The notes beneath the pieces are model-generated. The model worked only from the letters and a program-made list of their open reading frames with translations. It searched no databases and was not told the DNA's origin. This document shows, piece after piece, positions 1 through 64,000 of a stretch of DNA of 64,000 nucleotides (positions are counted from its first letter, which is position 1; every line of letters begins with the position of its first letter). The stretch lies in assembly GCF_020520425.1 (NCBI RefSeq), contig NC_079489.1, positions 84,705,810-84,769,809 on the forward strand, read 5' to 3'. The position numbers and the translations under genes are program-made. The stretch is from Spinacia oleracea. Taxonomy: Eukaryota > Streptophyta > Magnoliopsida > Caryophyllales > Amaranthaceae.

Positions 1-132
1 TACGGGACTTTAGTGTCAAATATCTAGACTTAAGTCGTGAACCTATTTCGACTTGTAAACAAAAGTCAAGGGTATATTTGCATTTTAACTTATAAAATCC
101 TTGACAAGACCACATATTCAAGTGTTTCAATA

Positions 133-969
133 TTATCTAATAAATTCTATTATAAATTCTTTACTTGTTTCAATAAACAAATGCCCTTTTTCTCTTTTTA
201 TCTTTCTCTTGTTTGTTACCGTCTTTGTCCCACTTCTAGTGGGAATATGAGCTCTCGAGAGAACCACCTCGGTCTCGACCTCGACCATATTCGTTTCGAC
301 GCCCACGTCCATGACCACGTTTTCAACAACTTTTGTTGTGGTATTTTCTTTCCCATGACGGGGTGTCACATTCGCTTCAGGGAATGGAGCAGAATCAGTT
401 GGACGTGATTCTTAATTTTTCATCAATAGCTCGTTATTTTTTTATTAGCCACAAGGAGACACAATATAAGTTCAGAATATTTCTTAAATCTATTTTCGTT
501 GTATTATGTCTGCAGGAAAACATTATTTGCGAAAAAGGTAAAATATGTTTTCTCCAACATTTCTACACCAGTGATTTTCTTTTCACATAATTTCAACTGT
601 CAATTAATTATGAACATAACTGAGTTATATTCACTTACAAAGTTAAAGTATTTAGTCTTAAATATAAACAATCATAGCGATTCTGGGTAATATAACGGTT
701 GTCTGGTGGTCATATTTTTCCTTTAGATTACTCCAAAGTCCAAAGACCTATGGATCTTTTACGGCCAAATACTCAATATTAAGACCCTAATGGAGGTGAT
801 GACGAAGAAATATCATAGTTTTGTTTTGAATTGTTGATTTATTTACTTCTTTGATTGTATCACCAAGTTCCTTTGCATCCAGGTGAATTTCGGCATCTAA
901 TACCCAAGACAAATAATTTTTTCCAGTAATATCAAGGGCCGCAAATTCAAGTTTTTTAAGATTCGGCAT
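133..969 (-). pseudogene. decayed Ty1/copia gag fragment
   Basis: Translation of 969-787 starts MPNLKKLEFAALDITGKN and continues with YLSWVLDAEIHLDAKELGD, the N-terminal pattern of plant copia Gag proteins (retrotransposon gag-polypeptide family). The frame breaks after 787. A second open stretch, 369-133, carries the K/N/V-rich stretch expected of the nucleocapsid side, but in a shifted frame. No pol domain follows within the window, so the element continues to the left or is truncated. It is a non-functional remnant. The gag start is well supported, and the link between the two pieces is inferred from order and strand. Confidence 0.6.
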
Positions 970-1544
970 AGTTCACACTAGAGGTGAATATATATGTCCA
1001 TATCAAGTTGTAATTCAATACCATAATTCAAAAGAGTTCATACATATAAATTATTTAGGCAGTGATTGCAAAAATATAATTTGGGAAAATAATATTCTTA
1101 ATATTAATTTACACACACTATAATATAACACATATGTATGGTCGTAGAAACAAAAAATCAGATACGAAGTATAGTCAAAACCAATATCCAATGTGTAGTC
1201 ATGATACGAATAGATCATTAATATCACAGATGTTGTAATAGTCTCGAAATATGTAGAACATTAATACGAATCAATTCCTTTACGTATAAAGCATATTGCT
1301 AAATACTTCAAAATTGCGGCATAACATATTGGGATATTAAACTTCAAACTTGCGGCATAAAGATCCACTTCAAATTGGATTATGTGGTGAATGAATTGTT
1401 AATATCAAAAGCCCCATCGTGATATTAATATTTCATACTTGCAACGGATCATTAATACGAACAGATTCATATTGCGGCAGTTTCTTTGTTTATAATTAAT
1501 CAAAATAGGCAAATTAATAATAATAAAAAACGTTTGCCAATTAA
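970..1544. other. AT-rich stretch upstream of gag remnant, no gene
   Basis: No coding signal is seen. The phrase 'cttgcggcataa' and close variants recur near 1310-1480. The position between a gag start and a candidate LTR suggests an eroded retrotransposon leader, which is an inference. Confidence 0.35.
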
Positions 1545-1761
1545 TCAACCTCAGTTATATAGACCTTCCTTTGTTTCTCGTTCACTCGAGAGATAGATAG
1601 GAGAAATTAGGAGAGAACGACGGTATCATTTATTCCATGAACAATAGGGTATATATACATATAATAGAATAGAGTTTGCTTGGAGAATAATAAACCTTAG
1701 ATCTAGAATATTCCAGAAATATACTAAGGGTATATGGGCATCTACGTAATATTTCATAACA
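1545..1761 (-). repeat. candidate 5' LTR remnant of the decayed copia element
   Basis: Read on the minus strand, the stretch starts TGTTATGAAATATTACG at 1761. It runs through a TATA-like TATATATACCC and continues into a CT-rich segment. This is the layout of a small copia LTR upstream of the gag remnant at 969-133. The left boundary is not defined, no partner LTR is in the window, and no target duplication could be checked. Confidence 0.4.
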
Positions 1762-1912
1762 AATCTTTCATTAAAGATTTAATTCACCTTAATTACAATC
1801 GCCTTTCTTCATAAAATCAAATATCAAGATCAAGTGCCAAAAGTCCTGGAATAATCTGAATTCAACACCATCTACCAGATGAGCAATAGTTCTTTGCCAA
1901 CATATATAATTA

Positions 1913-2251
1913 CTCTCTCCGTACCATAATACTCGCACCGGTTTGACCGGCACATAGTTTAATGCAATTTAATTGACTTATTATTTAAAGGTGGTAGATG
2001 ATAGCTAGTGAGGTAATTTTTTAATATAGTTAGTAGGAAATGTATCAACTTTTTCAAGATGGTGGGGGTGATTTTTTAATGTTTTTTAAGATATTAGGAA
2101 TACAACTGGGACTTTAGGTAAGTGAGATAAACAATATGGAGTATTAAATTAGAAAAAAAAAAACATGTCATTTATAGAAAGGGTACGTGCAAGCATTTCG
2201 GGATGACTTTATAAGGAAAGCGAAACGAGTATTCCGGACGAATCGAGGGAG
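1913..2251. mobile_element. Stowaway-like (Tc1/mariner) MITE
   Basis: The left end reads CTCTCTCCGTACCATAATAC and the reverse complement of the right end reads CTCCCTCGATTCGTCCGG. These are imperfect terminal inverted repeats of the CTCCCTCCGT type known from plant Stowaway elements. The element is flanked by TA at 1911-1912 and 2252-2253, the expected 2-bp target duplication. It is about 339 bp long with no ORF. It lies about 930 bp upstream of the EF-hand gene, so it may sit in that gene's distal promoter. Confidence 0.7.
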
Positions 2252-2253
2252 TA

Positions 2254-3180
2254 ATACTTACTTAATTGGTACTGATATAAGCTTCCTTAATTTATGTACA
2301 GACTATAGAGATCATTAAGTTTAATAATAACCTGTAGTAAATATTGTTATCGAATGTAGGAAAGGCGTGACTGGAGAAATAATACTTAGTGTGTATTAAT
2401 TATATTAGGGATAGGTCAATGATGTACGTACCTTAATTAGCTAGGAGCTTCTTCTGGTAACAAAATTAAGCTATCATAAGACAGCCCATGAGCAGGTAGT
2501 ATCTAACATCAATTTACAAGAAATTACACTAATATACAATAATTGGAAACATAATGCAATATCACAACACCTGCGTCAACACTTTAGCAAAAAGGGTTTG
2601 TCTTTGTCCTCCAACATATACAAGACTCCGATCCGTATAAAATGGAAAATACTAAGTACAGAATAACAAGCACTGAAACTGGTTTTATCTGTTATGATGT
2701 CATGTAGAAAATGGTTAGAAATAATAGTGCGACACACCTTTTTGTTAATGCATATTGCAATTTGGATAAGCTAAGCTAGTTGTACTCTGTAACAGTTATA
2801 TAGTGAAAAACTCTGATTACATGAGGTGTAAATTGAATACAGTAATAGCTTCAAGATATTACACCCAAAAATCGGTAATAATCTCCACAAAAGTTGGAAA
2901 ATGAGAGACAACAATTCTTCCAAATATAAAAAGGATATTTTTACCATTTCACAAAATTACAAACCAAACTAAACTCAGACTTTCACAATTCCATGAAAAA
3001 ATAAATATACTTGTCCCTTTTGAACATTCAAACCCACCCCTCAACAGCTCAACTAAGACCATTTCAACCCTAACCCCTCATATACTTGATTTTGTTCTTA
3101 ACATAAATTTCTTCTTATCTTCAACCATAGCCATAAACATTACCAAAAACCCATAACTTTTCTAAACAAAACTTGGATCA
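2254..3180 (+). promoter_or_regulatory. upstream region and 5' UTR of the EF-hand gene
   Basis: There is no ORF. A TATA-like atataaaaa occurs at about 2924-2932. It is followed by a C/A-rich stretch (about 3030-3170) typical of a plant 5' untranslated leader, then the start codon at 3181. The transcription start near 2960 is inferred from the TATA-like box only. Confidence 0.4.
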
Positions 3181-3693
3181 ATGGCAACAATGGCGTACAA
3201 GCCAGAGCAATTAAAACAACTAAAAAACATATTCGAGCGTTTCGACATGGACTCAGACGGAAGCCTAACGCAGCTGGAACTCGCAGCGTTGTTACGGTCC
3301 CTAGGGGTAAAACCAACAGGGGATCAAATATACGCCTTGTTAAACAATATGGATTCTAATGGTAATGGTTACATCGAATTTGATGAATTAGCCAAAGCTT
3401 TATTGCCTGAGCTTAACAATCATGATATATTGATCAACCAAGAGCAGTTGTTAGATGTTTTCCGATTGTTTGATCGTGACGGAAACGGCTACATCACGGC
3501 GGCAGAGTTGGCGGGTTCAATGGCTAAAATGGGTCATCCTTTGACGTACAAAGAATTGGCTGAAATGATGAGGGATGCTGATACAAATGGAGATGGTGTT
3601 ATTAGTTTTAATGAGTTTGCTTCTATTATGGGTCGATCTGCTGCGGATTTGTTTGGCCTTAATGTTACTTGTCCTGTTGCTTCCTATTCATAA
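3181..3693 (+). CDS. calmodulin-like calcium-binding protein, CML15/CML16-like
   Basis: This is a 170-residue acidic calcium sensor without introns. Four EF-hand loops are visible: residues 22-33 (DMDSDGSLTQLE), 58-69 (DSNGNGYIEFDE), 98-109 (DRDGNGYITAAE) and 134-145 (DTNGDGVISFNE). Each has Asp at loop position 1, Gly at 6 and Glu at 12, so all four should bind calcium. Length, loop sequences and the linker with KMGHPLTYKEL match the plant CML15/16 subgroup, which has four hands and no membrane or acylation signal. Proteins of this group bind targets in a calcium-dependent way; the target cannot be told from sequence. The first ATG was chosen because it starts the longest frame after an A/C-rich leader; a second Met at codon 4 is possible. 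It is one of only two host genes found. CML15 versus CML16 is not resolved. Confidence 0.93.
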   Translation: MATMAYKPEQLKQLKNIFERFDMDSDGSLTQLELAALLRSLGVKPTGDQIYALLNNMDSNGNGYIEFDELAKALLPELNNHDILINQEQLLDVFRLFDRDGNGYITAAELAGSMAKMGHPLTYKELAEMMRDADTNGDGVISFNEFASIMGRSAADLFGLNVTCPVASYS

Positions 3694-4040
3694 TCAATTT
3701 CTTTTTATTTATTATATTCATCTTATCCCTTTGGAAATTGTGCGCGCTTTTCAATCATGTTTATATATTAAATTGTGTTTAATTATATTCTTGGATTCAT
3801 TTCATCAAATGATCGATTGGTATTACTACAAAACATTAATTATGATTTTTTATTTTTTATCATCTTATATGTGCTCTAATCATCTTTTTATTAATAATCA
3901 TTAATTGATTGAGATTTTTTGCATTTTACAATTTGGTGAATGCATGTTTTTTGTCAAATTGCAAGTAAACCTAATTTGTTTTCTTGAAATGATCTTCTCT
4001 TTTTCAATCTTGTATTTAGGGCCTAAAAAATGATTATATT
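3694..4040. other. 3' flank of EF-hand gene
   Basis: AT-rich sequence downstream of the stop codon at 3691-3693. It probably contains the 3' UTR. No canonical AATAAA was pinned down and no other feature is seen. Confidence 0.4.
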
Positions 4041-4334
4041 CACTGCAAAATTATGGATTATTAGAGACGGAATTTGAGACATAAACTATAAGCATCTCAA
4101 ACTTGAGACGGATTACTAAAATTTCGTCTCTAAATTAAAATTGAGATGGGACTGTATATAGAGTTTCAAAAATTTCGTCTCAAATTTGTAATGGACTTGT
4201 CAAAATTCCGTCTCAAATTTTTTTGAGACGCCCCATTTCGGTCTCAAATCCGTCTCCAATCTTCATTTTGAGACGGATTTGGACTATTTAGAGGTGAAAT
4301 CCCTCGTCTCTATAAAATGATTTTTTTTGTAGTG
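4041..4334. mobile_element. non-autonomous CACTA (En/Spm-like) MITE
   Basis: The left end is CACTGCAAAATTAT and the reverse complement of the right end is CACTACAAAAAAAATCAT. These are CACTA-class termini in inverted orientation. The element is flanked by a 3-bp ATT duplication (4038-4040 and 4335-4337), as this superfamily makes. The 294-bp interior has repeated subterminal motifs in both orientations around gagacgga / tccgtctc (for example near 4067, 4117, 4206 and 4263), as expected for transposase-binding subterminal repeats. It contains no ORF. Confidence 0.8.
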
Positions 4335-5163
4335 ATTCTTTTCTTTCTCAAGAAGTATTGTATTTAAATGCATCACTTAAATCGACACATTATTTGACCA
4401 TTAATTATTTCTAATTTCTTATCTATAAATATTATAAAAAGTCTATGCTATAAAAATACGTATTATGACTAATCTAACAAAATTACATAATAACGTATGA
4501 TTTTTCATACTGATAAACAAAATTCAAGTTAAACTTAACATACAAAAAGTATCAAAGTCAAAATGATGCATTTAAAATACTATCGGTCTTTCATTTCTTA
4601 CCATTTGATCACTGGCTACCTACCATGATCCATATATGAATCAGATTCTAATATTTTACTTTCAAGAATAATTTGTAGCCACCTTAACTAGTCATCCAAG
4701 GTCAAAGTATTGGTTTGGACTATGTAAGGAATTTCTTTCCTTATGTTCTTACATATTTTTTTTTTTTTTGACGGATGTTCTTACATATTTAAAAACCCAA
4801 TTTAAACGATTTCTTTGGTCTAATAAAGTCGTAATTTTCCAAAACAAATTGCCAAATGATTTTGATTAGTTATGAGTTTAACCATTAGAAATTTAGAATT
4901 ATTTTATTAATAATAACCGCATACTCCGTACAAGAGATGGGCAGCCGATTTAATATCAGACAATTTTTGCTTGATACAAATTTTCTTTTTGCCATCTTTT
5001 TTCCCCCAATGAATTCCAGCCATGGTTCATAGTCATAGACTCATGAGCAAAATTTCTCTCACTATTGCCATAATGCCATTATACTTATGTTGATATTTCT
5101 ACAATCTTTAGTTACGTATGACCCAAGCCACCCAAAAACCAATCTATGATAAGATGGTTATGG
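4335..5163. other. AT-rich intergenic region
   Basis: No gene, RNA or convincing element is visible. A T-rich run occurs at about 4750-4770. Confidence 0.5.
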
Positions 5164-5680
5164 TGTTGGAGTTTGTTCCTCCAACGTAATACTTCAAAAG
5201 AAGGAAAACTCATTTGTCCCACATTGATATTTTTGGTCGGGTCGGGTCGGGCTCGGGCGAGTGGCGCGGGTGGGGCTCCTTTTTCTCCACCGTTATTATT
5301 TTTGGTCGTGTAATCTTTGCAAGATTGATGTAACGGTTAATTGATTTCTTTGACGATTTGATTTCCGTCAAAGATATATTATTCCGATTTTCCTTCAGTT
5401 ACGGAATCAATCAAAGACTAATTGATTGTGTTTCCGTTTTTGGCTTGACCGTTTTGGCTATAAACACCACCTTCCCTTCCAGAAAAGACACAAAGAAAAA
5501 GAATCTCTTCCACTTCTCCGAAATGAAAACACAAAACCTCTATTGTTCTGGGCATTGCTTAAGGTTGTTCTCAATCTAGTTCTTTGTCGTCGTACACCGA
5601 AGGTTTGGAGTCGTGTATCCCTGGGGGTCGGTTGCTACGAGTTCGCGTGTACTTAGCGGGGCAAATTCGACTTTATGGCA
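5164..5680 (+). repeat. 5' LTR of old copia element O
   Basis: Starts TGTTGGAGTTTGTTCC and ends TTTATGGCA, so it has TG...CA ends. It contains the phrase tcccacattgatattt, a repeated gggtc block near 5237-5250, and a TATA-like ctataaacacc at about 5458-5468. It is followed within a few bases by a TGGTATCAC primer-binding-like site and then a copia gag, which fixes its role as a 5' LTR. No partner LTR was found in the window. Confidence 0.65.
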
Positions 5681-5685
5681 GTGAT

Positions 5686-5694
5686 TGGTATCAC
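5686..5694 (+). other. primer-binding site of element O
   Basis: TGGTATCAC lies 5 bases after the LTR end. It begins like the tRNA-Met-type primer site TGGTATCA used by many plant copia elements. Confidence 0.5.
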
Positions 5695-5792
5695 ACCACG
5701 ACATTGTTACAGATAAGCTTGTTCTAATTATTATTGTTATTAGTCATAGTTCCTACAATCTAAAGTCAAATTCTTTTTTTTATTCGTGAATT

Positions 5793-6270
5793 ATGGCTGA
5801 TAATATTCCTATTGTTGTTCCCATTTCCTCATCCCTGCTTTCCCATGCTATCATTCCTGATATGTCGAAAATGCAACATTTTGATGGGAAAAACTATAGG
5901 ATGTGGTCTGATAAAATGGAATTTTTCTTGGGTCAGATTGGGGTAGATTATACTCTTCTTGTTGATGTATCCCCTGTGAATTCTATTAGGGATTTTGATT
6001 AAGATAATAAGACTTGTCGCGGTATGTTGTTGCATTATATGACTATTTCCCTTTACATGATTCGTAGTAAGTCAAAGAATGCAAATGATATTTGGGATGC
6101 TTTGAAATCTAAGTATGGCACTGATGATTTTGGGACTAAGAAGTACGTTTGTTCTCGTTGGTTAAATTTTCGTATGACTGATGATAAGCCTGTTTTAGAT
6201 CAAGTGCATGAGTATGAGAATCTATGTGTTGATATTATTACTGAAGGAATGAAGATTTGTGATCGGTTTC
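5793..6270 (+). pseudogene. gag of element O, first part (split by element A)
   Basis: The reading starts MADNIPIVVPISSSLLSH and carries the copia Gag pattern MQHFDGKNYRMWSDKMEFFL, followed by NDIWDALKSKYG and MKICDRF. A stop codon (TAA at 6000-6002) breaks the frame once. At 6270 the gag is cut by the LTR of element A. The same reading resumes at 15798 with QANCLLEKLPPSWQNYVHSM, just after the second GTTTC target duplication. O is therefore the host of A and predates it. Confidence 0.8.
6266..6270. repeat. target-site duplication GTTTC of element A, left copy
   Basis: GTTTC directly precedes the LTR start and is repeated at 15793-15797 directly after the other LTR. Confidence 0.9.
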
Positions 6271-6825
6271 TGTTAGGTTATGATACATATGATATTACAT
6301 AAATCATGCGGAAACAACCATTAACCCAGGAATACATATTATTTACACATAATCATATAGCATAATTTAGATGCATACTCTTTGTTGCGTGCCCTCCCTA
6401 GCTGCGCCCGAACCGAACAAGAACAAGTCTTTAGGACTCCAAGTGTCGTCCCTCCGTAGATAGTCCACAGCACGTCCGGATCCGCCTTAAGATTGACCAA
6501 CTAGAATCGCCCTTAAGGTACTAGAATTTTCGGCACTTTTGAGCAAGATGTGTGACTGAATTTTTCTCTCAAAAACTCACTTTGAATACTTTAAAACTCG
6601 TTTTAAATTGTGAACCCAGGCCACATATTTATAGGGGTATGGAAAGAGAATTGGAATCCTATTAGGATACAAATTAATTAAACTTAGAATCCTACAAGAA
6701 CTCTAATTAATTAATTTATCAAATAGAATTAGGAATTTAATCATTAACTTGTTAATTAATACTGAACCGCATTTATTAGACTTAACATAGAATGCATACT
6801 TGGACCAAGGGCATTATTTCCTTCA
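6271..6825 (-). repeat. 3' LTR of element A (internally deleted, 555 bp)
   Basis: Sense ends are TGAAGGAAATAATG and CATAACCTAACA. Compared with the 1301-bp partner LTR it lacks 746 bp between 'aatcattaac' and 'attaacttgtta'. The shared ATTAAC at the junction suggests a microhomology-mediated deletion after insertion. The lost part holds the GC-rich and TTCCG-rich U3 segments. The TATA box (6626-6634) is kept. Confidence 0.88.
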
Positions 6826-6840
6826 GTCTCCCACTTGTCC
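6826..6840 (-). other. polypurine tract of element A
   Basis: On the minus strand GGACAAGTGGGAGAC directly precedes the LTR start TGAAGG. The same tract precedes the 3' LTRs of B, C and F. It is the expected plus-strand priming site. Confidence 0.75.
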
Positions 6841-7689
6841 TTAGGGACAAGTGTGCATTTCCTAATTCCTTTGTCGCTCGATGCTTGCTCTTGAACATAA
6901 GGTAAGAGTTGTCATCCTTATTATGTCCAGAGGTGTTCCTCGGTTTCAGAGTTCAACTGATCAAATAAACAGATAATCATAGCCTATGATTCATCCGAGC
7001 ACGGCCATGCATTTCACAGTTTCTAGCTCTCCGAGTGGCCTTGTACAACTTTTAAGCATCTCATCCCGATTTATGGGAGGACAATCCCAATCTTGCGATC
7101 TTGAGATTAGACTTCGTTTGATAGGTGATTACCTGAGCGTTGCCTTTATAGCCTCCTTTTACGGTGCGACGGTTGGTCAACGTCAAAGCAACCAGTTCTC
7201 AAACAAGTAATCTCAAATCACTCAGGTATTGAGGATTTAGTGTCTAATAATTTAATGAAATTTACTTATGACAGATTTTCATCTCTTACAGTAAAGTTTC
7301 ATAGGTCTTGTCCGATACTAGTCTTCCCAAAGTAAGTATCTATGCAAATGATTATGACATTGCCATGTCCACATAGTTCAAGAAACAGAACTACTAGTCA
7401 TCTTGCATTCTAATCGTCTAACGTTTTCTATGCGTCCAATTTTATAGAAAACTCCGATTAGGGACCATTTTCAACCTTTGACATTCAAGTTCACTTGATA
7501 GACATTTCTTAGTCACAGGACTGGTCCTGACAGTCTATCTTGAATATATCGTCAAATTGAAGGGACTCATCATTTAATAAACCACAAATTAAATGGAAAA
7601 ATGAATTCTTTTCATTTATTGTGAATGATTAACCAATAATGTTTTACAAAGATTTAAACTCTAAAACTTTAAAACATTAAATAGAGACA
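6841..7689 (-). other. 3' noncoding region of element A
   Basis: About 850 bp between the polyprotein stop and the polypurine tract, with no supported ORF. A closely similar segment follows the pol of C (42417-42953), and F has related parts (40523-40999 and 50792-51050). Confidence 0.6.
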
Positions 7690-10600
7690 TCAAAGCCATT
7701 CTCCAATATGCTTGATTCCCATACCTGCAGTGTGCGAGTTGTGCTTCGCTTGCGGCAGAGGTTTAGTTAATGGATCTGATATGTTGTCATCAGTTCCAAT
7801 TTTGCTTATCTCGACTTCTTTTCTTTCAACGAACTCTTGTAGAAGGTGAAATCTACGAAGTACATGCTTGACTCTCTGGTGGTGTCTAGGCTCTATTGCC
7901 TGTGCAATAGCTCCGTTATTGTCACAATACAGGGCTATTGGTCCTTTAATGGAGGGGACTACACCAAGTTCACCTATGAACTTCCTTAGCCATATAGCTT
8001 CCTTTGCTGCTTCATGTGCAGCAATGTACTCCGCTTCAGTTGTGGAATCCGCAATGGTGCTTTGCTTAGCACTTTTCCAGCTTACTGCTCCTCCGTTGAG
8101 GCAGAAGACAAACCCAGACTGTGATCTGAAATCATCTTTGTCGGTTTGGAAACTTGCGTCCATATAGCCTTTAACAATTAATTCATCATCTCCACCATAG
8201 ACCAGGAAGTCATCTTTGTGCCTTTTTAGGTACTTCAGAATGTTCTTGGCAGCAGTCCAATGCGCCTCTCCTGGGTCTGACTGGTATCTGCTCGTAGCAC
8301 TGAGTGCGTACGCAACATCCGGGCGTGTACATATCATAGCATACATTATTGAACCAATCAATGATGCATATGGAATCCCACTCATTCGTCTACGCTCATC
8401 AAGTGTTTTTGGGCACTGAGTCTTGCTTAGAGTCATTCCATGAGACATGGGTAGGTAGCCTCGCTTGGAGTCCGCCATCTTGAACCTATCAAGCACCTTA
8501 TTGATATAAGTGCTTTGACTAAGTCCAATCATCCTTTTAGATCTATCTCTGTAAATCTTGATGCCCAATATGTACTGTGCTTCTCCTAGATCCTTCATCG
8601 AAAAACATTTCCCAAGCCAAATCTTGACAGAGTTCAACATAGGAATGTCATTTCCGATAAGTAATATGTCATCGACATACAATACTAGGAAAGCAATTTT
8701 GCTCCCACTGACCTTCTTGTATACACAAGATTCGTCTGCGTTCTTGATGAAACCAAAGTCACTGACTGCTTCATCAAAACGTATATTCCAGCTCCTGGAT
8801 GCCTGCTTCAATCCGTAGATTGATTTCTTTAGCTTGCATACCTTTTTAGCATTCTTTGGATCCTCAAAACCTTCAGGCTGTGTCATAAACACAGTTTCTG
8901 TTAAAACGCCGTTTAAGAAAGCAGTTTTGACATCCATCTGCCATATTTCGTAATCGTAATATGCAGCGATTATTAACATTATCCGAATAGACTTTAGCAT
9001 TGCAACTGGTGAAAAAGTTTCATCGTAATCCACACCGTGGACTTGCCTGTAACCTTTTGCAACCAATCTAGCTTTGAAAACTTCAAGTTTCCCATCCTTG
9101 TCCTTTTTCAGTTTGAAAACCCACTTGCTTCCAATGGCTTGATAGCCATCTGGCAAATCGACCAAATCCCATACTTGGTTTTCAGACATGGAGTCCAATT
9201 CAGATTGCATGGCTTCTTGCCATTGCTTGGAGCTAGGGCTCGTCATAGCTTGTTTGTAAGTCGCAGGTTCATCACTTTCAAGTAATAGAACGTCATAGCT
9301 CTCGTTCGTCAAAATACCTAAGTACCTTTCCGGTTGAGATCTATATCTTTGCGATCTACGCGGGGTAACATTTCTAGATTGACCATGATTCTCACCAGAT
9401 TCTTCTAAAGATCTCTGAGTTTCATCCTGAATGTCATCTTGAGCATTCTCTAGAGTTTGTTGTTCGACTCGAATTTCTTCGAGGTCTACTTTTCTCCCAC
9501 TTGTCATTTTGGAAATGTGATCTTTCTCCAAAAAGACACCATCTCGAGCAACAAATACCTTGTTCTCAGATGTATTGTAGAAGTAATACCCCTTTGTTTC
9601 CTTTGGATAGCCCACAAGGATACATTTGTCAGATTTTGGATGAAGTTTGTCTGAAATTAATCGTTTGACGTATACTTCACATCCCCAAATCTTAAGAAAA
9701 GACACATTTGGAGGCTTTCCAAACCATAATTCGTATGGAGTCTTTTCGACAGCTTTAGACGGAGCTCTATTTATAGTGAGTGCAGCTGTATTTAGTGCAT
9801 GTCCCCAAAATTCTAATGGAAGTTCGGCCTGACCCATCATTGACCTGACCATGTCTAGCAAGGTTCTGTTCCTCCGTTCCGACACACCATTCCATTGTGG
9901 TGTTCCAGGAGGAGTCAATTCTGATAGAATTCCACATTCTTTCAGATGGTCATCAAATTCATAGCTTAGATATTCACCGCCTCTATCAGACCGCAGTGCC
10001 TTAATCTTCTTGCCTAATTGATTCTCTACTTCACTCTGAAATTCCTTGAATTTGTCAAAGGATTCAGACTTATGGTTCATTAGGTAGACATAACCATACC
10101 TACTGAAGTCATCAGTGAAAGTGATAAAGTAGCTGAAACCACCTCTAGCATTTGTACTCATTGGTCCACATACATCTGTATGGATCAAACCCAATAGTTC
10201 ATTTGCTCTTTCTCCAACTTTAGAGAAAGGTTGCTTTGTCATTTTGCCAAGTAAACATGATTCACATTTACCATAATCCTCTAAGTCAAATGGTTCTAGA
10301 ATTCCTTCCTTTTGAAGTCTTTCTAAGCGTTTTAAGTTTATATGGCCTAATCGACAATGCCACAGACAGGTGAGATCTGAATCATCCTTTTTGGCCTTTT
10401 TGGTATTTATGTTATATACTTGTTTGTCGTGATCTAATAAATAAAGTCCATTGACTAATCTAGCAGATCCATAAAACATCTCTTTAAAATAAAACGAACA
10501 ACTATTGTCTTTTATTAAAAAGGAAAATCCCTTAGCATCTAAGCAAGAAACTGAAATGATGTTTTTAGTAAGACTTGGAACATGGAAACATTCTTCCAGT

Positions 10601-11676
10601 TCCAAAACTAGCCCAGAGGGCAACGACAAATAGTAAGTTCCTACAGCTAATGCAGCAATCCGTGCTCCATTTCCCACTCGTAGGTCGACTTCACCCTTGC
10701 CTAACTTTCTACTTCTTCTTAGTCCCTGTGGATTGGAACATAAGTGTGAGCCACAACCTGTATCTAATACCCAAGAAGTTGAATTAGCAAGTATACAGTC
10801 TATAACGAAAATACCTGAAGATGGAACGATTGTTCCGTTCTTCTGATCTTCCTTTAGCTTTGGACATTCTCTTTTGTAATGGCCTATTCCATCACAATAA
10901 AGACAGCTTGATGTGGACTTGTCCTGCTTTGATTTAGCATTGCCCTTGGACTTTCCACCTTTCTTGAACGATCTCTTTCTAGCCTTGAGTAAATCTTTGG
11001 CTTCACAGTCCAGTATTATTTCAGCCTTTCTGACAAGGTGAACAAATTCTGCAACTGTTTCTTCTCTTGGTTCACTTAGGTATAGTTGCTTGAAGCGACC
11101 AAACCCACTGTGTAGTGAATTGAGCAAGACAGAGACTGCCATCCTTTCGCTTATTGGTGTTCCTAGTAGACTTAGGCGATCAAAGTATGAACACATAAGA
11201 TCCACATGGAACCTCAGTGGGACGCCTACCCTCTGTTTAGTGCGAAGGAGCTGAACATGTGTTTCTTGGACCTCCATCCTATAACACCTGTTGGGAGAAT
11301 TAACCTTTAGACCAGACATTGATTCAATCAACTCATGGACGTTCAGGTCCCTGTCCTCCGTACTTCCACGACAGATATCCCTCAGATTCTTGATGAGCGT
11401 AAAAGGTTCATAGGCTACAAACCTTTTAGCCCAATCATCAGGGATATTGTTCAGCATGAGACTCATAACCTTTTTGAGATCCGCATCCCAGGCGTAAAAT
11501 CTCTCAGGGGTCATGTCTCTGGCATAGTAGCTTGGCATGGGATGTGACAGTACATACTCAAGTCCATTGAGTTTGACTATTTCAACTAGCTTAGTTTCCC
11601 ATTCAAGAAAATTTGTCAGGTTCAGCTTGACCATAAGCTCAGAACCCATGATGATGTTTTGATTGTTGTTTGCCAT
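7690..11676 (-). CDS. intact gag-pol polyprotein of copia element A
   Basis: A 1328-residue retrotransposon polyprotein in one frame. The start is MANNNQNIIMG; the open frame extends 31 codons upstream, but that stretch is AT-rich leader, and element C starts with the same MANNN at the homologous site. Domains in order: Gag (1-250); zinc knuckle CLYCDGIGHYKREC (258-271); aspartic protease LDTGCGSH (D305); GAG-pre-integrase around WHCRLGH (439-445); integrase with D501, D564 and E600; reverse transcriptase with YVDD at 1000-1003; RNase H with D1173, E1214/E1216 and D1252. It ends KHIGEWL. All catalytic residues I looked for are present. Together with the matching LTRs this suggests a copy that could encode all its proteins. 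Expression is not shown by sequence. Confidence 0.93.
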   Translation of the reverse strand: MANNNQNIIMGSELMVKLNLTNFLEWETKLVEIVKLNGLEYVLSHPMPSYYARDMTPERFYAWDADLKKVMSLMLNNIPDDWAKRFVAYEPFTLIKNLRDICRGSTEDRDLNVHELIESMSGLKVNSPNRCYRMEVQETHVQLLRTKQRVGVPLRFHVDLMCSYFDRLSLLGTPISERMAVSVLLNSLHSGFGRFKQLYLSEPREETVAEFVHLVRKAEIILDCEAKDLLKARKRSFKKGGKSKGNAKSKQDKSTSSCLYCDGIGHYKRECPKLKEDQKNGTIVPSSGIFVIDCILANSTSWVLDTGCGSHLCSNPQGLRRSRKLGKGEVDLRVGNGARIAALAVGTYYLSLPSGLVLELEECFHVPSLTKNIISVSCLDAKGFSFLIKDNSCSFYFKEMFYGSARLVNGLYLLDHDKQVYNINTKKAKKDDSDLTCLWHCRLGHINLKRLERLQKEGILEPFDLEDYGKCESCLLGKMTKQPFSKVGERANELLGLIHTDVCGPMSTNARGGFSYFITFTDDFSRYGYVYLMNHKSESFDKFKEFQSEVENQLGKKIKALRSDRGGEYLSYEFDDHLKECGILSELTPPGTPQWNGVSERRNRTLLDMVRSMMGQAELPLEFWGHALNTAALTINRAPSKAVEKTPYELWFGKPPNVSFLKIWGCEVYVKRLISDKLHPKSDKCILVGYPKETKGYYFYNTSENKVFVARDGVFLEKDHISKMTSGRKVDLEEIRVEQQTLENAQDDIQDETQRSLEESGENHGQSRNVTPRRSQRYRSQPERYLGILTNESYDVLLLESDEPATYKQAMTSPSSKQWQEAMQSELDSMSENQVWDLVDLPDGYQAIGSKWVFKLKKDKDGKLEVFKARLVAKGYRQVHGVDYDETFSPVAMLKSIRIMLIIAAYYDYEIWQMDVKTAFLNGVLTETVFMTQPEGFEDPKNAKKVCKLKKSIYGLKQASRSWNIRFDEAVSDFGFIKNADESCVYKKVSGSKIAFLVLYVDDILLIGNDIPMLNSVKIWLGKCFSMKDLGEAQYILGIKIYRDRSKRMIGLSQSTYINKVLDRFKMADSKRGYLPMSHGMTLSKTQCPKTLDERRRMSGIPYASLIGSIMYAMICTRPDVAYALSATSRYQSDPGEAHWTAAKNILKYLKRHKDDFLVYGGDDELIVKGYMDASFQTDKDDFRSQSGFVFCLNGGAVSWKSAKQSTIADSTTEAEYIAAHEAAKEAIWLRKFIGELGVVPSIKGPIALYCDNNGAIAQAIEPRHHQRVKHVLRRFHLLQEFVERKEVEISKIGTDDNISDPLTKPLPQAKHNSHTAGMGIKHIGEWL

Positions 11677-12073
11677 ATTAAAAACTACAATTGAAAAGAA
11701 TAAACAAATAAATAACCATTCACAGTTTCTCTTAATAAACTTAAATTCTAGCATACATGCATAATTCAATGTTTATTAAGCATTTTATTCAAGTTATGTG
11801 TTCCGGCAGGTGTGAATAAAATGATTCCAAGATCCTAAAATCATTGAAGAACTAAGCACAGTTTGTCGACTTAATCCTAGAACATCTTAGGTAAGCAAAA
11901 GCCTTTTGCTAATAGTCTAGAAACTATTCTTGGTTGATAGGTACGTCTAAGAACTTATTAGGTAAACCTATCGATTTTGCCACGACATAAAAGGACTCCT
12001 TACTTATATCGTTGAGTTTCACCAAAACTAACATGTACTCACAATTATTTGTGTACCTTGCCCCTTTAGGACC

Positions 12074-12100
12074 AATAAGTAACACCTCGTTGAGCGAAAA
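12074..12100 (-). other. conserved GAGGTGTTACTTA leader segment (A)
   Basis: The sense strand reads CGAGGTGTTACTTATTGG. Related phrases occur in B (20391-20424), C (47114-47143), F (55819-55850) and E (63311-63336), always between the hairpin cassette and gag. Function unknown. Confidence 0.5.
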
Positions 12101-12326
12101 CTATTACTAGATTGATGTAAAGGATATCCAAGCAAGTGTATATTTTGGCATGGCACCTTTTAACTCAATTTTTAAGTTTGGAACTTAAGGCTCTTACTAT
12201 GTTGGTTAGATTTTAAGTGAACTAAAATCCTTAATCATGCAACATAATCAAGCTTTTGATCTCATGCATCTTAAGACATATTTAAAAGCAATAAATAACT
12301 TAAAACATGCATAAGATAAATGTGAT

Positions 12327-12552
12327 CTAGTATGGCCCGACTTCATCTTGAAGCTTTGACTTCAAAGTCCGTCTTGAAAATCTCCGTGGGAGGCACCATT
12401 TTCTTCAAATAGGATAAGCTATAACTAATTACAACTATTTGATGGTTCGCAGACCATATTTGAATTGAAAAATAACTTTGGTACTTTAGACCAATTACAT
12501 TCAAATTAATGGTACGCAGACCATATTTTCTATCCTATTTGGGCCATACTAG
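12327..12552 (-). other. paired-hairpin leader cassette of element A
   Basis: The outer inverted repeat is CTAGTATGGCCC (12327-12338) and GGGCCATACTAG (12541-12552), a perfect 12-bp match. Inside are two hairpins, 12442-12457 and 12509-12524, each with stem ATGGT/ACCAT. Sense-strand loops are CTGCGA and CTGCGT. It lies about 650 bp upstream of gag. The same arrangement with changed stems is present in B, C, E and F. Confidence 0.75.
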
Positions 12553-13119
12553 TCACTTCATAACCTGCAAAACAGTACATATACAATATATATACCATTC
12601 ACCCATTCATTATCATGAATGGCCCACATAGCTGGTTAGTAAAACACATTATGCATCACGTAAACATTTGCAGCAATTAATCAAGGGCACCAATAATCTA
12701 CCAATTATTCAGTCCTTATTAATTCTAATCAAGTTGTTTTAACCTTAAGGATTTGTAGACCTAATCAAGAGTTTATGACTAAAAAGCGCTCCCACTTAAA
12801 CCAATAAATTTATATGCTTTACTAATTTTAAACATAAAAATGTATTTCTAGTCTAACCGGAAACATACAAATTTAATTAAAATTTAAAGCTCATATAAAT
12901 TTATAATTGAATCCAAAAAGTTTAATTTAATTTCAGTCGTTATTTAAATTAATTCATGATTTTAATTTTAGTAAAATAATTAGAATAAATAACATTTATT
13001 ATAATTACAATATTCAAAATTAAAATCCAAGAAAATAATTTAAATTATTAATTTTAAAATTAATTAAAATTACGTGAACTGAAATTTTCAAATTAAACAT
13101 TCAAAACGATCTAATCGTA

Positions 13120-13722
13120 ACGCAAACACCCTACGCATTGCACGCCCATGGGCCGCACGCACACAGCCATTGCTGGCCATGTGCGCGCAGCCCATGCGCT
13201 CGTCGCATAGCTGTTGCATCTCCCATCGCAAGCCATCGCACGCTTTGGTGCTCGCTGCGCGCGCGCCAGCGCTCATCGCACGCGAGCCATCGCTCGCAGT
13301 GCGCGCTCGCCAGCGCTCGCAGTGCGCGCTCGCCAGCGCTCGCTGTGCGCGCGAGCCATCGCTCGCTGTGCGCGCGAGCTATCGCTCGCTGTGCGCGCGA
13401 CATCGCTCGCTGTGCGCGCGAGCAACGCTGGGCGCAGCGCTCGTGGCACGCGAGCTTGCGCTCGCTGCGCGCGAGGCTGCGCGCTCTTGCGCGAGGCAGT
13501 GCGCGTTGTGGCGCAGCTCGCTTGCTGCCCACACGCGACTGTCTTGGCTTGCCTTTCGCCCATGCCCATTTGTTCATAGCTCGTGGCCCACGACACAAGG
13601 CAGGGCTGCTGCCTTGTGCTCGTGCACCATGCCTTGCTCATTGCATTGGTGCCGCACGGGCGACGAGCTCCCTTGCTCGTCGTCGCATGCCCGCACTATA
13701 CAACACCCCTTAAGGGTAACAC
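13120..13722 (-). repeat. GC-rich leader block with about 23-bp tandem repeats (element A)
   Basis: A sharply bounded GC-rich island in AT-rich leader. A unit like cagtgcgcgctcgccagcgctcg recurs about six times between 13290 and 13430 with drift to gctcgctgtgcgcgcgag. Open frames on both strands come from the absence of AT-rich stop codons and have no protein family signature. The block ends with a hairpin (13661-13682) and the phrase actatacaacacccc, both shared with C and F. Confidence 0.7.
13661..13682 (-). other. conserved 8-bp-stem hairpin at edge of GC block (A)
   Basis: Stem CGACGAGC / GCTCGTCG with a 6-base loop. It is also in C (48557-48578, identical stem) and F (57233-57254, one stem mismatch). 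Confidence 0.6.
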
Positions 13723-14476
13723 GAAGCGTCCATTGCTTTGTGCGTGCAAGTTATATGAACGAATCGCATAAAAAATTTAAAATTTATATTTAAAATTAAT
13801 GACAAATTAATAAATAATATTAATTTCATAATTTTAGGGCGAAAAAATCGAAAATTTATTATTCAATTGATTTCCGATTGTTATGGATTCAAGTCTAGGT
13901 CATAAAAATTTAAAATTTATCATAAATTTACAATTTTTATGGTGGTTTTTAATCATAGGTTTCTAATTAAATTATAATTAATTATGAAAATCAATTTAAT
14001 TCTAAATTATTCTAATTTTCAACAAATTAATCATAATTACAAATTAGATTGCATAATTAACAAGGCTAGGCATTCAAACTTGTTAAACATATACAGTAGG
14101 TCAATCAAAAATTCAAGATTTATCAACAAGAATCGCAAATATTTAATTTAACATCTTAAATTTACGAAATTTTGCATTCGAAAAACTAAAACCTTCGAAA
14201 AGTCATAGTTAGGCTTCGAATTTGAGAATTCTGGGTTCGGCAGAAAAATACTTTTTTTGTCAAAATTTTAGAATGCCTTTTACATGCGGGATTGACACAA
14301 AAATCACTCGATTTGGATGAGTAACAAAGAAACTGCCGAAAAACTGCGTACGTATAATTAAATAAACGCAATTTGCAATTAATTAACAATTACGAAAATT
14401 AATCACCCCTTTTAATTCTTGCAAATTTGTAATATTTAACTATGTTCATGCAAATTAGATTATGAAAATAATAAGG

Positions 14477-14491
14477 GGCTCGTGATACCAC
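14477..14491 (-). other. primer-binding site of element A
   Basis: The sense strand reads GTGGTATCACGAGCC immediately after the 5' LTR end. It starts TGGTATCA like initiator-Met-tRNA-primed plant copia elements. This fixes the right LTR as the 5' LTR and the element as minus strand. Confidence 0.75.
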
Positions 14492-15792
14492 TGTTAGGTT
14501 ATGATACATATGATATTACATAAATCATGCGGAAACAACCATTAACCCAGGAATACATATTATTTACACATAATCATATAGCATAATTTAGATGCATACT
14601 CTTTGTTGCGTGCCCTCCCTAGCTGCGCCCGAACCGAACAAGAACAAGTCTTTAGGACTCCAAGTGTCGTCCCTCCGTAGATAGTCCACAGCACGTCCGG
14701 ATCCGCCTTAAGATTGACCAACTAGAATCGCCCTTAAGGTACTAGAATTTTCGGCACTTTTGAGCAAGATGTGTGACTGAATTTTTCTCTCAAAAACTCA
14801 CTTTGAATACTTTAAAACTCGTTTTAAATTGTGAACCCAGGCCACATATTTATAGGGGTATGGAAAGAGAATTGGAATCCTATTAGGATACAAATTAATT
14901 AAACTTAGAATCCTACAAGAACTCTAATTAATTAATTTATCAAATAGAATTAGGAATTTAATCATTAACCGAACTCTGCACGTTTTAGGAATCGTGCATG
15001 AACACAAACTCACACACACACACACGGCAGCCACGATGGGCCGCCCATGCGCGTGCGTGCGAGCAGCAGCCCACGCAGCGAGGCCCACGCAGCCGCGGCC
15101 TTGGCGCGCGCTGGGCCTGCCTTGCGGTAGGCCTGGGCGCTGCCTTGGCTGGGCTTGTGGCGCGCGTTTGGCTTGCTGGGCGATGGCCTGGCTTCGAGCT
15201 GGGCCCTCGTCCGGCAGGCCTCGTCCGATGCTTATTCGTACGATACGCTTCCGATTAAATTTCCGATTCCGGAATTCATTTCCGATACGAACAATATTTA
15301 ACATTTCCGATTCGGGAATTAATTTCCGTTTCGAACAAATATTTAATATTTCCGTTTCCGGAATTATTTTCCGATTCCGATAATATTTCCGATTCTGACA
15401 ATATTTCCGTTTTCGGCAATATTTCCGATTCTGGCAATATTTCCATTTTCGATAATATTTTCCGATCGTTTCCGGAGTATTCATTTATTTGCCTTTGACG
15501 ATCTCAGCTCCCACTGAAACCAAGATCCGTCGATTCCGAATATGTATTAAATAGAGTATTCAATGCCATTAAATACTTGATCCGTTTACGTACTATTTGT
15601 GTGACCCTACGGGTTCAGTCAAGAGTAAGCTGTGGATTAATATCATTAATTCCACTTGAACTGAAGCGGCCTCTAGCTAGGCATTCAGTTCACTTGATCT
15701 CACTGAATTATTAACTTGTTAATTAATACTGAACCGCATTTATTAGACTTAACATAGAATGCATACTTGGACCAAGGGCATTATTTCCTTCA
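14492..15792 (-). repeat. 5' LTR of element A (1301 bp, full)
   Basis: Sense ends are TGAAGG...TAACA. A TATA box (CTATAAATA in sense) is at 14847-14855. About 940 bp of U3 lies to its right and about 350 bp of R-U5 to its left. U3 holds a TTCCG-rich array (15245-15475) and a GC-rich block (about 15030-15235). It matches the left LTR without a visible difference over the shared parts. Confidence 0.9.
15245..15475 (-). repeat. TTCCG-rich array in U3 (element A)
   Basis: Repeated aatatttccg / ttccgattc units, many within an 18-28 bp spacing. The array is upstream of the TATA box in the sense direction. The same array is in the LTRs of C and F. The position is that of an enhancer, but no activity is shown. 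Confidence 0.65.
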
Positions 15793-15797
15793 GTTTC
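15793..15797. repeat. target-site duplication GTTTC of element A, right copy
   Basis: Matches 6266-6270 exactly. Confidence 0.9.
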
Positions 15798-15867
15798 AAG
15801 CTAATTGTCTTCTTGAAAAGCTACCTCCTTCCTGGCAGAATTATGTTCACTCCATGAAATTATGCTA
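15798..15867 (+). pseudogene. gag of element O, continuation after element A
   Basis: The reading QANCLLEKLPPSWQNYVHSM continues the copia Gag interrupted at 6270. It then meets a stop and no further Gag is recognisable. O is therefore truncated here. Confidence 0.75.
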
Positions 15868-15977
15868 ATTGGCACGCATCACATTGTATGTCACCTAAAT
15901 TATGCTAATTGACTATGTGGAACTTAATTTGGATTCTGGCTTTATGATTTTTTCGCATGAATTATATTGTTATATTA

Positions 15978-16474
15978 TTAATAACCTAACATATTATTCA
16001 AGGTTCTAATCATGCGTTCGGCCTTTCCATTTTTGGACGATGTATGGGGGCAAGAAAATCTAAAAATCATACCATTTTTTACACAAAATAGTTTAAATGG
16101 GCCGTTGTCAAATTCCCTACCATGGTCACATTGAAAAGAGTTAACACGACGTTCAAATTGAGTTAGGGCATATTGTCGAAAATTCAAAAATGACTGAAAC
16201 GCTTGAGATTTATATTGCAGAGGGATAGTCCAAACAAAATGGGTAAATTCATCTAAAATAACTAAATAATATTTATGACCCTTAGTACTATAAATCGGTG
16301 AATTCCATAAATCACATGAATTATATCAAAAGCGATAGATGTAGTAGTACTCGAATTATGAAACGGAAAACGAGAATGTTTTCCTAATTGACAAGAAGTG
16401 CAAAAAGAGTAATCATGTTCCTTATTACAAGAAATAAATTGTTTAGTCCTAAGAAAGCTTAAAATTTGCAATCC
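15978..16474 (-). pseudogene. integrase and pre-integrase remnant of element H
   Basis: Two open pieces show copia integrase features: FCVKNGMIFRFSCPHTSS followed by KNGKAERMIRTLNNM (near 16060-15980), and the pre-integrase zinc-finger pattern CNKEHDYSFCTSCQLGKH (near 16430-16380). The integrase catalytic core between them is broken and no RT follows. H is truncated here. Confidence 0.75.
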
Positions 16475-16733
16475 GTGGACTATAGACCGTGGTGCACATA
16501 GAGCATGGTGCACCAAAAGAACATATGTGCATAAGCAAAAGAACATGACACTACGGCAAAAGAACATGCGATATAATATTTCAATTTTTTGTTATAAAAA
16601 TAATATATTATTTTACTTTTTATTAAAAACCTAAATAAAAAAATACTCATGTTCTTTCTCGTAACCAGATGTTCTTTCAATTATATATTAGTATTCTTAA
16701 GGTGCACCATGCTCTATGTGTACCATAGTCCAC
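16475..16733. mobile_element. MITE with about 36-bp terminal inverted repeats, inserted in H
   Basis: The left end is GTGGACTATAGACCGTGG and the reverse complement of the right end is GTGGACTATGGTACACATAG. Both continue into agagcatggtgcacc, giving a long imperfect inverted repeat. The 259-bp element interrupts the pre-integrase reading of H, with WHSRLGHPG just to its right (16785-16759). A clear target duplication was not found; the flanks CAATTTAGAAG and CAAATTTTAAG are only loosely alike, so the superfamily is left open. Confidence 0.65.
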
Positions 16734-17995
16734 CTTCTAAATTGCGTAAAATTTATGGACCCGGATGTCCAAGTCTACTATGCCAGGTGGTTGGTGATGT
16801 GGCGGTGAGAGCGGTTGCTAGACATGTGAATGGCGTGTTGGTGGTAAGAGGGTACAGGTCTCCTGAACTATTGCATCTCATGATTATATTCCCCGTACGA
16901 AGATCCTTCACAGAAAAACCATTAGGGCCAAACTCAATTGAAACCTTATTATCAGTGGTGAATTTACGTACTGAGATTAAATTTTTAATAATTTGGGGAG
17001 CAAGAAGGACATCACGAAGATTTAAGGGTTGTTTGGGATGGGGTAAGGTTGTATGCCCATAACCTACCGGAATGCGATGACCATTACCAACTAAATATGA
17101 TTATTGTGCTTAAACTAAAAAAGGGCAAGAGACTACCTTCGTTGTTGGTCATATGGGATGAAGCACCGGAATCCATGTACCATGATTGGTCTTGTGGTAG
17201 TGTCATAGTTGCAAAAGAGTTAGCCAAATCCGTTGGAGTCATAGGCTCGGAATAGTATGCCTGTTGTAGTGGGCCTTGTTGGCCCTGCTGTTGGGCGTAG
17301 TAAACTGGGCGCGGACTGGGCCCAAGAATTGATGGCTGTTGTGGCCTATATCCCTGTTGGGCCGTGTGAAATGGCCCAGACTGCTTTTGTGTTGGCTGCA
17401 CATATTGTTGAGGATAGGTGAAAGGGGCTGTGGCCCACTGTAGTTGAGGAGGGTGGACTTGAGAAGTAGGGCCAGCCCAAGCGTGCGTGCGGCGGCTGGA
17501 AGTTGTGAGCTGGCAAAGGCTTTTGGCCCTGATTGGCATTGTTGCCATTACCCCGTCCACGTCCCCTCCCTCTTCCTCTGTCGCGGCCACGGCCCCGCCC
17601 TCCACCATCCCTGCTTCCACCGCCAGGGTTGCGAGGTGGCTGGGCAGGCTGGTGGTTGGGCTGGGCTGTCGCCAGTTGTGGTGGTTGTGCCAAAAAAACG
17701 GTTTTAGAGTCACTAGTATCGTGGGACCGTCTTTCTTCTTCGGCCAAGAGCCGATTTCTGGCGTTCTCAAAAGTTGGTAGAGAATCTGTTTGTTGGATCA
17801 TGGTAGCCACGATGTCAAAATCAATATTCACAAGACCTGCAACAAGACGTAAAACTAATTTTCGTTCCATAACCGGTTGATCAACGTTAGCCAATTGATC
17901 TGCCAAAACTTTCAAGTGAGTACAATAAGAATTAACGTCAGAAAAATTATTTAGATGTAAAGTGGTGAATTGATTCTCAAGATACACTGCCCGGG

Positions 17996-18060
17996 CCCAC
18001 TTGGGCACCCAATTTTCATTGCACTCAGGTTATTCTCTCTTTCAAAAAAAAAAAAAAAAA
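17996..18060 (+). mobile_element. 65-bp poly(A)-tailed insert with 16-bp target duplication
   Basis: AGATACACTGCCCGGG occurs at 17980-17995 and again at 18061-18076. Between the copies lie about 48 bp plus a run of at least 17 A (18044-18060). Direct duplication of 16 bp plus a 3' A-tail is the signature of LINE-type target-primed reverse transcription, so this is probably a 5'-truncated SINE or retrocopied RNA fragment. It breaks the gag reading of H. The source RNA was not recognised. Confidence 0.7.
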
Positions 18061-18124
18061 AGATACACTGCCCGGGTGTTTTTGTTATCTTGAAAAATCC
18101 CCTTGAGTATGTTCCAGATTTGTT

Positions 18125-18129
18125 GTGCC
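18125..18129. repeat. target-site duplication GTGCC of element B, left copy
   Basis: GTGCC precedes the 5' LTR and is repeated at 25829-25833. Confidence 0.9.
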
Positions 18130-18780
18130 TGAAGGAATTATGTCCTTAGACATTTCCGGCAATTACTAAATATAAATAGGAATTAATTATGAAGATAATA
18201 AGTTAATTATTTTAGTAATCATATTTGCTTGCTAGAGAATAAATGTGATTAGCAGGACAATATTGATTGGACCTACAACTAAAATATATTAATCCTATAA
18301 GGTCACACATATAAGCATTAATTGGAATGGGCCCAAAAGGCCCGATGGCAACCGGTCTGTTAAGGGAAGAATGTTGGGCTTTGGTTTTGTGTTAACCTAA
18401 AACTCTCACATTATAATAGTTATAATGTCAGGGATTTAGAAACTACGTTCAATTGAATATCTGACAAAAGGAAAACACAAAAACCCTAATTCTAATTCTC
18501 TAAACGCCGTACATCCCAAACAAAGCAAGAGACAGATTGTGATCGTTCTCTTCCGTACTAGCATACGTGGGATTCAATTCGTGCTTGTGGACTGAGTAGA
18601 GGAGCAACAAGTGGGGCTCTAAGATCTTCGAAGCTTGCATACGAACGGGAGAACACGCTTCAAAGGTGATTATTCTTTCGACTTAATCTGATCTATACTA
18701 TTGTTATGCATGAGATCCTGTGATAGATGTTAGGAAATTGTTTCCTGAAATTCCGCTTTATGCATCTATATGTTCCTACA
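18130..18780 (+). repeat. 5' LTR of element B
   Basis: Starts TGAAGGAATTATGTCC and ends ATGTTCCTACA. A TATA-like ttataatag lies near 18411-18419. A candidate splice donor AAAG|GTGATT is at 18665/18666. Confidence 0.9.
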
Positions 18781-18781
18781 G

Positions 18782-18790
18782 TGGTATCAG
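18782..18790 (+). other. primer-binding site of element B
   Basis: TGGTATCAG one base after the LTR end. Confidence 0.7.
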
Positions 18791-20790
18791 TTTTAGCATC
18801 TTGCATAATATTTTATGATCATGATTGTATGCAACATTATTATTTTGATTCAATTAAGGGAAGATTTATTTATGGCTTGAATTTGCAAAATTAATATATG
18901 ATATTAATTGATTGGAATCATTAAATCGTGATTTAATTAATTTTTGCTCAAAATAAATTTATAAAATTCCGAAATTTTTATCACAGGTTCGAAATTAACA
19001 GTTAATATCTCATAAAAATTTTCGGATTTTTTAAAATTAAATTCGTCAGATTTTAAATTATTTAATGGTTAATAAGATTAATCATGGAAATAATTTGTTA
19101 ACAATTAAAGATTTGATTTTTAATTTGTTAAATAAATCTACTGATTATCCCCTAATTTTTATACAATAGCCGAAATTTTTTGGTAATTTTTTAACTAATT
19201 TTCGGAATTTTTGTATATTAATTATTGAATTTGGTTAATTTTTATGTTTAATTCGATTAATCATAAAATTTAAGGATAACAATTAAAAATTTTGATTTTA
19301 TTTGTTAAGAAAATTCAATATATCTTCCTGGTAATTTAATTCGAATTTTTCGGATTATAATTGTTATTTTCTTGAATTATTTGAATAAAATGAGATAATT
19401 ATACCTTAAATTTTGAATTCTTGTTAGATTTAATTTTAATAAAGAGTTTAAATTGAAATCTAACTTCTAACAACCCTAAAATTCAGTTTAAGGATTGTTA
19501 ATTTATTCAAATTTTTTTGCCATTATTTTCGGATAATTAGGGCGGCGTTCCGGCGAGGCAGGGGCGGGTCTCATGCCTGCCTGCTGTTCTCTTGCTTTAA
19601 AACAATTAAAAAAAAAAAAAAAAAAAAGGAAAAGAAGAAAGGGGATTTTTCATACAATTAATTTCCAAAAAGTTTGAGTAATTTGATTTTTTTTAAAAAT
19701 TAGAAAATCAGATCTTCGTTTTGAGCATAATTCGTAATTTTCAATGAATGCAAATTCTAGATTAATGAGATTATTCTAGCCATATTTAAATAGTAATTGA
19801 ATTAAAATAATGTTAAACTTAAATTGTTTAAGTTTTTAGTATTATTTTGGAAATGTTATTTGCTTATTAATAGTTAATAAGTAAATAATTTTTGTCTAAT
19901 ATATTTTAATATTATATGCGTGTATGGAATATTATGATATTTTGTTACAGGCAAGTGACTAGTATGGCCCAAAATAGGATAGAAAATACGATCTGCGTAT
20001 CGTTTTGTATTCTTGTAAATTTTGAAATACGATCTGCGCATCGTTCTGTATTGTTGTAATTTAATTTAAAAGTTTAAATTAGATTATAAAGTTCGTATTA
20101 TGAGTTCGATGAAGTAAGAAGGTTCAATAAAAAATTCAAGGATGGAGATCCAAGAAAGATGAACAGGAACCCAAGAAGATTTGAGCTTATTTTTTAGGGG
20201 CCATACTAGGATCACATTTATTTTTATGCATTTTATATTGCCTTAAAATGCTTATTGAGTTTATGTATGTGGTTATTTAAAGCAATGTGTTCACTTTTAA
20301 TTAACCAACATAGTAAACTTAGGTCCCAAAATAATATTGAGTTTAAGTGCTTTTCCATACAACACCTATAAAGCCTTAGATCATGAGTAATAGGTTCTGC
20401 CAAAGCAGGGTGTTGCTTATAATTCCGGGGATAGTAGGGTAGGTTTTTGAAACTTACATGTTAATGTTTGGTTTAACTCAACAAAACTATCAAAAGACAA
20501 AGTTTTGGGTTTTGAAGCTAAGAGATAGGAAGATACAAAGAGTTGTTAACCTGTCTACCAAGAGTTATAATCAGTTATAATTAGTAAAATATTTACTTAC
20601 CTCGAATACTATAAATTAAAGTAGCAGGGCCAAAGTCCGTTTGATTGTAGTGGGAAGGGATCTTGGTTAATTCTTTATTCAATGGGGACTTCTAATTTTG
20701 AATAAAGGGTAGTAGTTAATTAAATTTGTTTAATTGCTACTTTTGATAAACATTATATTGAATCTTGCTTTACCTTTTATTGTAGTTATC
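18791..20790 (+). other. 5' leader of element B
   Basis: 2.0 kb of AT-rich noncoding DNA. It contains an A-run (about 19609-19627), a candidate 3' splice site (TTGTTACAG at 19942-19950), the hairpin cassette (19959-20209) and the conserved segment at 20391-20424. It lacks the large GC-rich block of A, C, E and F, except for a short GC patch near 19540-19580. Confidence 0.65.
19959..20209 (+). other. paired-hairpin leader cassette of element B
   Basis: Outer arms CTAGTATGGCCC (19959-19970) and GGGCCATACTAG (20198-20209) match perfectly. Inner hairpins: ACGATCTGCGTATCGT (19988-20003) and ACGATCTGCGCATCGT (20029-20044), with stem ACGAT/ATCGT. Compared with the ATGGT/ACCAT stem of A, C and F, base pairs 2 and 4 have changed on both sides. 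Confidence 0.78.
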
Positions 20791-23700
20791 ATGTCTGGTG
20801 CAAACAACAACTCTACTTTTAACTTGTGCCCTCTAATTGAAAACAAACTGAATGCACACAACTTCCTACAATGGGAAAAGGCTATGAGAATTGTTCTCAG
20901 AGCGGAAGGAAAAGAAAGTGTTCTTGAAAATCCACTCCCTCTTGAACCCCTGCCACAAAATGCTACTGAAGCTCAATGTCGAGCTAAACAAACTCTCCAG
21001 GATAACTCTCTGCAAGTAACATGTTTGATGCTTGCTTGCATGGAACCAGAGTATCAAAAGCGTTTTGATGGTCTGGATGCCTACACAATAATCCAGCAAC
21101 TGAAAACTTTGTTTCAGAAGAATGCTAGATTAGGGAGGTTGCATAGTATGATGGTTCAGGACGAGGGGAACTTACCTGGTGAACCTGAACATAAGGATGT
21201 TCTAATGGTCAAGAGAGGTAAGCAGTTCAAGAGTATCAATGTCATAGAAGTTAATTTAGCTACAACTACTTCTTGGGTATTTGATACCGCTTGTGGGTCG
21301 CACATTATTGGTAATGTGCAAGGACTAAAAAGAAGTAGAAGCTTGAGCAAAGGCGAAGTAGATCTCCGAGTAGGCAATGGAGCAAGAGTTGCTGCTTTAG
21401 CTGTAGGAGATTATAGTTTACGCTTGCCTTCTGGTTTAATATTAGAACTTTATAATTGTTATTACGTTCCAGTTATTACCAAGAACATAATTTCTATTCC
21501 GATTTTGGATTCGGAAGGTTTTTCATTTCAAATTATGAATAATTGTTGTTCAGCATATTTGAATGGTATGTTCTATGTCTCTGCTAAATTATCAAATGGT
21601 TTATATGTACTAGACTTACAAAACCATATCTATCACATAGAAAACAAGAAACACAAACCAAGTGATTTGAACCCTACTTACCTATGGCATTGTCGATTAG
21701 GCCATATAAGCTCAAAGCGCATAGAGAAACTTCATAAGGATGGAATTCTCAAATCATTTGATTTTGAATCATTTGAAGTATGTGAATTTTGCTTAATGGG
21801 AAAAATGACAAAGTCTCCTTTCACAGGCTCAAGTGAAAGGGCCAATGATCTTTTAGCCCTCATACATACTGATGTTTGCGGACCTATGAGTACTTTGGCT
21901 AGGGGAGGGTACGGGTATTTCATTACTTTTACTGATGATGTGAGCAGATTTGGATATGTTTACCTCATGCGACATAAGTCGGAATCCTTTGAAAAGTTCA
22001 AGGAATTCCAAAATGAAGTACAAAACCAACTTGGAAAGAAAATTAAAGCATTGCGATCCGATCGTGGTGGTGAATATTTATCTCAAGAGTTTGGTGATCA
22101 TTTGAAAGATTGTGGAATACTTTCGCAATTGACTCCACCAGGGACACCACAGTTGAATGGGGTTTCCGAAAGAAGGAATCGAACTTTATTAGATATGGTT
22201 CGGTCCATGATGAGTCTTGCTAACCTTCCTGCCTCATTTTGGGGATTTGCGCTTGAAACAGCGGCATTCACACTCAACAGAGCTCCGTCCAAAGCAGTAG
22301 AAAAGACGCCATATGAGATGTGGACTGGAAAAGTTCCAAAATTGTCTTTTCTAAGGACATGGGGTTGTGAAGTTTATGTAAAACGTTTACTTTCTGATAA
22401 GCTTTCACCCAAGTCCGATAAGTGTCTTTTTGTGGGTTACCCAAAACAGACTAAGGGATACTACTTCTACAACCAAAGCGAAAACAAAGTGTTTGTTGCT
22501 CGCGATGGTGTCTTTCTGGAAAAGGAGTTTATTTCCAGAAAAACAAGTGGGAGTAATGTATATCTCGAAGAAATTCGAGATGAGCAACAAATGGATGAGG
22601 TTCACACCTCGTCAGAGACGACCCAGCATGAAAATGCTCAGGAGGCGGTGCATTCCATTCATGCGCCTTCTACCGTCCCACTTGGAGATAATCCATGCGA
22701 AGTCCCTCAACCTAATGAGGTGGAAACTTCTCCTGTTGTTCCCCAACGTAGGTCTAGTAGGACTGTCATTCCGTCAAAGAGATATATTGATTTCCTTTTG
22801 ACTGAAAGTTCTGAAATAGAGATTTTAGAACATGAGGAACCTACTAGCTACACAAATGCTTTGACGAGTCAAGACTCCGAGAAATGGCTTGAAGCCATGA
22901 GATCCGAAATGGATTCGATGTTTGAAAATCAAGTATGGGACTTGGTTGCTTTGCCTGATGGGGTTAAACCCATAGGTTGCAAATGGATTTTCAAACTGAA
23001 AAAGGACAAAGATGGAAACATTGATGTCTTTAAGGCAAGACTAGTGGCAAAAGGTTTTAGACAAATTCATGGTATTGACTATGATGAAACTTTCTCACCA
23101 GTAGCCATGCTGAAATCCATTAGGATAATTCTTGCGATTGCTGCCTTTCATGACTATGAGATCTGGCAGATGGACGTCAAAACCGCTTTCTTGAATGGGT
23201 TCTTGAAAGAGGATGTGTACATGACACAACCACAAGGTTTTGAAGATCCAAACAGTCCAAGAAAAGTTTGCAAGCTTAAGAAGTCCATTTATGGGCTTAA
23301 GCAAGCATCCCGGAGTTAGAACCTCAGATTTGATGAGGCAGTCAAATCTTTTGGCTTCCTCAGAAATGAAGAGGAATCTTGTATATACAAGAAGTTGAGT
23401 GGGAGTAGTATTGCTTTCCTAGTCTTGTATGTGGATGACATACTTCTCATAGGAAACGACAAGACCATGCTTGAGTCAGTCAAGGAATGGCTTAAAAGTT
23501 GTTTTTCCATGAAAGACCTAGGAGAAGCTGAATACATCTTGGGAATAAGGATCCATAGAGATAGATCCAAAAGGCTGATTGGACTTAGCCAAGAGACTTA
23601 TATTGATAAGGTTCTTGCAAGGTTCAAGCTGGAAAACTCCAAAAGAGGTTTCATTCCCATGCAACATGGCATTTCACTTGGCAAGACTCAGTGTCCTTCG

Positions 23701-24417
23701 ACACCTGATGAGGTCAAGCGCATGAGTAATGTTCCTTATGCCTCTGCAGTAGGGTCCATTATGTATGCCATGGTATGCACTCGATCGGATGTTGCATATG
23801 CTTTGAGTATGTGCAGCAGATACCAGTCAAACCCAGGAGAGGCGCACTGGATGGCAGCAAAGAATATCCTTAAGTACTTAAGAAGGACTAAGGATGATTT
23901 CTTGGTCTATGGTGGAGATAATGAGTTGGTTGCCACTGGATACACCGATGCAAGCTTCCAAAGTGACAAAGATGATTTCCGATCACAATCTGGTTTCATA
24001 TTTTGTCTCAATGGAGGGGCTGTGAGCTGGAAGAGTTCTAAGCAGAGTACCATCGCAGATTCTACAACAGAGGCTGAGTATATTGCAGCAAGTGATGCAG
24101 CAAAAGAAGCTGTTTGGATCAAAAAGTTCATTAGTGAACTTGGTGTAGTTCCTAGCATTGAAAATGGCATTGAGTTGTACTGTGACAACAATGGTGCCAT
24201 TTCCCAGTCCAAGGAACCCAGATCGCACCAAAAATCCAAACATGTGCTCAGGAGATTCCATCTCATTCGAGAGATCGTTGAAAGAGGGGATGTGAAAGTA
24301 AGCAAGGTTCATACTGAGGATAACGTGGCTGATCCTCTGACTAAACCGCTTGCTCAACCTAAGCATGAGAGTCATACTAGGTCTATGGGGCTTAGGCATA
24401 TGGGAGAATGGCTTTAG
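20791..24417 (+). pseudogene. gag-pol of element B with internal gag deletion and one stop
   Basis: Starts [11 protein letters not shown]. Gag reads to about residue 130 ([18 protein letters not shown]), then jumps to a short tail ([14 protein letters not shown]) and straight to the protease FDTACGSH. The C-terminal Gag half and the CCHC knuckle seen in A and C are missing. Integrase is present ([23 protein letters not shown]). RT begins intact, but TAG at 23317-23319 follows KQASRS where A and C have Trp, consistent with TGG to TAG. The same frame then continues through YVDD, TEAEYIA and RHMGEWL to 24417. Without Gag C-terminus and knuckle it is unlikely to form particles itself. Its near-identical LTRs mean it inserted recently, perhaps with proteins supplied in trans (inference). 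Confidence 0.88.
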
Positions 24418-25159
24418 TTTGTTTACTTTATGTTTACAATTGTAAAGACATTTATTATGCTTTGAATGTTTATCAATAAAAGTTCATTCTTATTTAATTG
24501 TTTGGTTTAGTATTAAATAAAATGTCCAAATAACTTGTGTTTTCAAATAGGATTATCGAAAACGTTTTGATAATGGAACCCTATAAAGTGAACTGAAATC
24601 ACAACTTATTAAGTCCCTAGTCTAAATCACTAAATTGGACATAAGTGATTTATGTGAAGACTAGCATGTAATTAATTGATAGTGCAGTTCCATGGGCTAT
24701 GGAGACATAGGGATGTCTAATTGATTATATGGATGTATACTTGATGCATTGTGACTTGACCTAACTAGATTCTAAAAGTAGAATCAAACTTCTATATTTA
24801 GTGGATTCCTTAGACATGAGTATGTCTTAATAACCACGAGACAATTAGTTTAACTTTGACGCTGTTAAACGCCGCGCCGTAAAAGGAGGTTATAAAGGCA
24901 GTGATCAGGTGGGCTAAGAATTGAGTGGGAGTTATGGTCATACAAGAGTGAATAAGTCCTCCTATTTGATAGGAATAGTGTCTGGGCCTCTTGATGAGCG
25001 AGAACTGAAAATTGCATGGCCATGCGGAATGGGATTAAAAGTTAATCTTTATTTGAACAGTTCGAACTCGGCGATCAAGAAATTAGAATTTGAGAATAAC
25101 AGTGTGTTATCAAATTTTGGCATTAAGAGACTTAAGGAATTTAGCATTGCGTTCTTGTC
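24418..25159 (+). other. 3' noncoding region of element B
   Basis: About 740 bp between pol stop and polypurine tract. A 98-codon open frame at 24921-25217 runs into the LTR and has no family signature. Confidence 0.55.
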
Positions 25160-25162
25160 TTC

Positions 25163-25177
25163 GGACAAGTGGGAGAT
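25163..25177 (+). other. polypurine tract of element B
   Basis: GGACAAGTGGGAGAT directly before the 3' LTR start TGAAGG; shared with A, C and F. Confidence 0.7.
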
Positions 25178-25828
25178 TGAAGGAATTATGTCCTTAGACA
25201 TTTCCGGCAATTACTAAATATAAATAGGAATTAATTATGAAGATAATAAGTTAATTATTTTAGTAATCATATTTGCTTGCTAGAGAATAAATGTGATTAG
25301 CAGGACAATATTGATTGGACCTACAACTAAAATATATTAATCCTATAAGGTCACACATATAAGCATTAATTGGAATGGGCCCAAAAGGCCCGATGGCAAC
25401 CGGTCTGTTAAGGGAAGAATGTTGGGCTTTGGTTTTGTGTTAACCTAAAACTCTCACATTATAATAGTTATAATGTCAGGGATTTAGAAACTACGTTCAA
25501 TTGAATATCTGACAAAAGGAAAACACAAAAACCCTAATTCTAATTCTCTAAACGCCGTACATCCCAAACAAAGCAAGAGACAGATTGTGATCGTTCTCTT
25601 CCGTACTAGCATACGTGGGATTCAATTCGTGCTTGTGGACTGAGTAGAGGAGCAACAAGTGGGGCTCTAAGATCTTCGAAACTTGCATACGAACGGGAGA
25701 ACACGCTTCAAAGGTGATTATTCTTTCGACTTAATCTGATCTATACTATTGTTATGCATGAGATCCTGTGATAGATGTTAGGAAATTGTTTCCTGAAATT
25801 CCGCTTTATGCATCTATATGTTCCTACA
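25178..25828 (+). repeat. 3' LTR of element B
   Basis: 651 bp, one visible difference from the 5' LTR. Confidence 0.92.
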
Positions 25829-25833
25829 GTGCC
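25829..25833. repeat. target-site duplication GTGCC of element B, right copy
   Basis: Matches 18125-18129. Confidence 0.9.
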
Positions 25834-26141
25834 GTATCTACTCGGCGGAGGATTGTTTGCAATAAGTCATTAGAGATCGTCTTATAAATCCATTATTTCA
25901 CAATAGAATCTAACCGCTTCCACAGGGGTTCAGATATATCGGTTGGTTTAGGAGTATTTGGATCTATGTGGTCTAGAACATTAAACTCATGAGCATCACA
26001 TTCAAATAATTCAACCCAATTGAAATAGTGTATTTTTTCACGATAAAGAATAAGAGGAATATCGTTCTTGATATTGTTAACTCCTAATGCCGGGTGAAAT
26101 TCCGAAGTCGGTGGAGGTGGTATGTTATCGTCGTTGCCCAT
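25834..26141 (-). pseudogene. gag N-terminal part of element H
   Basis: Starts MGNDDNIPPPPTSEFHPALG at 26141 and carries the copia Gag pattern ending DISEPLWKRLDSIVK. One in-frame TAA follows (25890-25892), then WIYKTISNDLLQTILRRVDT leads to the B insertion point. The same reading resumes at 18129 on the other side of B with AQQIWNILKG. It is a broken gag. Confidence 0.82.
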
Positions 26142-26349
26142 ACTATTGGTTGGGGTATACTACTTTACGTAAAACAAAATACTTCGTAGCAAATAAAGGG
26201 GGAAGCTTTGTAATTTTGGGAGGTTTAAGTGTGGTGCGCAAGTCAGAGGTAGACGGAAGCAATGTTGGTGCGACCCACAAGAATTACCAAGATCAGAAAT
26301 TTAAAAAACTAAGAAATTTATGAAAGCTAATTAGTGTTGCCTAAGTTGT
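26142..26349 (-). other. short leader of element H
   Basis: About 200 bp between gag start and primer site; no other feature. It is much shorter than the leaders of A, B, C, E and F and lacks the hairpin cassette. Confidence 0.5.
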
Positions 26350-26363
26350 GAATTGTGATACCA
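26350..26363 (-). other. primer-binding site of element H
   Basis: The sense strand reads TGGTATCACAATTC next to the LTR. Confidence 0.6.
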
Positions 26364-26673
26364 TGTTAGATATTGTGAAACTCCGTGAATTGGAGTGTTT
26401 TATTGATCAAATATATATAGTGGGTTATAATATTAGTCCTAATTGTATTAGGGAACCTAATGCGACTACAAGTTTATTGTACATAAAATATCCTAAAAGA
26501 TTCTATTTCTATCACAATCAACTAAAGAGTTGTACTATGAACTTCGTGATAATGTTGTAACTTTGTCTCAATCATAATTCTCTGATAGTGAACATTGCCA
26601 TTCAAACTCGGCACGGCTCTAAGGATCTTTTATCACGATTCTATAGAGCCAGGGTCTAGGGCCAATCGTTACA
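26364..26673 (-). repeat. 5' LTR of element H
   Basis: Sense ends are TGTAACGATTGGCCC and ATATCTAACA, about 310 bp. It lies upstream of the H primer site and gag. The partner LTR is absent because H is truncated in integrase. Confidence 0.7.
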
Positions 26674-26678
26674 ACTTA

Positions 26679-27173
26679 GAGCATGTTTGGTTTGTCTTTT
26701 ATGAGGCCAGAAAACGGAAATAGATAAGAAAATTTGTTACTTTTTTATTGGTCTGAATGTATGATTAAGTGGTATTCCAATCCGTTACTTGAGGATAACT
26801 AATCCTCCCATTTGTTACCTTGCAATCCCCAGCAATAACAGTTTACCTCTCTCCTCTAATAAATTATTTCTTTCTCTTTAACCTTCCAGCTCACGTTCTC
26901 TCTCCTTTTTTATTTCTCAAGCTTTCTTTCTCATCTTCAATTGGCAACCATAATATCATTTCACTTGTTAACTTCATTTTAATTTTGATTGTAAGCACTG
27001 ATTTCGTTGTGTATCAGATTCCTCTTTTTATTTTTCAAATTTTATTTTCGAAATTGATTGCATTCCACTAGCTCTATCAAAAAAATTCGAACAATAACGG
27101 TAATCATTACCGTTTCCGCTTCTTATTTGTTTCCAATGCATTTTATTAACCGACACTCAAACCAAACGCCCCC
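26679..27173. mobile_element. Tourist-like (PIF/Harbinger) MITE
   Basis: The left end is GAGCATGTTTGGTTTG and the reverse complement of the right end is GGGGGCGTTTGGTTTG, flanked by TTA at 26676-26678 and 27174-27176. The TTA duplication and GTTTGG-type inverted repeats are typical of plant Tourist elements. It is 495 bp with no supported ORF. An inner palindrome, aacggtaatcattaccgtt, lies near 27097-27115. It inserted five bases from the LTR end of H. Confidence 0.75.
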
Positions 27174-27176
27174 TTA

Positions 27177-28131
27177 GAAGAGTGGCCATAATGTTTATAG
27201 CTATACTCCACATTATAGTACTCCGTACTAACTTACTAACCTATTACAAAGTATACATATGACGAGGATAAAGATTTTAGTTTGTACGAAGTAGTATTGT
27301 CTTTTATTGGGATATTTTGAAGAAGAAAAATAGTCACATTATTCACATTTATTTTAAAAAATATATATATGGTTAGGTTTCTAAATATACTTTCACTTAA
27401 TGAAGGTCAGAGAGAGGCCGGATGTGTAAGGGCACGGCTACTAGAACGAGCATCCTGATGAAATTACGGTGAATTGGCCGAAATCTCCTTTTTTTAGGGA
27501 TTTAGACAACGTGACTACAAATTTAAGGGGATTTAGACAATGTGACTATAAATTCTGGAGCGAAGTAAAAGCATAATAGATGAATAATGAAACAGTTTGA
27601 CAAAAGCATACAACAATCGTGGCTTCCATTATTCATTATCAATGGCAGAAAGCCTATATACAAATAAAAATGAGAATCTGAATTTACCATAAGCCAGATT
27701 AATGTCAACTTTGTAATGTTATCATAAATAGAAGGAAAAAGAAAATAGTGGGCATAATTTTCTCTATATATACTTGTATAAAATTAAAAAAACTGAGCTT
27801 CTGTACAACATTCTACACAATAGTGAGATATAACAAAAGAATATTAGGAGTTTGCCGATGGAAAGAAAAGAGCAAGAATGTACATATGCTAGCCTTAATT
27901 CTCCCCTATCTGACAAATGACAAATGACAAATGACAAATGACAAATGACAAATATGATACAACTTCTGAGTTACCTTTCTGTACAAATCAATCCCCTGGA
28001 AGTGGCGACAACGACAACAAAATTCAGGCCGACAATTAAGATGACCCAACTGCCCTCCATCCAGGTTCTGTGGAATTCTTCTCTCAATCATAATTCTCTA
28101 ATGAACGTACCTAAAACAAATGTCAGTTCAA
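27177..28131 (-). other. 3' UTR/downstream region of the P4-ATPase gene
   Basis: No ORF with family signature. The part near 28131 probably holds the 3' UTR of the ATPase gene. It contains a 7-bp tandem repeat (27911-27952). Confidence 0.45.
27911..27952. repeat. (TGACAAA)6 tandem repeat
   Basis: Six perfect copies of a 7-bp unit, about 180 bp downstream of the ATPase stop codon, probably in its 3' UTR. Confidence 0.9.
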
Positions 28132-31100
28132 TCAGCTTTTACTTTGCCGTCTCTCCTTCTTTCTTGCTGCTGCACGGGCAGTGTAACCCACAGTTTGAGG
28201 CCGTATTGATCTTTGTCGTACCATATGACAGTATTCAGGGTCCTCAGTTTGACCCTCTAGTCTTATCCATTGGATCATCTGATGGTACATAGGCACAAAC
28301 CTCATCTGAAGTGTGGAGTATGTGAAGTAGGGGACTAAAGCTGATACCACCACAAAAAATGTCAGCAGCCAAAATTTGGGTGCTCCGGCTAGTGACTCAA
28401 CGAAAATCTGATATCCTGTTGTTGAAAAGTCGGGACTCATTGCGCCGTATATCAACAGGAAGACATACCAAAGAGCTATTGAACCCCAGATGACAATATG
28501 TTGTATTAGAGTGAAGTAGCAAATGAATAACGCCATCTGACAGTTTACCACCCAGACAACACATGTGTACATAGTTGCTCCAAATATTTGAAAGTCCACT
28601 GGTCTACCGTCATCCCTGTAAGCTTGATTGTGCATAGCTTCCTTGCAGAAAAAGAAGATTATTATACCACTTATCATTCCGTTCACCATCCAGCTCAGTA
28701 TTCGCAACCAACTGAAGAGCACGTTTTGAACACCTTCTTGATAGAGTAGAGAGAACTGCCATACAAACACAATATTATTTTGAGGAGGGGAAGTAGCTTT
28801 CTTGGAACAAGACTTTTTCATTGCTTTATATGGAGTAAAGGTGAAGTCATTGAATTAATGGTGAGATTAGAACCGTAAACCTACCTTGGTGCAGAAACGT
28901 GCGGAGACGTCTTGGTCAAAGACTCCCAAAGCAATTGCAGGAAGCGATGTGAAGAACACATTGAAGAGTGACAAAAACCAGTCGTTATACGCTGGTTGGC
29001 CAGAGAATGATGCATATGCCTCAAACAGGAAGACTGTGACTCCAAAAGTAACATTCTTGTAGAAAAAATAGCAGATCTGCCATGAAATAAAAGGTATCCA
29101 CAAATTATCACTTGGAAAATACTAAAATGATCTTTAAAATCACACTCAAAATTCAAATATAACTACAGTTTCTAGTAGACAATACCATTGAGGTTATCCT
29201 TCTGTAACACCAATGCCCATGTACAAGCAGCAAGCGCTCCAGAAACCGAAATTGAGCAATAGCAATATCACTGGACATGACAGCCTGGCATGGAAGAAAG
29301 GGAAAGATGTCATTAAGGAGAGGTTAAATGACTGCATGTGTTAATTTAGAACATCAGAAAAATACTAGTACGTAGACAATTTCTAAGACATGCTGGATAT
29401 ATACCTGCATTCCTTCAGCACCACTGATCCCAATCCCTATGTCAGCTTCTTGAAGCATTCCCACATCATTAGCTCCATCACCAATGGCTAATGTTGTTTT
29501 GTTCGTGCCATTTTTCACTAGTCTTGTGACCTGAGATTTTCCATAATCAGTCAGAAAACATGACAAGAGAATAATTAAGGAAACTCTCTGAAGTTTGAGA
29601 TATATGTAATCATGTAAACTCACCAATGCCTTCTGCTTTGGTGATGAGCGGCAGCAGATAACCGAGGCACAGCCAATTGCAAGCTCTAGAAATAAGTTCT
29701 TCATATCATCCTCTAGAGCATATGCGAGAGATTTCCCATCAATGATCAAAGCACAGGCCTCTGAACTTGTACGTGATGTGCCAAGTTGGCTCTTAGCAGC
29801 AGTAATCTGCTTGAGCACGGTTTCTCTGGATGCCTACAATATTTGACTTATCACATCAGAACCTACTACATTGTGCAGGAACACCTGATATTTCCATTGT
29901 GAATCGTACTAAAATATGTTACAAGTGCAACTCACCTTAGTGATGGCATCTTTGTCGCCCAATTTTTCCAACGTTTTGATTTCTGGGGTTTCCACATTGA
30001 TTAATATCTGTTTCATTCCCTGTCTTAACAAACTACAAGCAAACCTGTAGTTTACATAGGCGAAAGTTAGAAACGGAATGATACTTAAAGTGAATATGAA
30101 GTACAGTATGAAGAAAAACCATACCCTATGTTAATAGCTGTCTCCATTTTATCTCCAGTCAAGACCCATATCTTTATTCCTGCTTGTGCAAGTCTGTCAA
30201 TGCATTCGGGAACCTATACATAGATTACACACAAAGATTAGAGGAGTTCCACAATACTTCACAAACATGGTTTGCAAGTGACCTAATTTTTGAAAGAACA
30301 ATAAAAGCTCTAAATCTTACCCCACGTTGAAGTTTGTCCTCAACAGCAGTTGCACCAAGAAGAATCAAATCTTTTTCAATTGACTCTGCCACTTGCTCGA
30401 CTAGTGTTTCCTGATCTGCACTAACAGCATTCCTGGCAGCATTAAAGTTTTCATTGAACTCTATGTATTCTTCCTTGTCTATTTCCCGATAAGCAAGTAA
30501 TAAAGTCCTCAGTCCTGCATCAGCATATTCATTTACATGGTCTCTGGTCTGCTCCTCAAAGTCCCCACCTTGCTTGGCTAGCCGTGGAAACATAACACTG
30601 TAGAGGAAGAAAAGAGAAAAACAAAACATGTTACAGATAGAAAAAGTATTTTCATAGTAAGATTTAAGTACAAGTTATATCAAATTAAAGAAAAACCAGA
30701 AAAAAGAAAGATGCTTCAAACTAAACCTGTCAGCTCCCTTGCAGAGTAGAATCATTTTCCCTTCCTCAGTTTCGACAATCACTGACATTCTTTTTCTGGT
30801 ACTATTGAACTCCAAGATACTCAAGATTTTGAATTCCCTGCATACAAGGTAAATCATGTTAAGAAAAAAGGACAATTTATAAACATTTTATGAATCGTAT
30901 TGTTCAGATAACGTCAAGGGCTATAGTGTACAAGAATATCAGAATATGAAAAATCAAACTGATGTATTCCTATATCAGAATTTGAAAAATATTTAAAAAC
31001 TAGCATAAAATTAGCCTATCTGCTAATTCTAGTTCAAGCATCTTACATCTTAATAATGAAACTTAGAATCTTGAATTCACGTTACAAGAACGAAAAAATG

Positions 31101-33581
31101 CAGGTTAATCAATCTTTTGTCTAAATAGAATCATATTTCAAGTTTTTCTGAACAGAAATTTCTATGACTGGTAAGAAAAATTAGTATCATATGTACATAT
31201 GCATACGATTAATATATTTTTTTCTTTTTTTAAATAATAAATTAGATTTATGTAGCAACATAGAAAAAAAAAGAGAGATATGTGGTCCAATATTATCCTG
31301 ATAGAAACTTACTAACCTGTCAATTTTCTGTCCAGAAACAGGATCCAACTCAAGCAACGAAACAGTGGTTTGAGTCCTTTTGTGGAACTCAAAGCCAAGT
31401 TCTCTAGCAGCAATAACAAAAGCTGCCTCATCTGGTGATTCTGCTTCATACGAAATCTTGCCAGTTTCTTCATCTACATCTGGTATCACCGTGTGGCAAA
31501 CAGCCAGTAGTTGAAAGAACATCTGAATAACATGTGAATTTGGCTCATTTACCCAATTGCCATTCATCACCCTTTCATCGTTGAAGTTGAACCCTTTTAT
31601 AGCAGGATTTGCCTCAGCAGAATCCTCCTCGGTTTCATCGAGATCATTGACATTCCCATTAGATTGTAAACCATTTATCATTACATTGGGTAAAGGTGAA
31701 CCTTTTCTTTTGGCCATAGCCCTCTCAACCTCTGTTATACCACGACCATAAGCTGTCCCTGCTATAGAACACTTGATGAACTCCATAGAATTGCAGGTCA
31801 AAGTGCCGGTCTTATCAGAAAGTATTGTATCGACTTGACCAAGTTCTTCATTTAAGTTAGAGGTACGGGCATGAGCTGGCTTGTCAGCTTCTTCATAGTA
31901 CATAAGAATATCTTGGTTGATGAAACGACTCTGAAGAACTTTGACTATCTCTATAGACACATACAAGGAGATAGGGATAAGGTAACTGTACAGCATAAGA
32001 CCAGTGAGGAAGTGCAAAAACGCTGAAAGTGGAGCTCTCTCAGAATCAAAGTAAATTGGCGGGTTAGCATCCGGTCTGAGGTACCACCTCTTCATTATGC
32101 CATTATTGAGGTCTTGGTTGGTAGTAACACCAAAAACAACAGATCCAACAAAAGACATCAAAAATAACATGAAAAATAGGAAGTATATAATTTGATCCAT
32201 TTTCCTCTCAACTCTGCTTCGCTTAGAGGGTGGGTCAGTGGCATTCTGCATAACCTTAGTGTCATGACCAGTAAAAACCACAACACCATAAATGTAATCT
32301 GTATTTCGAAGTTTTGAGTCCCTCAATAGAAGTTGTTGGGGTGTGAGTGGATATTGTTGTTCCTCGTAATCCATACTTCCAACAAAAGTATACAAATTGG
32401 CATTCGGGTCTTCACATCTAACTGTGGCTTTAAAATCCTTGAAGCTAGAATCTTCATGCAAAGATGTAGTAACTTCAAGAGCTTGTTTCAGTTTCAAGTT
32501 TGTTTCCCCATCAAGATTCATAGTTTCCACATAACAGACTGCATCCTCATAACTAGATGAAAGCAAAAGGATATCAGCTGGAAAGAACCCATCTTTCTCA
32601 ACTTTCACTACATCCCCGACCTTGAGATAACTCGATTCTGATTGCTTAAATTCCCCATCTCCACAATGCTTTTGGACTTTTCTCTTATTCACCTCCACAT
32701 CCTGAACATATTGAACAACCAAAATATCATACACTGGCTGAATAATCTACATCTACCTAATTACCTTGTTAAATTCTTAACTTCAACTAGCAAACCCAAT
32801 GCCCCCTACCCTCCTATATGGTTTGGACCTTCTCTGCTAACATCAAAACCCCTAAAATCGATTGAATTCAAATACAAACATAAACAGCAAAGCCCCAGTA
32901 ATTGATTGAATTCAAATACAAACATAAACATCAAAACCCCGAAATTCGGTTGAATTGGAATACATAAATCAAAGCATACTGATGCAGGATACCACATACC
33001 ATTTGCAGCAACACAAACTTAGGTTGGATTATTTAATATTTTGCAGTGCAAGTCATATTTAGCAAACTAAAATCTCACCAAACAACCATTACTTCTTCCA
33101 CTCATTAACTTGAGCTCAAATAAACATCATAAACTACCATTTATAGCTAAATTAGATAGAAAGAGGGATTAAAAAAAAAAACCTGTTGATTTCGCCGCCA
33201 ATCTTCAATAGCCTCCTTCAACATACTCACACCAATCACAAAAATCAGTGGAGCAATGGCACTAACAGCACTATAGGGAGCAAGAGGAGTAAAGGCCAAG
33301 ATTCCAGTAACAAGGAAGAAGAAGTTGGCAACTCTTCTAAATTGCTCAAACAAAGATTTAGGCACAAAAGTTGCAAGTGTATATTTAGTTGTTCTAACAT
33401 AATTATCTGGGTAATCTCTGATTGAAGACTCAAAACTATTAGGCTCATTACAATATACAACCCTTGAGAATCCAGGGCCTCCAATTTGTGAAATGTCATC
33501 TTCTTGTAAAGATGATTTCCCACAATGAAATGAGTAGATCTTGCTAAAACGCAGCCTTCTTCTTCTTCTATTTTGTACCAT
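28132..33581 (-). CDS. phospholipid-transporting P4-ATPase (flippase), ALA9/ALA10-like
   Basis: P4-ATPases flip phospholipids to the cytosolic leaflet, usually with an ALIS (Cdc50) partner. I traced 11 GT-AG exons (minus strand): 33581-33183, 32701-31317, 30837-30727, 30597-30321, 30213-30125, 30044-29936, 29833-29624, 29530-29405, 29284-29186, 29076-28885, 28755-28132. They total 3621 bases, 1206 residues plus stop, the usual length of the plant ALA9-12 group, and every junction keeps frame. Motifs: N-terminal [22 protein letters not shown] at 197-200 (actuator); PISL at 376-379 in membrane segment 4; DKTGT with phosphorylated D429; GDGANDVGM at 877-885. The C-terminal region has several membrane segments and ends in a basic tail ([10 protein letters not shown]). 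The start was set by homology; 14 upstream in-frame codons are unlikely coding. ALA9 versus ALA10 is not resolved. Confidence 0.93.
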
Positions 33582-34400
33582 TTTCTCACTCAAATCTTGT
33601 GAAAAAATATGACTTGGCAACAATTTTTACTCAATCTTGTAAAAATAGATAAGTTTTTTTTTTTTTTTTCTTGTTTTTTCAACTTGAACAAGAACACCAA
33701 TCCAAGTGTAGAATATGGAGAGTACCCAAGAATTAATTAAATGCAACTAACTACCAAATTTTATGAAAACCCAATAAATTCCTGGCCAAGGAAAGCTCAA
33801 CACCCCAGTAATTTTTCTTTTAACAAAATAATTTCTTCCAATAGTAACCCGAAAATAGAGTTTGAGTTTCAATAAACGAACAAAAGAAACTAAGTTGAAG
33901 ATAATAAATTAATCCAGTTGTTGTACCAAGCAGTAAAAAATAGTATTAATACACCTTGGAAGAAATCTCTACAAATGTGCAATCTTTCACAAAATGAAGA
34001 AATACCCAGAAGCTTAAATACCTTACAAAAGAACTAAGAAATGAACAAATTAATTTATGGATGAAAAATGTGAAGAGAAAAGTTGCACATTCAACAAAAA
34101 AGGGTGATAAAATAGGAGGAAATATTTTGTTGAATTTTCATTTTTCAGGACATTTTAAACTTAATTTGTTTCTCTCTCTCTCACTTTCTTCGACCAAGGC
34201 AGCTTTGAATGAAGACTTGGATCATCTCTTCTTCCTTTGACTTTCCACCCTTTTGTACTCTAACACGCATTGCCTAATTTTTCTGATCTATATAAATTAA
34301 CCCCTTTTAATTAAAAAAAATAAAAATAAACCCAGAAAATCTGAAATTGTAAATTGAAAAAAATTCAAGATTTCCAACTAACATCAACAACCCCACATAC
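33582..34400 (-). promoter_or_regulatory. 5' UTR and promoter of the P4-ATPase gene
   Basis: AT-rich, with a T-run at about 33654-33670 and a CT repeat at about 34170-34182 (GA-rich in gene sense). A UTR intron is possible but not shown. Confidence 0.4.
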
Positions 34401-36589
34401 AGAAATAAGAGACCTTTTAATAATTAAAAAAAAAATTAATTAGAATATTCCAAAAGGGAATAGTATAGTATAGTATATATTTAAATATATATAATATCGT
34501 TTTTATAAAATTGAATTCAACAAAAGCGTATGAATGAAATTGATTTGATTTGGGAATCGCGGGAAAAATCAATTTAACAAAAATGAAAATAGGAAAAGTA
34601 AGAATTCTAGATGAACTTATCAATGGCGTGCGGAAAAATATAATTGTTGTTTTCAGGGGTTTTCTCTGAGTCTTCTTGTTGTTATTCCCAGAAATTTGTT
34701 GAGTTTTATTTGTCTGTCGGACTGACTTTCCCTCGTTCTCTCTCCTCTGTTTTATTGCTGAATCTGAGAAGAAAAGACATGGGAAGAACTAATCTTTACT
34801 TTGATGATAAAAAAAGAGATAAAATTCATAAAATGATAGATGTACATTTCTGGTAATTTTATTTCTGTCTTTTCTTTTTCTTTAGACTTTTAGAGTGGAG
34901 TGATGAAAAAAAAATGTAATGATGTGTCATGGGTTGAGTGTTTTTTCTTTTAATTTAGCTTTGTTGTAGTTTTTTTTTTTAGGTGTTTTTTTTTCTCCTT
35001 TTGTTAAAGTAAAAATGGTTAGACATCGTCGATGTTATTAGCTAGCTAAATCAGTTAAAACAATAAGAATAAACTAAGCTAATCAAATACGGGTAATATA
35101 GTTATAAAGTTCTCTACAACTTACAGCTACTAATCCATAGTAGTTGTTTCAAAGCAACGTCATTAGACCCATTAGTTTACAATTTACAAGACAACACGAT
35201 ACGAACCAGAATCGGGATAGATGAGTTAGACAAAATATCGTAAAGAATATTAATTTACCTCGTAAATTAAATTAAATGTTTATTAGTGTTGAAATGATCA
35301 ATTTTGAAAGTTTAGTGAGAAAATAACAATAGTTTGTTTTTTTGAGTAAATAAAATAAGGTAGTAATGTACACGTGTCAACATTTTGGAGAATTAGTCAA
35401 TGTGTTTGTTTTTCTATACCAAAATGTCGCAAGAAGTTACACTAATAACATAAACTCCTCCACAGTACGGAGTAATATGATAACTAGGTAACTAATTGAG
35501 CCGATCGACATTAACTAGTCTAGCTACAACTTTATATTTGCCCTTATAAAGCCAACTACCTATTTATAGTAAATAAAAAGGTATTTAACCGAAAATTTTC
35601 TAATATTTACTATATAAAGCAAGTTGGGTATGTAATTACTCATTTAAAAGCAACCAAGAAGAAAGAGGATCAATCATGTGGAGTAACAAACAACTAGCCT
35701 CATTGTATATAACATTGAGCCGTTGACTTCTTGAACCTTAAATTTCAAGTTTAATTAAATAATTAAATAAAATACCTAAAATAAATCAACCTTAATTTTA
35801 GCAAAAATACAAGAATTAATTTTCATTTATTAAAATAAAATGGAGTAGAATTGGAGTAAATGTGAGAATGTGCAATTATAAAACAAGCGTTGATGTGGAG
35901 TATTATTGGTGACTGGAAACCTTGTGAGCAGGTAATAGGTTAGTGGATTAAAGAGACAAGTTGGTGAAGAAATAGGTTAAATTAGTTTAGTTGGTAATTA
36001 AAATACAAAAGTCGCGTCGTCATGGTGGGCATTTGCATAAGTGTGAAGGTAATGTCATTAATTAGTGATTAGTGGCAACCGGTGAAATCGGTCAATGTCT
36101 TTGGTGGCTTACGTAATCCCATGCGTTTCTAAGGTGGCTTAGCAAACTTTTTATTATTTTAATTGAATCGCATCATCTATCAATTATAGTAATAGAACAT
36201 TAGAACAGAAGCTACTCCCAAGTTTAAGATAGTATTACTCGTACTCCGTAATATCTTATCACTAATAGTGTTGTGTGTACGGACTATGGAGTTTAAAGCT
36301 ATCGTATTTTTTATAATACTAGTTGTGGATCGTATGTCAGCGCAAACGATCTTTTAAGGTATACAAATTTATTTTGCAGATATGTTACGTGAAAGACTAA
36401 TATTTATAAATTTACGTTAAATGCTAGAAAAGTAATGCTAAAGTTCGATTTGCATGTAATTAATAACATATATGGGCGGCTTTAAGGGTGTGCGAGGTGA
36501 GCGATGGAACAGGTCCCCACATGTTTAGAATATAATATAAAACAAAAACAAAGTTGCACTGATTAATAATATGAAATCATAAATAATGT
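34401..36589. other. AT-rich intergenic region
   Basis: I see no gene or clear transposon. Short actccgta-like phrases near 35463 and 36241 may be MITE relics but have no paired ends. Confidence 0.45.
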
Positions 36590-37080
36590 TCGGGCCCCCT
36601 GTGGAACCCACTTTCACATAAATTACCAGAATACCTCTCCTAAGGAAAATTACTCAAATATCCTCAAACACAAACCCTCTAATGGGCTCAGACCAGAATT
36701 TTGAGGCCCATATCTTAGCCTCCAGCAGGCCCATGATTTCATACCCCTACCATTTGCTCATATTTACTAATAATGCCCTCCGGTATTACTATAAATATGA
36801 CCCACCTAATCATTACTCGGGTATGCAATTATTCTCACACTGACTCTCTCACTACTTTCTCTCTCTACAAGAACTGACTTGAGCGTCGGAGAGGGTTTTC
36901 TCGGGAACCCCCCGAGCCAGTTTACGTTTGCCGTTTTTGTAGGACAAACCACAACCGATTGGAGGAAAACGACAGCCTGGTTGAAGAGGCTTCCCCTATT
37001 TTCACACTTAGCATTTTCTTCGCAGAAACAAATACGTTTACAAATTTACAAATTTTTTTGTCATTGATATTGTAGCATTC
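36590..37080 (+). repeat. possible Ty3/gypsy-type LTR remnant
   Basis: Contains a TATA-like tactataaatatgac (near 36787-36801). About 85 bp downstream comes ctgacttgagcgtcgg, then ctcgggaaccccccgagcc, a pattern I know from the R/U5 part of plant gypsy LTRs. No boundaries, partner LTR or coding region were found. Confidence 0.35.
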
Positions 37081-38611
37081 CACAAGTAACATTGGTAGGA
37101 GAGATAAGAAGAGGGCAGAGGGGAAAACTAGGTTAGAAAGAGTGACGGGAGAAATTTGGTGGAATGGGTTATTGCCTTATTGGGTTCCTAGCAAAAGGAA
37201 GAAAGAAAGTGCAAAAGAGGAAAAAAAATACACATGGTAGTAATATGACCGAGGGCATAATTGTCCTCACGTTATTCATAAGAATAAGACCAAAAAAAAT
37301 AAAAAAAATTAAGGCATAAAATGGAGGCAGAATATTAATTAAGTACACAATTGGGTGTATAGTAATACAAGTTCAAGGTTTTATAAGTGTTAGGATTGAT
37401 GGTTAATGTTTTTTTTTTGCATATACTTAATTTGCATTAATAATAAAGAAAGTTTACATGCACACTTAAGTCTTTATAGACCATTACAAATCCTACTAAA
37501 CAAAGAACATACATATTGCTGAAAAACTTAAGGGTAGCCGGCCTCTCTCATGTTGGTCCTTGGTTGTTGAGCTTGCCTCCTTTACACCACCAACTAGGAA
37601 ATATTGGATCAGGGCCAATAGTGGTTGTGATTTCATTATAAGAGACGGAGTTGAAGTTGGGCCGGTACACACTAGGAAACTCCTTGAATAACCCGTGGAA
37701 CTCAGCAGATCGAAAAATAAGCTGCAGACTAACAATGCCCTGAGTTAGATGGAGAGACCTTATGTATTGCACACAAGTCCTGAAAAGTCAATAAACATGA
37801 CTTGGATAGCTTGTTATGAACCGAAAAATGGGGAGCAGTATTCAAACAAGAGGTTTTGAAAGCATTGAGAATGAACCTCAACACTAACCTAAAATGATGA
37901 TTAACAAACGTTAATCCCCACGACCAAACAACAAACACATCCTAAGAGCACAAAACCTTCCTAACACTCACTAACCCTTCTCTTGTCAACCAACAACATC
38001 CTTCGGTACCACAATCCAATAAGGTGAAATCCTCCATTAAACTCCAATTCACAATTACTCCAAAACCCCGACCAAACACGCGACTTGGAGGGGGAGAGGA
38101 CTCCAACCATCAAAACTTTCCTGTACCTAGAAACATAACCCCACTTCTTTACTGCTTTATGCCTCCAACACAGACATGTAGTCAATGTGCGAAGTAAAAC
38201 AACCCACGCAAATAAAAACCACAATTGAACACGACACTCAACAACCCAAAAATGAACACATTCCAACACAAATGAAAGGAGACCAAACTAAAGCTGCCCA
38301 CATCAGCTTAATAAAGTACCAAAACATCAATTTAATAAAACACCGCAACAAAAAAGAAATCAAGCCAACCCAAAGAACTAACAAGCCAAAAACCAGGGAG
38401 GTAAACAGAGAGGGATCAAGCCACACCATCCAAACCATGACAAGAACCTCAAACGAAAAGGATTCTGCAAATTAAACCAAAACGAAATCCTAACTTACTC
38501 TTTACCTTTACCGTCAAGATCGGGGTGATACGACACTACAAGACGACGATGACAAGGAAAACTTCAACAACAACCAAAAGCACCTAATGTTTCGAATGAC
38601 AACCCTAACAC
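37081..38611. other. unclassified region without supported gene
   Basis: Several short minus-strand open frames (37496-38438) occur. None carries a motif I recognise, and they overlap in different frames. The region may be a decayed repeat; I cannot name it. Confidence 0.35.
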
Positions 38612-39064
38612 TAAAGGAAATGTCTCCTTCACCCAAGGTGCATTAAGTCTAATACCAAGGTTCAGATTAATTACGAACAATTAATCCAGTGAGATCAAGT
38701 GATCGGAACAGTTAGCTGGAGCAATGCTTACGATCAGTGAGTTCTAATCTATATTAGGCTCACAACTTACTCTTGACTGAACCTATAAGGTCACACCAAT
38801 GACATGTAACAGACACCGGATTAAATGAATTGAAAATTCATTTAATAGCTTTCTGGGAATTAGTTCGGAAAAACATAATATATGATATGACGTTGGATCG
38901 GAATCGTATATCGTATCGCGAATATTCTTAAGCTGGGAGAAACGAATAATCGTATCGTAAAACGGTAATTCATTGTGTACGATACGATAAATAATAGCCG
39001 TAAGGCGTTCGTCACAAATACGAGCTGCAATGGAGCTGCTGGCCCATCGAGCTAAGCACGCATG
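38612..39064 (+). repeat. 5' LTR of element E, left part (split by element F)
   Basis: Begins near taaaggaaatgtctcc (TG end apparently mutated to TA). It shows inverted similarity to LTRs of A, C and F around the phrases aattaatccagtgagatcaag and ttactcttgactgaacc, so it is an LTR of a related plus-strand element. At 39064 it is cut by F. The LTR resumes after the second GCATG at 59601 and ends at 60120 with cccctaca next to a primer site. Confidence 0.7.
39060..39064. repeat. target-site duplication GCATG of element F, left copy
   Basis: Matches 59601-59605. Confidence 0.88.
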
Positions 39065-40507
39065 TGTTAGGTTATGACAAATATAAAACATATATTTCAT
39101 GCGGAAAAACCATAAAGACAGGAATCCAAATTAATTGCCACATAGTCAATTAGCATAATCTAGGATACATATATGTGACGCGTGCCTTCCCTAGCTTCTC
39201 CCGAACCGAACAATAACAAGTTTAGGACTCCAAGTGTCGTCCCTCCGTAGATAGTCCATAGCACGTTCGGATCCGCCTTAGATTCAATTCACTAGAATAT
39301 AGTCTAAGGTTTTATGTTGTTCGAAACTTAATTATATTGGCAAATTATTAAGTTAGTTTAATCTTAAACAGTTAAACTATATGAATACTTGTGATTGATG
39401 TATTATGAATTGTGATTATGTATCACCTATTTATTGGGAGGAGATATCGGACTTAGATTTCCACTAAGATTCAATTTACTAATTCGATTAGAATTTTATT
39501 AAAATTAATCCTTTGAATTAAGTGTTTAATCAAACAACTAACTCTCGTGGATTTAGGAAAACAGTTAATCGGACAATCCTAAGCGTTTAAGGATTCGTAG
39601 CGTTGCCCGAACACACACACACACACACAGCCCACGAAGGGGCGTGCTGTGTGCGTGGCTCGGCTCAGCAGGCAGTCACGCGACCCATGGCAAGGGCGCT
39701 GCTGCTGCTGGCCTTGCCTTGCTCGGGTGGGCCTGGCCTTGCTCCGTGCTTGGATGGGCCTGCCTTCCTTGGCGGGCTGCTGTTGCTCGCTTGCTGCGCT
39801 TGCGCGGGCTTTGCTAAGCGCGGGCCTAGCTTCGTGCTGGGCCTTGCGTCTAGCAAGCTCGTCCGATGTTTATTTCGTATGTTGCGCTTCCGATTCGTTT
39901 TCCGATTCCTAAATTCATTTCCAATTCGAACAATATTTAATATTTCCGATTCCGGAATTAATTTCCGTTTCGAAAAAATATTTAATATTTTTTATTCCGA
40001 TAATATTTCCGATTCCGGTAATATTTCCGTTTCCGGCAATATTTCCGATTCCGGCAATATTTCATTTCCAATAATATTTTCCGATACGTACCATGTTTCC
40101 GTTTCCGGCAACATCTACGACTTGGATAATATTTATATTTCCGTTACGATCTATATTTCCGTTTCCGGCAATATCATTGTTTCCGGAGTATTCATAATTT
40201 GCCTTCTGACGATTTCAGCTCCCACTGGAACCGAGATCCGTCGATTCCGAATATCCATAAATAGAGTATTTAATTCACTTAAATACTTGATCCGTTCACG
40301 TACTATTTGTGTGACCCTACGGGTTCAGTCAAGAGTAAGCTGTGGATTACTATTATTAATTCCACTTGAACTGAAGCGGCCTCTAGCTCGGCATACAGCT
40401 CACTTGATCTCACTGAATTATTAACTTGTATAATTCATTAATACTGAACCGCATTTATTAGACTTAGCATTGAATGCATACTTGGACCAAGGGCATTGTT
40501 TCCTTCA
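39065..40507 (-). repeat. 3' LTR of element F (1443 bp)
   Basis: Starts (plus strand) TGTTAGGTTATGAC and ends GTTTCCTTCA. It has a GC-rich block (about 39620-39860) and a TTCCG array (39885-40190). Confidence 0.88.
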
Positions 40508-40522
40508 GTTTCCCACTTGTCC
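40508..40522 (-). other. polypurine tract of element F
   Basis: The sense strand reads GGACAAGTGGGAAAC next to the LTR start. Confidence 0.65.
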
Positions 40523-40999
40523 TTAGGGACAAGTGTGCATTGCCTAATTCCTTTGTCGCTTGATGCTTGCTAATGAACATAAGGTAAGAGTTGTCATCCT
40601 TATTATGTCCAGAGGTATTTTCTCGGTTTCAGAGTTCAACTGATCAAATAAACAGATAATCATAGCCTATGATTCATCTGAGCATGACCATGCATTTTAC
40701 AGTTTCTAGCTCTCCGATTGGCCTTGTACAACTTTCAGCATCTCATCCCGATTTATGGGAGGACAATCCCAATCTTGCGATCTTGAGGTTAGACTTCGTT
40801 TGATAGGTGATTACCCGAGCGTTGCCGTTATAGCCTACTTTTATAATGCGACGGTTGACAACGTCAAAGTAACCAGTTCTCAAACAAGTAATCTCAAATC
40901 ACTCAGGTACTGAGGATTAGTGTCTAATAATTTAATGAAATTTACTTATGATAGATTTTCATCTCTAACAGTAAAGTATCATAGGTCTGTCCGATAGTA
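40523..40999 (-). other. 3' noncoding region of F, part before C insertion
   Basis: Similar to 6841-7320 of A; no ORF. It continues after C from 50792. Confidence 0.6.
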
Positions 41000-41004
41000 G
41001 TATT

Positions 41005-42401
41005 TGTTAGGTTATGATTCATATGACAAAACATAAATCATACGGAAAAATCATAAAGCCAGGAAAGCATATTATTTACACATAATCATTTAGCATAGTT
41101 TAGGTGCATACACTTTGTTGCGTGCCCTCCCTAGCTGCGTCCGAACCGAACAAGAACAAGTCTTTAGGACTCCAAGTGTCGTCCCTCCGTAGATAGTCCA
41201 CAGTACGTCCGGATCCGCCTCAAGATTGACCAACTAGAATCGCCCTTAAGGTACTAGGATTTTCGGCTAGGTTAGTGCAAGTGTATGGCTGAATTTTTCT
41301 TTCAAAAACATACCTTTTGAATACTTCAATTGTATCTGTAAATAATGACCTTAGGCACTTATTTATAGAGGTATGGAAAAGGAACTGGAATCCTATTAGG
41401 ATACTAATTAATTAAACTAGAATCCTAGTAGGACTCTGACTTAATTAATTTATCCTTTTAGGATTAGGAATTTAATCATATATCAAATCCTAATAGCTTT
41501 AGGATTCGTGTACGAACACAAACACACACACACGCACGGCAGCCCACGAGGGGCGCCTATGCGCGCGTGGCCTGTGAGCTCGCAGCCTACGCCACGAGGC
41601 CCACACGCTGCCGTGGCCTTGGCGCGCGCTGGGCCTGCCTTGCGGTGGGCCTGGGCGCTGCCTTGGCTTGAAGCGTTTGTGGCGCGCTGGCTTGCTGGGC
41701 GATGGCCCGGCTTCGTGCTGGGCCTTCGTCCGGCAGGCCTCGTCCGATGCTTATTCGTACGATGCGCTTCCGATTAAATTCCCGGTTCCAGAATTCATTT
41801 CCGATACGAACAATATTTAATATTTCCGATCCCAGAATTAATTTCCGTTTCGAACAAATATTTAATATTTCCGTTTCCGGAATTATTTTCCGACTCCGAT
41901 AATATTTCCGATTCTGACAATATTTCCGTTTCCGGCAATATTTCCGATTCCGGCAATATTTCCATTTCCATTAATATTTTCCGATACGTACCATGTTTCC
42001 GTTTCCGGCAACATCTACAACTTGGATAATATTTATATTTTCGATACGATCCATATTTCCGTTTCCAGCAATATCATCGTTTCCGGAGTATTCATTTCTT
42101 GCTTGTGACGATCTCAGCTCCTACTGAAACCAAGATCCGTCGATTCCGAATATCCATAGATGGAGTATTTAATGCCATTAAATACTTGATCCGTTTACGT
42201 ACTATTTGTGTGACCCTATGGGTTAAGTCAAGAGTTAGCTGTGGATTAATATCATTAATTCCACTTGAACTGAAGCGACCTCTAGCTAGGCATTCAGCTC
42301 ACTTGATCTCACTGAATTATTAACTTGTTAATTAATACTGAACCGCATTTATTAGACTTAACATTGAATGCATACTTGGACCAAGGGCACTATTTCCTCC
42401 A
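41005..42401 (-). repeat. 3' LTR of element C (1397 bp)
   Basis: Sense ends TGGAGGAAATAGTG...CATAACCTAACA (TGGAGG where the partner LTR has TGAAGG). The TTCCG array is at 41766-42095. A few differences from the 5' LTR are visible, so C is older than A or B. Confidence 0.9.
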
Positions 42402-42416
42402 GTCTCCCACTTGTCC
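42402..42416 (-). other. polypurine tract of element C
   Basis: GGACAAGTGGGAGAC in sense, as in A. Confidence 0.7.
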
Positions 42417-42953
42417 TTAGGGACAAGTGTGCATTACCTAATTCCTTTGTCACTCGATGCTTGCTCTTGAACATAAGGTAAGAGTTGTCATCCTTATTAT
42501 GTCCATAGGTGTTTCTCGGTTTCAGAGTTCAATTGATCAAATAAACAGATAATCATAGCCTATGATTCATCCAAGCACGGCCATGCATTTTACAGTTTCT
42601 AGCTCTCCGAGTGGCGTTGTACAACTTTTAAGTATCTCATCCCGATTTATGGGAGGACAATCCCAATCTTGCGATCTTGAGATTAGACTTCGTTTGATAG
42701 GTGATTACCTGAGCGTTGCCTTTATAGCGTCCTTTTACGGTGCGACGGTTGGTCAACGTCAAAGCAACCGGTTCTCAAACAAGTAATCTCAAATCACTCA
42801 GGTATTGAGGATTTAGTGTCTAATAATTTTAATGAAATTTACTTATGACAGATTTTCATCTCTTACAGTAAAGTTTCATAGGTCTATCCGATACTAGTCT
42901 TCCCAAAGTAAGTATCTATGCAAATGATTTTGACATTGCCATGTCCACATAGT

Positions 42954-45900
42954 TCAAGAAACAGAACTACTAGTCATCTTGCATTCTAGTCGTCTAACGT
43001 TTTCTATGCGTCCAATTTTATAGAAAACTCCGAACTTCCTTAGCCATATAGCTTCCTTTGCTGCTTCATGTGCAGCAATGTACTCCGCTTCAGTTGTAGA
43101 ATCCGCAATGGTGCTTTGCTTAGCACTTTTCCAGCTTACTGCACCTCCGTTGAGGCAGAAGACAAACCCAGACTGTGATCTGAAATCATCTTTGTCGGTT
43201 TGGAAACTTGCGTCTGTATAGCCTTTAACAATTAATTCATCATCTCCACCATAGACGAGGAAGTCATCTTTGTGCCTTTTCAGGTACTTCAGAATATTCT
43301 TGGCAGCAGTCCAATGTGCCTCTCCTGAGTCTGACTGGTATCTGCTCGTAGCACTGAGTGCGTACGCAACATCTGGGCGTGTACATATCATAGCATACAT
43401 TATTGAACCAATCAATGATGCATACGGAATCCCATTCATTCGTCTACGCTCATCAAGTGTTTTTGGGCACTGAGTCTTGCTTAGAGTTATTCCATGAGAC
43501 ATGGGTAGGTAATCTCGCTTGGAGTCTGCCATCTTGAACCTATCAAGCACCTTATTGATATAAGTGCTTTGACTAAGTCCAATCATCTTTTTAGATCTAT
43601 CTCTGTAAATCTTGATGCCCAATATGTACTGTGCTTCTCCTAGATCCTTCATCGAAAAACATTTCCCAAGCCAAATCTTGACAGAGTTCAACATAGGAAT
43701 GTCATTTCCAATAAGTAATATGTCATCGACATATAATACTAGGAAAGAAATTTTGCTCCCACTGACCTTCTTGTATACACAAGATTCGTCTGCGTTCTTG
43801 ATGAAACCAAAGTCACTGACTGCTTCATCAAAACGTATATTCCAGCTCCTGGATGCCTGCTTCAATCCGTAGATTGATTTCTTTAGCTCGCATACCTTTT
43901 TAGCATTCTTTGGATCCTCAAAATCTTCAGGCTGTGTCATAAACACAGTTTCTGTAAAAACGCCGTTTAAGAAAGCGGTTTTGACATCCATCTGCCATAT
44001 TTCGTAATCGTAATATGCATCGATTGCTAACATTATCAGAATAGACTTTAGCATTGCAACTGGTGAAAAGGTTTCATCGTAATCCACACCGTGGACTTGC
44101 CTGTAACCTTTTGCAACCAATTTAGCTTTGAAAACTTCAAGTTTCCCATCCTTGTCCTTTTTCAGTTTGAAAACCCATTTGCTTCCAATGGCTTGGTAGC
44201 CATCTGGCAAATCGACCAAATCCCATACTTGGTTTTCTGACATGGAGTCTAATTCAGATTGCATGGCTTCTTGCCATTGCTTGGAGCTAGGGCTCGTCAT
44301 AGCTTGTTTGTAAGTCGCAGGTTCATCACTTTCAAGTAATAGAACGTCATAGCTCTCGTTCGTCAAAATACCTAAGTACCTTTCCGGTTGAGATCTATAT
44401 CTCTGCGATCTACGCGGGGTTACATCTCTAGATTGACCATGATCCTCACCAGATTCTTCTAAAGATCTCTGAGTTTCATCTTGAATGTCATCTTGAGCAT
44501 TCTCTAGAGTTTGTTGTTCGACTCGAATTTCTTCGAGGTCTACTTTTCTCCCACTTGTCAATTTGGAAATGTGATCCTTCTCCAAAAAGACACCATCTCG
44601 AGCAACAAACACCTTGTTCTCAGATGTATTGTAGAAGTAATACCCCTTTGTTTCCTTTGGATAGCCCACAAGGATACATTTGTCAGATTTTGGATGAAGT
44701 TTGTCTGAAATTAATCGTTTGACGTATACTTCACATCCCCAAATCTTAAGAAAAGACACTTTTGGAGGCCTTCCAAACCATAACTCATATGGAGTCTTTT
44801 CGACAGCTTTAGACGGAGCTCTATTTATAGTGAGTGTAGTTGTATTTAGTGCATGTCCCCAAAATTCTATTGGAAGTTTGGCCTGACCCATCATTGACCT
44901 AACCATGTCTAGTAAGGTTCTGTTCCTCCGTTCCGACACACCGTTCCATTGTGGTGTTCCGGGAGGGGTCAATTCTGATAGAATTCCACATTCTTTCAGA
45001 TGGTCTTCAAATTCATAGCACAGATACTCACCGCCTCTATCAGACCGCAGTGCCTTAATCTTCTTGCCTAATTGATTCTCTACTTTACTTTGAAATTCCT
45101 TGAATTTATCAAAGGATTCAGACTTATGCTTCATTAGGTAGACATAACCATACCTACTGAAGTCATCAGTGAAAGTGATAAAGTAGCTGAAACCACCTCT
45201 AGCATTTGTACTCATTGGTCCACATACATCTGTATGGATTAAACCCAATAGTTCAGTTGCTCTTTCTCCAACTTTAGAGAAAGGTTGCTTTGTCATTTTG
45301 CCAAGTAAACATGATTCGCACTTACCATAATCCTCTAAGTCAAATGGTTCTAGAATTCCTTCCTTTTGAAGTCTTTCCATGCGTTTCAAGTTAATATGGC
45401 CTAATCGACAATGCCACAGATAGGTGAGATCTGAATCATCCTTTTTGGCCTTTTTGGTATTTATGTTATAAACTTGTTTGTCGTGATCTAATAAATAAAG
45501 TCCATTGACTAATCTAGCAGATCCATAAAACATCTCTTTAAAATAAAACGAACAACTATTGTCTTTTATTAAAAAGGAAAATCCCTTAGCATCTAAGCAA
45601 GAAACTGAAATGATATTTTTAGTAAGACTTGGAACATGGAAACACTCTTCCAGTTCCAAAACTAGCCCAGAGGGCAACGACAAATAATAAGTTCCTACAA
45701 CTAATGCAGCAATCCGTGCTCCATTTCCCACTCGTAGGTCGACTTCACCCTTGCTTAACTTTCTTCTTCTTCTTAATCCCTGAGAATTGGAACATAAGTG
45801 TGAGCCACAACCTGTATCTAATACCCAAGAAGTTGAATTAACAAGTTTACAGTCTATAACGAAAATACCTGAAGATGGAACGACTGTTCCATTCTTCTGA

Positions 45901-46709
45901 TCTTCCTTTAGCTTCAAGCAATCTCTCTTCCAATGCCCCTTCTTCTTGCAGTAGAAGCATTCGGATTCAGAAGTGGGTTGACTGACCTTCCTTTTTTCAG
46001 ACTTGGCGCCAGTTTGCTTAGTTGGGCTGGCCTTGTTGCCACCTTTCTTAGCATTCCTCTTCTTTCCAGATTTCTTGAACTTGCCCCCACGCACCATAAG
46101 CACATCTTGCTTATCACTTTTGAGCGTCTTTTAAGCGGTCTTCAGCATACCGTGAAGCTCAGTGAGCGTTTTGTCCAGACTATTCATACTGTAGTTCAGT
46201 ATGAACTGATCATACCCGTTATGAAGAGAATGGAGGATGGTGTCTACAGCCATTTCCTGAGAGAATTGCTGATCCAGCCGACTCATATTCTCAATGAGTC
46301 CAATCATTTTGAGAACATGTGGACTTACGGGCTCGCCTTTCTTAAGCTTGGTCTCAAGAATTTGCCTATGAGTCTCGAATCTTTCGACTCGAGCCAGATC
46401 TTGGAACATGTTCTTCAACTCACTGATGATTGTGAAAGCATCTGAGTTGATGAACGTTTTCTGCAGATCTGCACTCATGGTGGCGAGCATTAGACATTTC
46501 ACATCCTAGTTGGCATCAACCCAACGATTGAGGGCTGCCTGAGTGACCCCTTCGCCTGCGGCTTCGGGCATCGCCTCTTCCAGGACATACTCCTTTTCTT
46601 CCTGCATAAGAACTATTTGCAAGTTCCTTTGCCAGTCAAGGAAGTTTTTCCCGCTCAACTTCTCCTTTTCGAGAATTGATCGAATGTTGAATGAATTGTT
46701 GTTTGCCAT
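42954..46709 (-). pseudogene. gag-pol of element C with two stops and truncated RNase H
   Basis: Starts MANNNSFNIRSILEKEKL at 46709. Gag is interrupted by TAG at 46506-46508 and by TAA after HGMLKTA (46128-46130); all pieces share one frame. Then come a basic linker, zinc knuckle CFYCKKKGHWKRDC, protease LDTGCGSH, integrase ([23 protein letters not shown]), RT with YVDD, and RNase H up to EAIWLRKF. There the frame runs into noncoding sequence and stops at 42954. Relative to A, about 520 bp are deleted (A 7457-7979), removing the last RNase H part and about 230 bp of 3' noncoding DNA. From LKEDQKNGT onward it is almost the same protein as A, while the Gag before the knuckle is unrelated in detail to A's and closer to B's. 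Confidence 0.9.
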
Positions 46710-47368
46710 AATTAAAACTACAATTGAAAAGAATAAACAAATAAATAATCATTCATAGTTTCTCTTAATAAACTTAAATTCTAGCATACATGCATAATTC
46801 AATGTTCATTAAGCATTTTATTCAAGTTATGTGTTCCGGCAGGTGTGAATAAAATGATTCCAAGATCCTAAAATCCATTGAAGAATTAAGCACATTATGT
46901 ATTTAGACTTAATTCTAAAATCTTTTAGGTAAGCAAAAGCCTTTTGCTAATAGTCTAGAAACTATTCTTGGTTGATAGGCACGTCTAAGAACTTATTAGG
47001 TAAACCTATCGATTTTTCCACGACATAAAAGGACTCCTTACTTATATCGTTGAGTTTCACCAAAACTAACATGTACTCACAATTATTTGTGTACCTTACC
47101 CCTTTAGTATCGATAAGTAACACCTCGCTATGGCGGAAAACTATTACTAAGATGGATGAAGAAAGGATATCCAAGTAAGTGTTATTTTGGCATGGCACCT
47201 TTTAACTCAATTTTTAAGTTTGGAACTTAAAGCTCTTACTATGTTGGTTAGATTTTAAGTGAACTAAAATCCTTAATCATGCAACATAATCAAGCTTTGA
47301 TCTCATGCATTTTTAAGACATATTTAAAAGCAATAAATAACTTAAAACATGCATAAGATAAATGTGAT

Positions 47369-47599
47369 CTGGTATGGCCCGACTTCATCTTGAAGCTTCA
47401 ACTTCAAAGTCCGTCTTGAAAATCTCCGTGGGAGGCGCCATTTTCTTCAAATAGGATAAGCTATAATTAAACTAATTACAACTATTTGATGGTACGCAGA
47501 CCATATTTGAATTGAAAAACAATTTTGGTACTTTAGACCAATTACATTCAAATTAATGGTACGCAGACCATATTTTCTATCCTATTTGGGCCATACTAG
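47369..47599 (-). other. paired-hairpin leader cassette of element C
   Basis: Outer arms CTGGTATGGCCC (47369-47380, one mismatch) and GGGCCATACTAG (47588-47599). Hairpins at 47489-47504 and 47556-47571, both ATGGT/ACCAT with sense loop CTGCGT. Confidence 0.75.
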
Positions 47600-48169
47600 T
47601 CACTTCATAACCTGCAAAACAGTACATATACAATATATACCATTCACCCATTCATTATCATGAATGGACCACATAGTTGGTTAGTAAAACACGTTATCAT
47701 CACATAAATATTTGCAGCAATTAATCAAGGGCACCAATAATCTACCAATTATTCAGTACTTATTAATTCTAATCAAGTTGTTTAACCTTAAGGGATTTGT
47801 AGACCTAATCAAGAGTTCATGACTAAAAATGCTCCCACTTAAACCAATAAATTCATATGCTTTACTAATTTTAAACATAAAAATGTATTTCTAGTCTAAC
47901 CGGAAACATACAAATTTAATTAAATATTAAAGCTCATATAAATTTATAATCGAATCCATTAATTTAATTTATTTCAGTTGAATTAAACGAATTTAAATTA
48001 ATTCAAGATTTAACTTTAGTAAAATAATTACTATAAATAAAATTTATAATAATTATAATATTCAAAATTAAATCCAAGAAAACAATTTAAATTTCGAATT
48101 TTAAAATTAATTAAAATCGTTTCCGAGCTGAAAATTAAAATTAAAATCAAAACGTACCAATCGTCGCAA

Positions 48170-48625
48170 GACGAGGCACTCTGGGCTTGCGCCCAAGCCC
48201 CATCAAGCTACGAGGCAGCGCGCCCCGCTCGATTGATCGTAGCACAAAGCATACACAGCCACACGCCACAGCTAGCCACGCTGCGCGCAGCCTTGTGCTG
48301 TGTCGCGTGTTGCTGCGCAGGCCAGCGCGCGCCGAGCGAGGGATCGCTCCCTGCTCGCGCGTTCTGCTTGCTGGCTGGGCGAGCCAGGCGCGCTGTGGCG
48401 CGGCAGCATCGCTGCCCACACGCGTCTTGCTCGTTGCTCGTGCCTTGCATCGTCGCCCTCGCCCATCGTATAGCACATACGGCACACACGCACAGGCTCC
48501 CTTGCCTCGTGCGCGCGCCATGCGCTATGTTGCTCGCTCCATTCGTACCGCACGGGCGACGAGCTCCCTTGCTCGTCGTCGCGTGCCCGCACTATACAAC
48601 ACCCCTTAAGGGTAACACGTAGCTT
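48170..48625 (-). repeat. GC-rich leader block of element C
   Basis: GC-rich island corresponding to 13120-13722 of A, but without the long run of 23-bp units. It ends with the same hairpin (48557-48578) and actatacaacacccc phrase. Its open frames are not considered coding. Confidence 0.65.
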
Positions 48626-49373
48626 CCATTGCTTTGTGCGTGCAACATTAATGAGCGGTTTATAAAAATTTAAAATTTTTAATTCAAAATTAATGACAAA
48701 TTAATAAAACATATTAATTTCATAATTTTAGGGCGAAAAATCGAAAATTTATTAATCAATTAATTTCCGATTAACATGGATTCAAATCTAGGTCATAAAA
48801 ATAAAAAATTTAACATAAATTAACAATTTTTATGGTGGATTTAATCATAGATACCTAATTAAACTATTAATTAATTATGAAAATCAAATTAATTCTAAAT
48901 TATTCGAATTTCAACAAATTAATCATAATTACAAATTAGGTTGTATAATTAACAAGGCCAGGCATTCAAACTTGTTAAACATATACTGTAGGTCAATAAA
49001 AAAATTCAAGATTTATCAACAAGAATCGCAAATACTTAATTTAACATCTTAAATTTACAAACTTTTGCGTTCGAAAAACTAAAACCTCCGAAAAGTCATA
49101 GTTAGGCTTCGAATTTGGGAATTTTGGGTTCGGCCGAAAAATATATTTTATTTGTCAAAAATTTAGAATGCCTTTTACATGCGGAATTGACACAAAAATC
49201 ACTCGATTTAAATGAGTAACGAAGAAACTGCCGAAAAACTGCGTACATATAATTAAATAAACGCAATTTGCAATTAATTAACAATTACGAAAATTAATCA
49301 CCCCTTTTAATTCCTTGCAAATTTGTGAAATTTAACCATGTTTATGTAATTTAGATTATGAAAATAATAAGAG

Positions 49374-49387
49374 GCTCGTGATACCAC
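49374..49387 (-). other. primer-binding site of element C
   Basis: The sense strand reads GTGGTATCACGAGC next to the 5' LTR. Confidence 0.7.
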
Positions 49388-50786
49388 TGTTAGGTTATGA
49401 TTCATATGACAAAACATAAATCATGCGGAAAAACCATAAAGCCAGGAAAGCATATTATTTACACATAATCATTTAGCATAGTTTAGGTGCATACACTTTG
49501 TTGCGTGCCCTCCCTAGCTGCGCCCGAACCGAACAAGAACAAGTCTTTAGGACTCCAAGTGTCGTCCCTCCGTAGATAGTCCACAGTACGTCCGGATCCG
49601 CCTCAAGATTGACCAACTAGAATCGCCCTTAAGGTACTAGGATTTTCGGCTAGGTTAGTGCAAGTGTATGGCTGAATTTTTCTTTCAAAAACTTACCTTT
49701 TGAATACTTCAATTGTATCTGTAAATAATGACCCTAGGCACTTATTTATAGAGGTATGGAAAAGGAACTGGAATCCTATTAGGATACTAATTAATTAAAC
49801 TAGAATCCTAGTAGGACTCTGACTTAATTAATTTATCCTTTTAGGATTAGGAATTTAATCATATATCAAATCCTAATAGCTTTAGGATTCGTGTACGAAC
49901 ACAAACATACACACACACGCACGGCAGCCGACGAGGGGCGCCTATGCGCGCGCGGCCTGTGAGCTCGCAACCCACGCCACGAGGCCCACACGCTGCCGTG
50001 GCCTTGGCGCGCGCTGGGCCTGCCTTGCGGTGGGCCTGGGCGCTGCCTTGGCTTGGGGCGTTTGTGGCGCGCTGGCTTGCTGGGCGATGGCCCGACTTCG
50101 TGCTGGGCCTTCGCCCGGCAGGCCTCGTCCGATGCTTATTCGTACGATGCGCTTCCGGTTAAATTTCCGGTTCCGGAATTCATTTCCGATACGAACAATA
50201 TTTAATATTTTCGATTCGGGAATTAATTTCCGTTTCGAACAAATATTTAATATTTCCGTTTCCGGAATTATTTTCCGACTCCGATAATATTTCCGATTCT
50301 GACAATATTTCCGTTTCCGGCAATATTTCCGATTCCGGCAATATTTCCATTTCCATTAATATTTTCCGATACGTACCATGTTTCCGTTTCCGGCAACATC
50401 TACGACTTGGATAATATTTATATTTCCGATACGATCCATATTTCCGTTTCCGGCAATATCATCGTTTCCGGAGTATTCATTTCTTGCTTGTGACGATCTC
50501 AGCTCCCACTGAAACCAAGATCCGTCGATTCCGAATATCCATAGATGGAGTATTTAATGCCATTAAATACTTGATCCGTTTACGTACTATTTGTGTGACC
50601 CTACGGGTTCAGTCAAGAGTAAGTTGTGGATTAATATCATTAATTCCACTTGAACTGAAGCGGCCTCTAGCTAGGCATTCAGCTCACTTGATCTCACTAA
50701 ATTATTAACTTGTTAATTAATACTGAACCGCATTTATTAGACTTAACATTGAATGCATACTTGGACCAAGGGTACTATTTCCTTCA
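49388..50786 (-). repeat. 5' LTR of element C (1399 bp)
   Basis: TATA (tttata on plus strand) near 49744-49750. The TTCCG array at 50152-50475 and GC block at about 49920-50145 lie in U3. Confidence 0.9.
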
Positions 50787-50791
50787 GTATT

Positions 50792-55500
<4,709 letters not shown>

Positions 55501-56076
55501 CACGCAATTTAAACAAGTCATTGGCATTTTATTCACATTTATTGTTCCGGCAGGTGTGACTAAAATGAATCCAAGATCCTAAAATCATCGAATAATTAAG
55601 CACACTATGTATTTAGACTCAATTCTAAAATATTTTAGGTAAGCAAATCCTTTGCTAATAGTCTAGAAACTACTCTTGGTTGATAGGTACGTCTAAGAAC
55701 TTATTAGGTAAACCTATCCCGTTTGCCACGACATAAAAGGACTCCTTACTTATATCGTTGAGTTTCACCAAAACTAACATGTACTCACAATTATTTGTGT
55801 ACCTTACCCCCTTAGGATCAATAAGTAACACCTCCCTATGGCGGAAAACTATTACTAAGATTTATGTAAAGGTTATCCAAGTAAGTGTTATTTTGGCATG
55901 ACACCTTTTAACTCAATTTTTAAAGTTCGGAACTTAAGGCTCTTACTATGTTGGTTAGATTTTAAGTGAACTAAAATCCTTAATCATGCAACATAATCAA
56001 GCCATAATCTCATGCATAATTAAGACATATTTAAAGCAATAAATAACTTAAAGCATGCATAAGATATAAATGTGAT

Positions 56077-56332
56077 ATAGTATGGCCCGACTTCATCTTG
56101 AAGCTTCAACTTCAAACTCCGTCTTGAAAATGGATTGGAAACTCCGTCTTGAATTTCACCACGGGAGGCGCCATTTTCTTCAAATAGGATAAGGTATAAT
56201 TGAAACTAATTACAACTATTTGATGGTACGTAGACCATATTTAAATAAAAAAACTTTGGTGCATTAAACCAATTTTACATTCAAATTAATGGTACGCAGA
56301 CCATATTTTCTATCCTATTTGGGCCATACTAG
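56077..56332 (-). other. paired-hairpin leader cassette of element F
   Basis: Outer arms ATAGTATGGCCC (56077-56088, one mismatch) and GGGCCATACTAG (56321-56332). Hairpins at 56223-56238 (sense loop CTACGT) and 56289-56304 (CTGCGT), stems ATGGT/ACCAT. Both stems are intact although F's coding region is decayed. Confidence 0.72.
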
Positions 56333-56884
56333 TCACTTTTCATTACCTGCAAAACAGTACATTTACAATATACCATTCACCCATTCATTTATCAATGAAT
56401 GACCCACATAGCAAGTTAGTTGAACATATTATGCATCACTTAAATATTTGCAGCAATTAATCAAGGCTTCCAATAATCTACAAATTATTCAATCCTTATT
56501 AATTTTAATCGACTTGTTTTAACCTTAAAAGAATGTAGACCTAATCAAGAGTTTATGACTAAAGGCTCCCACTAAAACAAAGAAATTTACATGCTTTACG
56601 AATTTTAAACATAAATTGTATTTCCTAGTCCAACCGGAAACTTACAAATTTAATTAAAATTTAAAGCTCATATAAAATATTATTTAAATCCTTTATTTTA
56701 TTTTCAGTTGATTAAATTAATTAATCTAAATTTTATCAAGGTTTTAATTTTAGTAAAATAATTAGTATAAATAAATTTATAATAATTAAATTATTCAAAA
56801 TTAAATTCCGAGAAAAAATTAAATTACGAAATTAAATTTAATTAAAATCGTTTTCAACCGAAAAATTAAAATTAAAACGAACCA

Positions 56885-57298
56885 ATCGGGCCAAGACAAG
56901 GCCATAGGCTTGCGCCCATGCCTCGTCGAGGCCTCGAGCAGCAGCGCCTATGGGATGCCACTCGCAATGGTCGTACAACAAGACACGAGTAGCCACGCGG
57001 GTAGACGCAGCAAGCCGAGCAAGCCCTGCCTACGCGCAGCAGCTCCCTCGCTGTGGCAGGGCAAGGCAATGCTCGCTGGGCGAGCCAGCTCTCACTGCCC
57101 GTGCGCGGCCTCGGTGCTCGATGCATCCTTGCTCTCGCCTCTCGCCCACCTGCACACAACACACACCGTACAGCAGGGCTGCCCCCCGCGCGTGTGTGCC
57201 ATGCCTTGCTCGCTGCATCGTACCGCATTGGGCGACGAGCTCCCTTGCTCGCCGTCGCATGCCCACACTATACAACACCCCTTAAGGGTAACACTTAG
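56885..57298 (-). repeat. GC-rich leader block of element F
   Basis: Corresponds to the blocks of A and C. It ends with the hairpin 57233-57254 and the actatacaacacccc phrase. Open frames inside have no family signature. Confidence 0.6.
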
Positions 57299-58037
57299 CT
57301 TCCATTGCTTCGTGCGTGCAAGTTTCTTGAACGATTTTCATAAAAATTAAAACTTTTATAATTTATATTTATTGACAAATTAATAACTCATATTAATTTC
57401 ATAAATTTAGGCGAAAATCGAAAATTTATTTATTCAAATTAATTTCCGATTATATTTCTTTTCATGGATTCAAATCTAGGTCATAAAATTTTAAAACTTT
57501 TCAATTTAACAAATTTTATGGTGGTTTTTAATCATAGGATTATGAAAATCAAATCAAATTCTAAATTATTCGAATTTCAACAAATTAATTACAATTACAA
57601 AATAGGTTGTATAATTAACAATATTAGGCTTTAAAATTGTCAAACATATACAGTAGGTCAATCATATATTCAAGATTTACATACAAGATTCGCAAATATT
57701 TAATTTAACATCATAAAAATTATAAATTTTGCGTTCGAAAAACTAAAACCTCTAAAAAGTCATAGTTAGGCTTCGAATTTGGGAATTCTGGGTTCGGCAT
57801 CAAATATTAGATTTTAGCCAAAATTTTAAAACGTCGTTTACATGCGAAATTCACTATAAAATTATACAATTCTGACCATTATTGACTCAATTGCCGAATA
57901 TCCTGCGAACATATAATTAAATAATTGCACGAATTTGCAATTAATTATATTCAACGAAATTAATCACCCCTTTAATTCTTTGCAAATTTATAAAATTTAA
58001 CCATGTTAAAAATAATTGATTATGGAATTAATTAGAG

Positions 58038-58051
58038 GCTCGTGATACCAC
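58038..58051 (-). other. primer-binding site of element F
   Basis: The sense strand reads GTGGTATCACGAGC. Confidence 0.7.
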
Positions 58052-59600
58052 TGTTAGGTTATGACAAATATAAAACATATATTTCATGCGGAAAAACCAT
58101 AAAGCCAAGAATCCAAATTAATTGCCACATAGTCAATTAGCATAATCTAGGATACATACATGTGACGCTTGCCTTCCCTAGCTGCTCCCGAACCGAACAA
58201 CAACAAGTTTAGGACTCCAAGTGTCGTCCCTCCGTAGATAGTCCACAGCACGTTCGGATCCGCCTTAGATTTAATTAACTAGAATATAGTCTAAGGTTTT
58301 ATGTTATTCGAAACTTAATTATATTGGCAAATTATTAAGTTAGTTTAATCTTAAATTATATGAATACTTGTGATTGATGTATTATGAATTGTGATTATGT
58401 ATCACCTATTTATGGGGAGGAAATATCGGACTTAGATTTCCACTAGGATTCAATTTACTAATTTGATTAGAATTCTATTAAAATTAATCCTTTGAATTAA
58501 GTGTTTAATCAAACAACTACCTCTAATGGATTTAGGAAAACAGTTAATCGGACAATCCTAAGCGTTTAAGGATTCGTAGCGTTGCCCGAACACACACACA
58601 CACGCACAACCCACGAAGGGGCGTGCTGTGCGCGCGACTCGGCCCAGCAGGTAGTCACGCGGCCCATTGCAAGGGCGCTGCTGCTGCTGGCCTTGCCTTG
58701 CTCGGGTGGGCCTGGCCTTGCTTCGTGCTTGGCTGGGCCTGCCTTGCTTGACGGGCTGTTGCTACTCGCTTGCTGCGCTTGCGCGGGCTTTGCTAGGCGC
58801 GGGCCTAGCTTCGTGCCAGTTGCCTTGCGCGTTGGGCCTGGGCCTTGCGTACGTGCTGCTTGGCTGGGCCTGCGTGCCTTGGCTTGCTTCTCTGTTGCCT
58901 TGCGCGCATGGGCTTGCTGGGCGCAGGCCTAGCTTCGTGCTGGGCCTTGCGTCTAGCAAGCTCGTCCGATGTTTATTTCGTACGTTGCGCTTCCGATTCG
59001 TTTTCCGATTCGGAATTCACTTCCGATTCGTACAATATTTAATATTTCCGATTCCGGAATAAATATCCGTTTCGAACAAATATTTAATATTTCCGATTTC
59101 GATAATATTTCCGATTCCGGTAATATTTCCGTTTCAGTCAATATTTTCGATTTCGTTAACATTTCATTTCCAATAATATTTTCCGATACGTACCATGTTT
59201 CCGTTTCCGGCAACATCTATGACTTGGATAATATTTATATTTCCGTTACGATCCATATTTCCATTCCCGGCAATATCATCGTTTCAGGAGTATTCATAAT
59301 TTTCCTTCTGACGATTTCAGCTCCCACTGGAACCGAGATCCGAATATCCATAACTGGAGTATTTAATGCACTTAAATACTTGATCCGTTCACGTACTATT
59401 TGTGTGACCCTACGGGTTCAGTCAAGAGTAAGCTGTGGATTGATATTATTAATTCCACTTGAACTGAAGCGGCCTCTAGCTAGGTATACAACTCACTAGA
59501 TCTCACTGAATTATTAACTTGTATAATTAATTAATACTGAACCGCATTTATTAGACTTAGCATTGAATGCATACTTGGACCAAGGGCATTGTTTCCTTTA
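58052..59600 (-). repeat. 5' LTR of element F (1549 bp)
   Basis: About 106 bp longer than the 3' LTR, owing to an extra GC-rich piece at about 58817-58930 that looks like a partial duplication of neighbouring sequence. The plus-strand end is TTTCCTTTA instead of ...TTCA. The TTCCG array is at 58985-59290. Confidence 0.87.
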
Positions 59601-59605
59601 GCATG
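59601..59605. repeat. target-site duplication GCATG of element F, right copy
   Basis: Matches 39060-39064. Confidence 0.88.
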
Positions 59606-60120
59606 CGCGCAAGGCCCAACGAGCTAGCAAGCTTGTGCGCAGCAAGCAGCCAGCCCGCGGCACAGTGTGTGCGCGCAGCGATGGGGCAGCAGCGCAACGA
59701 GCATAGCAAGCAAGGCCCATGGCCCACTGCTGCTGCTCGGCTGCTGTGTGGGCTTCGGCTGCTTTGTGGCTTCGGTGAGTGTGGCCTTGTGTGGCCGGTT
59801 AAGGCCCTAGTTGTTTTTCCAATCACAAAACCTAATTCTAATATTACGTAGTTTCAATTTTGCTCTCTACACAAAACTGTTCTTCCCAAAAGCAAACACT
59901 CTTGAGTATTGTCTAAGCTACGATTATCAAGACGGATCTGAACGTCTCGGTGAACTAAATATAGGAACGACGATTGGAGTTCTTTGTTCTTGTTCGTGAA
60001 TCATAAACTCGGCAAAACACGCTTCGAATGTAAGTTTGCTTAATCTGTGCATTATACATGTTTCATGGCTTTAGGGATTGTTCCGCACATGTTATATGTA
60101 TTTAACTGTATTCCCCTACA
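59606..60120 (+). repeat. 5' LTR of element E, right part
   Basis: Continues the LTR cut at 39064. It includes a GC-rich piece and ends TTCCCCTACA, like B's LTR end TTCCTACA, immediately before the primer site. A perfect donor-like GTAAGT lies at 60030-60035 after cacgcttcgaat, homologous to B's cacgcttcaaag|GTGATT. Confidence 0.75.
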
Positions 60121-60121
60121 G

Positions 60122-60135
60122 TGGTATCATGAGCC
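60122..60135 (+). other. primer-binding site of element E
   Basis: TGGTATCATGAGCC one base after the LTR. Confidence 0.7.
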
Positions 60136-60342
60136 TTATGTATTAAAGTACTTTTTAGCATGATTATATGTTTTTGTATGCTGTCGAATTTTCCTATATT
60201 TTTCGTAATTTTTTCGAATGTTTCTGGATTATTGGATAGATCGCAGAAAGCAGTTCTGAATTCGAAAATTGTCGAAATTTCGATTTTCATTGAAAACGAT
60301 TTTCTAAGATCAACTCATGGGAACAGAATCGCAAAAAAAGGC

Positions 60343-60351
60343 CTCGAAGTA
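60343..60351. repeat. 9-bp target duplication CTCGAAGTA of the MULE, left copy
   Basis: Matches 61420-61428. Confidence 0.88.
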
Positions 60352-61419
60352 GGAAAATTTGTAAATATTAATCCAACCTTTAGCCGATTTTCTTTTATTA
60401 AGCCCACCTATGACATATTTTTTAATAATCCCACCTTTACTACCCAACAACTTTTATTGGGCCTAACAGGTCATAAACCTGTTATATCCGGTGGAATGTC
60501 TTACGTGGCATTTTACTATTATAATATTGACAAATTAATATTACGTGGCATTCTTTTGTCCTATGTGGCATTTTTTGTCTGTTTGAATTTTGACAAATTT
60601 TCAATCCTTCAAACCCAGACAACCCACCATCAGCAACATCCTCCTCATCTAAGAACAACTGAACAAGTCGTCAACGATTCGAAAATTGGCATGTAAGCCG
60701 ATAGCAAAAACACCAACAATTAATGAAATCAACAAATTCAGCCCAACATGAGTGAAAACCAATGCTAAAATTGTAACAAGTGATAGACCAAGAAGAATAA
60801 ACCGATCATCAATTGAACAGTCGAAGACGACGATTGGGTCATCCTTTGAAAGGTAGAGGAATAGCCAGAGGACGAAAACCGCTAAGTAGACGATCATGGA
60901 TATAGGGTGCCATAGAAGGCTGAAGAAGAGGATGGTTAAGATGATTAGGGATTAATTGAAGCGGAAGTAGTTGAGGTTGCGGCGGAGGCGGGACATGGCG
61001 GGGGAGATAGGGAAGAGAGGGAAAGGAATTCCCTCCATGGACGATGGCGGTGGGAGATGGGTCCAGGTTTGGTTGGTGGTTCGTGTCATGAATGTGTCGA
61101 TGGAGGAATGGGGCTTCAGTAATGGAGGAGAGAGGAAGTGCGGGAGAGATGAGAGGTGGGAGAGACTAAATGTTTTAGGGTTTTGTTTTAGGAAATTTTG
61201 GGTAGTTGGTGGTAAATGAATGACGTGGAAAATAAATTAGGAGGGAAATCAAGTTTAGGTTGTCAAGATTATAAACGTTGACTTTTTAGCCGGTAACAGG
61301 TCACTTAGGCTCAGTAAAAGTCGTTGGGTAATAAAGGTGGGATTATTAAAAAATATGGCATAGGTTGGCTTAATAAAAGAAAATCGGCTAAAGGTTGGAT
61401 TAATATTTACAAATTTTCC
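60352..61419. mobile_element. Pack-MULE (non-autonomous Mutator-like element) carrying a PRA1 fragment
   Basis: A 1068-bp element with terminal inverted repeats of roughly 115 bp or more (starts GGAAAATTTGTAAATATT; ends in the inverted copy at 61419) and an exact 9-bp target duplication. Long TIR plus 9-bp duplication defines Mutator-like elements. There is no transposase. The interior holds a PRA1-family gene fragment on the minus strand, so it is a Pack-MULE. It is inserted in the leader of copia element E. Confidence 0.87.
60649..61080 (-). pseudogene. captured fragment of a PRA1-family (prenylated Rab acceptor) gene
   Basis: The minus-strand reading includes MSRLRRNLNYFRFN (from 60996), a stop TAA at 60952-60954, then in the same frame SLIILTILFFSLLWHPISM, FLYLSKDDPIVVFD, DDRFILLGLSLVTILALVF and GLHANFRIVDDLF. 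The hydrophobic pairs separated by a short polar loop, the SRLRRNLNYFR entry and the final HA.FR..DDLF pattern are PRA1-family hallmarks. PRA1 proteins are small membrane proteins of the secretory pathway. The stop, and the lack of a normal start and end, mark this as a captured fragment. Residual coding from the ATG at 60897 (82 codons) cannot be excluded. Confidence 0.8.
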
Positions 61420-61428
61420 CTCGAAGTA
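61420..61428. repeat. 9-bp target duplication of the MULE, right copy
   Basis: Matches 60343-60351. Confidence 0.88.
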
Positions 61429-62084
61429 TGAGTGTTTGGGCGTTTTTGTTAATTAACAAATTAAAATTAACAAATTCGGAAAGTTTTTCAATTAATTGGT
61501 CGTCCTAAACTACTCGGAATTTATTGAAACTTTGCCCTACTGTTCTTGGGTATGTTTTAAAATTATGGTAAAATTTTTGGCCACAAATGTTAAGTATAAA
61601 CCCTAATTTCACTTTCCCCAAATTTGTAATTTTTAGATCGCTAATTGATTTTTTAAATAATTTAGATATGGAAATTTGGTTAATTGAGGAAGGGAATGTA
61701 ATTTCACATAAAGTGGCAGATTTTAAAAATTATTGGATTAAAATTTTGATTAGATTCGTTAATTTTAATCGTCACTTAAACCAAATTGATAAAAATCTGA
61801 ATTTTGAATGTTTAGAACGATTTAAAATTTTAGATTCGATTATCATAAATGTTTAAATTTATGTTGACATTGTTCGTTCATTAAATTTGAATATTGTTAG
61901 CCTAGATTTAATAAATTTTGCAAAATTGGATTGTTGTAAAAATTAATTAAATCGTAAACTTGTTATTTTTCGAAAATAAAAACGATTAATTTGTTAATTT
62001 TGTGAAGAATAACTAATGAAAATATGGTTCGTGAAAATGAATTTTTTTTTGGATTAGTTGGTTTGTATGGCACGAACCAAAGGC

Positions 62085-62420
62085 ACGAACAAGGGGTGTG
62101 CGGTGCGTGTGGCTCGTCGTAGCCCATGCGCGCTGCCTCCCCGCAGCACAGGCGCAACAACGCGGGCAGCCAGCAAGCGAGCTGGCGTGCCGCGCGCGCT
62201 GGCCAAGAGAGCGAGCAAGGCAGGCAGGCCTTGGCTTGCGAGCTGCAAGCAAGCAAGGGCGTGGCTGCCTTACCTTGCACGCAACGACGAGCAGGAAGCA
62301 CAACACGAGCACAGCAATGCCACGAGCATCGATGGCTGCGAGGGTGTGCGGTGCTTGCGAGGCATGGGCGATGAGCTCGTGGCCTCGTAGGCCACAACGC
62401 ACATGGCAGTGTTGGGCTGG
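62085..62420 (+). repeat. GC-rich leader block of element E
   Basis: GC-rich island in the AT-rich leader, in the position of the blocks in A, C and F. Frames on both strands are open but have no family signature. Confidence 0.6.
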
Positions 62421-62873
62421 GTGCAAGCCTAGCCCGCATTGCACAATTTTGGCTAATTTTGTTCGTTGGGCTTTAAAATTTAATATTTGCATTAAAATGG
62501 CTAACGGGGATAATTAATTAATTATTTTATTTAACTTGGGCCGGGCCGTGAGTTTAATTAAATATTTAATATTAAATTATCCGAAATGAAATAATGGTTT
62601 GAGTAGGAGCCGCTTAATGAAATTAAAATGAAATAATTATTTTAATTATTTTCGTAGGGAGCTTTACTTAATTAAATTAAATTTTGATTAGAATAAATTC
62701 TAAGGATTAATAATTCGGAATTGATTAATCTTTTAGGACGTGTTTATGTGAACGTGATTTTTAAATAAATCACTTAAATACTTGCATAATTTAATTGGGC
62801 CATTCGTTTTAGGACACGAATGGATAAATGCATAGAATATATATATTTTATGTAATGCAGGTACTCAAAGTGA

Positions 62874-63111
62874 CTAGTATGGCCAATCTAGGATAGTTAA
62901 ATACGGTCTGCGAACCGTTTTATCTTTGAATGTAAAGTTTTAAATATGGTCTGCGTACAATTGAAATTTTGATGTAATTTTTTTAATTATTTCAAGTATT
63001 TCTAGTTTAGAACTTTAAGTTAGCATTGAATGAAGATTCAAGACGATTCCAAGCTAACAAGATGGTGAAGAAGATTCGATGCTTCAAGACAAGAGTTTTG
63101 GGCCATACTAG
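62874..63111 (+). other. paired-hairpin leader cassette of element E
   Basis: Outer arms CTAGTATGGCCA (62874-62885) and GGGCCATACTAG (63100-63111), 11 of 12 paired. Hairpin 1 ACGGTCTGCGAACCGT (62903-62918) has stem ACGGT/ACCGT, a third stem version. Hairpin 2 (62946-62961) is ATGGT/ACAAT with one mismatch and loop CTGCGT. Confidence 0.75.
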
Positions 63112-63703
63112 TTATCCAATTTTATTTATGCACTATATATTGTAAATGTATGAATATATTATGCATGAATGTTGTTTGTATGCTCGATTAGATTTAGTTC
63201 ACTAAATAATCGAACCAACATAGAAACACCTAGGTCCAAAGTAATATAGAGTTTAAAAATTGCCTTCCAAATCAAGCACTTATAAAAATCTAGGGATCTA
63301 AGGTAGTAGGTTTCCGCCAAAGCGAGGTGCTATTTTAGTTGACTTAAATGATAAGGTATCTCAAAGGAACACATTGATTGTGGTTTTAACTCAAACAACA
63401 ATGGCATATGTTGTGGCAATAGGATAAATTATGGTATTAATTTATTAACCAAGAGTAATTTGGAGATTACTAGCAATAGGTTTTGCTTACCTAGAATCTT
63501 AAAAGACTTAAGACATGCCAAAGCTGCTTAAGGATTTAGGACTTTTAGGGTCTTGGAATCGTTTAATTCATTTTGGACTATATTTTGCTTTTGCATGAAT
63601 GAAATGTTTAATAGCTTTAATGATTGCATGTTAGAATTCATTCCAAAGTTATTAAGTTATGAATGGTTATTTATTGCAAATTCTTTTCAAATGTAGTAAT
63701 CAA

Positions 63704-64000
63704 ATGGCCGCAAACAAAACAACAATCAAATCATCGGAAATTCTGGATGTCGAGTTAAACTTGACTAACCTTCTTGAATGGGAAAGGAAACTTATCGAAG
63801 TTTTAAATGTTAAAGACATGCGCTATTTCATCGAACAACATTTTCCTAGATATTATGTGCGGGGTATGACTCCAGAAAGGTACAGAAATTGGGCACTTCA
63901 CAAGTACCTTGTCTCGGAGTTTATCCTAAATTAAAGTCTATTCCCGAAAAATGGAGAGGGAGGTTCATTACCTTTGAGCCTCATGATCTTCTAAGTCAAC
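63704..64000 (+). pseudogene. gag start of element E (partial, frameshifted, runs off window)
   Basis: Starts MAANKTTIKSSEILDVELNL and continues TNLLEWERKLIEV and YYVRGMTPERYRNW, the same Gag type as element A (VKLNLTNFLEWETKLVEIV, DMTPERF). The frame shifts near 63895-63925, after which KSIPEKWRGRF and TFEPHDLL are read in another frame, matching NIPDDWAKRF and YEPFTL of A. The rest lies beyond the window. Confidence 0.8.

Follow-up and report, generated by a model that had tools for sequence, protein, structure and literature searches.

The window analysed here, a stretch of 64,000 nucleotides from the genome of spinach (Spinacia oleracea), contains five LTR retrotransposons (A, B, C, E and F), each with a cassette of inverted repeats and paired hairpins in its sense leader. 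Element A has an open gag-pol frame (7690..11772 from stop to stop, minus strand) of the Ty1/copia type; the integrase (rve, residues 528-625) precedes the reverse transcriptase (RVT_2, residues 865-1109) in a single pol frame with copia-type domains. The cassettes lie at 12327..12557 (A), 47369..47604 (C) and 56077..56337 (F) on the minus strand, and at 19954..20209 (B) and 62869..63111 (E) on the plus strand. Measured end to end across the 12-nt inverted repeats, their positions and lengths were given correctly by the first-pass annotation (226, 251, 231, 256 and 238 bp for A, B, C, F and E). The repeat arms themselves are exact in A and B, but one arm carries a mismatch in C, F and E. The proposed spacing of about 580-660 nt ahead of gag holds for the four elements that carry this gene, A, B, C and E; the non-autonomous element F lacks it.

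The stem that closes the cassette, P1, is longer than originally described: it pairs GTGACTAGTATGGCC with GGCCATACTAG, a bulge of 1-2 nt and then TCAC. Its arms are at 12542-12556 and 12327-12337 in A, where TCAC follows at 12322-12325, and at 19955-19969 and 20199-20209 in B; the stem of E departs from this pattern, ending in TTATCC and lacking TCAC. P1 is nearly invariant and therefore contributes no covariation, a detail that the first-pass annotation overstated. Nor is the length of a 12-bp inverted repeat significant by itself in a single leader, as shuffled sequences give 12-14. The longest word common to the three leader types, however, is 17 nt, and 300 shuffles reach at most 12. A near-match in the LTRs, CTAGAATCGCCC, was discarded; its four matches are in homologous LTRs and are close to chance level.

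Each cassette encloses two hairpins, located at 12509-12524 and 12442-12457 in A, 19988-20003 and 20029-20044 in B, 47556-47571 and 47489-47504 in C, 56289-56304 and 56223-56238 in F, and 62903-62918 and 62946-62961 in E; the motif TAGGATAG is found at 12530-12537 in A and at 19975-19982 in B. Nine of the ten loops read CTGCGN, the exception being hairpin 2 of F (CTACGT), and the stems are as first reported, with a broken pair in hairpin 2 of E (ATGGT/ACAAT). The covariation attributed to these stems is real, with pair 2 changing from T-A to C-G and pair 4 from G-C to A-T, but it reflects few, subfamily-fixed events, about two or three old ones. All other stem changes are one-sided among 118 cassette starts from the window and the sampled loci, a set that includes nine picked for ACGAT with an E-type start and 11 picked for the B type. 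The former had been candidates for a fresh compensatory event, but eight of the nine are uncompensated and the ninth has a deletion at this site. In a scan that allowed at most two mismatches, and hence misses strongly altered loops, the core TGCG is present in most of 190 loops; of the 98 cassette starts, three were excluded because no hairpins could be recognised in them. Loop positions 1 and 6, outside the self-complementary core, hold 43 of the 54 non-majority letters. Both hairpins are near-palindromic, with predicted energies of -14.5 to -18.7 kcal/mol for the dimer versus -2.7 to -4.8 kcal/mol for each hairpin alone. The loop core pairs with itself only via two G-C and two G-U pairs, and by our estimate about one hexaloop in seven would have a self-complementary core of four by chance.

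Elements of this kind are abundant. The 12-nt cassette arm has 18,290 + 18,376 exact matches in the 894-Mb genome (5 + 4 for a reversed-pattern control), and the cassette-bearing element, with its folded RNA region upstream of the first gene, is present in thousands of copies. All 30 cassette starts with context have copia-type surroundings, either a site resembling a primer-binding site (PBS) upstream or gag/pol or a non-autonomous body downstream. Where found, the PBS lies 1.2-2.7 kb upstream of the cassette and presumably fits the initiator tRNA. Among the first 28 loci and the window, single arms without a partner arm were seen at L017 5381, L024 1304 and L024 6813; at locus L059 the cassette body has been lost. 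None of the 4227 Rfam families matched the window at gathering threshold, and searches of the A and B leaders with E-values up to 5 gave three weak matches, all below threshold. Our literature search found no description of the cassette or leader. Two viral contigs match a 16-nt pattern, but no cassette is present in the surroundings shown, and a further, correctly spaced pattern has no match; a piece of reverse transcriptase used as query found no relative among viral contigs.

Structure in the leader covers about 780 nt, from just after a splice-site-like CAG/G to about 100 nt short of gag, and the cassette is no more than its first domain. Between this domain and gag lie three further helices, with compensatory as well as G-U changes. 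In A, helix II is at 12057..12136 (5' arm 12132-12136, 3' arm 12057-12061), helix III (AATAGT/ACTATT) at 11911..11928, and the 11-bp helix IV at 11781..11823 (arms 11813-11823 and 11781-11791). Their counterparts in B are helix II at 20365..20438 (arms 20365-20369 and 20434-20438), helix III at 20563..20582 and helix IV at 20671..20709 (arms 20671-20681 and 20699-20709). Helices III and IV also lie below the cassettes of C (46949-46966; arms 46846-46856 and 46814-46824), F (55657-55674; 3' arm of helix IV 55525-55535) and E (63454-63471; arms 63560-63570 and 63596-63606), with the gag ATG of E at 63704.

Three leader types, far diverged at synonymous sites of pol (dS 0.7-1.9 and 1.9-2.2), share seven helices of at least 5 bp with at least two two-sided changes each; 400 column shuffles give at most three, and the antisense strand three. 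Below the cassette there are four such helices versus at most two in shuffles and none in antisense, and three different choices of leaders yield 4, 4 and 3 in sense and 0, 0 and 0 in antisense. The consensus fold points in the same direction, at -74.0 versus -28.6 (sd 4.5) for 30 column shuffles and -57.0 for the antisense strand, also with five leaders (-83.1 versus -25.3, sd 4.1; antisense -62.1). Taken by itself, its covariation term exceeds shuffles by only 1.6 sd, and for two of the three alignments 5-13 of 200 shuffles attain the longest-helix measure. Pair 2 of helix III, counted in 35 rows that omit L017_4604- and L024_6808+ and include the three leaders on which helices II-IV were discovered, is A-T in 14, G-T in 12 and G-C in six, so that G-U stands beside both Watson-Crick states. 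Among A-type leaders, helix columns are barely less variable than other columns (0.067 versus 0.081). Collectively, the data support the initial proposal of selection for an RNA fold, with the stronger evidence coming from helices II-IV on the sense strand, outside the cassette to which that proposal referred.

Eight of the 30 cassette starts have no matches to gag, integrase or RNase H. These gag-less elements retain the leader up to positions equivalent to offset 776-825 in A, in which helix IV ends at 777, and their helix pairs are mostly intact; in F, homology to the leader of A stops at offset 778. Conservation of the leader between pairs of non-autonomous elements is no higher than that of the body. 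Furthermore, near-identical leaders precede two Gags of 33% identity, both with a CCHC knuckle. In a tree of 18 elements (four with gag1, six of the nine with gag2, and eight non-autonomous), the leaders do not group according to the class of Gag (AU p 6e-7, 1e-4), and those of non-autonomous elements are compatible with a single origin (p 0.059). Left out of the counts were L011, L024_6808+ and L028_9207+, which have no gag class, and L017_4604-, taken as a second view of L017_5240-.

In retroviruses, psi and dimer-linkage regions single out genomic RNA to be dimerised and packaged. The spinach leader resembles them in its position between PBS and gag, its conserved RNA structure, and its retention by copies that would be packaged in trans. 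Covarying helices, retention in gag-less elements and association with two Gags suggest that this leader of a Ty1/copia lineage has the character of a structured, modular RNA acting in cis; we give an even chance to what we see as its most likely role, a signal for packaging and dimerisation of genomic RNA. At the level of sequence, this view draws on the near-invariant P1, the UGCG-core hairpins, the covarying helices II-IV, the gag-less carriers and the two gag genes. That the leader is kept in gene-less defective copies suggests that it tags the RNA of the element for copying or packaging. Since gag-less elements retain it, packaging, dimerisation and Gag binding, all of which had been raised at the outset, stay the best candidate roles, and gag translation is unlikely to be its sole one. 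The cassette would form the 5' domain of this signal: its two hairpins, weak singly and strongly self-complementary, would join two RNAs, and the same pairing could link autonomous with non-autonomous RNAs. Gag or reverse transcriptase would recognise the leader, and co-packaging would account for the exchange of leaders and gags. Two differing Gags behind the same leader count against a Gag-specific signal, which would not predict them, though the CCHC knuckle is common to both.

A bolder and, in our estimation, rather doubtful version invokes a dimer-linkage switch, in which intramolecular pairing of hairpins 1 and 2 would give way to pairing between two RNAs, leading to heterodimer packaging of autonomous and non-autonomous genomes. 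If true, retroviral-style dimerisation with a new loop motif would operate in plant copia elements, and it would drive template switching near the leader, from which the swapped gags and exchanged leaders seen here would result.

The closest precedent for the paired hairpins is the GACG pair of MLV (Kim and Tinoco, 2000, cited by PMC5874298 and PMC516450), with two adjacent same-loop hairpins that lie between PBS and gag, close to palindromic dimerisation stems, and with a self-complementary loop core of two G-C pairs. The spinach hairpins differ in having a CUGCGN hexaloop rather than a GACG tetraloop and in lying in the far longer leader of a plant Ty1/copia element, and their dimers are predicted ones only. 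Among plant copia elements, BARE2 of barley lacks Gag but keeps the signals for dimerisation and packaging, and its BARE1 partner packages it in trans, a likeness of description rather than of sequence; the available portion of that source describes no covarying multi-helix leader (PMC3735527). The einkorn elements RLG_Cereba and RLG_Quinta, too, are autonomous and non-autonomous partners with divergent gags (about 65% identical) between similar flanks (more than 90%), attributed to template switching; unlike the spinach elements they are centromeric and Gypsy-type, and the available text does not use the word packaging, so that no leader packaging signal appears there under that term (PMC11302176).

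The main rival to a packaging and dimerisation signal is a structure that recruits host factors moving long unspliced RNA to the cytoplasm, or stabilising it, which we consider unlikely on balance. Recognition by the host would explain both indifference to Gag type and leader retention in gag-less elements, and by description the leader resembles the structured cis-acting RNAs of the MusD transport element, with its kissing loop and pseudoknot, and of the pararetrovirus CaMV; according to the available parts of PMC12786077 these act in export, unlike the packaging role favoured here. Why the hairpins should be paired and near-palindromic is not specifically explained by an export element. Quite improbable is a device for gag expression, either a regulated leader intron, running from a CAG/GT-like site to a TTGTAG/ site, or internal ribosome entry. 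All seven leaders scanned have a donor-like CAG/GT or CAG/GC 5' of the cassette, such as CAG/GTTATG adjoining the 5' side of the cassette in A (12565..12567) and CAG/GCAAGT in B (19948). Acceptor-like sites precede gag, as does ATTGTAG in A (11685..11691, with the ATG beginning at 11676); use of the sites in A for splicing is a guess, and the 5' site can also be read as an acceptor (T-rich, then CAG/G). Nine leaders hold 33-88 ATGs upstream of gag, which makes plain scanning implausible. Yet eight gag-less elements retain the domain.

A captured MITE, or paired half-sites for a DNA-binding protein, would fit a unit of 226-256 bp bounded by inverted repeats and, for a homodimer site, symmetric stem changes; the invariable copia context, with no unit outside a carrier in 30 of 30 cases, the sense-only covariation of the helices below the cassette, and the asymmetric loop with its constant sense orientation in typed cassettes make it very improbable. 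Equally remote is an extended primer-tRNA contact, of which the Ty1 boxes are a known case: the D arm of the initiator tRNA that the PBS seems to fit holds CGCAG, with which the CUGCG loops could pair, but we estimate a chance of about 7% that a tRNA of 75 nt contains a 5-nt complement, and the hairpins are distant from the PBS. Pairing of leader and 3' end, as in 5'-3' cyclisation, is likewise inconspicuous, the longest complements being 10 nt in A and C and 12 nt in B, with no common location.

The RNA signals by which plant LTR retrotransposons select their genomes are poorly known; in its available parts, a 2025 review on host factors of plant elements does not use the term dimer, and its packaging passages name no cis-acting signal (PMC12786077). 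The spinach leader offers a defined structure of less than 850 nt, natural compensatory variants, gag-less carriers and two Gag partners. Ordinary mutants and probing should therefore suffice to tell packaging from export and from translation, and the leader would also help to reveal how non-autonomous elements exploit autonomous ones.

Each of the five copia elements A, B, C, E and F carries in its sense leader an inverted-repeat cassette, the arms of which form a closing stem (P1) around two hairpins, and re-reading of the window sequence placed all five where the first-pass annotation had located them (A, 12327-12552; B, 19959-20209; C, 47369-47599; F, 56077-56332; E, 62874-63111). The CTGCGN loop ascribed to nine of the ten hairpins and, for A, B, C and E, the spacing of about 580-660 nt between cassette and gag ATG likewise held. 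The inverted repeat is exact in both arms of A and B, while C, F and E each show one mismatch in one arm; except in E, the closing stem is longer (GTGACTAGTATGGCC versus GGCCATACTAG-bulge-TCAC). Exact arm matches number 18,290 + 18,376 in the 894,210,420-base genome, against 5 + 4 for the backwards pattern serving as control. Both arms are present in 36 cassettes from the window and the first 28 loci fetched, and cassette length ranges from 225 to 256 bp when later loci are included. Of 30 cassette starts with surrounding sequence, all sit within an element, shown by a PBS-like site ahead of them or by gag/pol or a non-autonomous body after them.

Domain matches (RVT_2, rve, gag_pre-integrs) mark A and B as Ty1/copia elements, and since their LTR pairs are 100% (A, common part of 479 bp) and 99.85% (B, 654 bp) identical, both were inserted recently. 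PBS-like sites (CAGTGGTATCACGAGCC in A, C and F; TGGTATCATGAGCC in E; TGGTATCAG in B), which fit the initiator tRNA, lie 1.2-2.7 kb before the cassette in the elements where they were found, and nine leaders contain 33-88 ATGs from the PBS to 850 nt beyond the cassette start. According to self-matches, the 3′ LTR of A seemingly lacks an inner part present in the 5′ LTR (window 14491-15797 and 6270-6827, only 479 bp in common), F apparently spans 39062-59598 with LTRs at about 39062-40512 and 58052-59598, element C (41005-50788) is apparently nested inside F, and the F body holds a tandem array (53635-53874) with matches offset by 6 bp. An open frame of 519 residues (31187-32746, minus strand) matches E1-E2_ATPase below threshold (25.1 bits, cut-off 28.1). 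A piece of the B gag region is 99% identical to two Spinacia oleracea proteins at NCBI, which makes spinach very probably the host. This region (20791-21650) gave no CCHC knuckle match and continues directly into Pol_BBD, whereas a CCHC-like stretch is present in an Amaranthus relative (P0045); B is possibly a recent gag-deletion element mobilised in trans.

Between cassette and gag, outside the region originally annotated, lie three further covarying helices: helix II (CTTGC/GCAAG, CTTAC/GTAAG, CTTAT/ATAAG, CCTAT/GTAGG), helix III (AATAGT/ACTATT, AGTAGT/ACTATT, AGTAAT/ATTACT, AGTTAT/ATAATT) and the 11-bp helix IV (CATTTTATTCA/TGAATAAAATG, CGTTTCATTCA/TGAATGAGATG, TTCTTTATTCA/TGAATAAAGGG). The RNAalifold consensus fold of the cassette-to-gag leaders of A, L019 (a fetched E-type locus) and B reached -74.0, whereas 30 column shuffles gave -28.6 (sd 4.5) and the antisense -57.0; a second run with five leaders gave -83.1, -25.3 (sd 4.1) and -62.1, respectively. 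The covariation term by itself lay only about 1.6 sd over the shuffles. Counting helices of at least 5 bp that form in every leader type and carry at least two two-sided changes, we found seven in the whole leader (antisense three; maximum two in 200 full and three in 200 within-block shuffles) and four below the cassette (antisense none; maximum two in either shuffle kind). Two other leader choices yielded seven and four helices (antisense three and one), and four and three below the cassette (antisense none in both), with shuffle maxima of 2-3. On weaker measures, up to 3 of 200 shuffles equalled the result for helices of at least 6 bp with one two-sided change; the longest helix was equalled by none of 200 shuffles for the first alignment but by 5-13 of 200 for the other two. 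G-U states occur alongside Watson-Crick states in helix II (pair 4: A-T 18, G-C 15, G-T 1 in 35 rows) and helix III (pair 2: A-T 14, G-T 12, G-C 6 in 35 rows), which favours RNA over DNA. Nothing in the window reached an Rfam gathering score; at E up to 5, only three weak sub-threshold matches came from the A and B leaders, in B antisense and A sense (snR13, E 1.9).

The covariation first reported for the hairpin stems is present, but only about two or three old events lie behind it, because the other changes sampled are one-sided, losses or decay. Among 118 cassette starts from the window and fetched loci (nine picked for ACGAT with an E-type start, 11 for B type), both hairpins have ATGGT/ACCAT stems in 76 and ACGAT/ATCGT in 10, ACGGT/ACCGT is followed by ATGGT/ACCAT in five, and the remainder, apart from the nine, show one-sided stem changes or losses. 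The ACGAT copies with an E-type start were rejected as new covariation, as eight of nine read ACGAT/ACCGT and the ninth has a deletion, indicating decay. ACGATCTGCG follows the arm at 92 + 96 places in the genome, with a B-type start in 91 of 100 among the matches listed; an alignment of 12 B-type copies shows no change in hairpin 2 and two one-sided changes in hairpin 1. Non-majority letters at loop positions 1-6 number 13, 0, 6, 2, 3 and 30 in 190 loops; the conserved UGCG core coincides with the self-complementary part of the loop. A single hairpin is predicted to be weak (-2.7 to -4.8 kcal/mol), its dimer strong (-14.5 to -18.7). Folded one sequence at a time, eight cassettes come out 3.5-7.2 sd lower than shuffles; in the folds of A, B, C and F the two hairpins pair with each other, a cross-pairing that would give a C-A mismatch in E, whose stems consequently suit local hairpins or self-dimers better.

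The sampled leaders fall into three types, those of A/C/F, of E and of B, and belong to elements with far-diverged pol and gag pieces (dS 0.73-1.9 by piece for A versus E-type elements; 1.87-2.24 for A versus B, with pS of 0.69-0.71 close to saturation). Against this divergence stand words common to all three, 17 nt long at the 5′ arm and 12 nt at the 3′ arm; the longest common word in 300 shuffles was at most 12 nt, mostly 8-9. Diversity in 35 leaders is 0.010 for P1, 0.099 for all six helices, a value as low in 0 of 500 random block sets, and 0.189 for other columns. Within A-type leaders alone the helices (0.067) are scarcely under the other columns (0.081), with P1 at 0.013. An 11-nt word below the cassette, AACCAACATAG (A 12197-12207, minus strand; B 20303-20313, plus strand), is common to the three types and lies outside the helices found.

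Eight of the 30 cassette starts (F, L009, L012, L013, L016, L018, L026 and L028_5264-) lack any tblastn match at 1e-6 to gag, integrase or RNase H; an RT-like remnant of 31-49% identity is their only tblastn match left, besides short DNA matches to A pol (about 45-205 nt, 75-87%). Their homology to A runs from the cassette to A offsets 776, 776, 778, 778, 783, 785, 825 and 825, and helix IV ends at 777. It resumes, in elements read far enough, beyond the RNase H match at 4909 in L013 and L016 (90-96%) and at 4953 in F (91%). Most helix pairs survive: all eight have hairpin 1 and helix II complete, and helix IV retains 9-10 of 11 pairs. The leader of L028_5264- shares 98.7% identity with that of L025, an autonomous element, but no more than 97.7% with any other non-autonomous leader. 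Counting against the reading of the leader as a modular signal, leaders are no better conserved than bodies among non-autonomous pairs. BARE2 makes no Gag yet retains dimerisation and packaging signals (PMC3735527), a parallel drawn from its description.

The leader behaves as a module. Two Gags occur behind the A-type leader, gag1 in A, L010, L021_5240- and L025, and gag2 in C, two elements of L017, L020, L021_8059+, L022, L023, L024_6025- and L027. The Gags of A and L023 share 33% identity and both score as CCHC-knuckle proteins, that of A slightly under the Pfam cut-off. A and L022 are 98.7% identical in the leader and 98.4% in pol; their homology breaks at A offset 896, 14 nt beyond the A of the ATG, and resumes at 1698, adjoining the knuckle. 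Between these flanks gag is swapped as a block (offset 897-1697, window about 10860-11661). In RLG_Quinta, gag regions of about 65% identity lie between flanks more than 90% identical (PMC11302176). On a leader tree of 18 elements neither Gag class stays together (AU p 6e-7 and 1e-4); keeping the non-autonomous class together gave p 0.059, with which one origin of its leaders may be compatible. The best match to A Gag is 37-42% for E-type L014 and window E versus 27% for L015 and L019; E-type leaders thus seem to precede two gag types, and gag exchange may be recurrent.

A signal acting in cis on the RNA genome is the best explanation for the leader, which appears to be structured as sense-strand RNA, persists in copies that lack gag and is not tied to one Gag type. 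It would serve packaging or dimerisation of that genome, a role to which we give about an even chance. The nearest analogue is the pair of GACG hairpins in MLV-like retroviruses (PMC5874298, PMC516450), a group to which the spinach leader does not belong because its loop differs. The consulted portion of the Sirevirus motif paper (PMC2829016) does not contain the word "hairpin", and searches of the open-licence PMC literature turned up no description of the spinach leader. That the leader is an RNA export or stability element is rather unlikely. A splicing or translation device is more improbable still: the donor-like CAG|GT or CAG|GCAAGT that all 7 leaders scanned carry directly 5′ of the cassette and the acceptor-like TTGTAG| before the gag ATG speak for splicing, but the 5′ site can also be read as an acceptor, both sites are predicted from sequence, and the need for gag translation does not explain a leader kept by gag-less elements, none of the eight having the acceptor-like TTTT(1-3 nt)ATTGTAG that 15 of the 30 cassette starts, all gag-bearing, possess and of which B and E carry variants. 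Returning to a role in packaging, if both putative sites were used, the packaging signal would lie within an intron, which is the retroviral arrangement.
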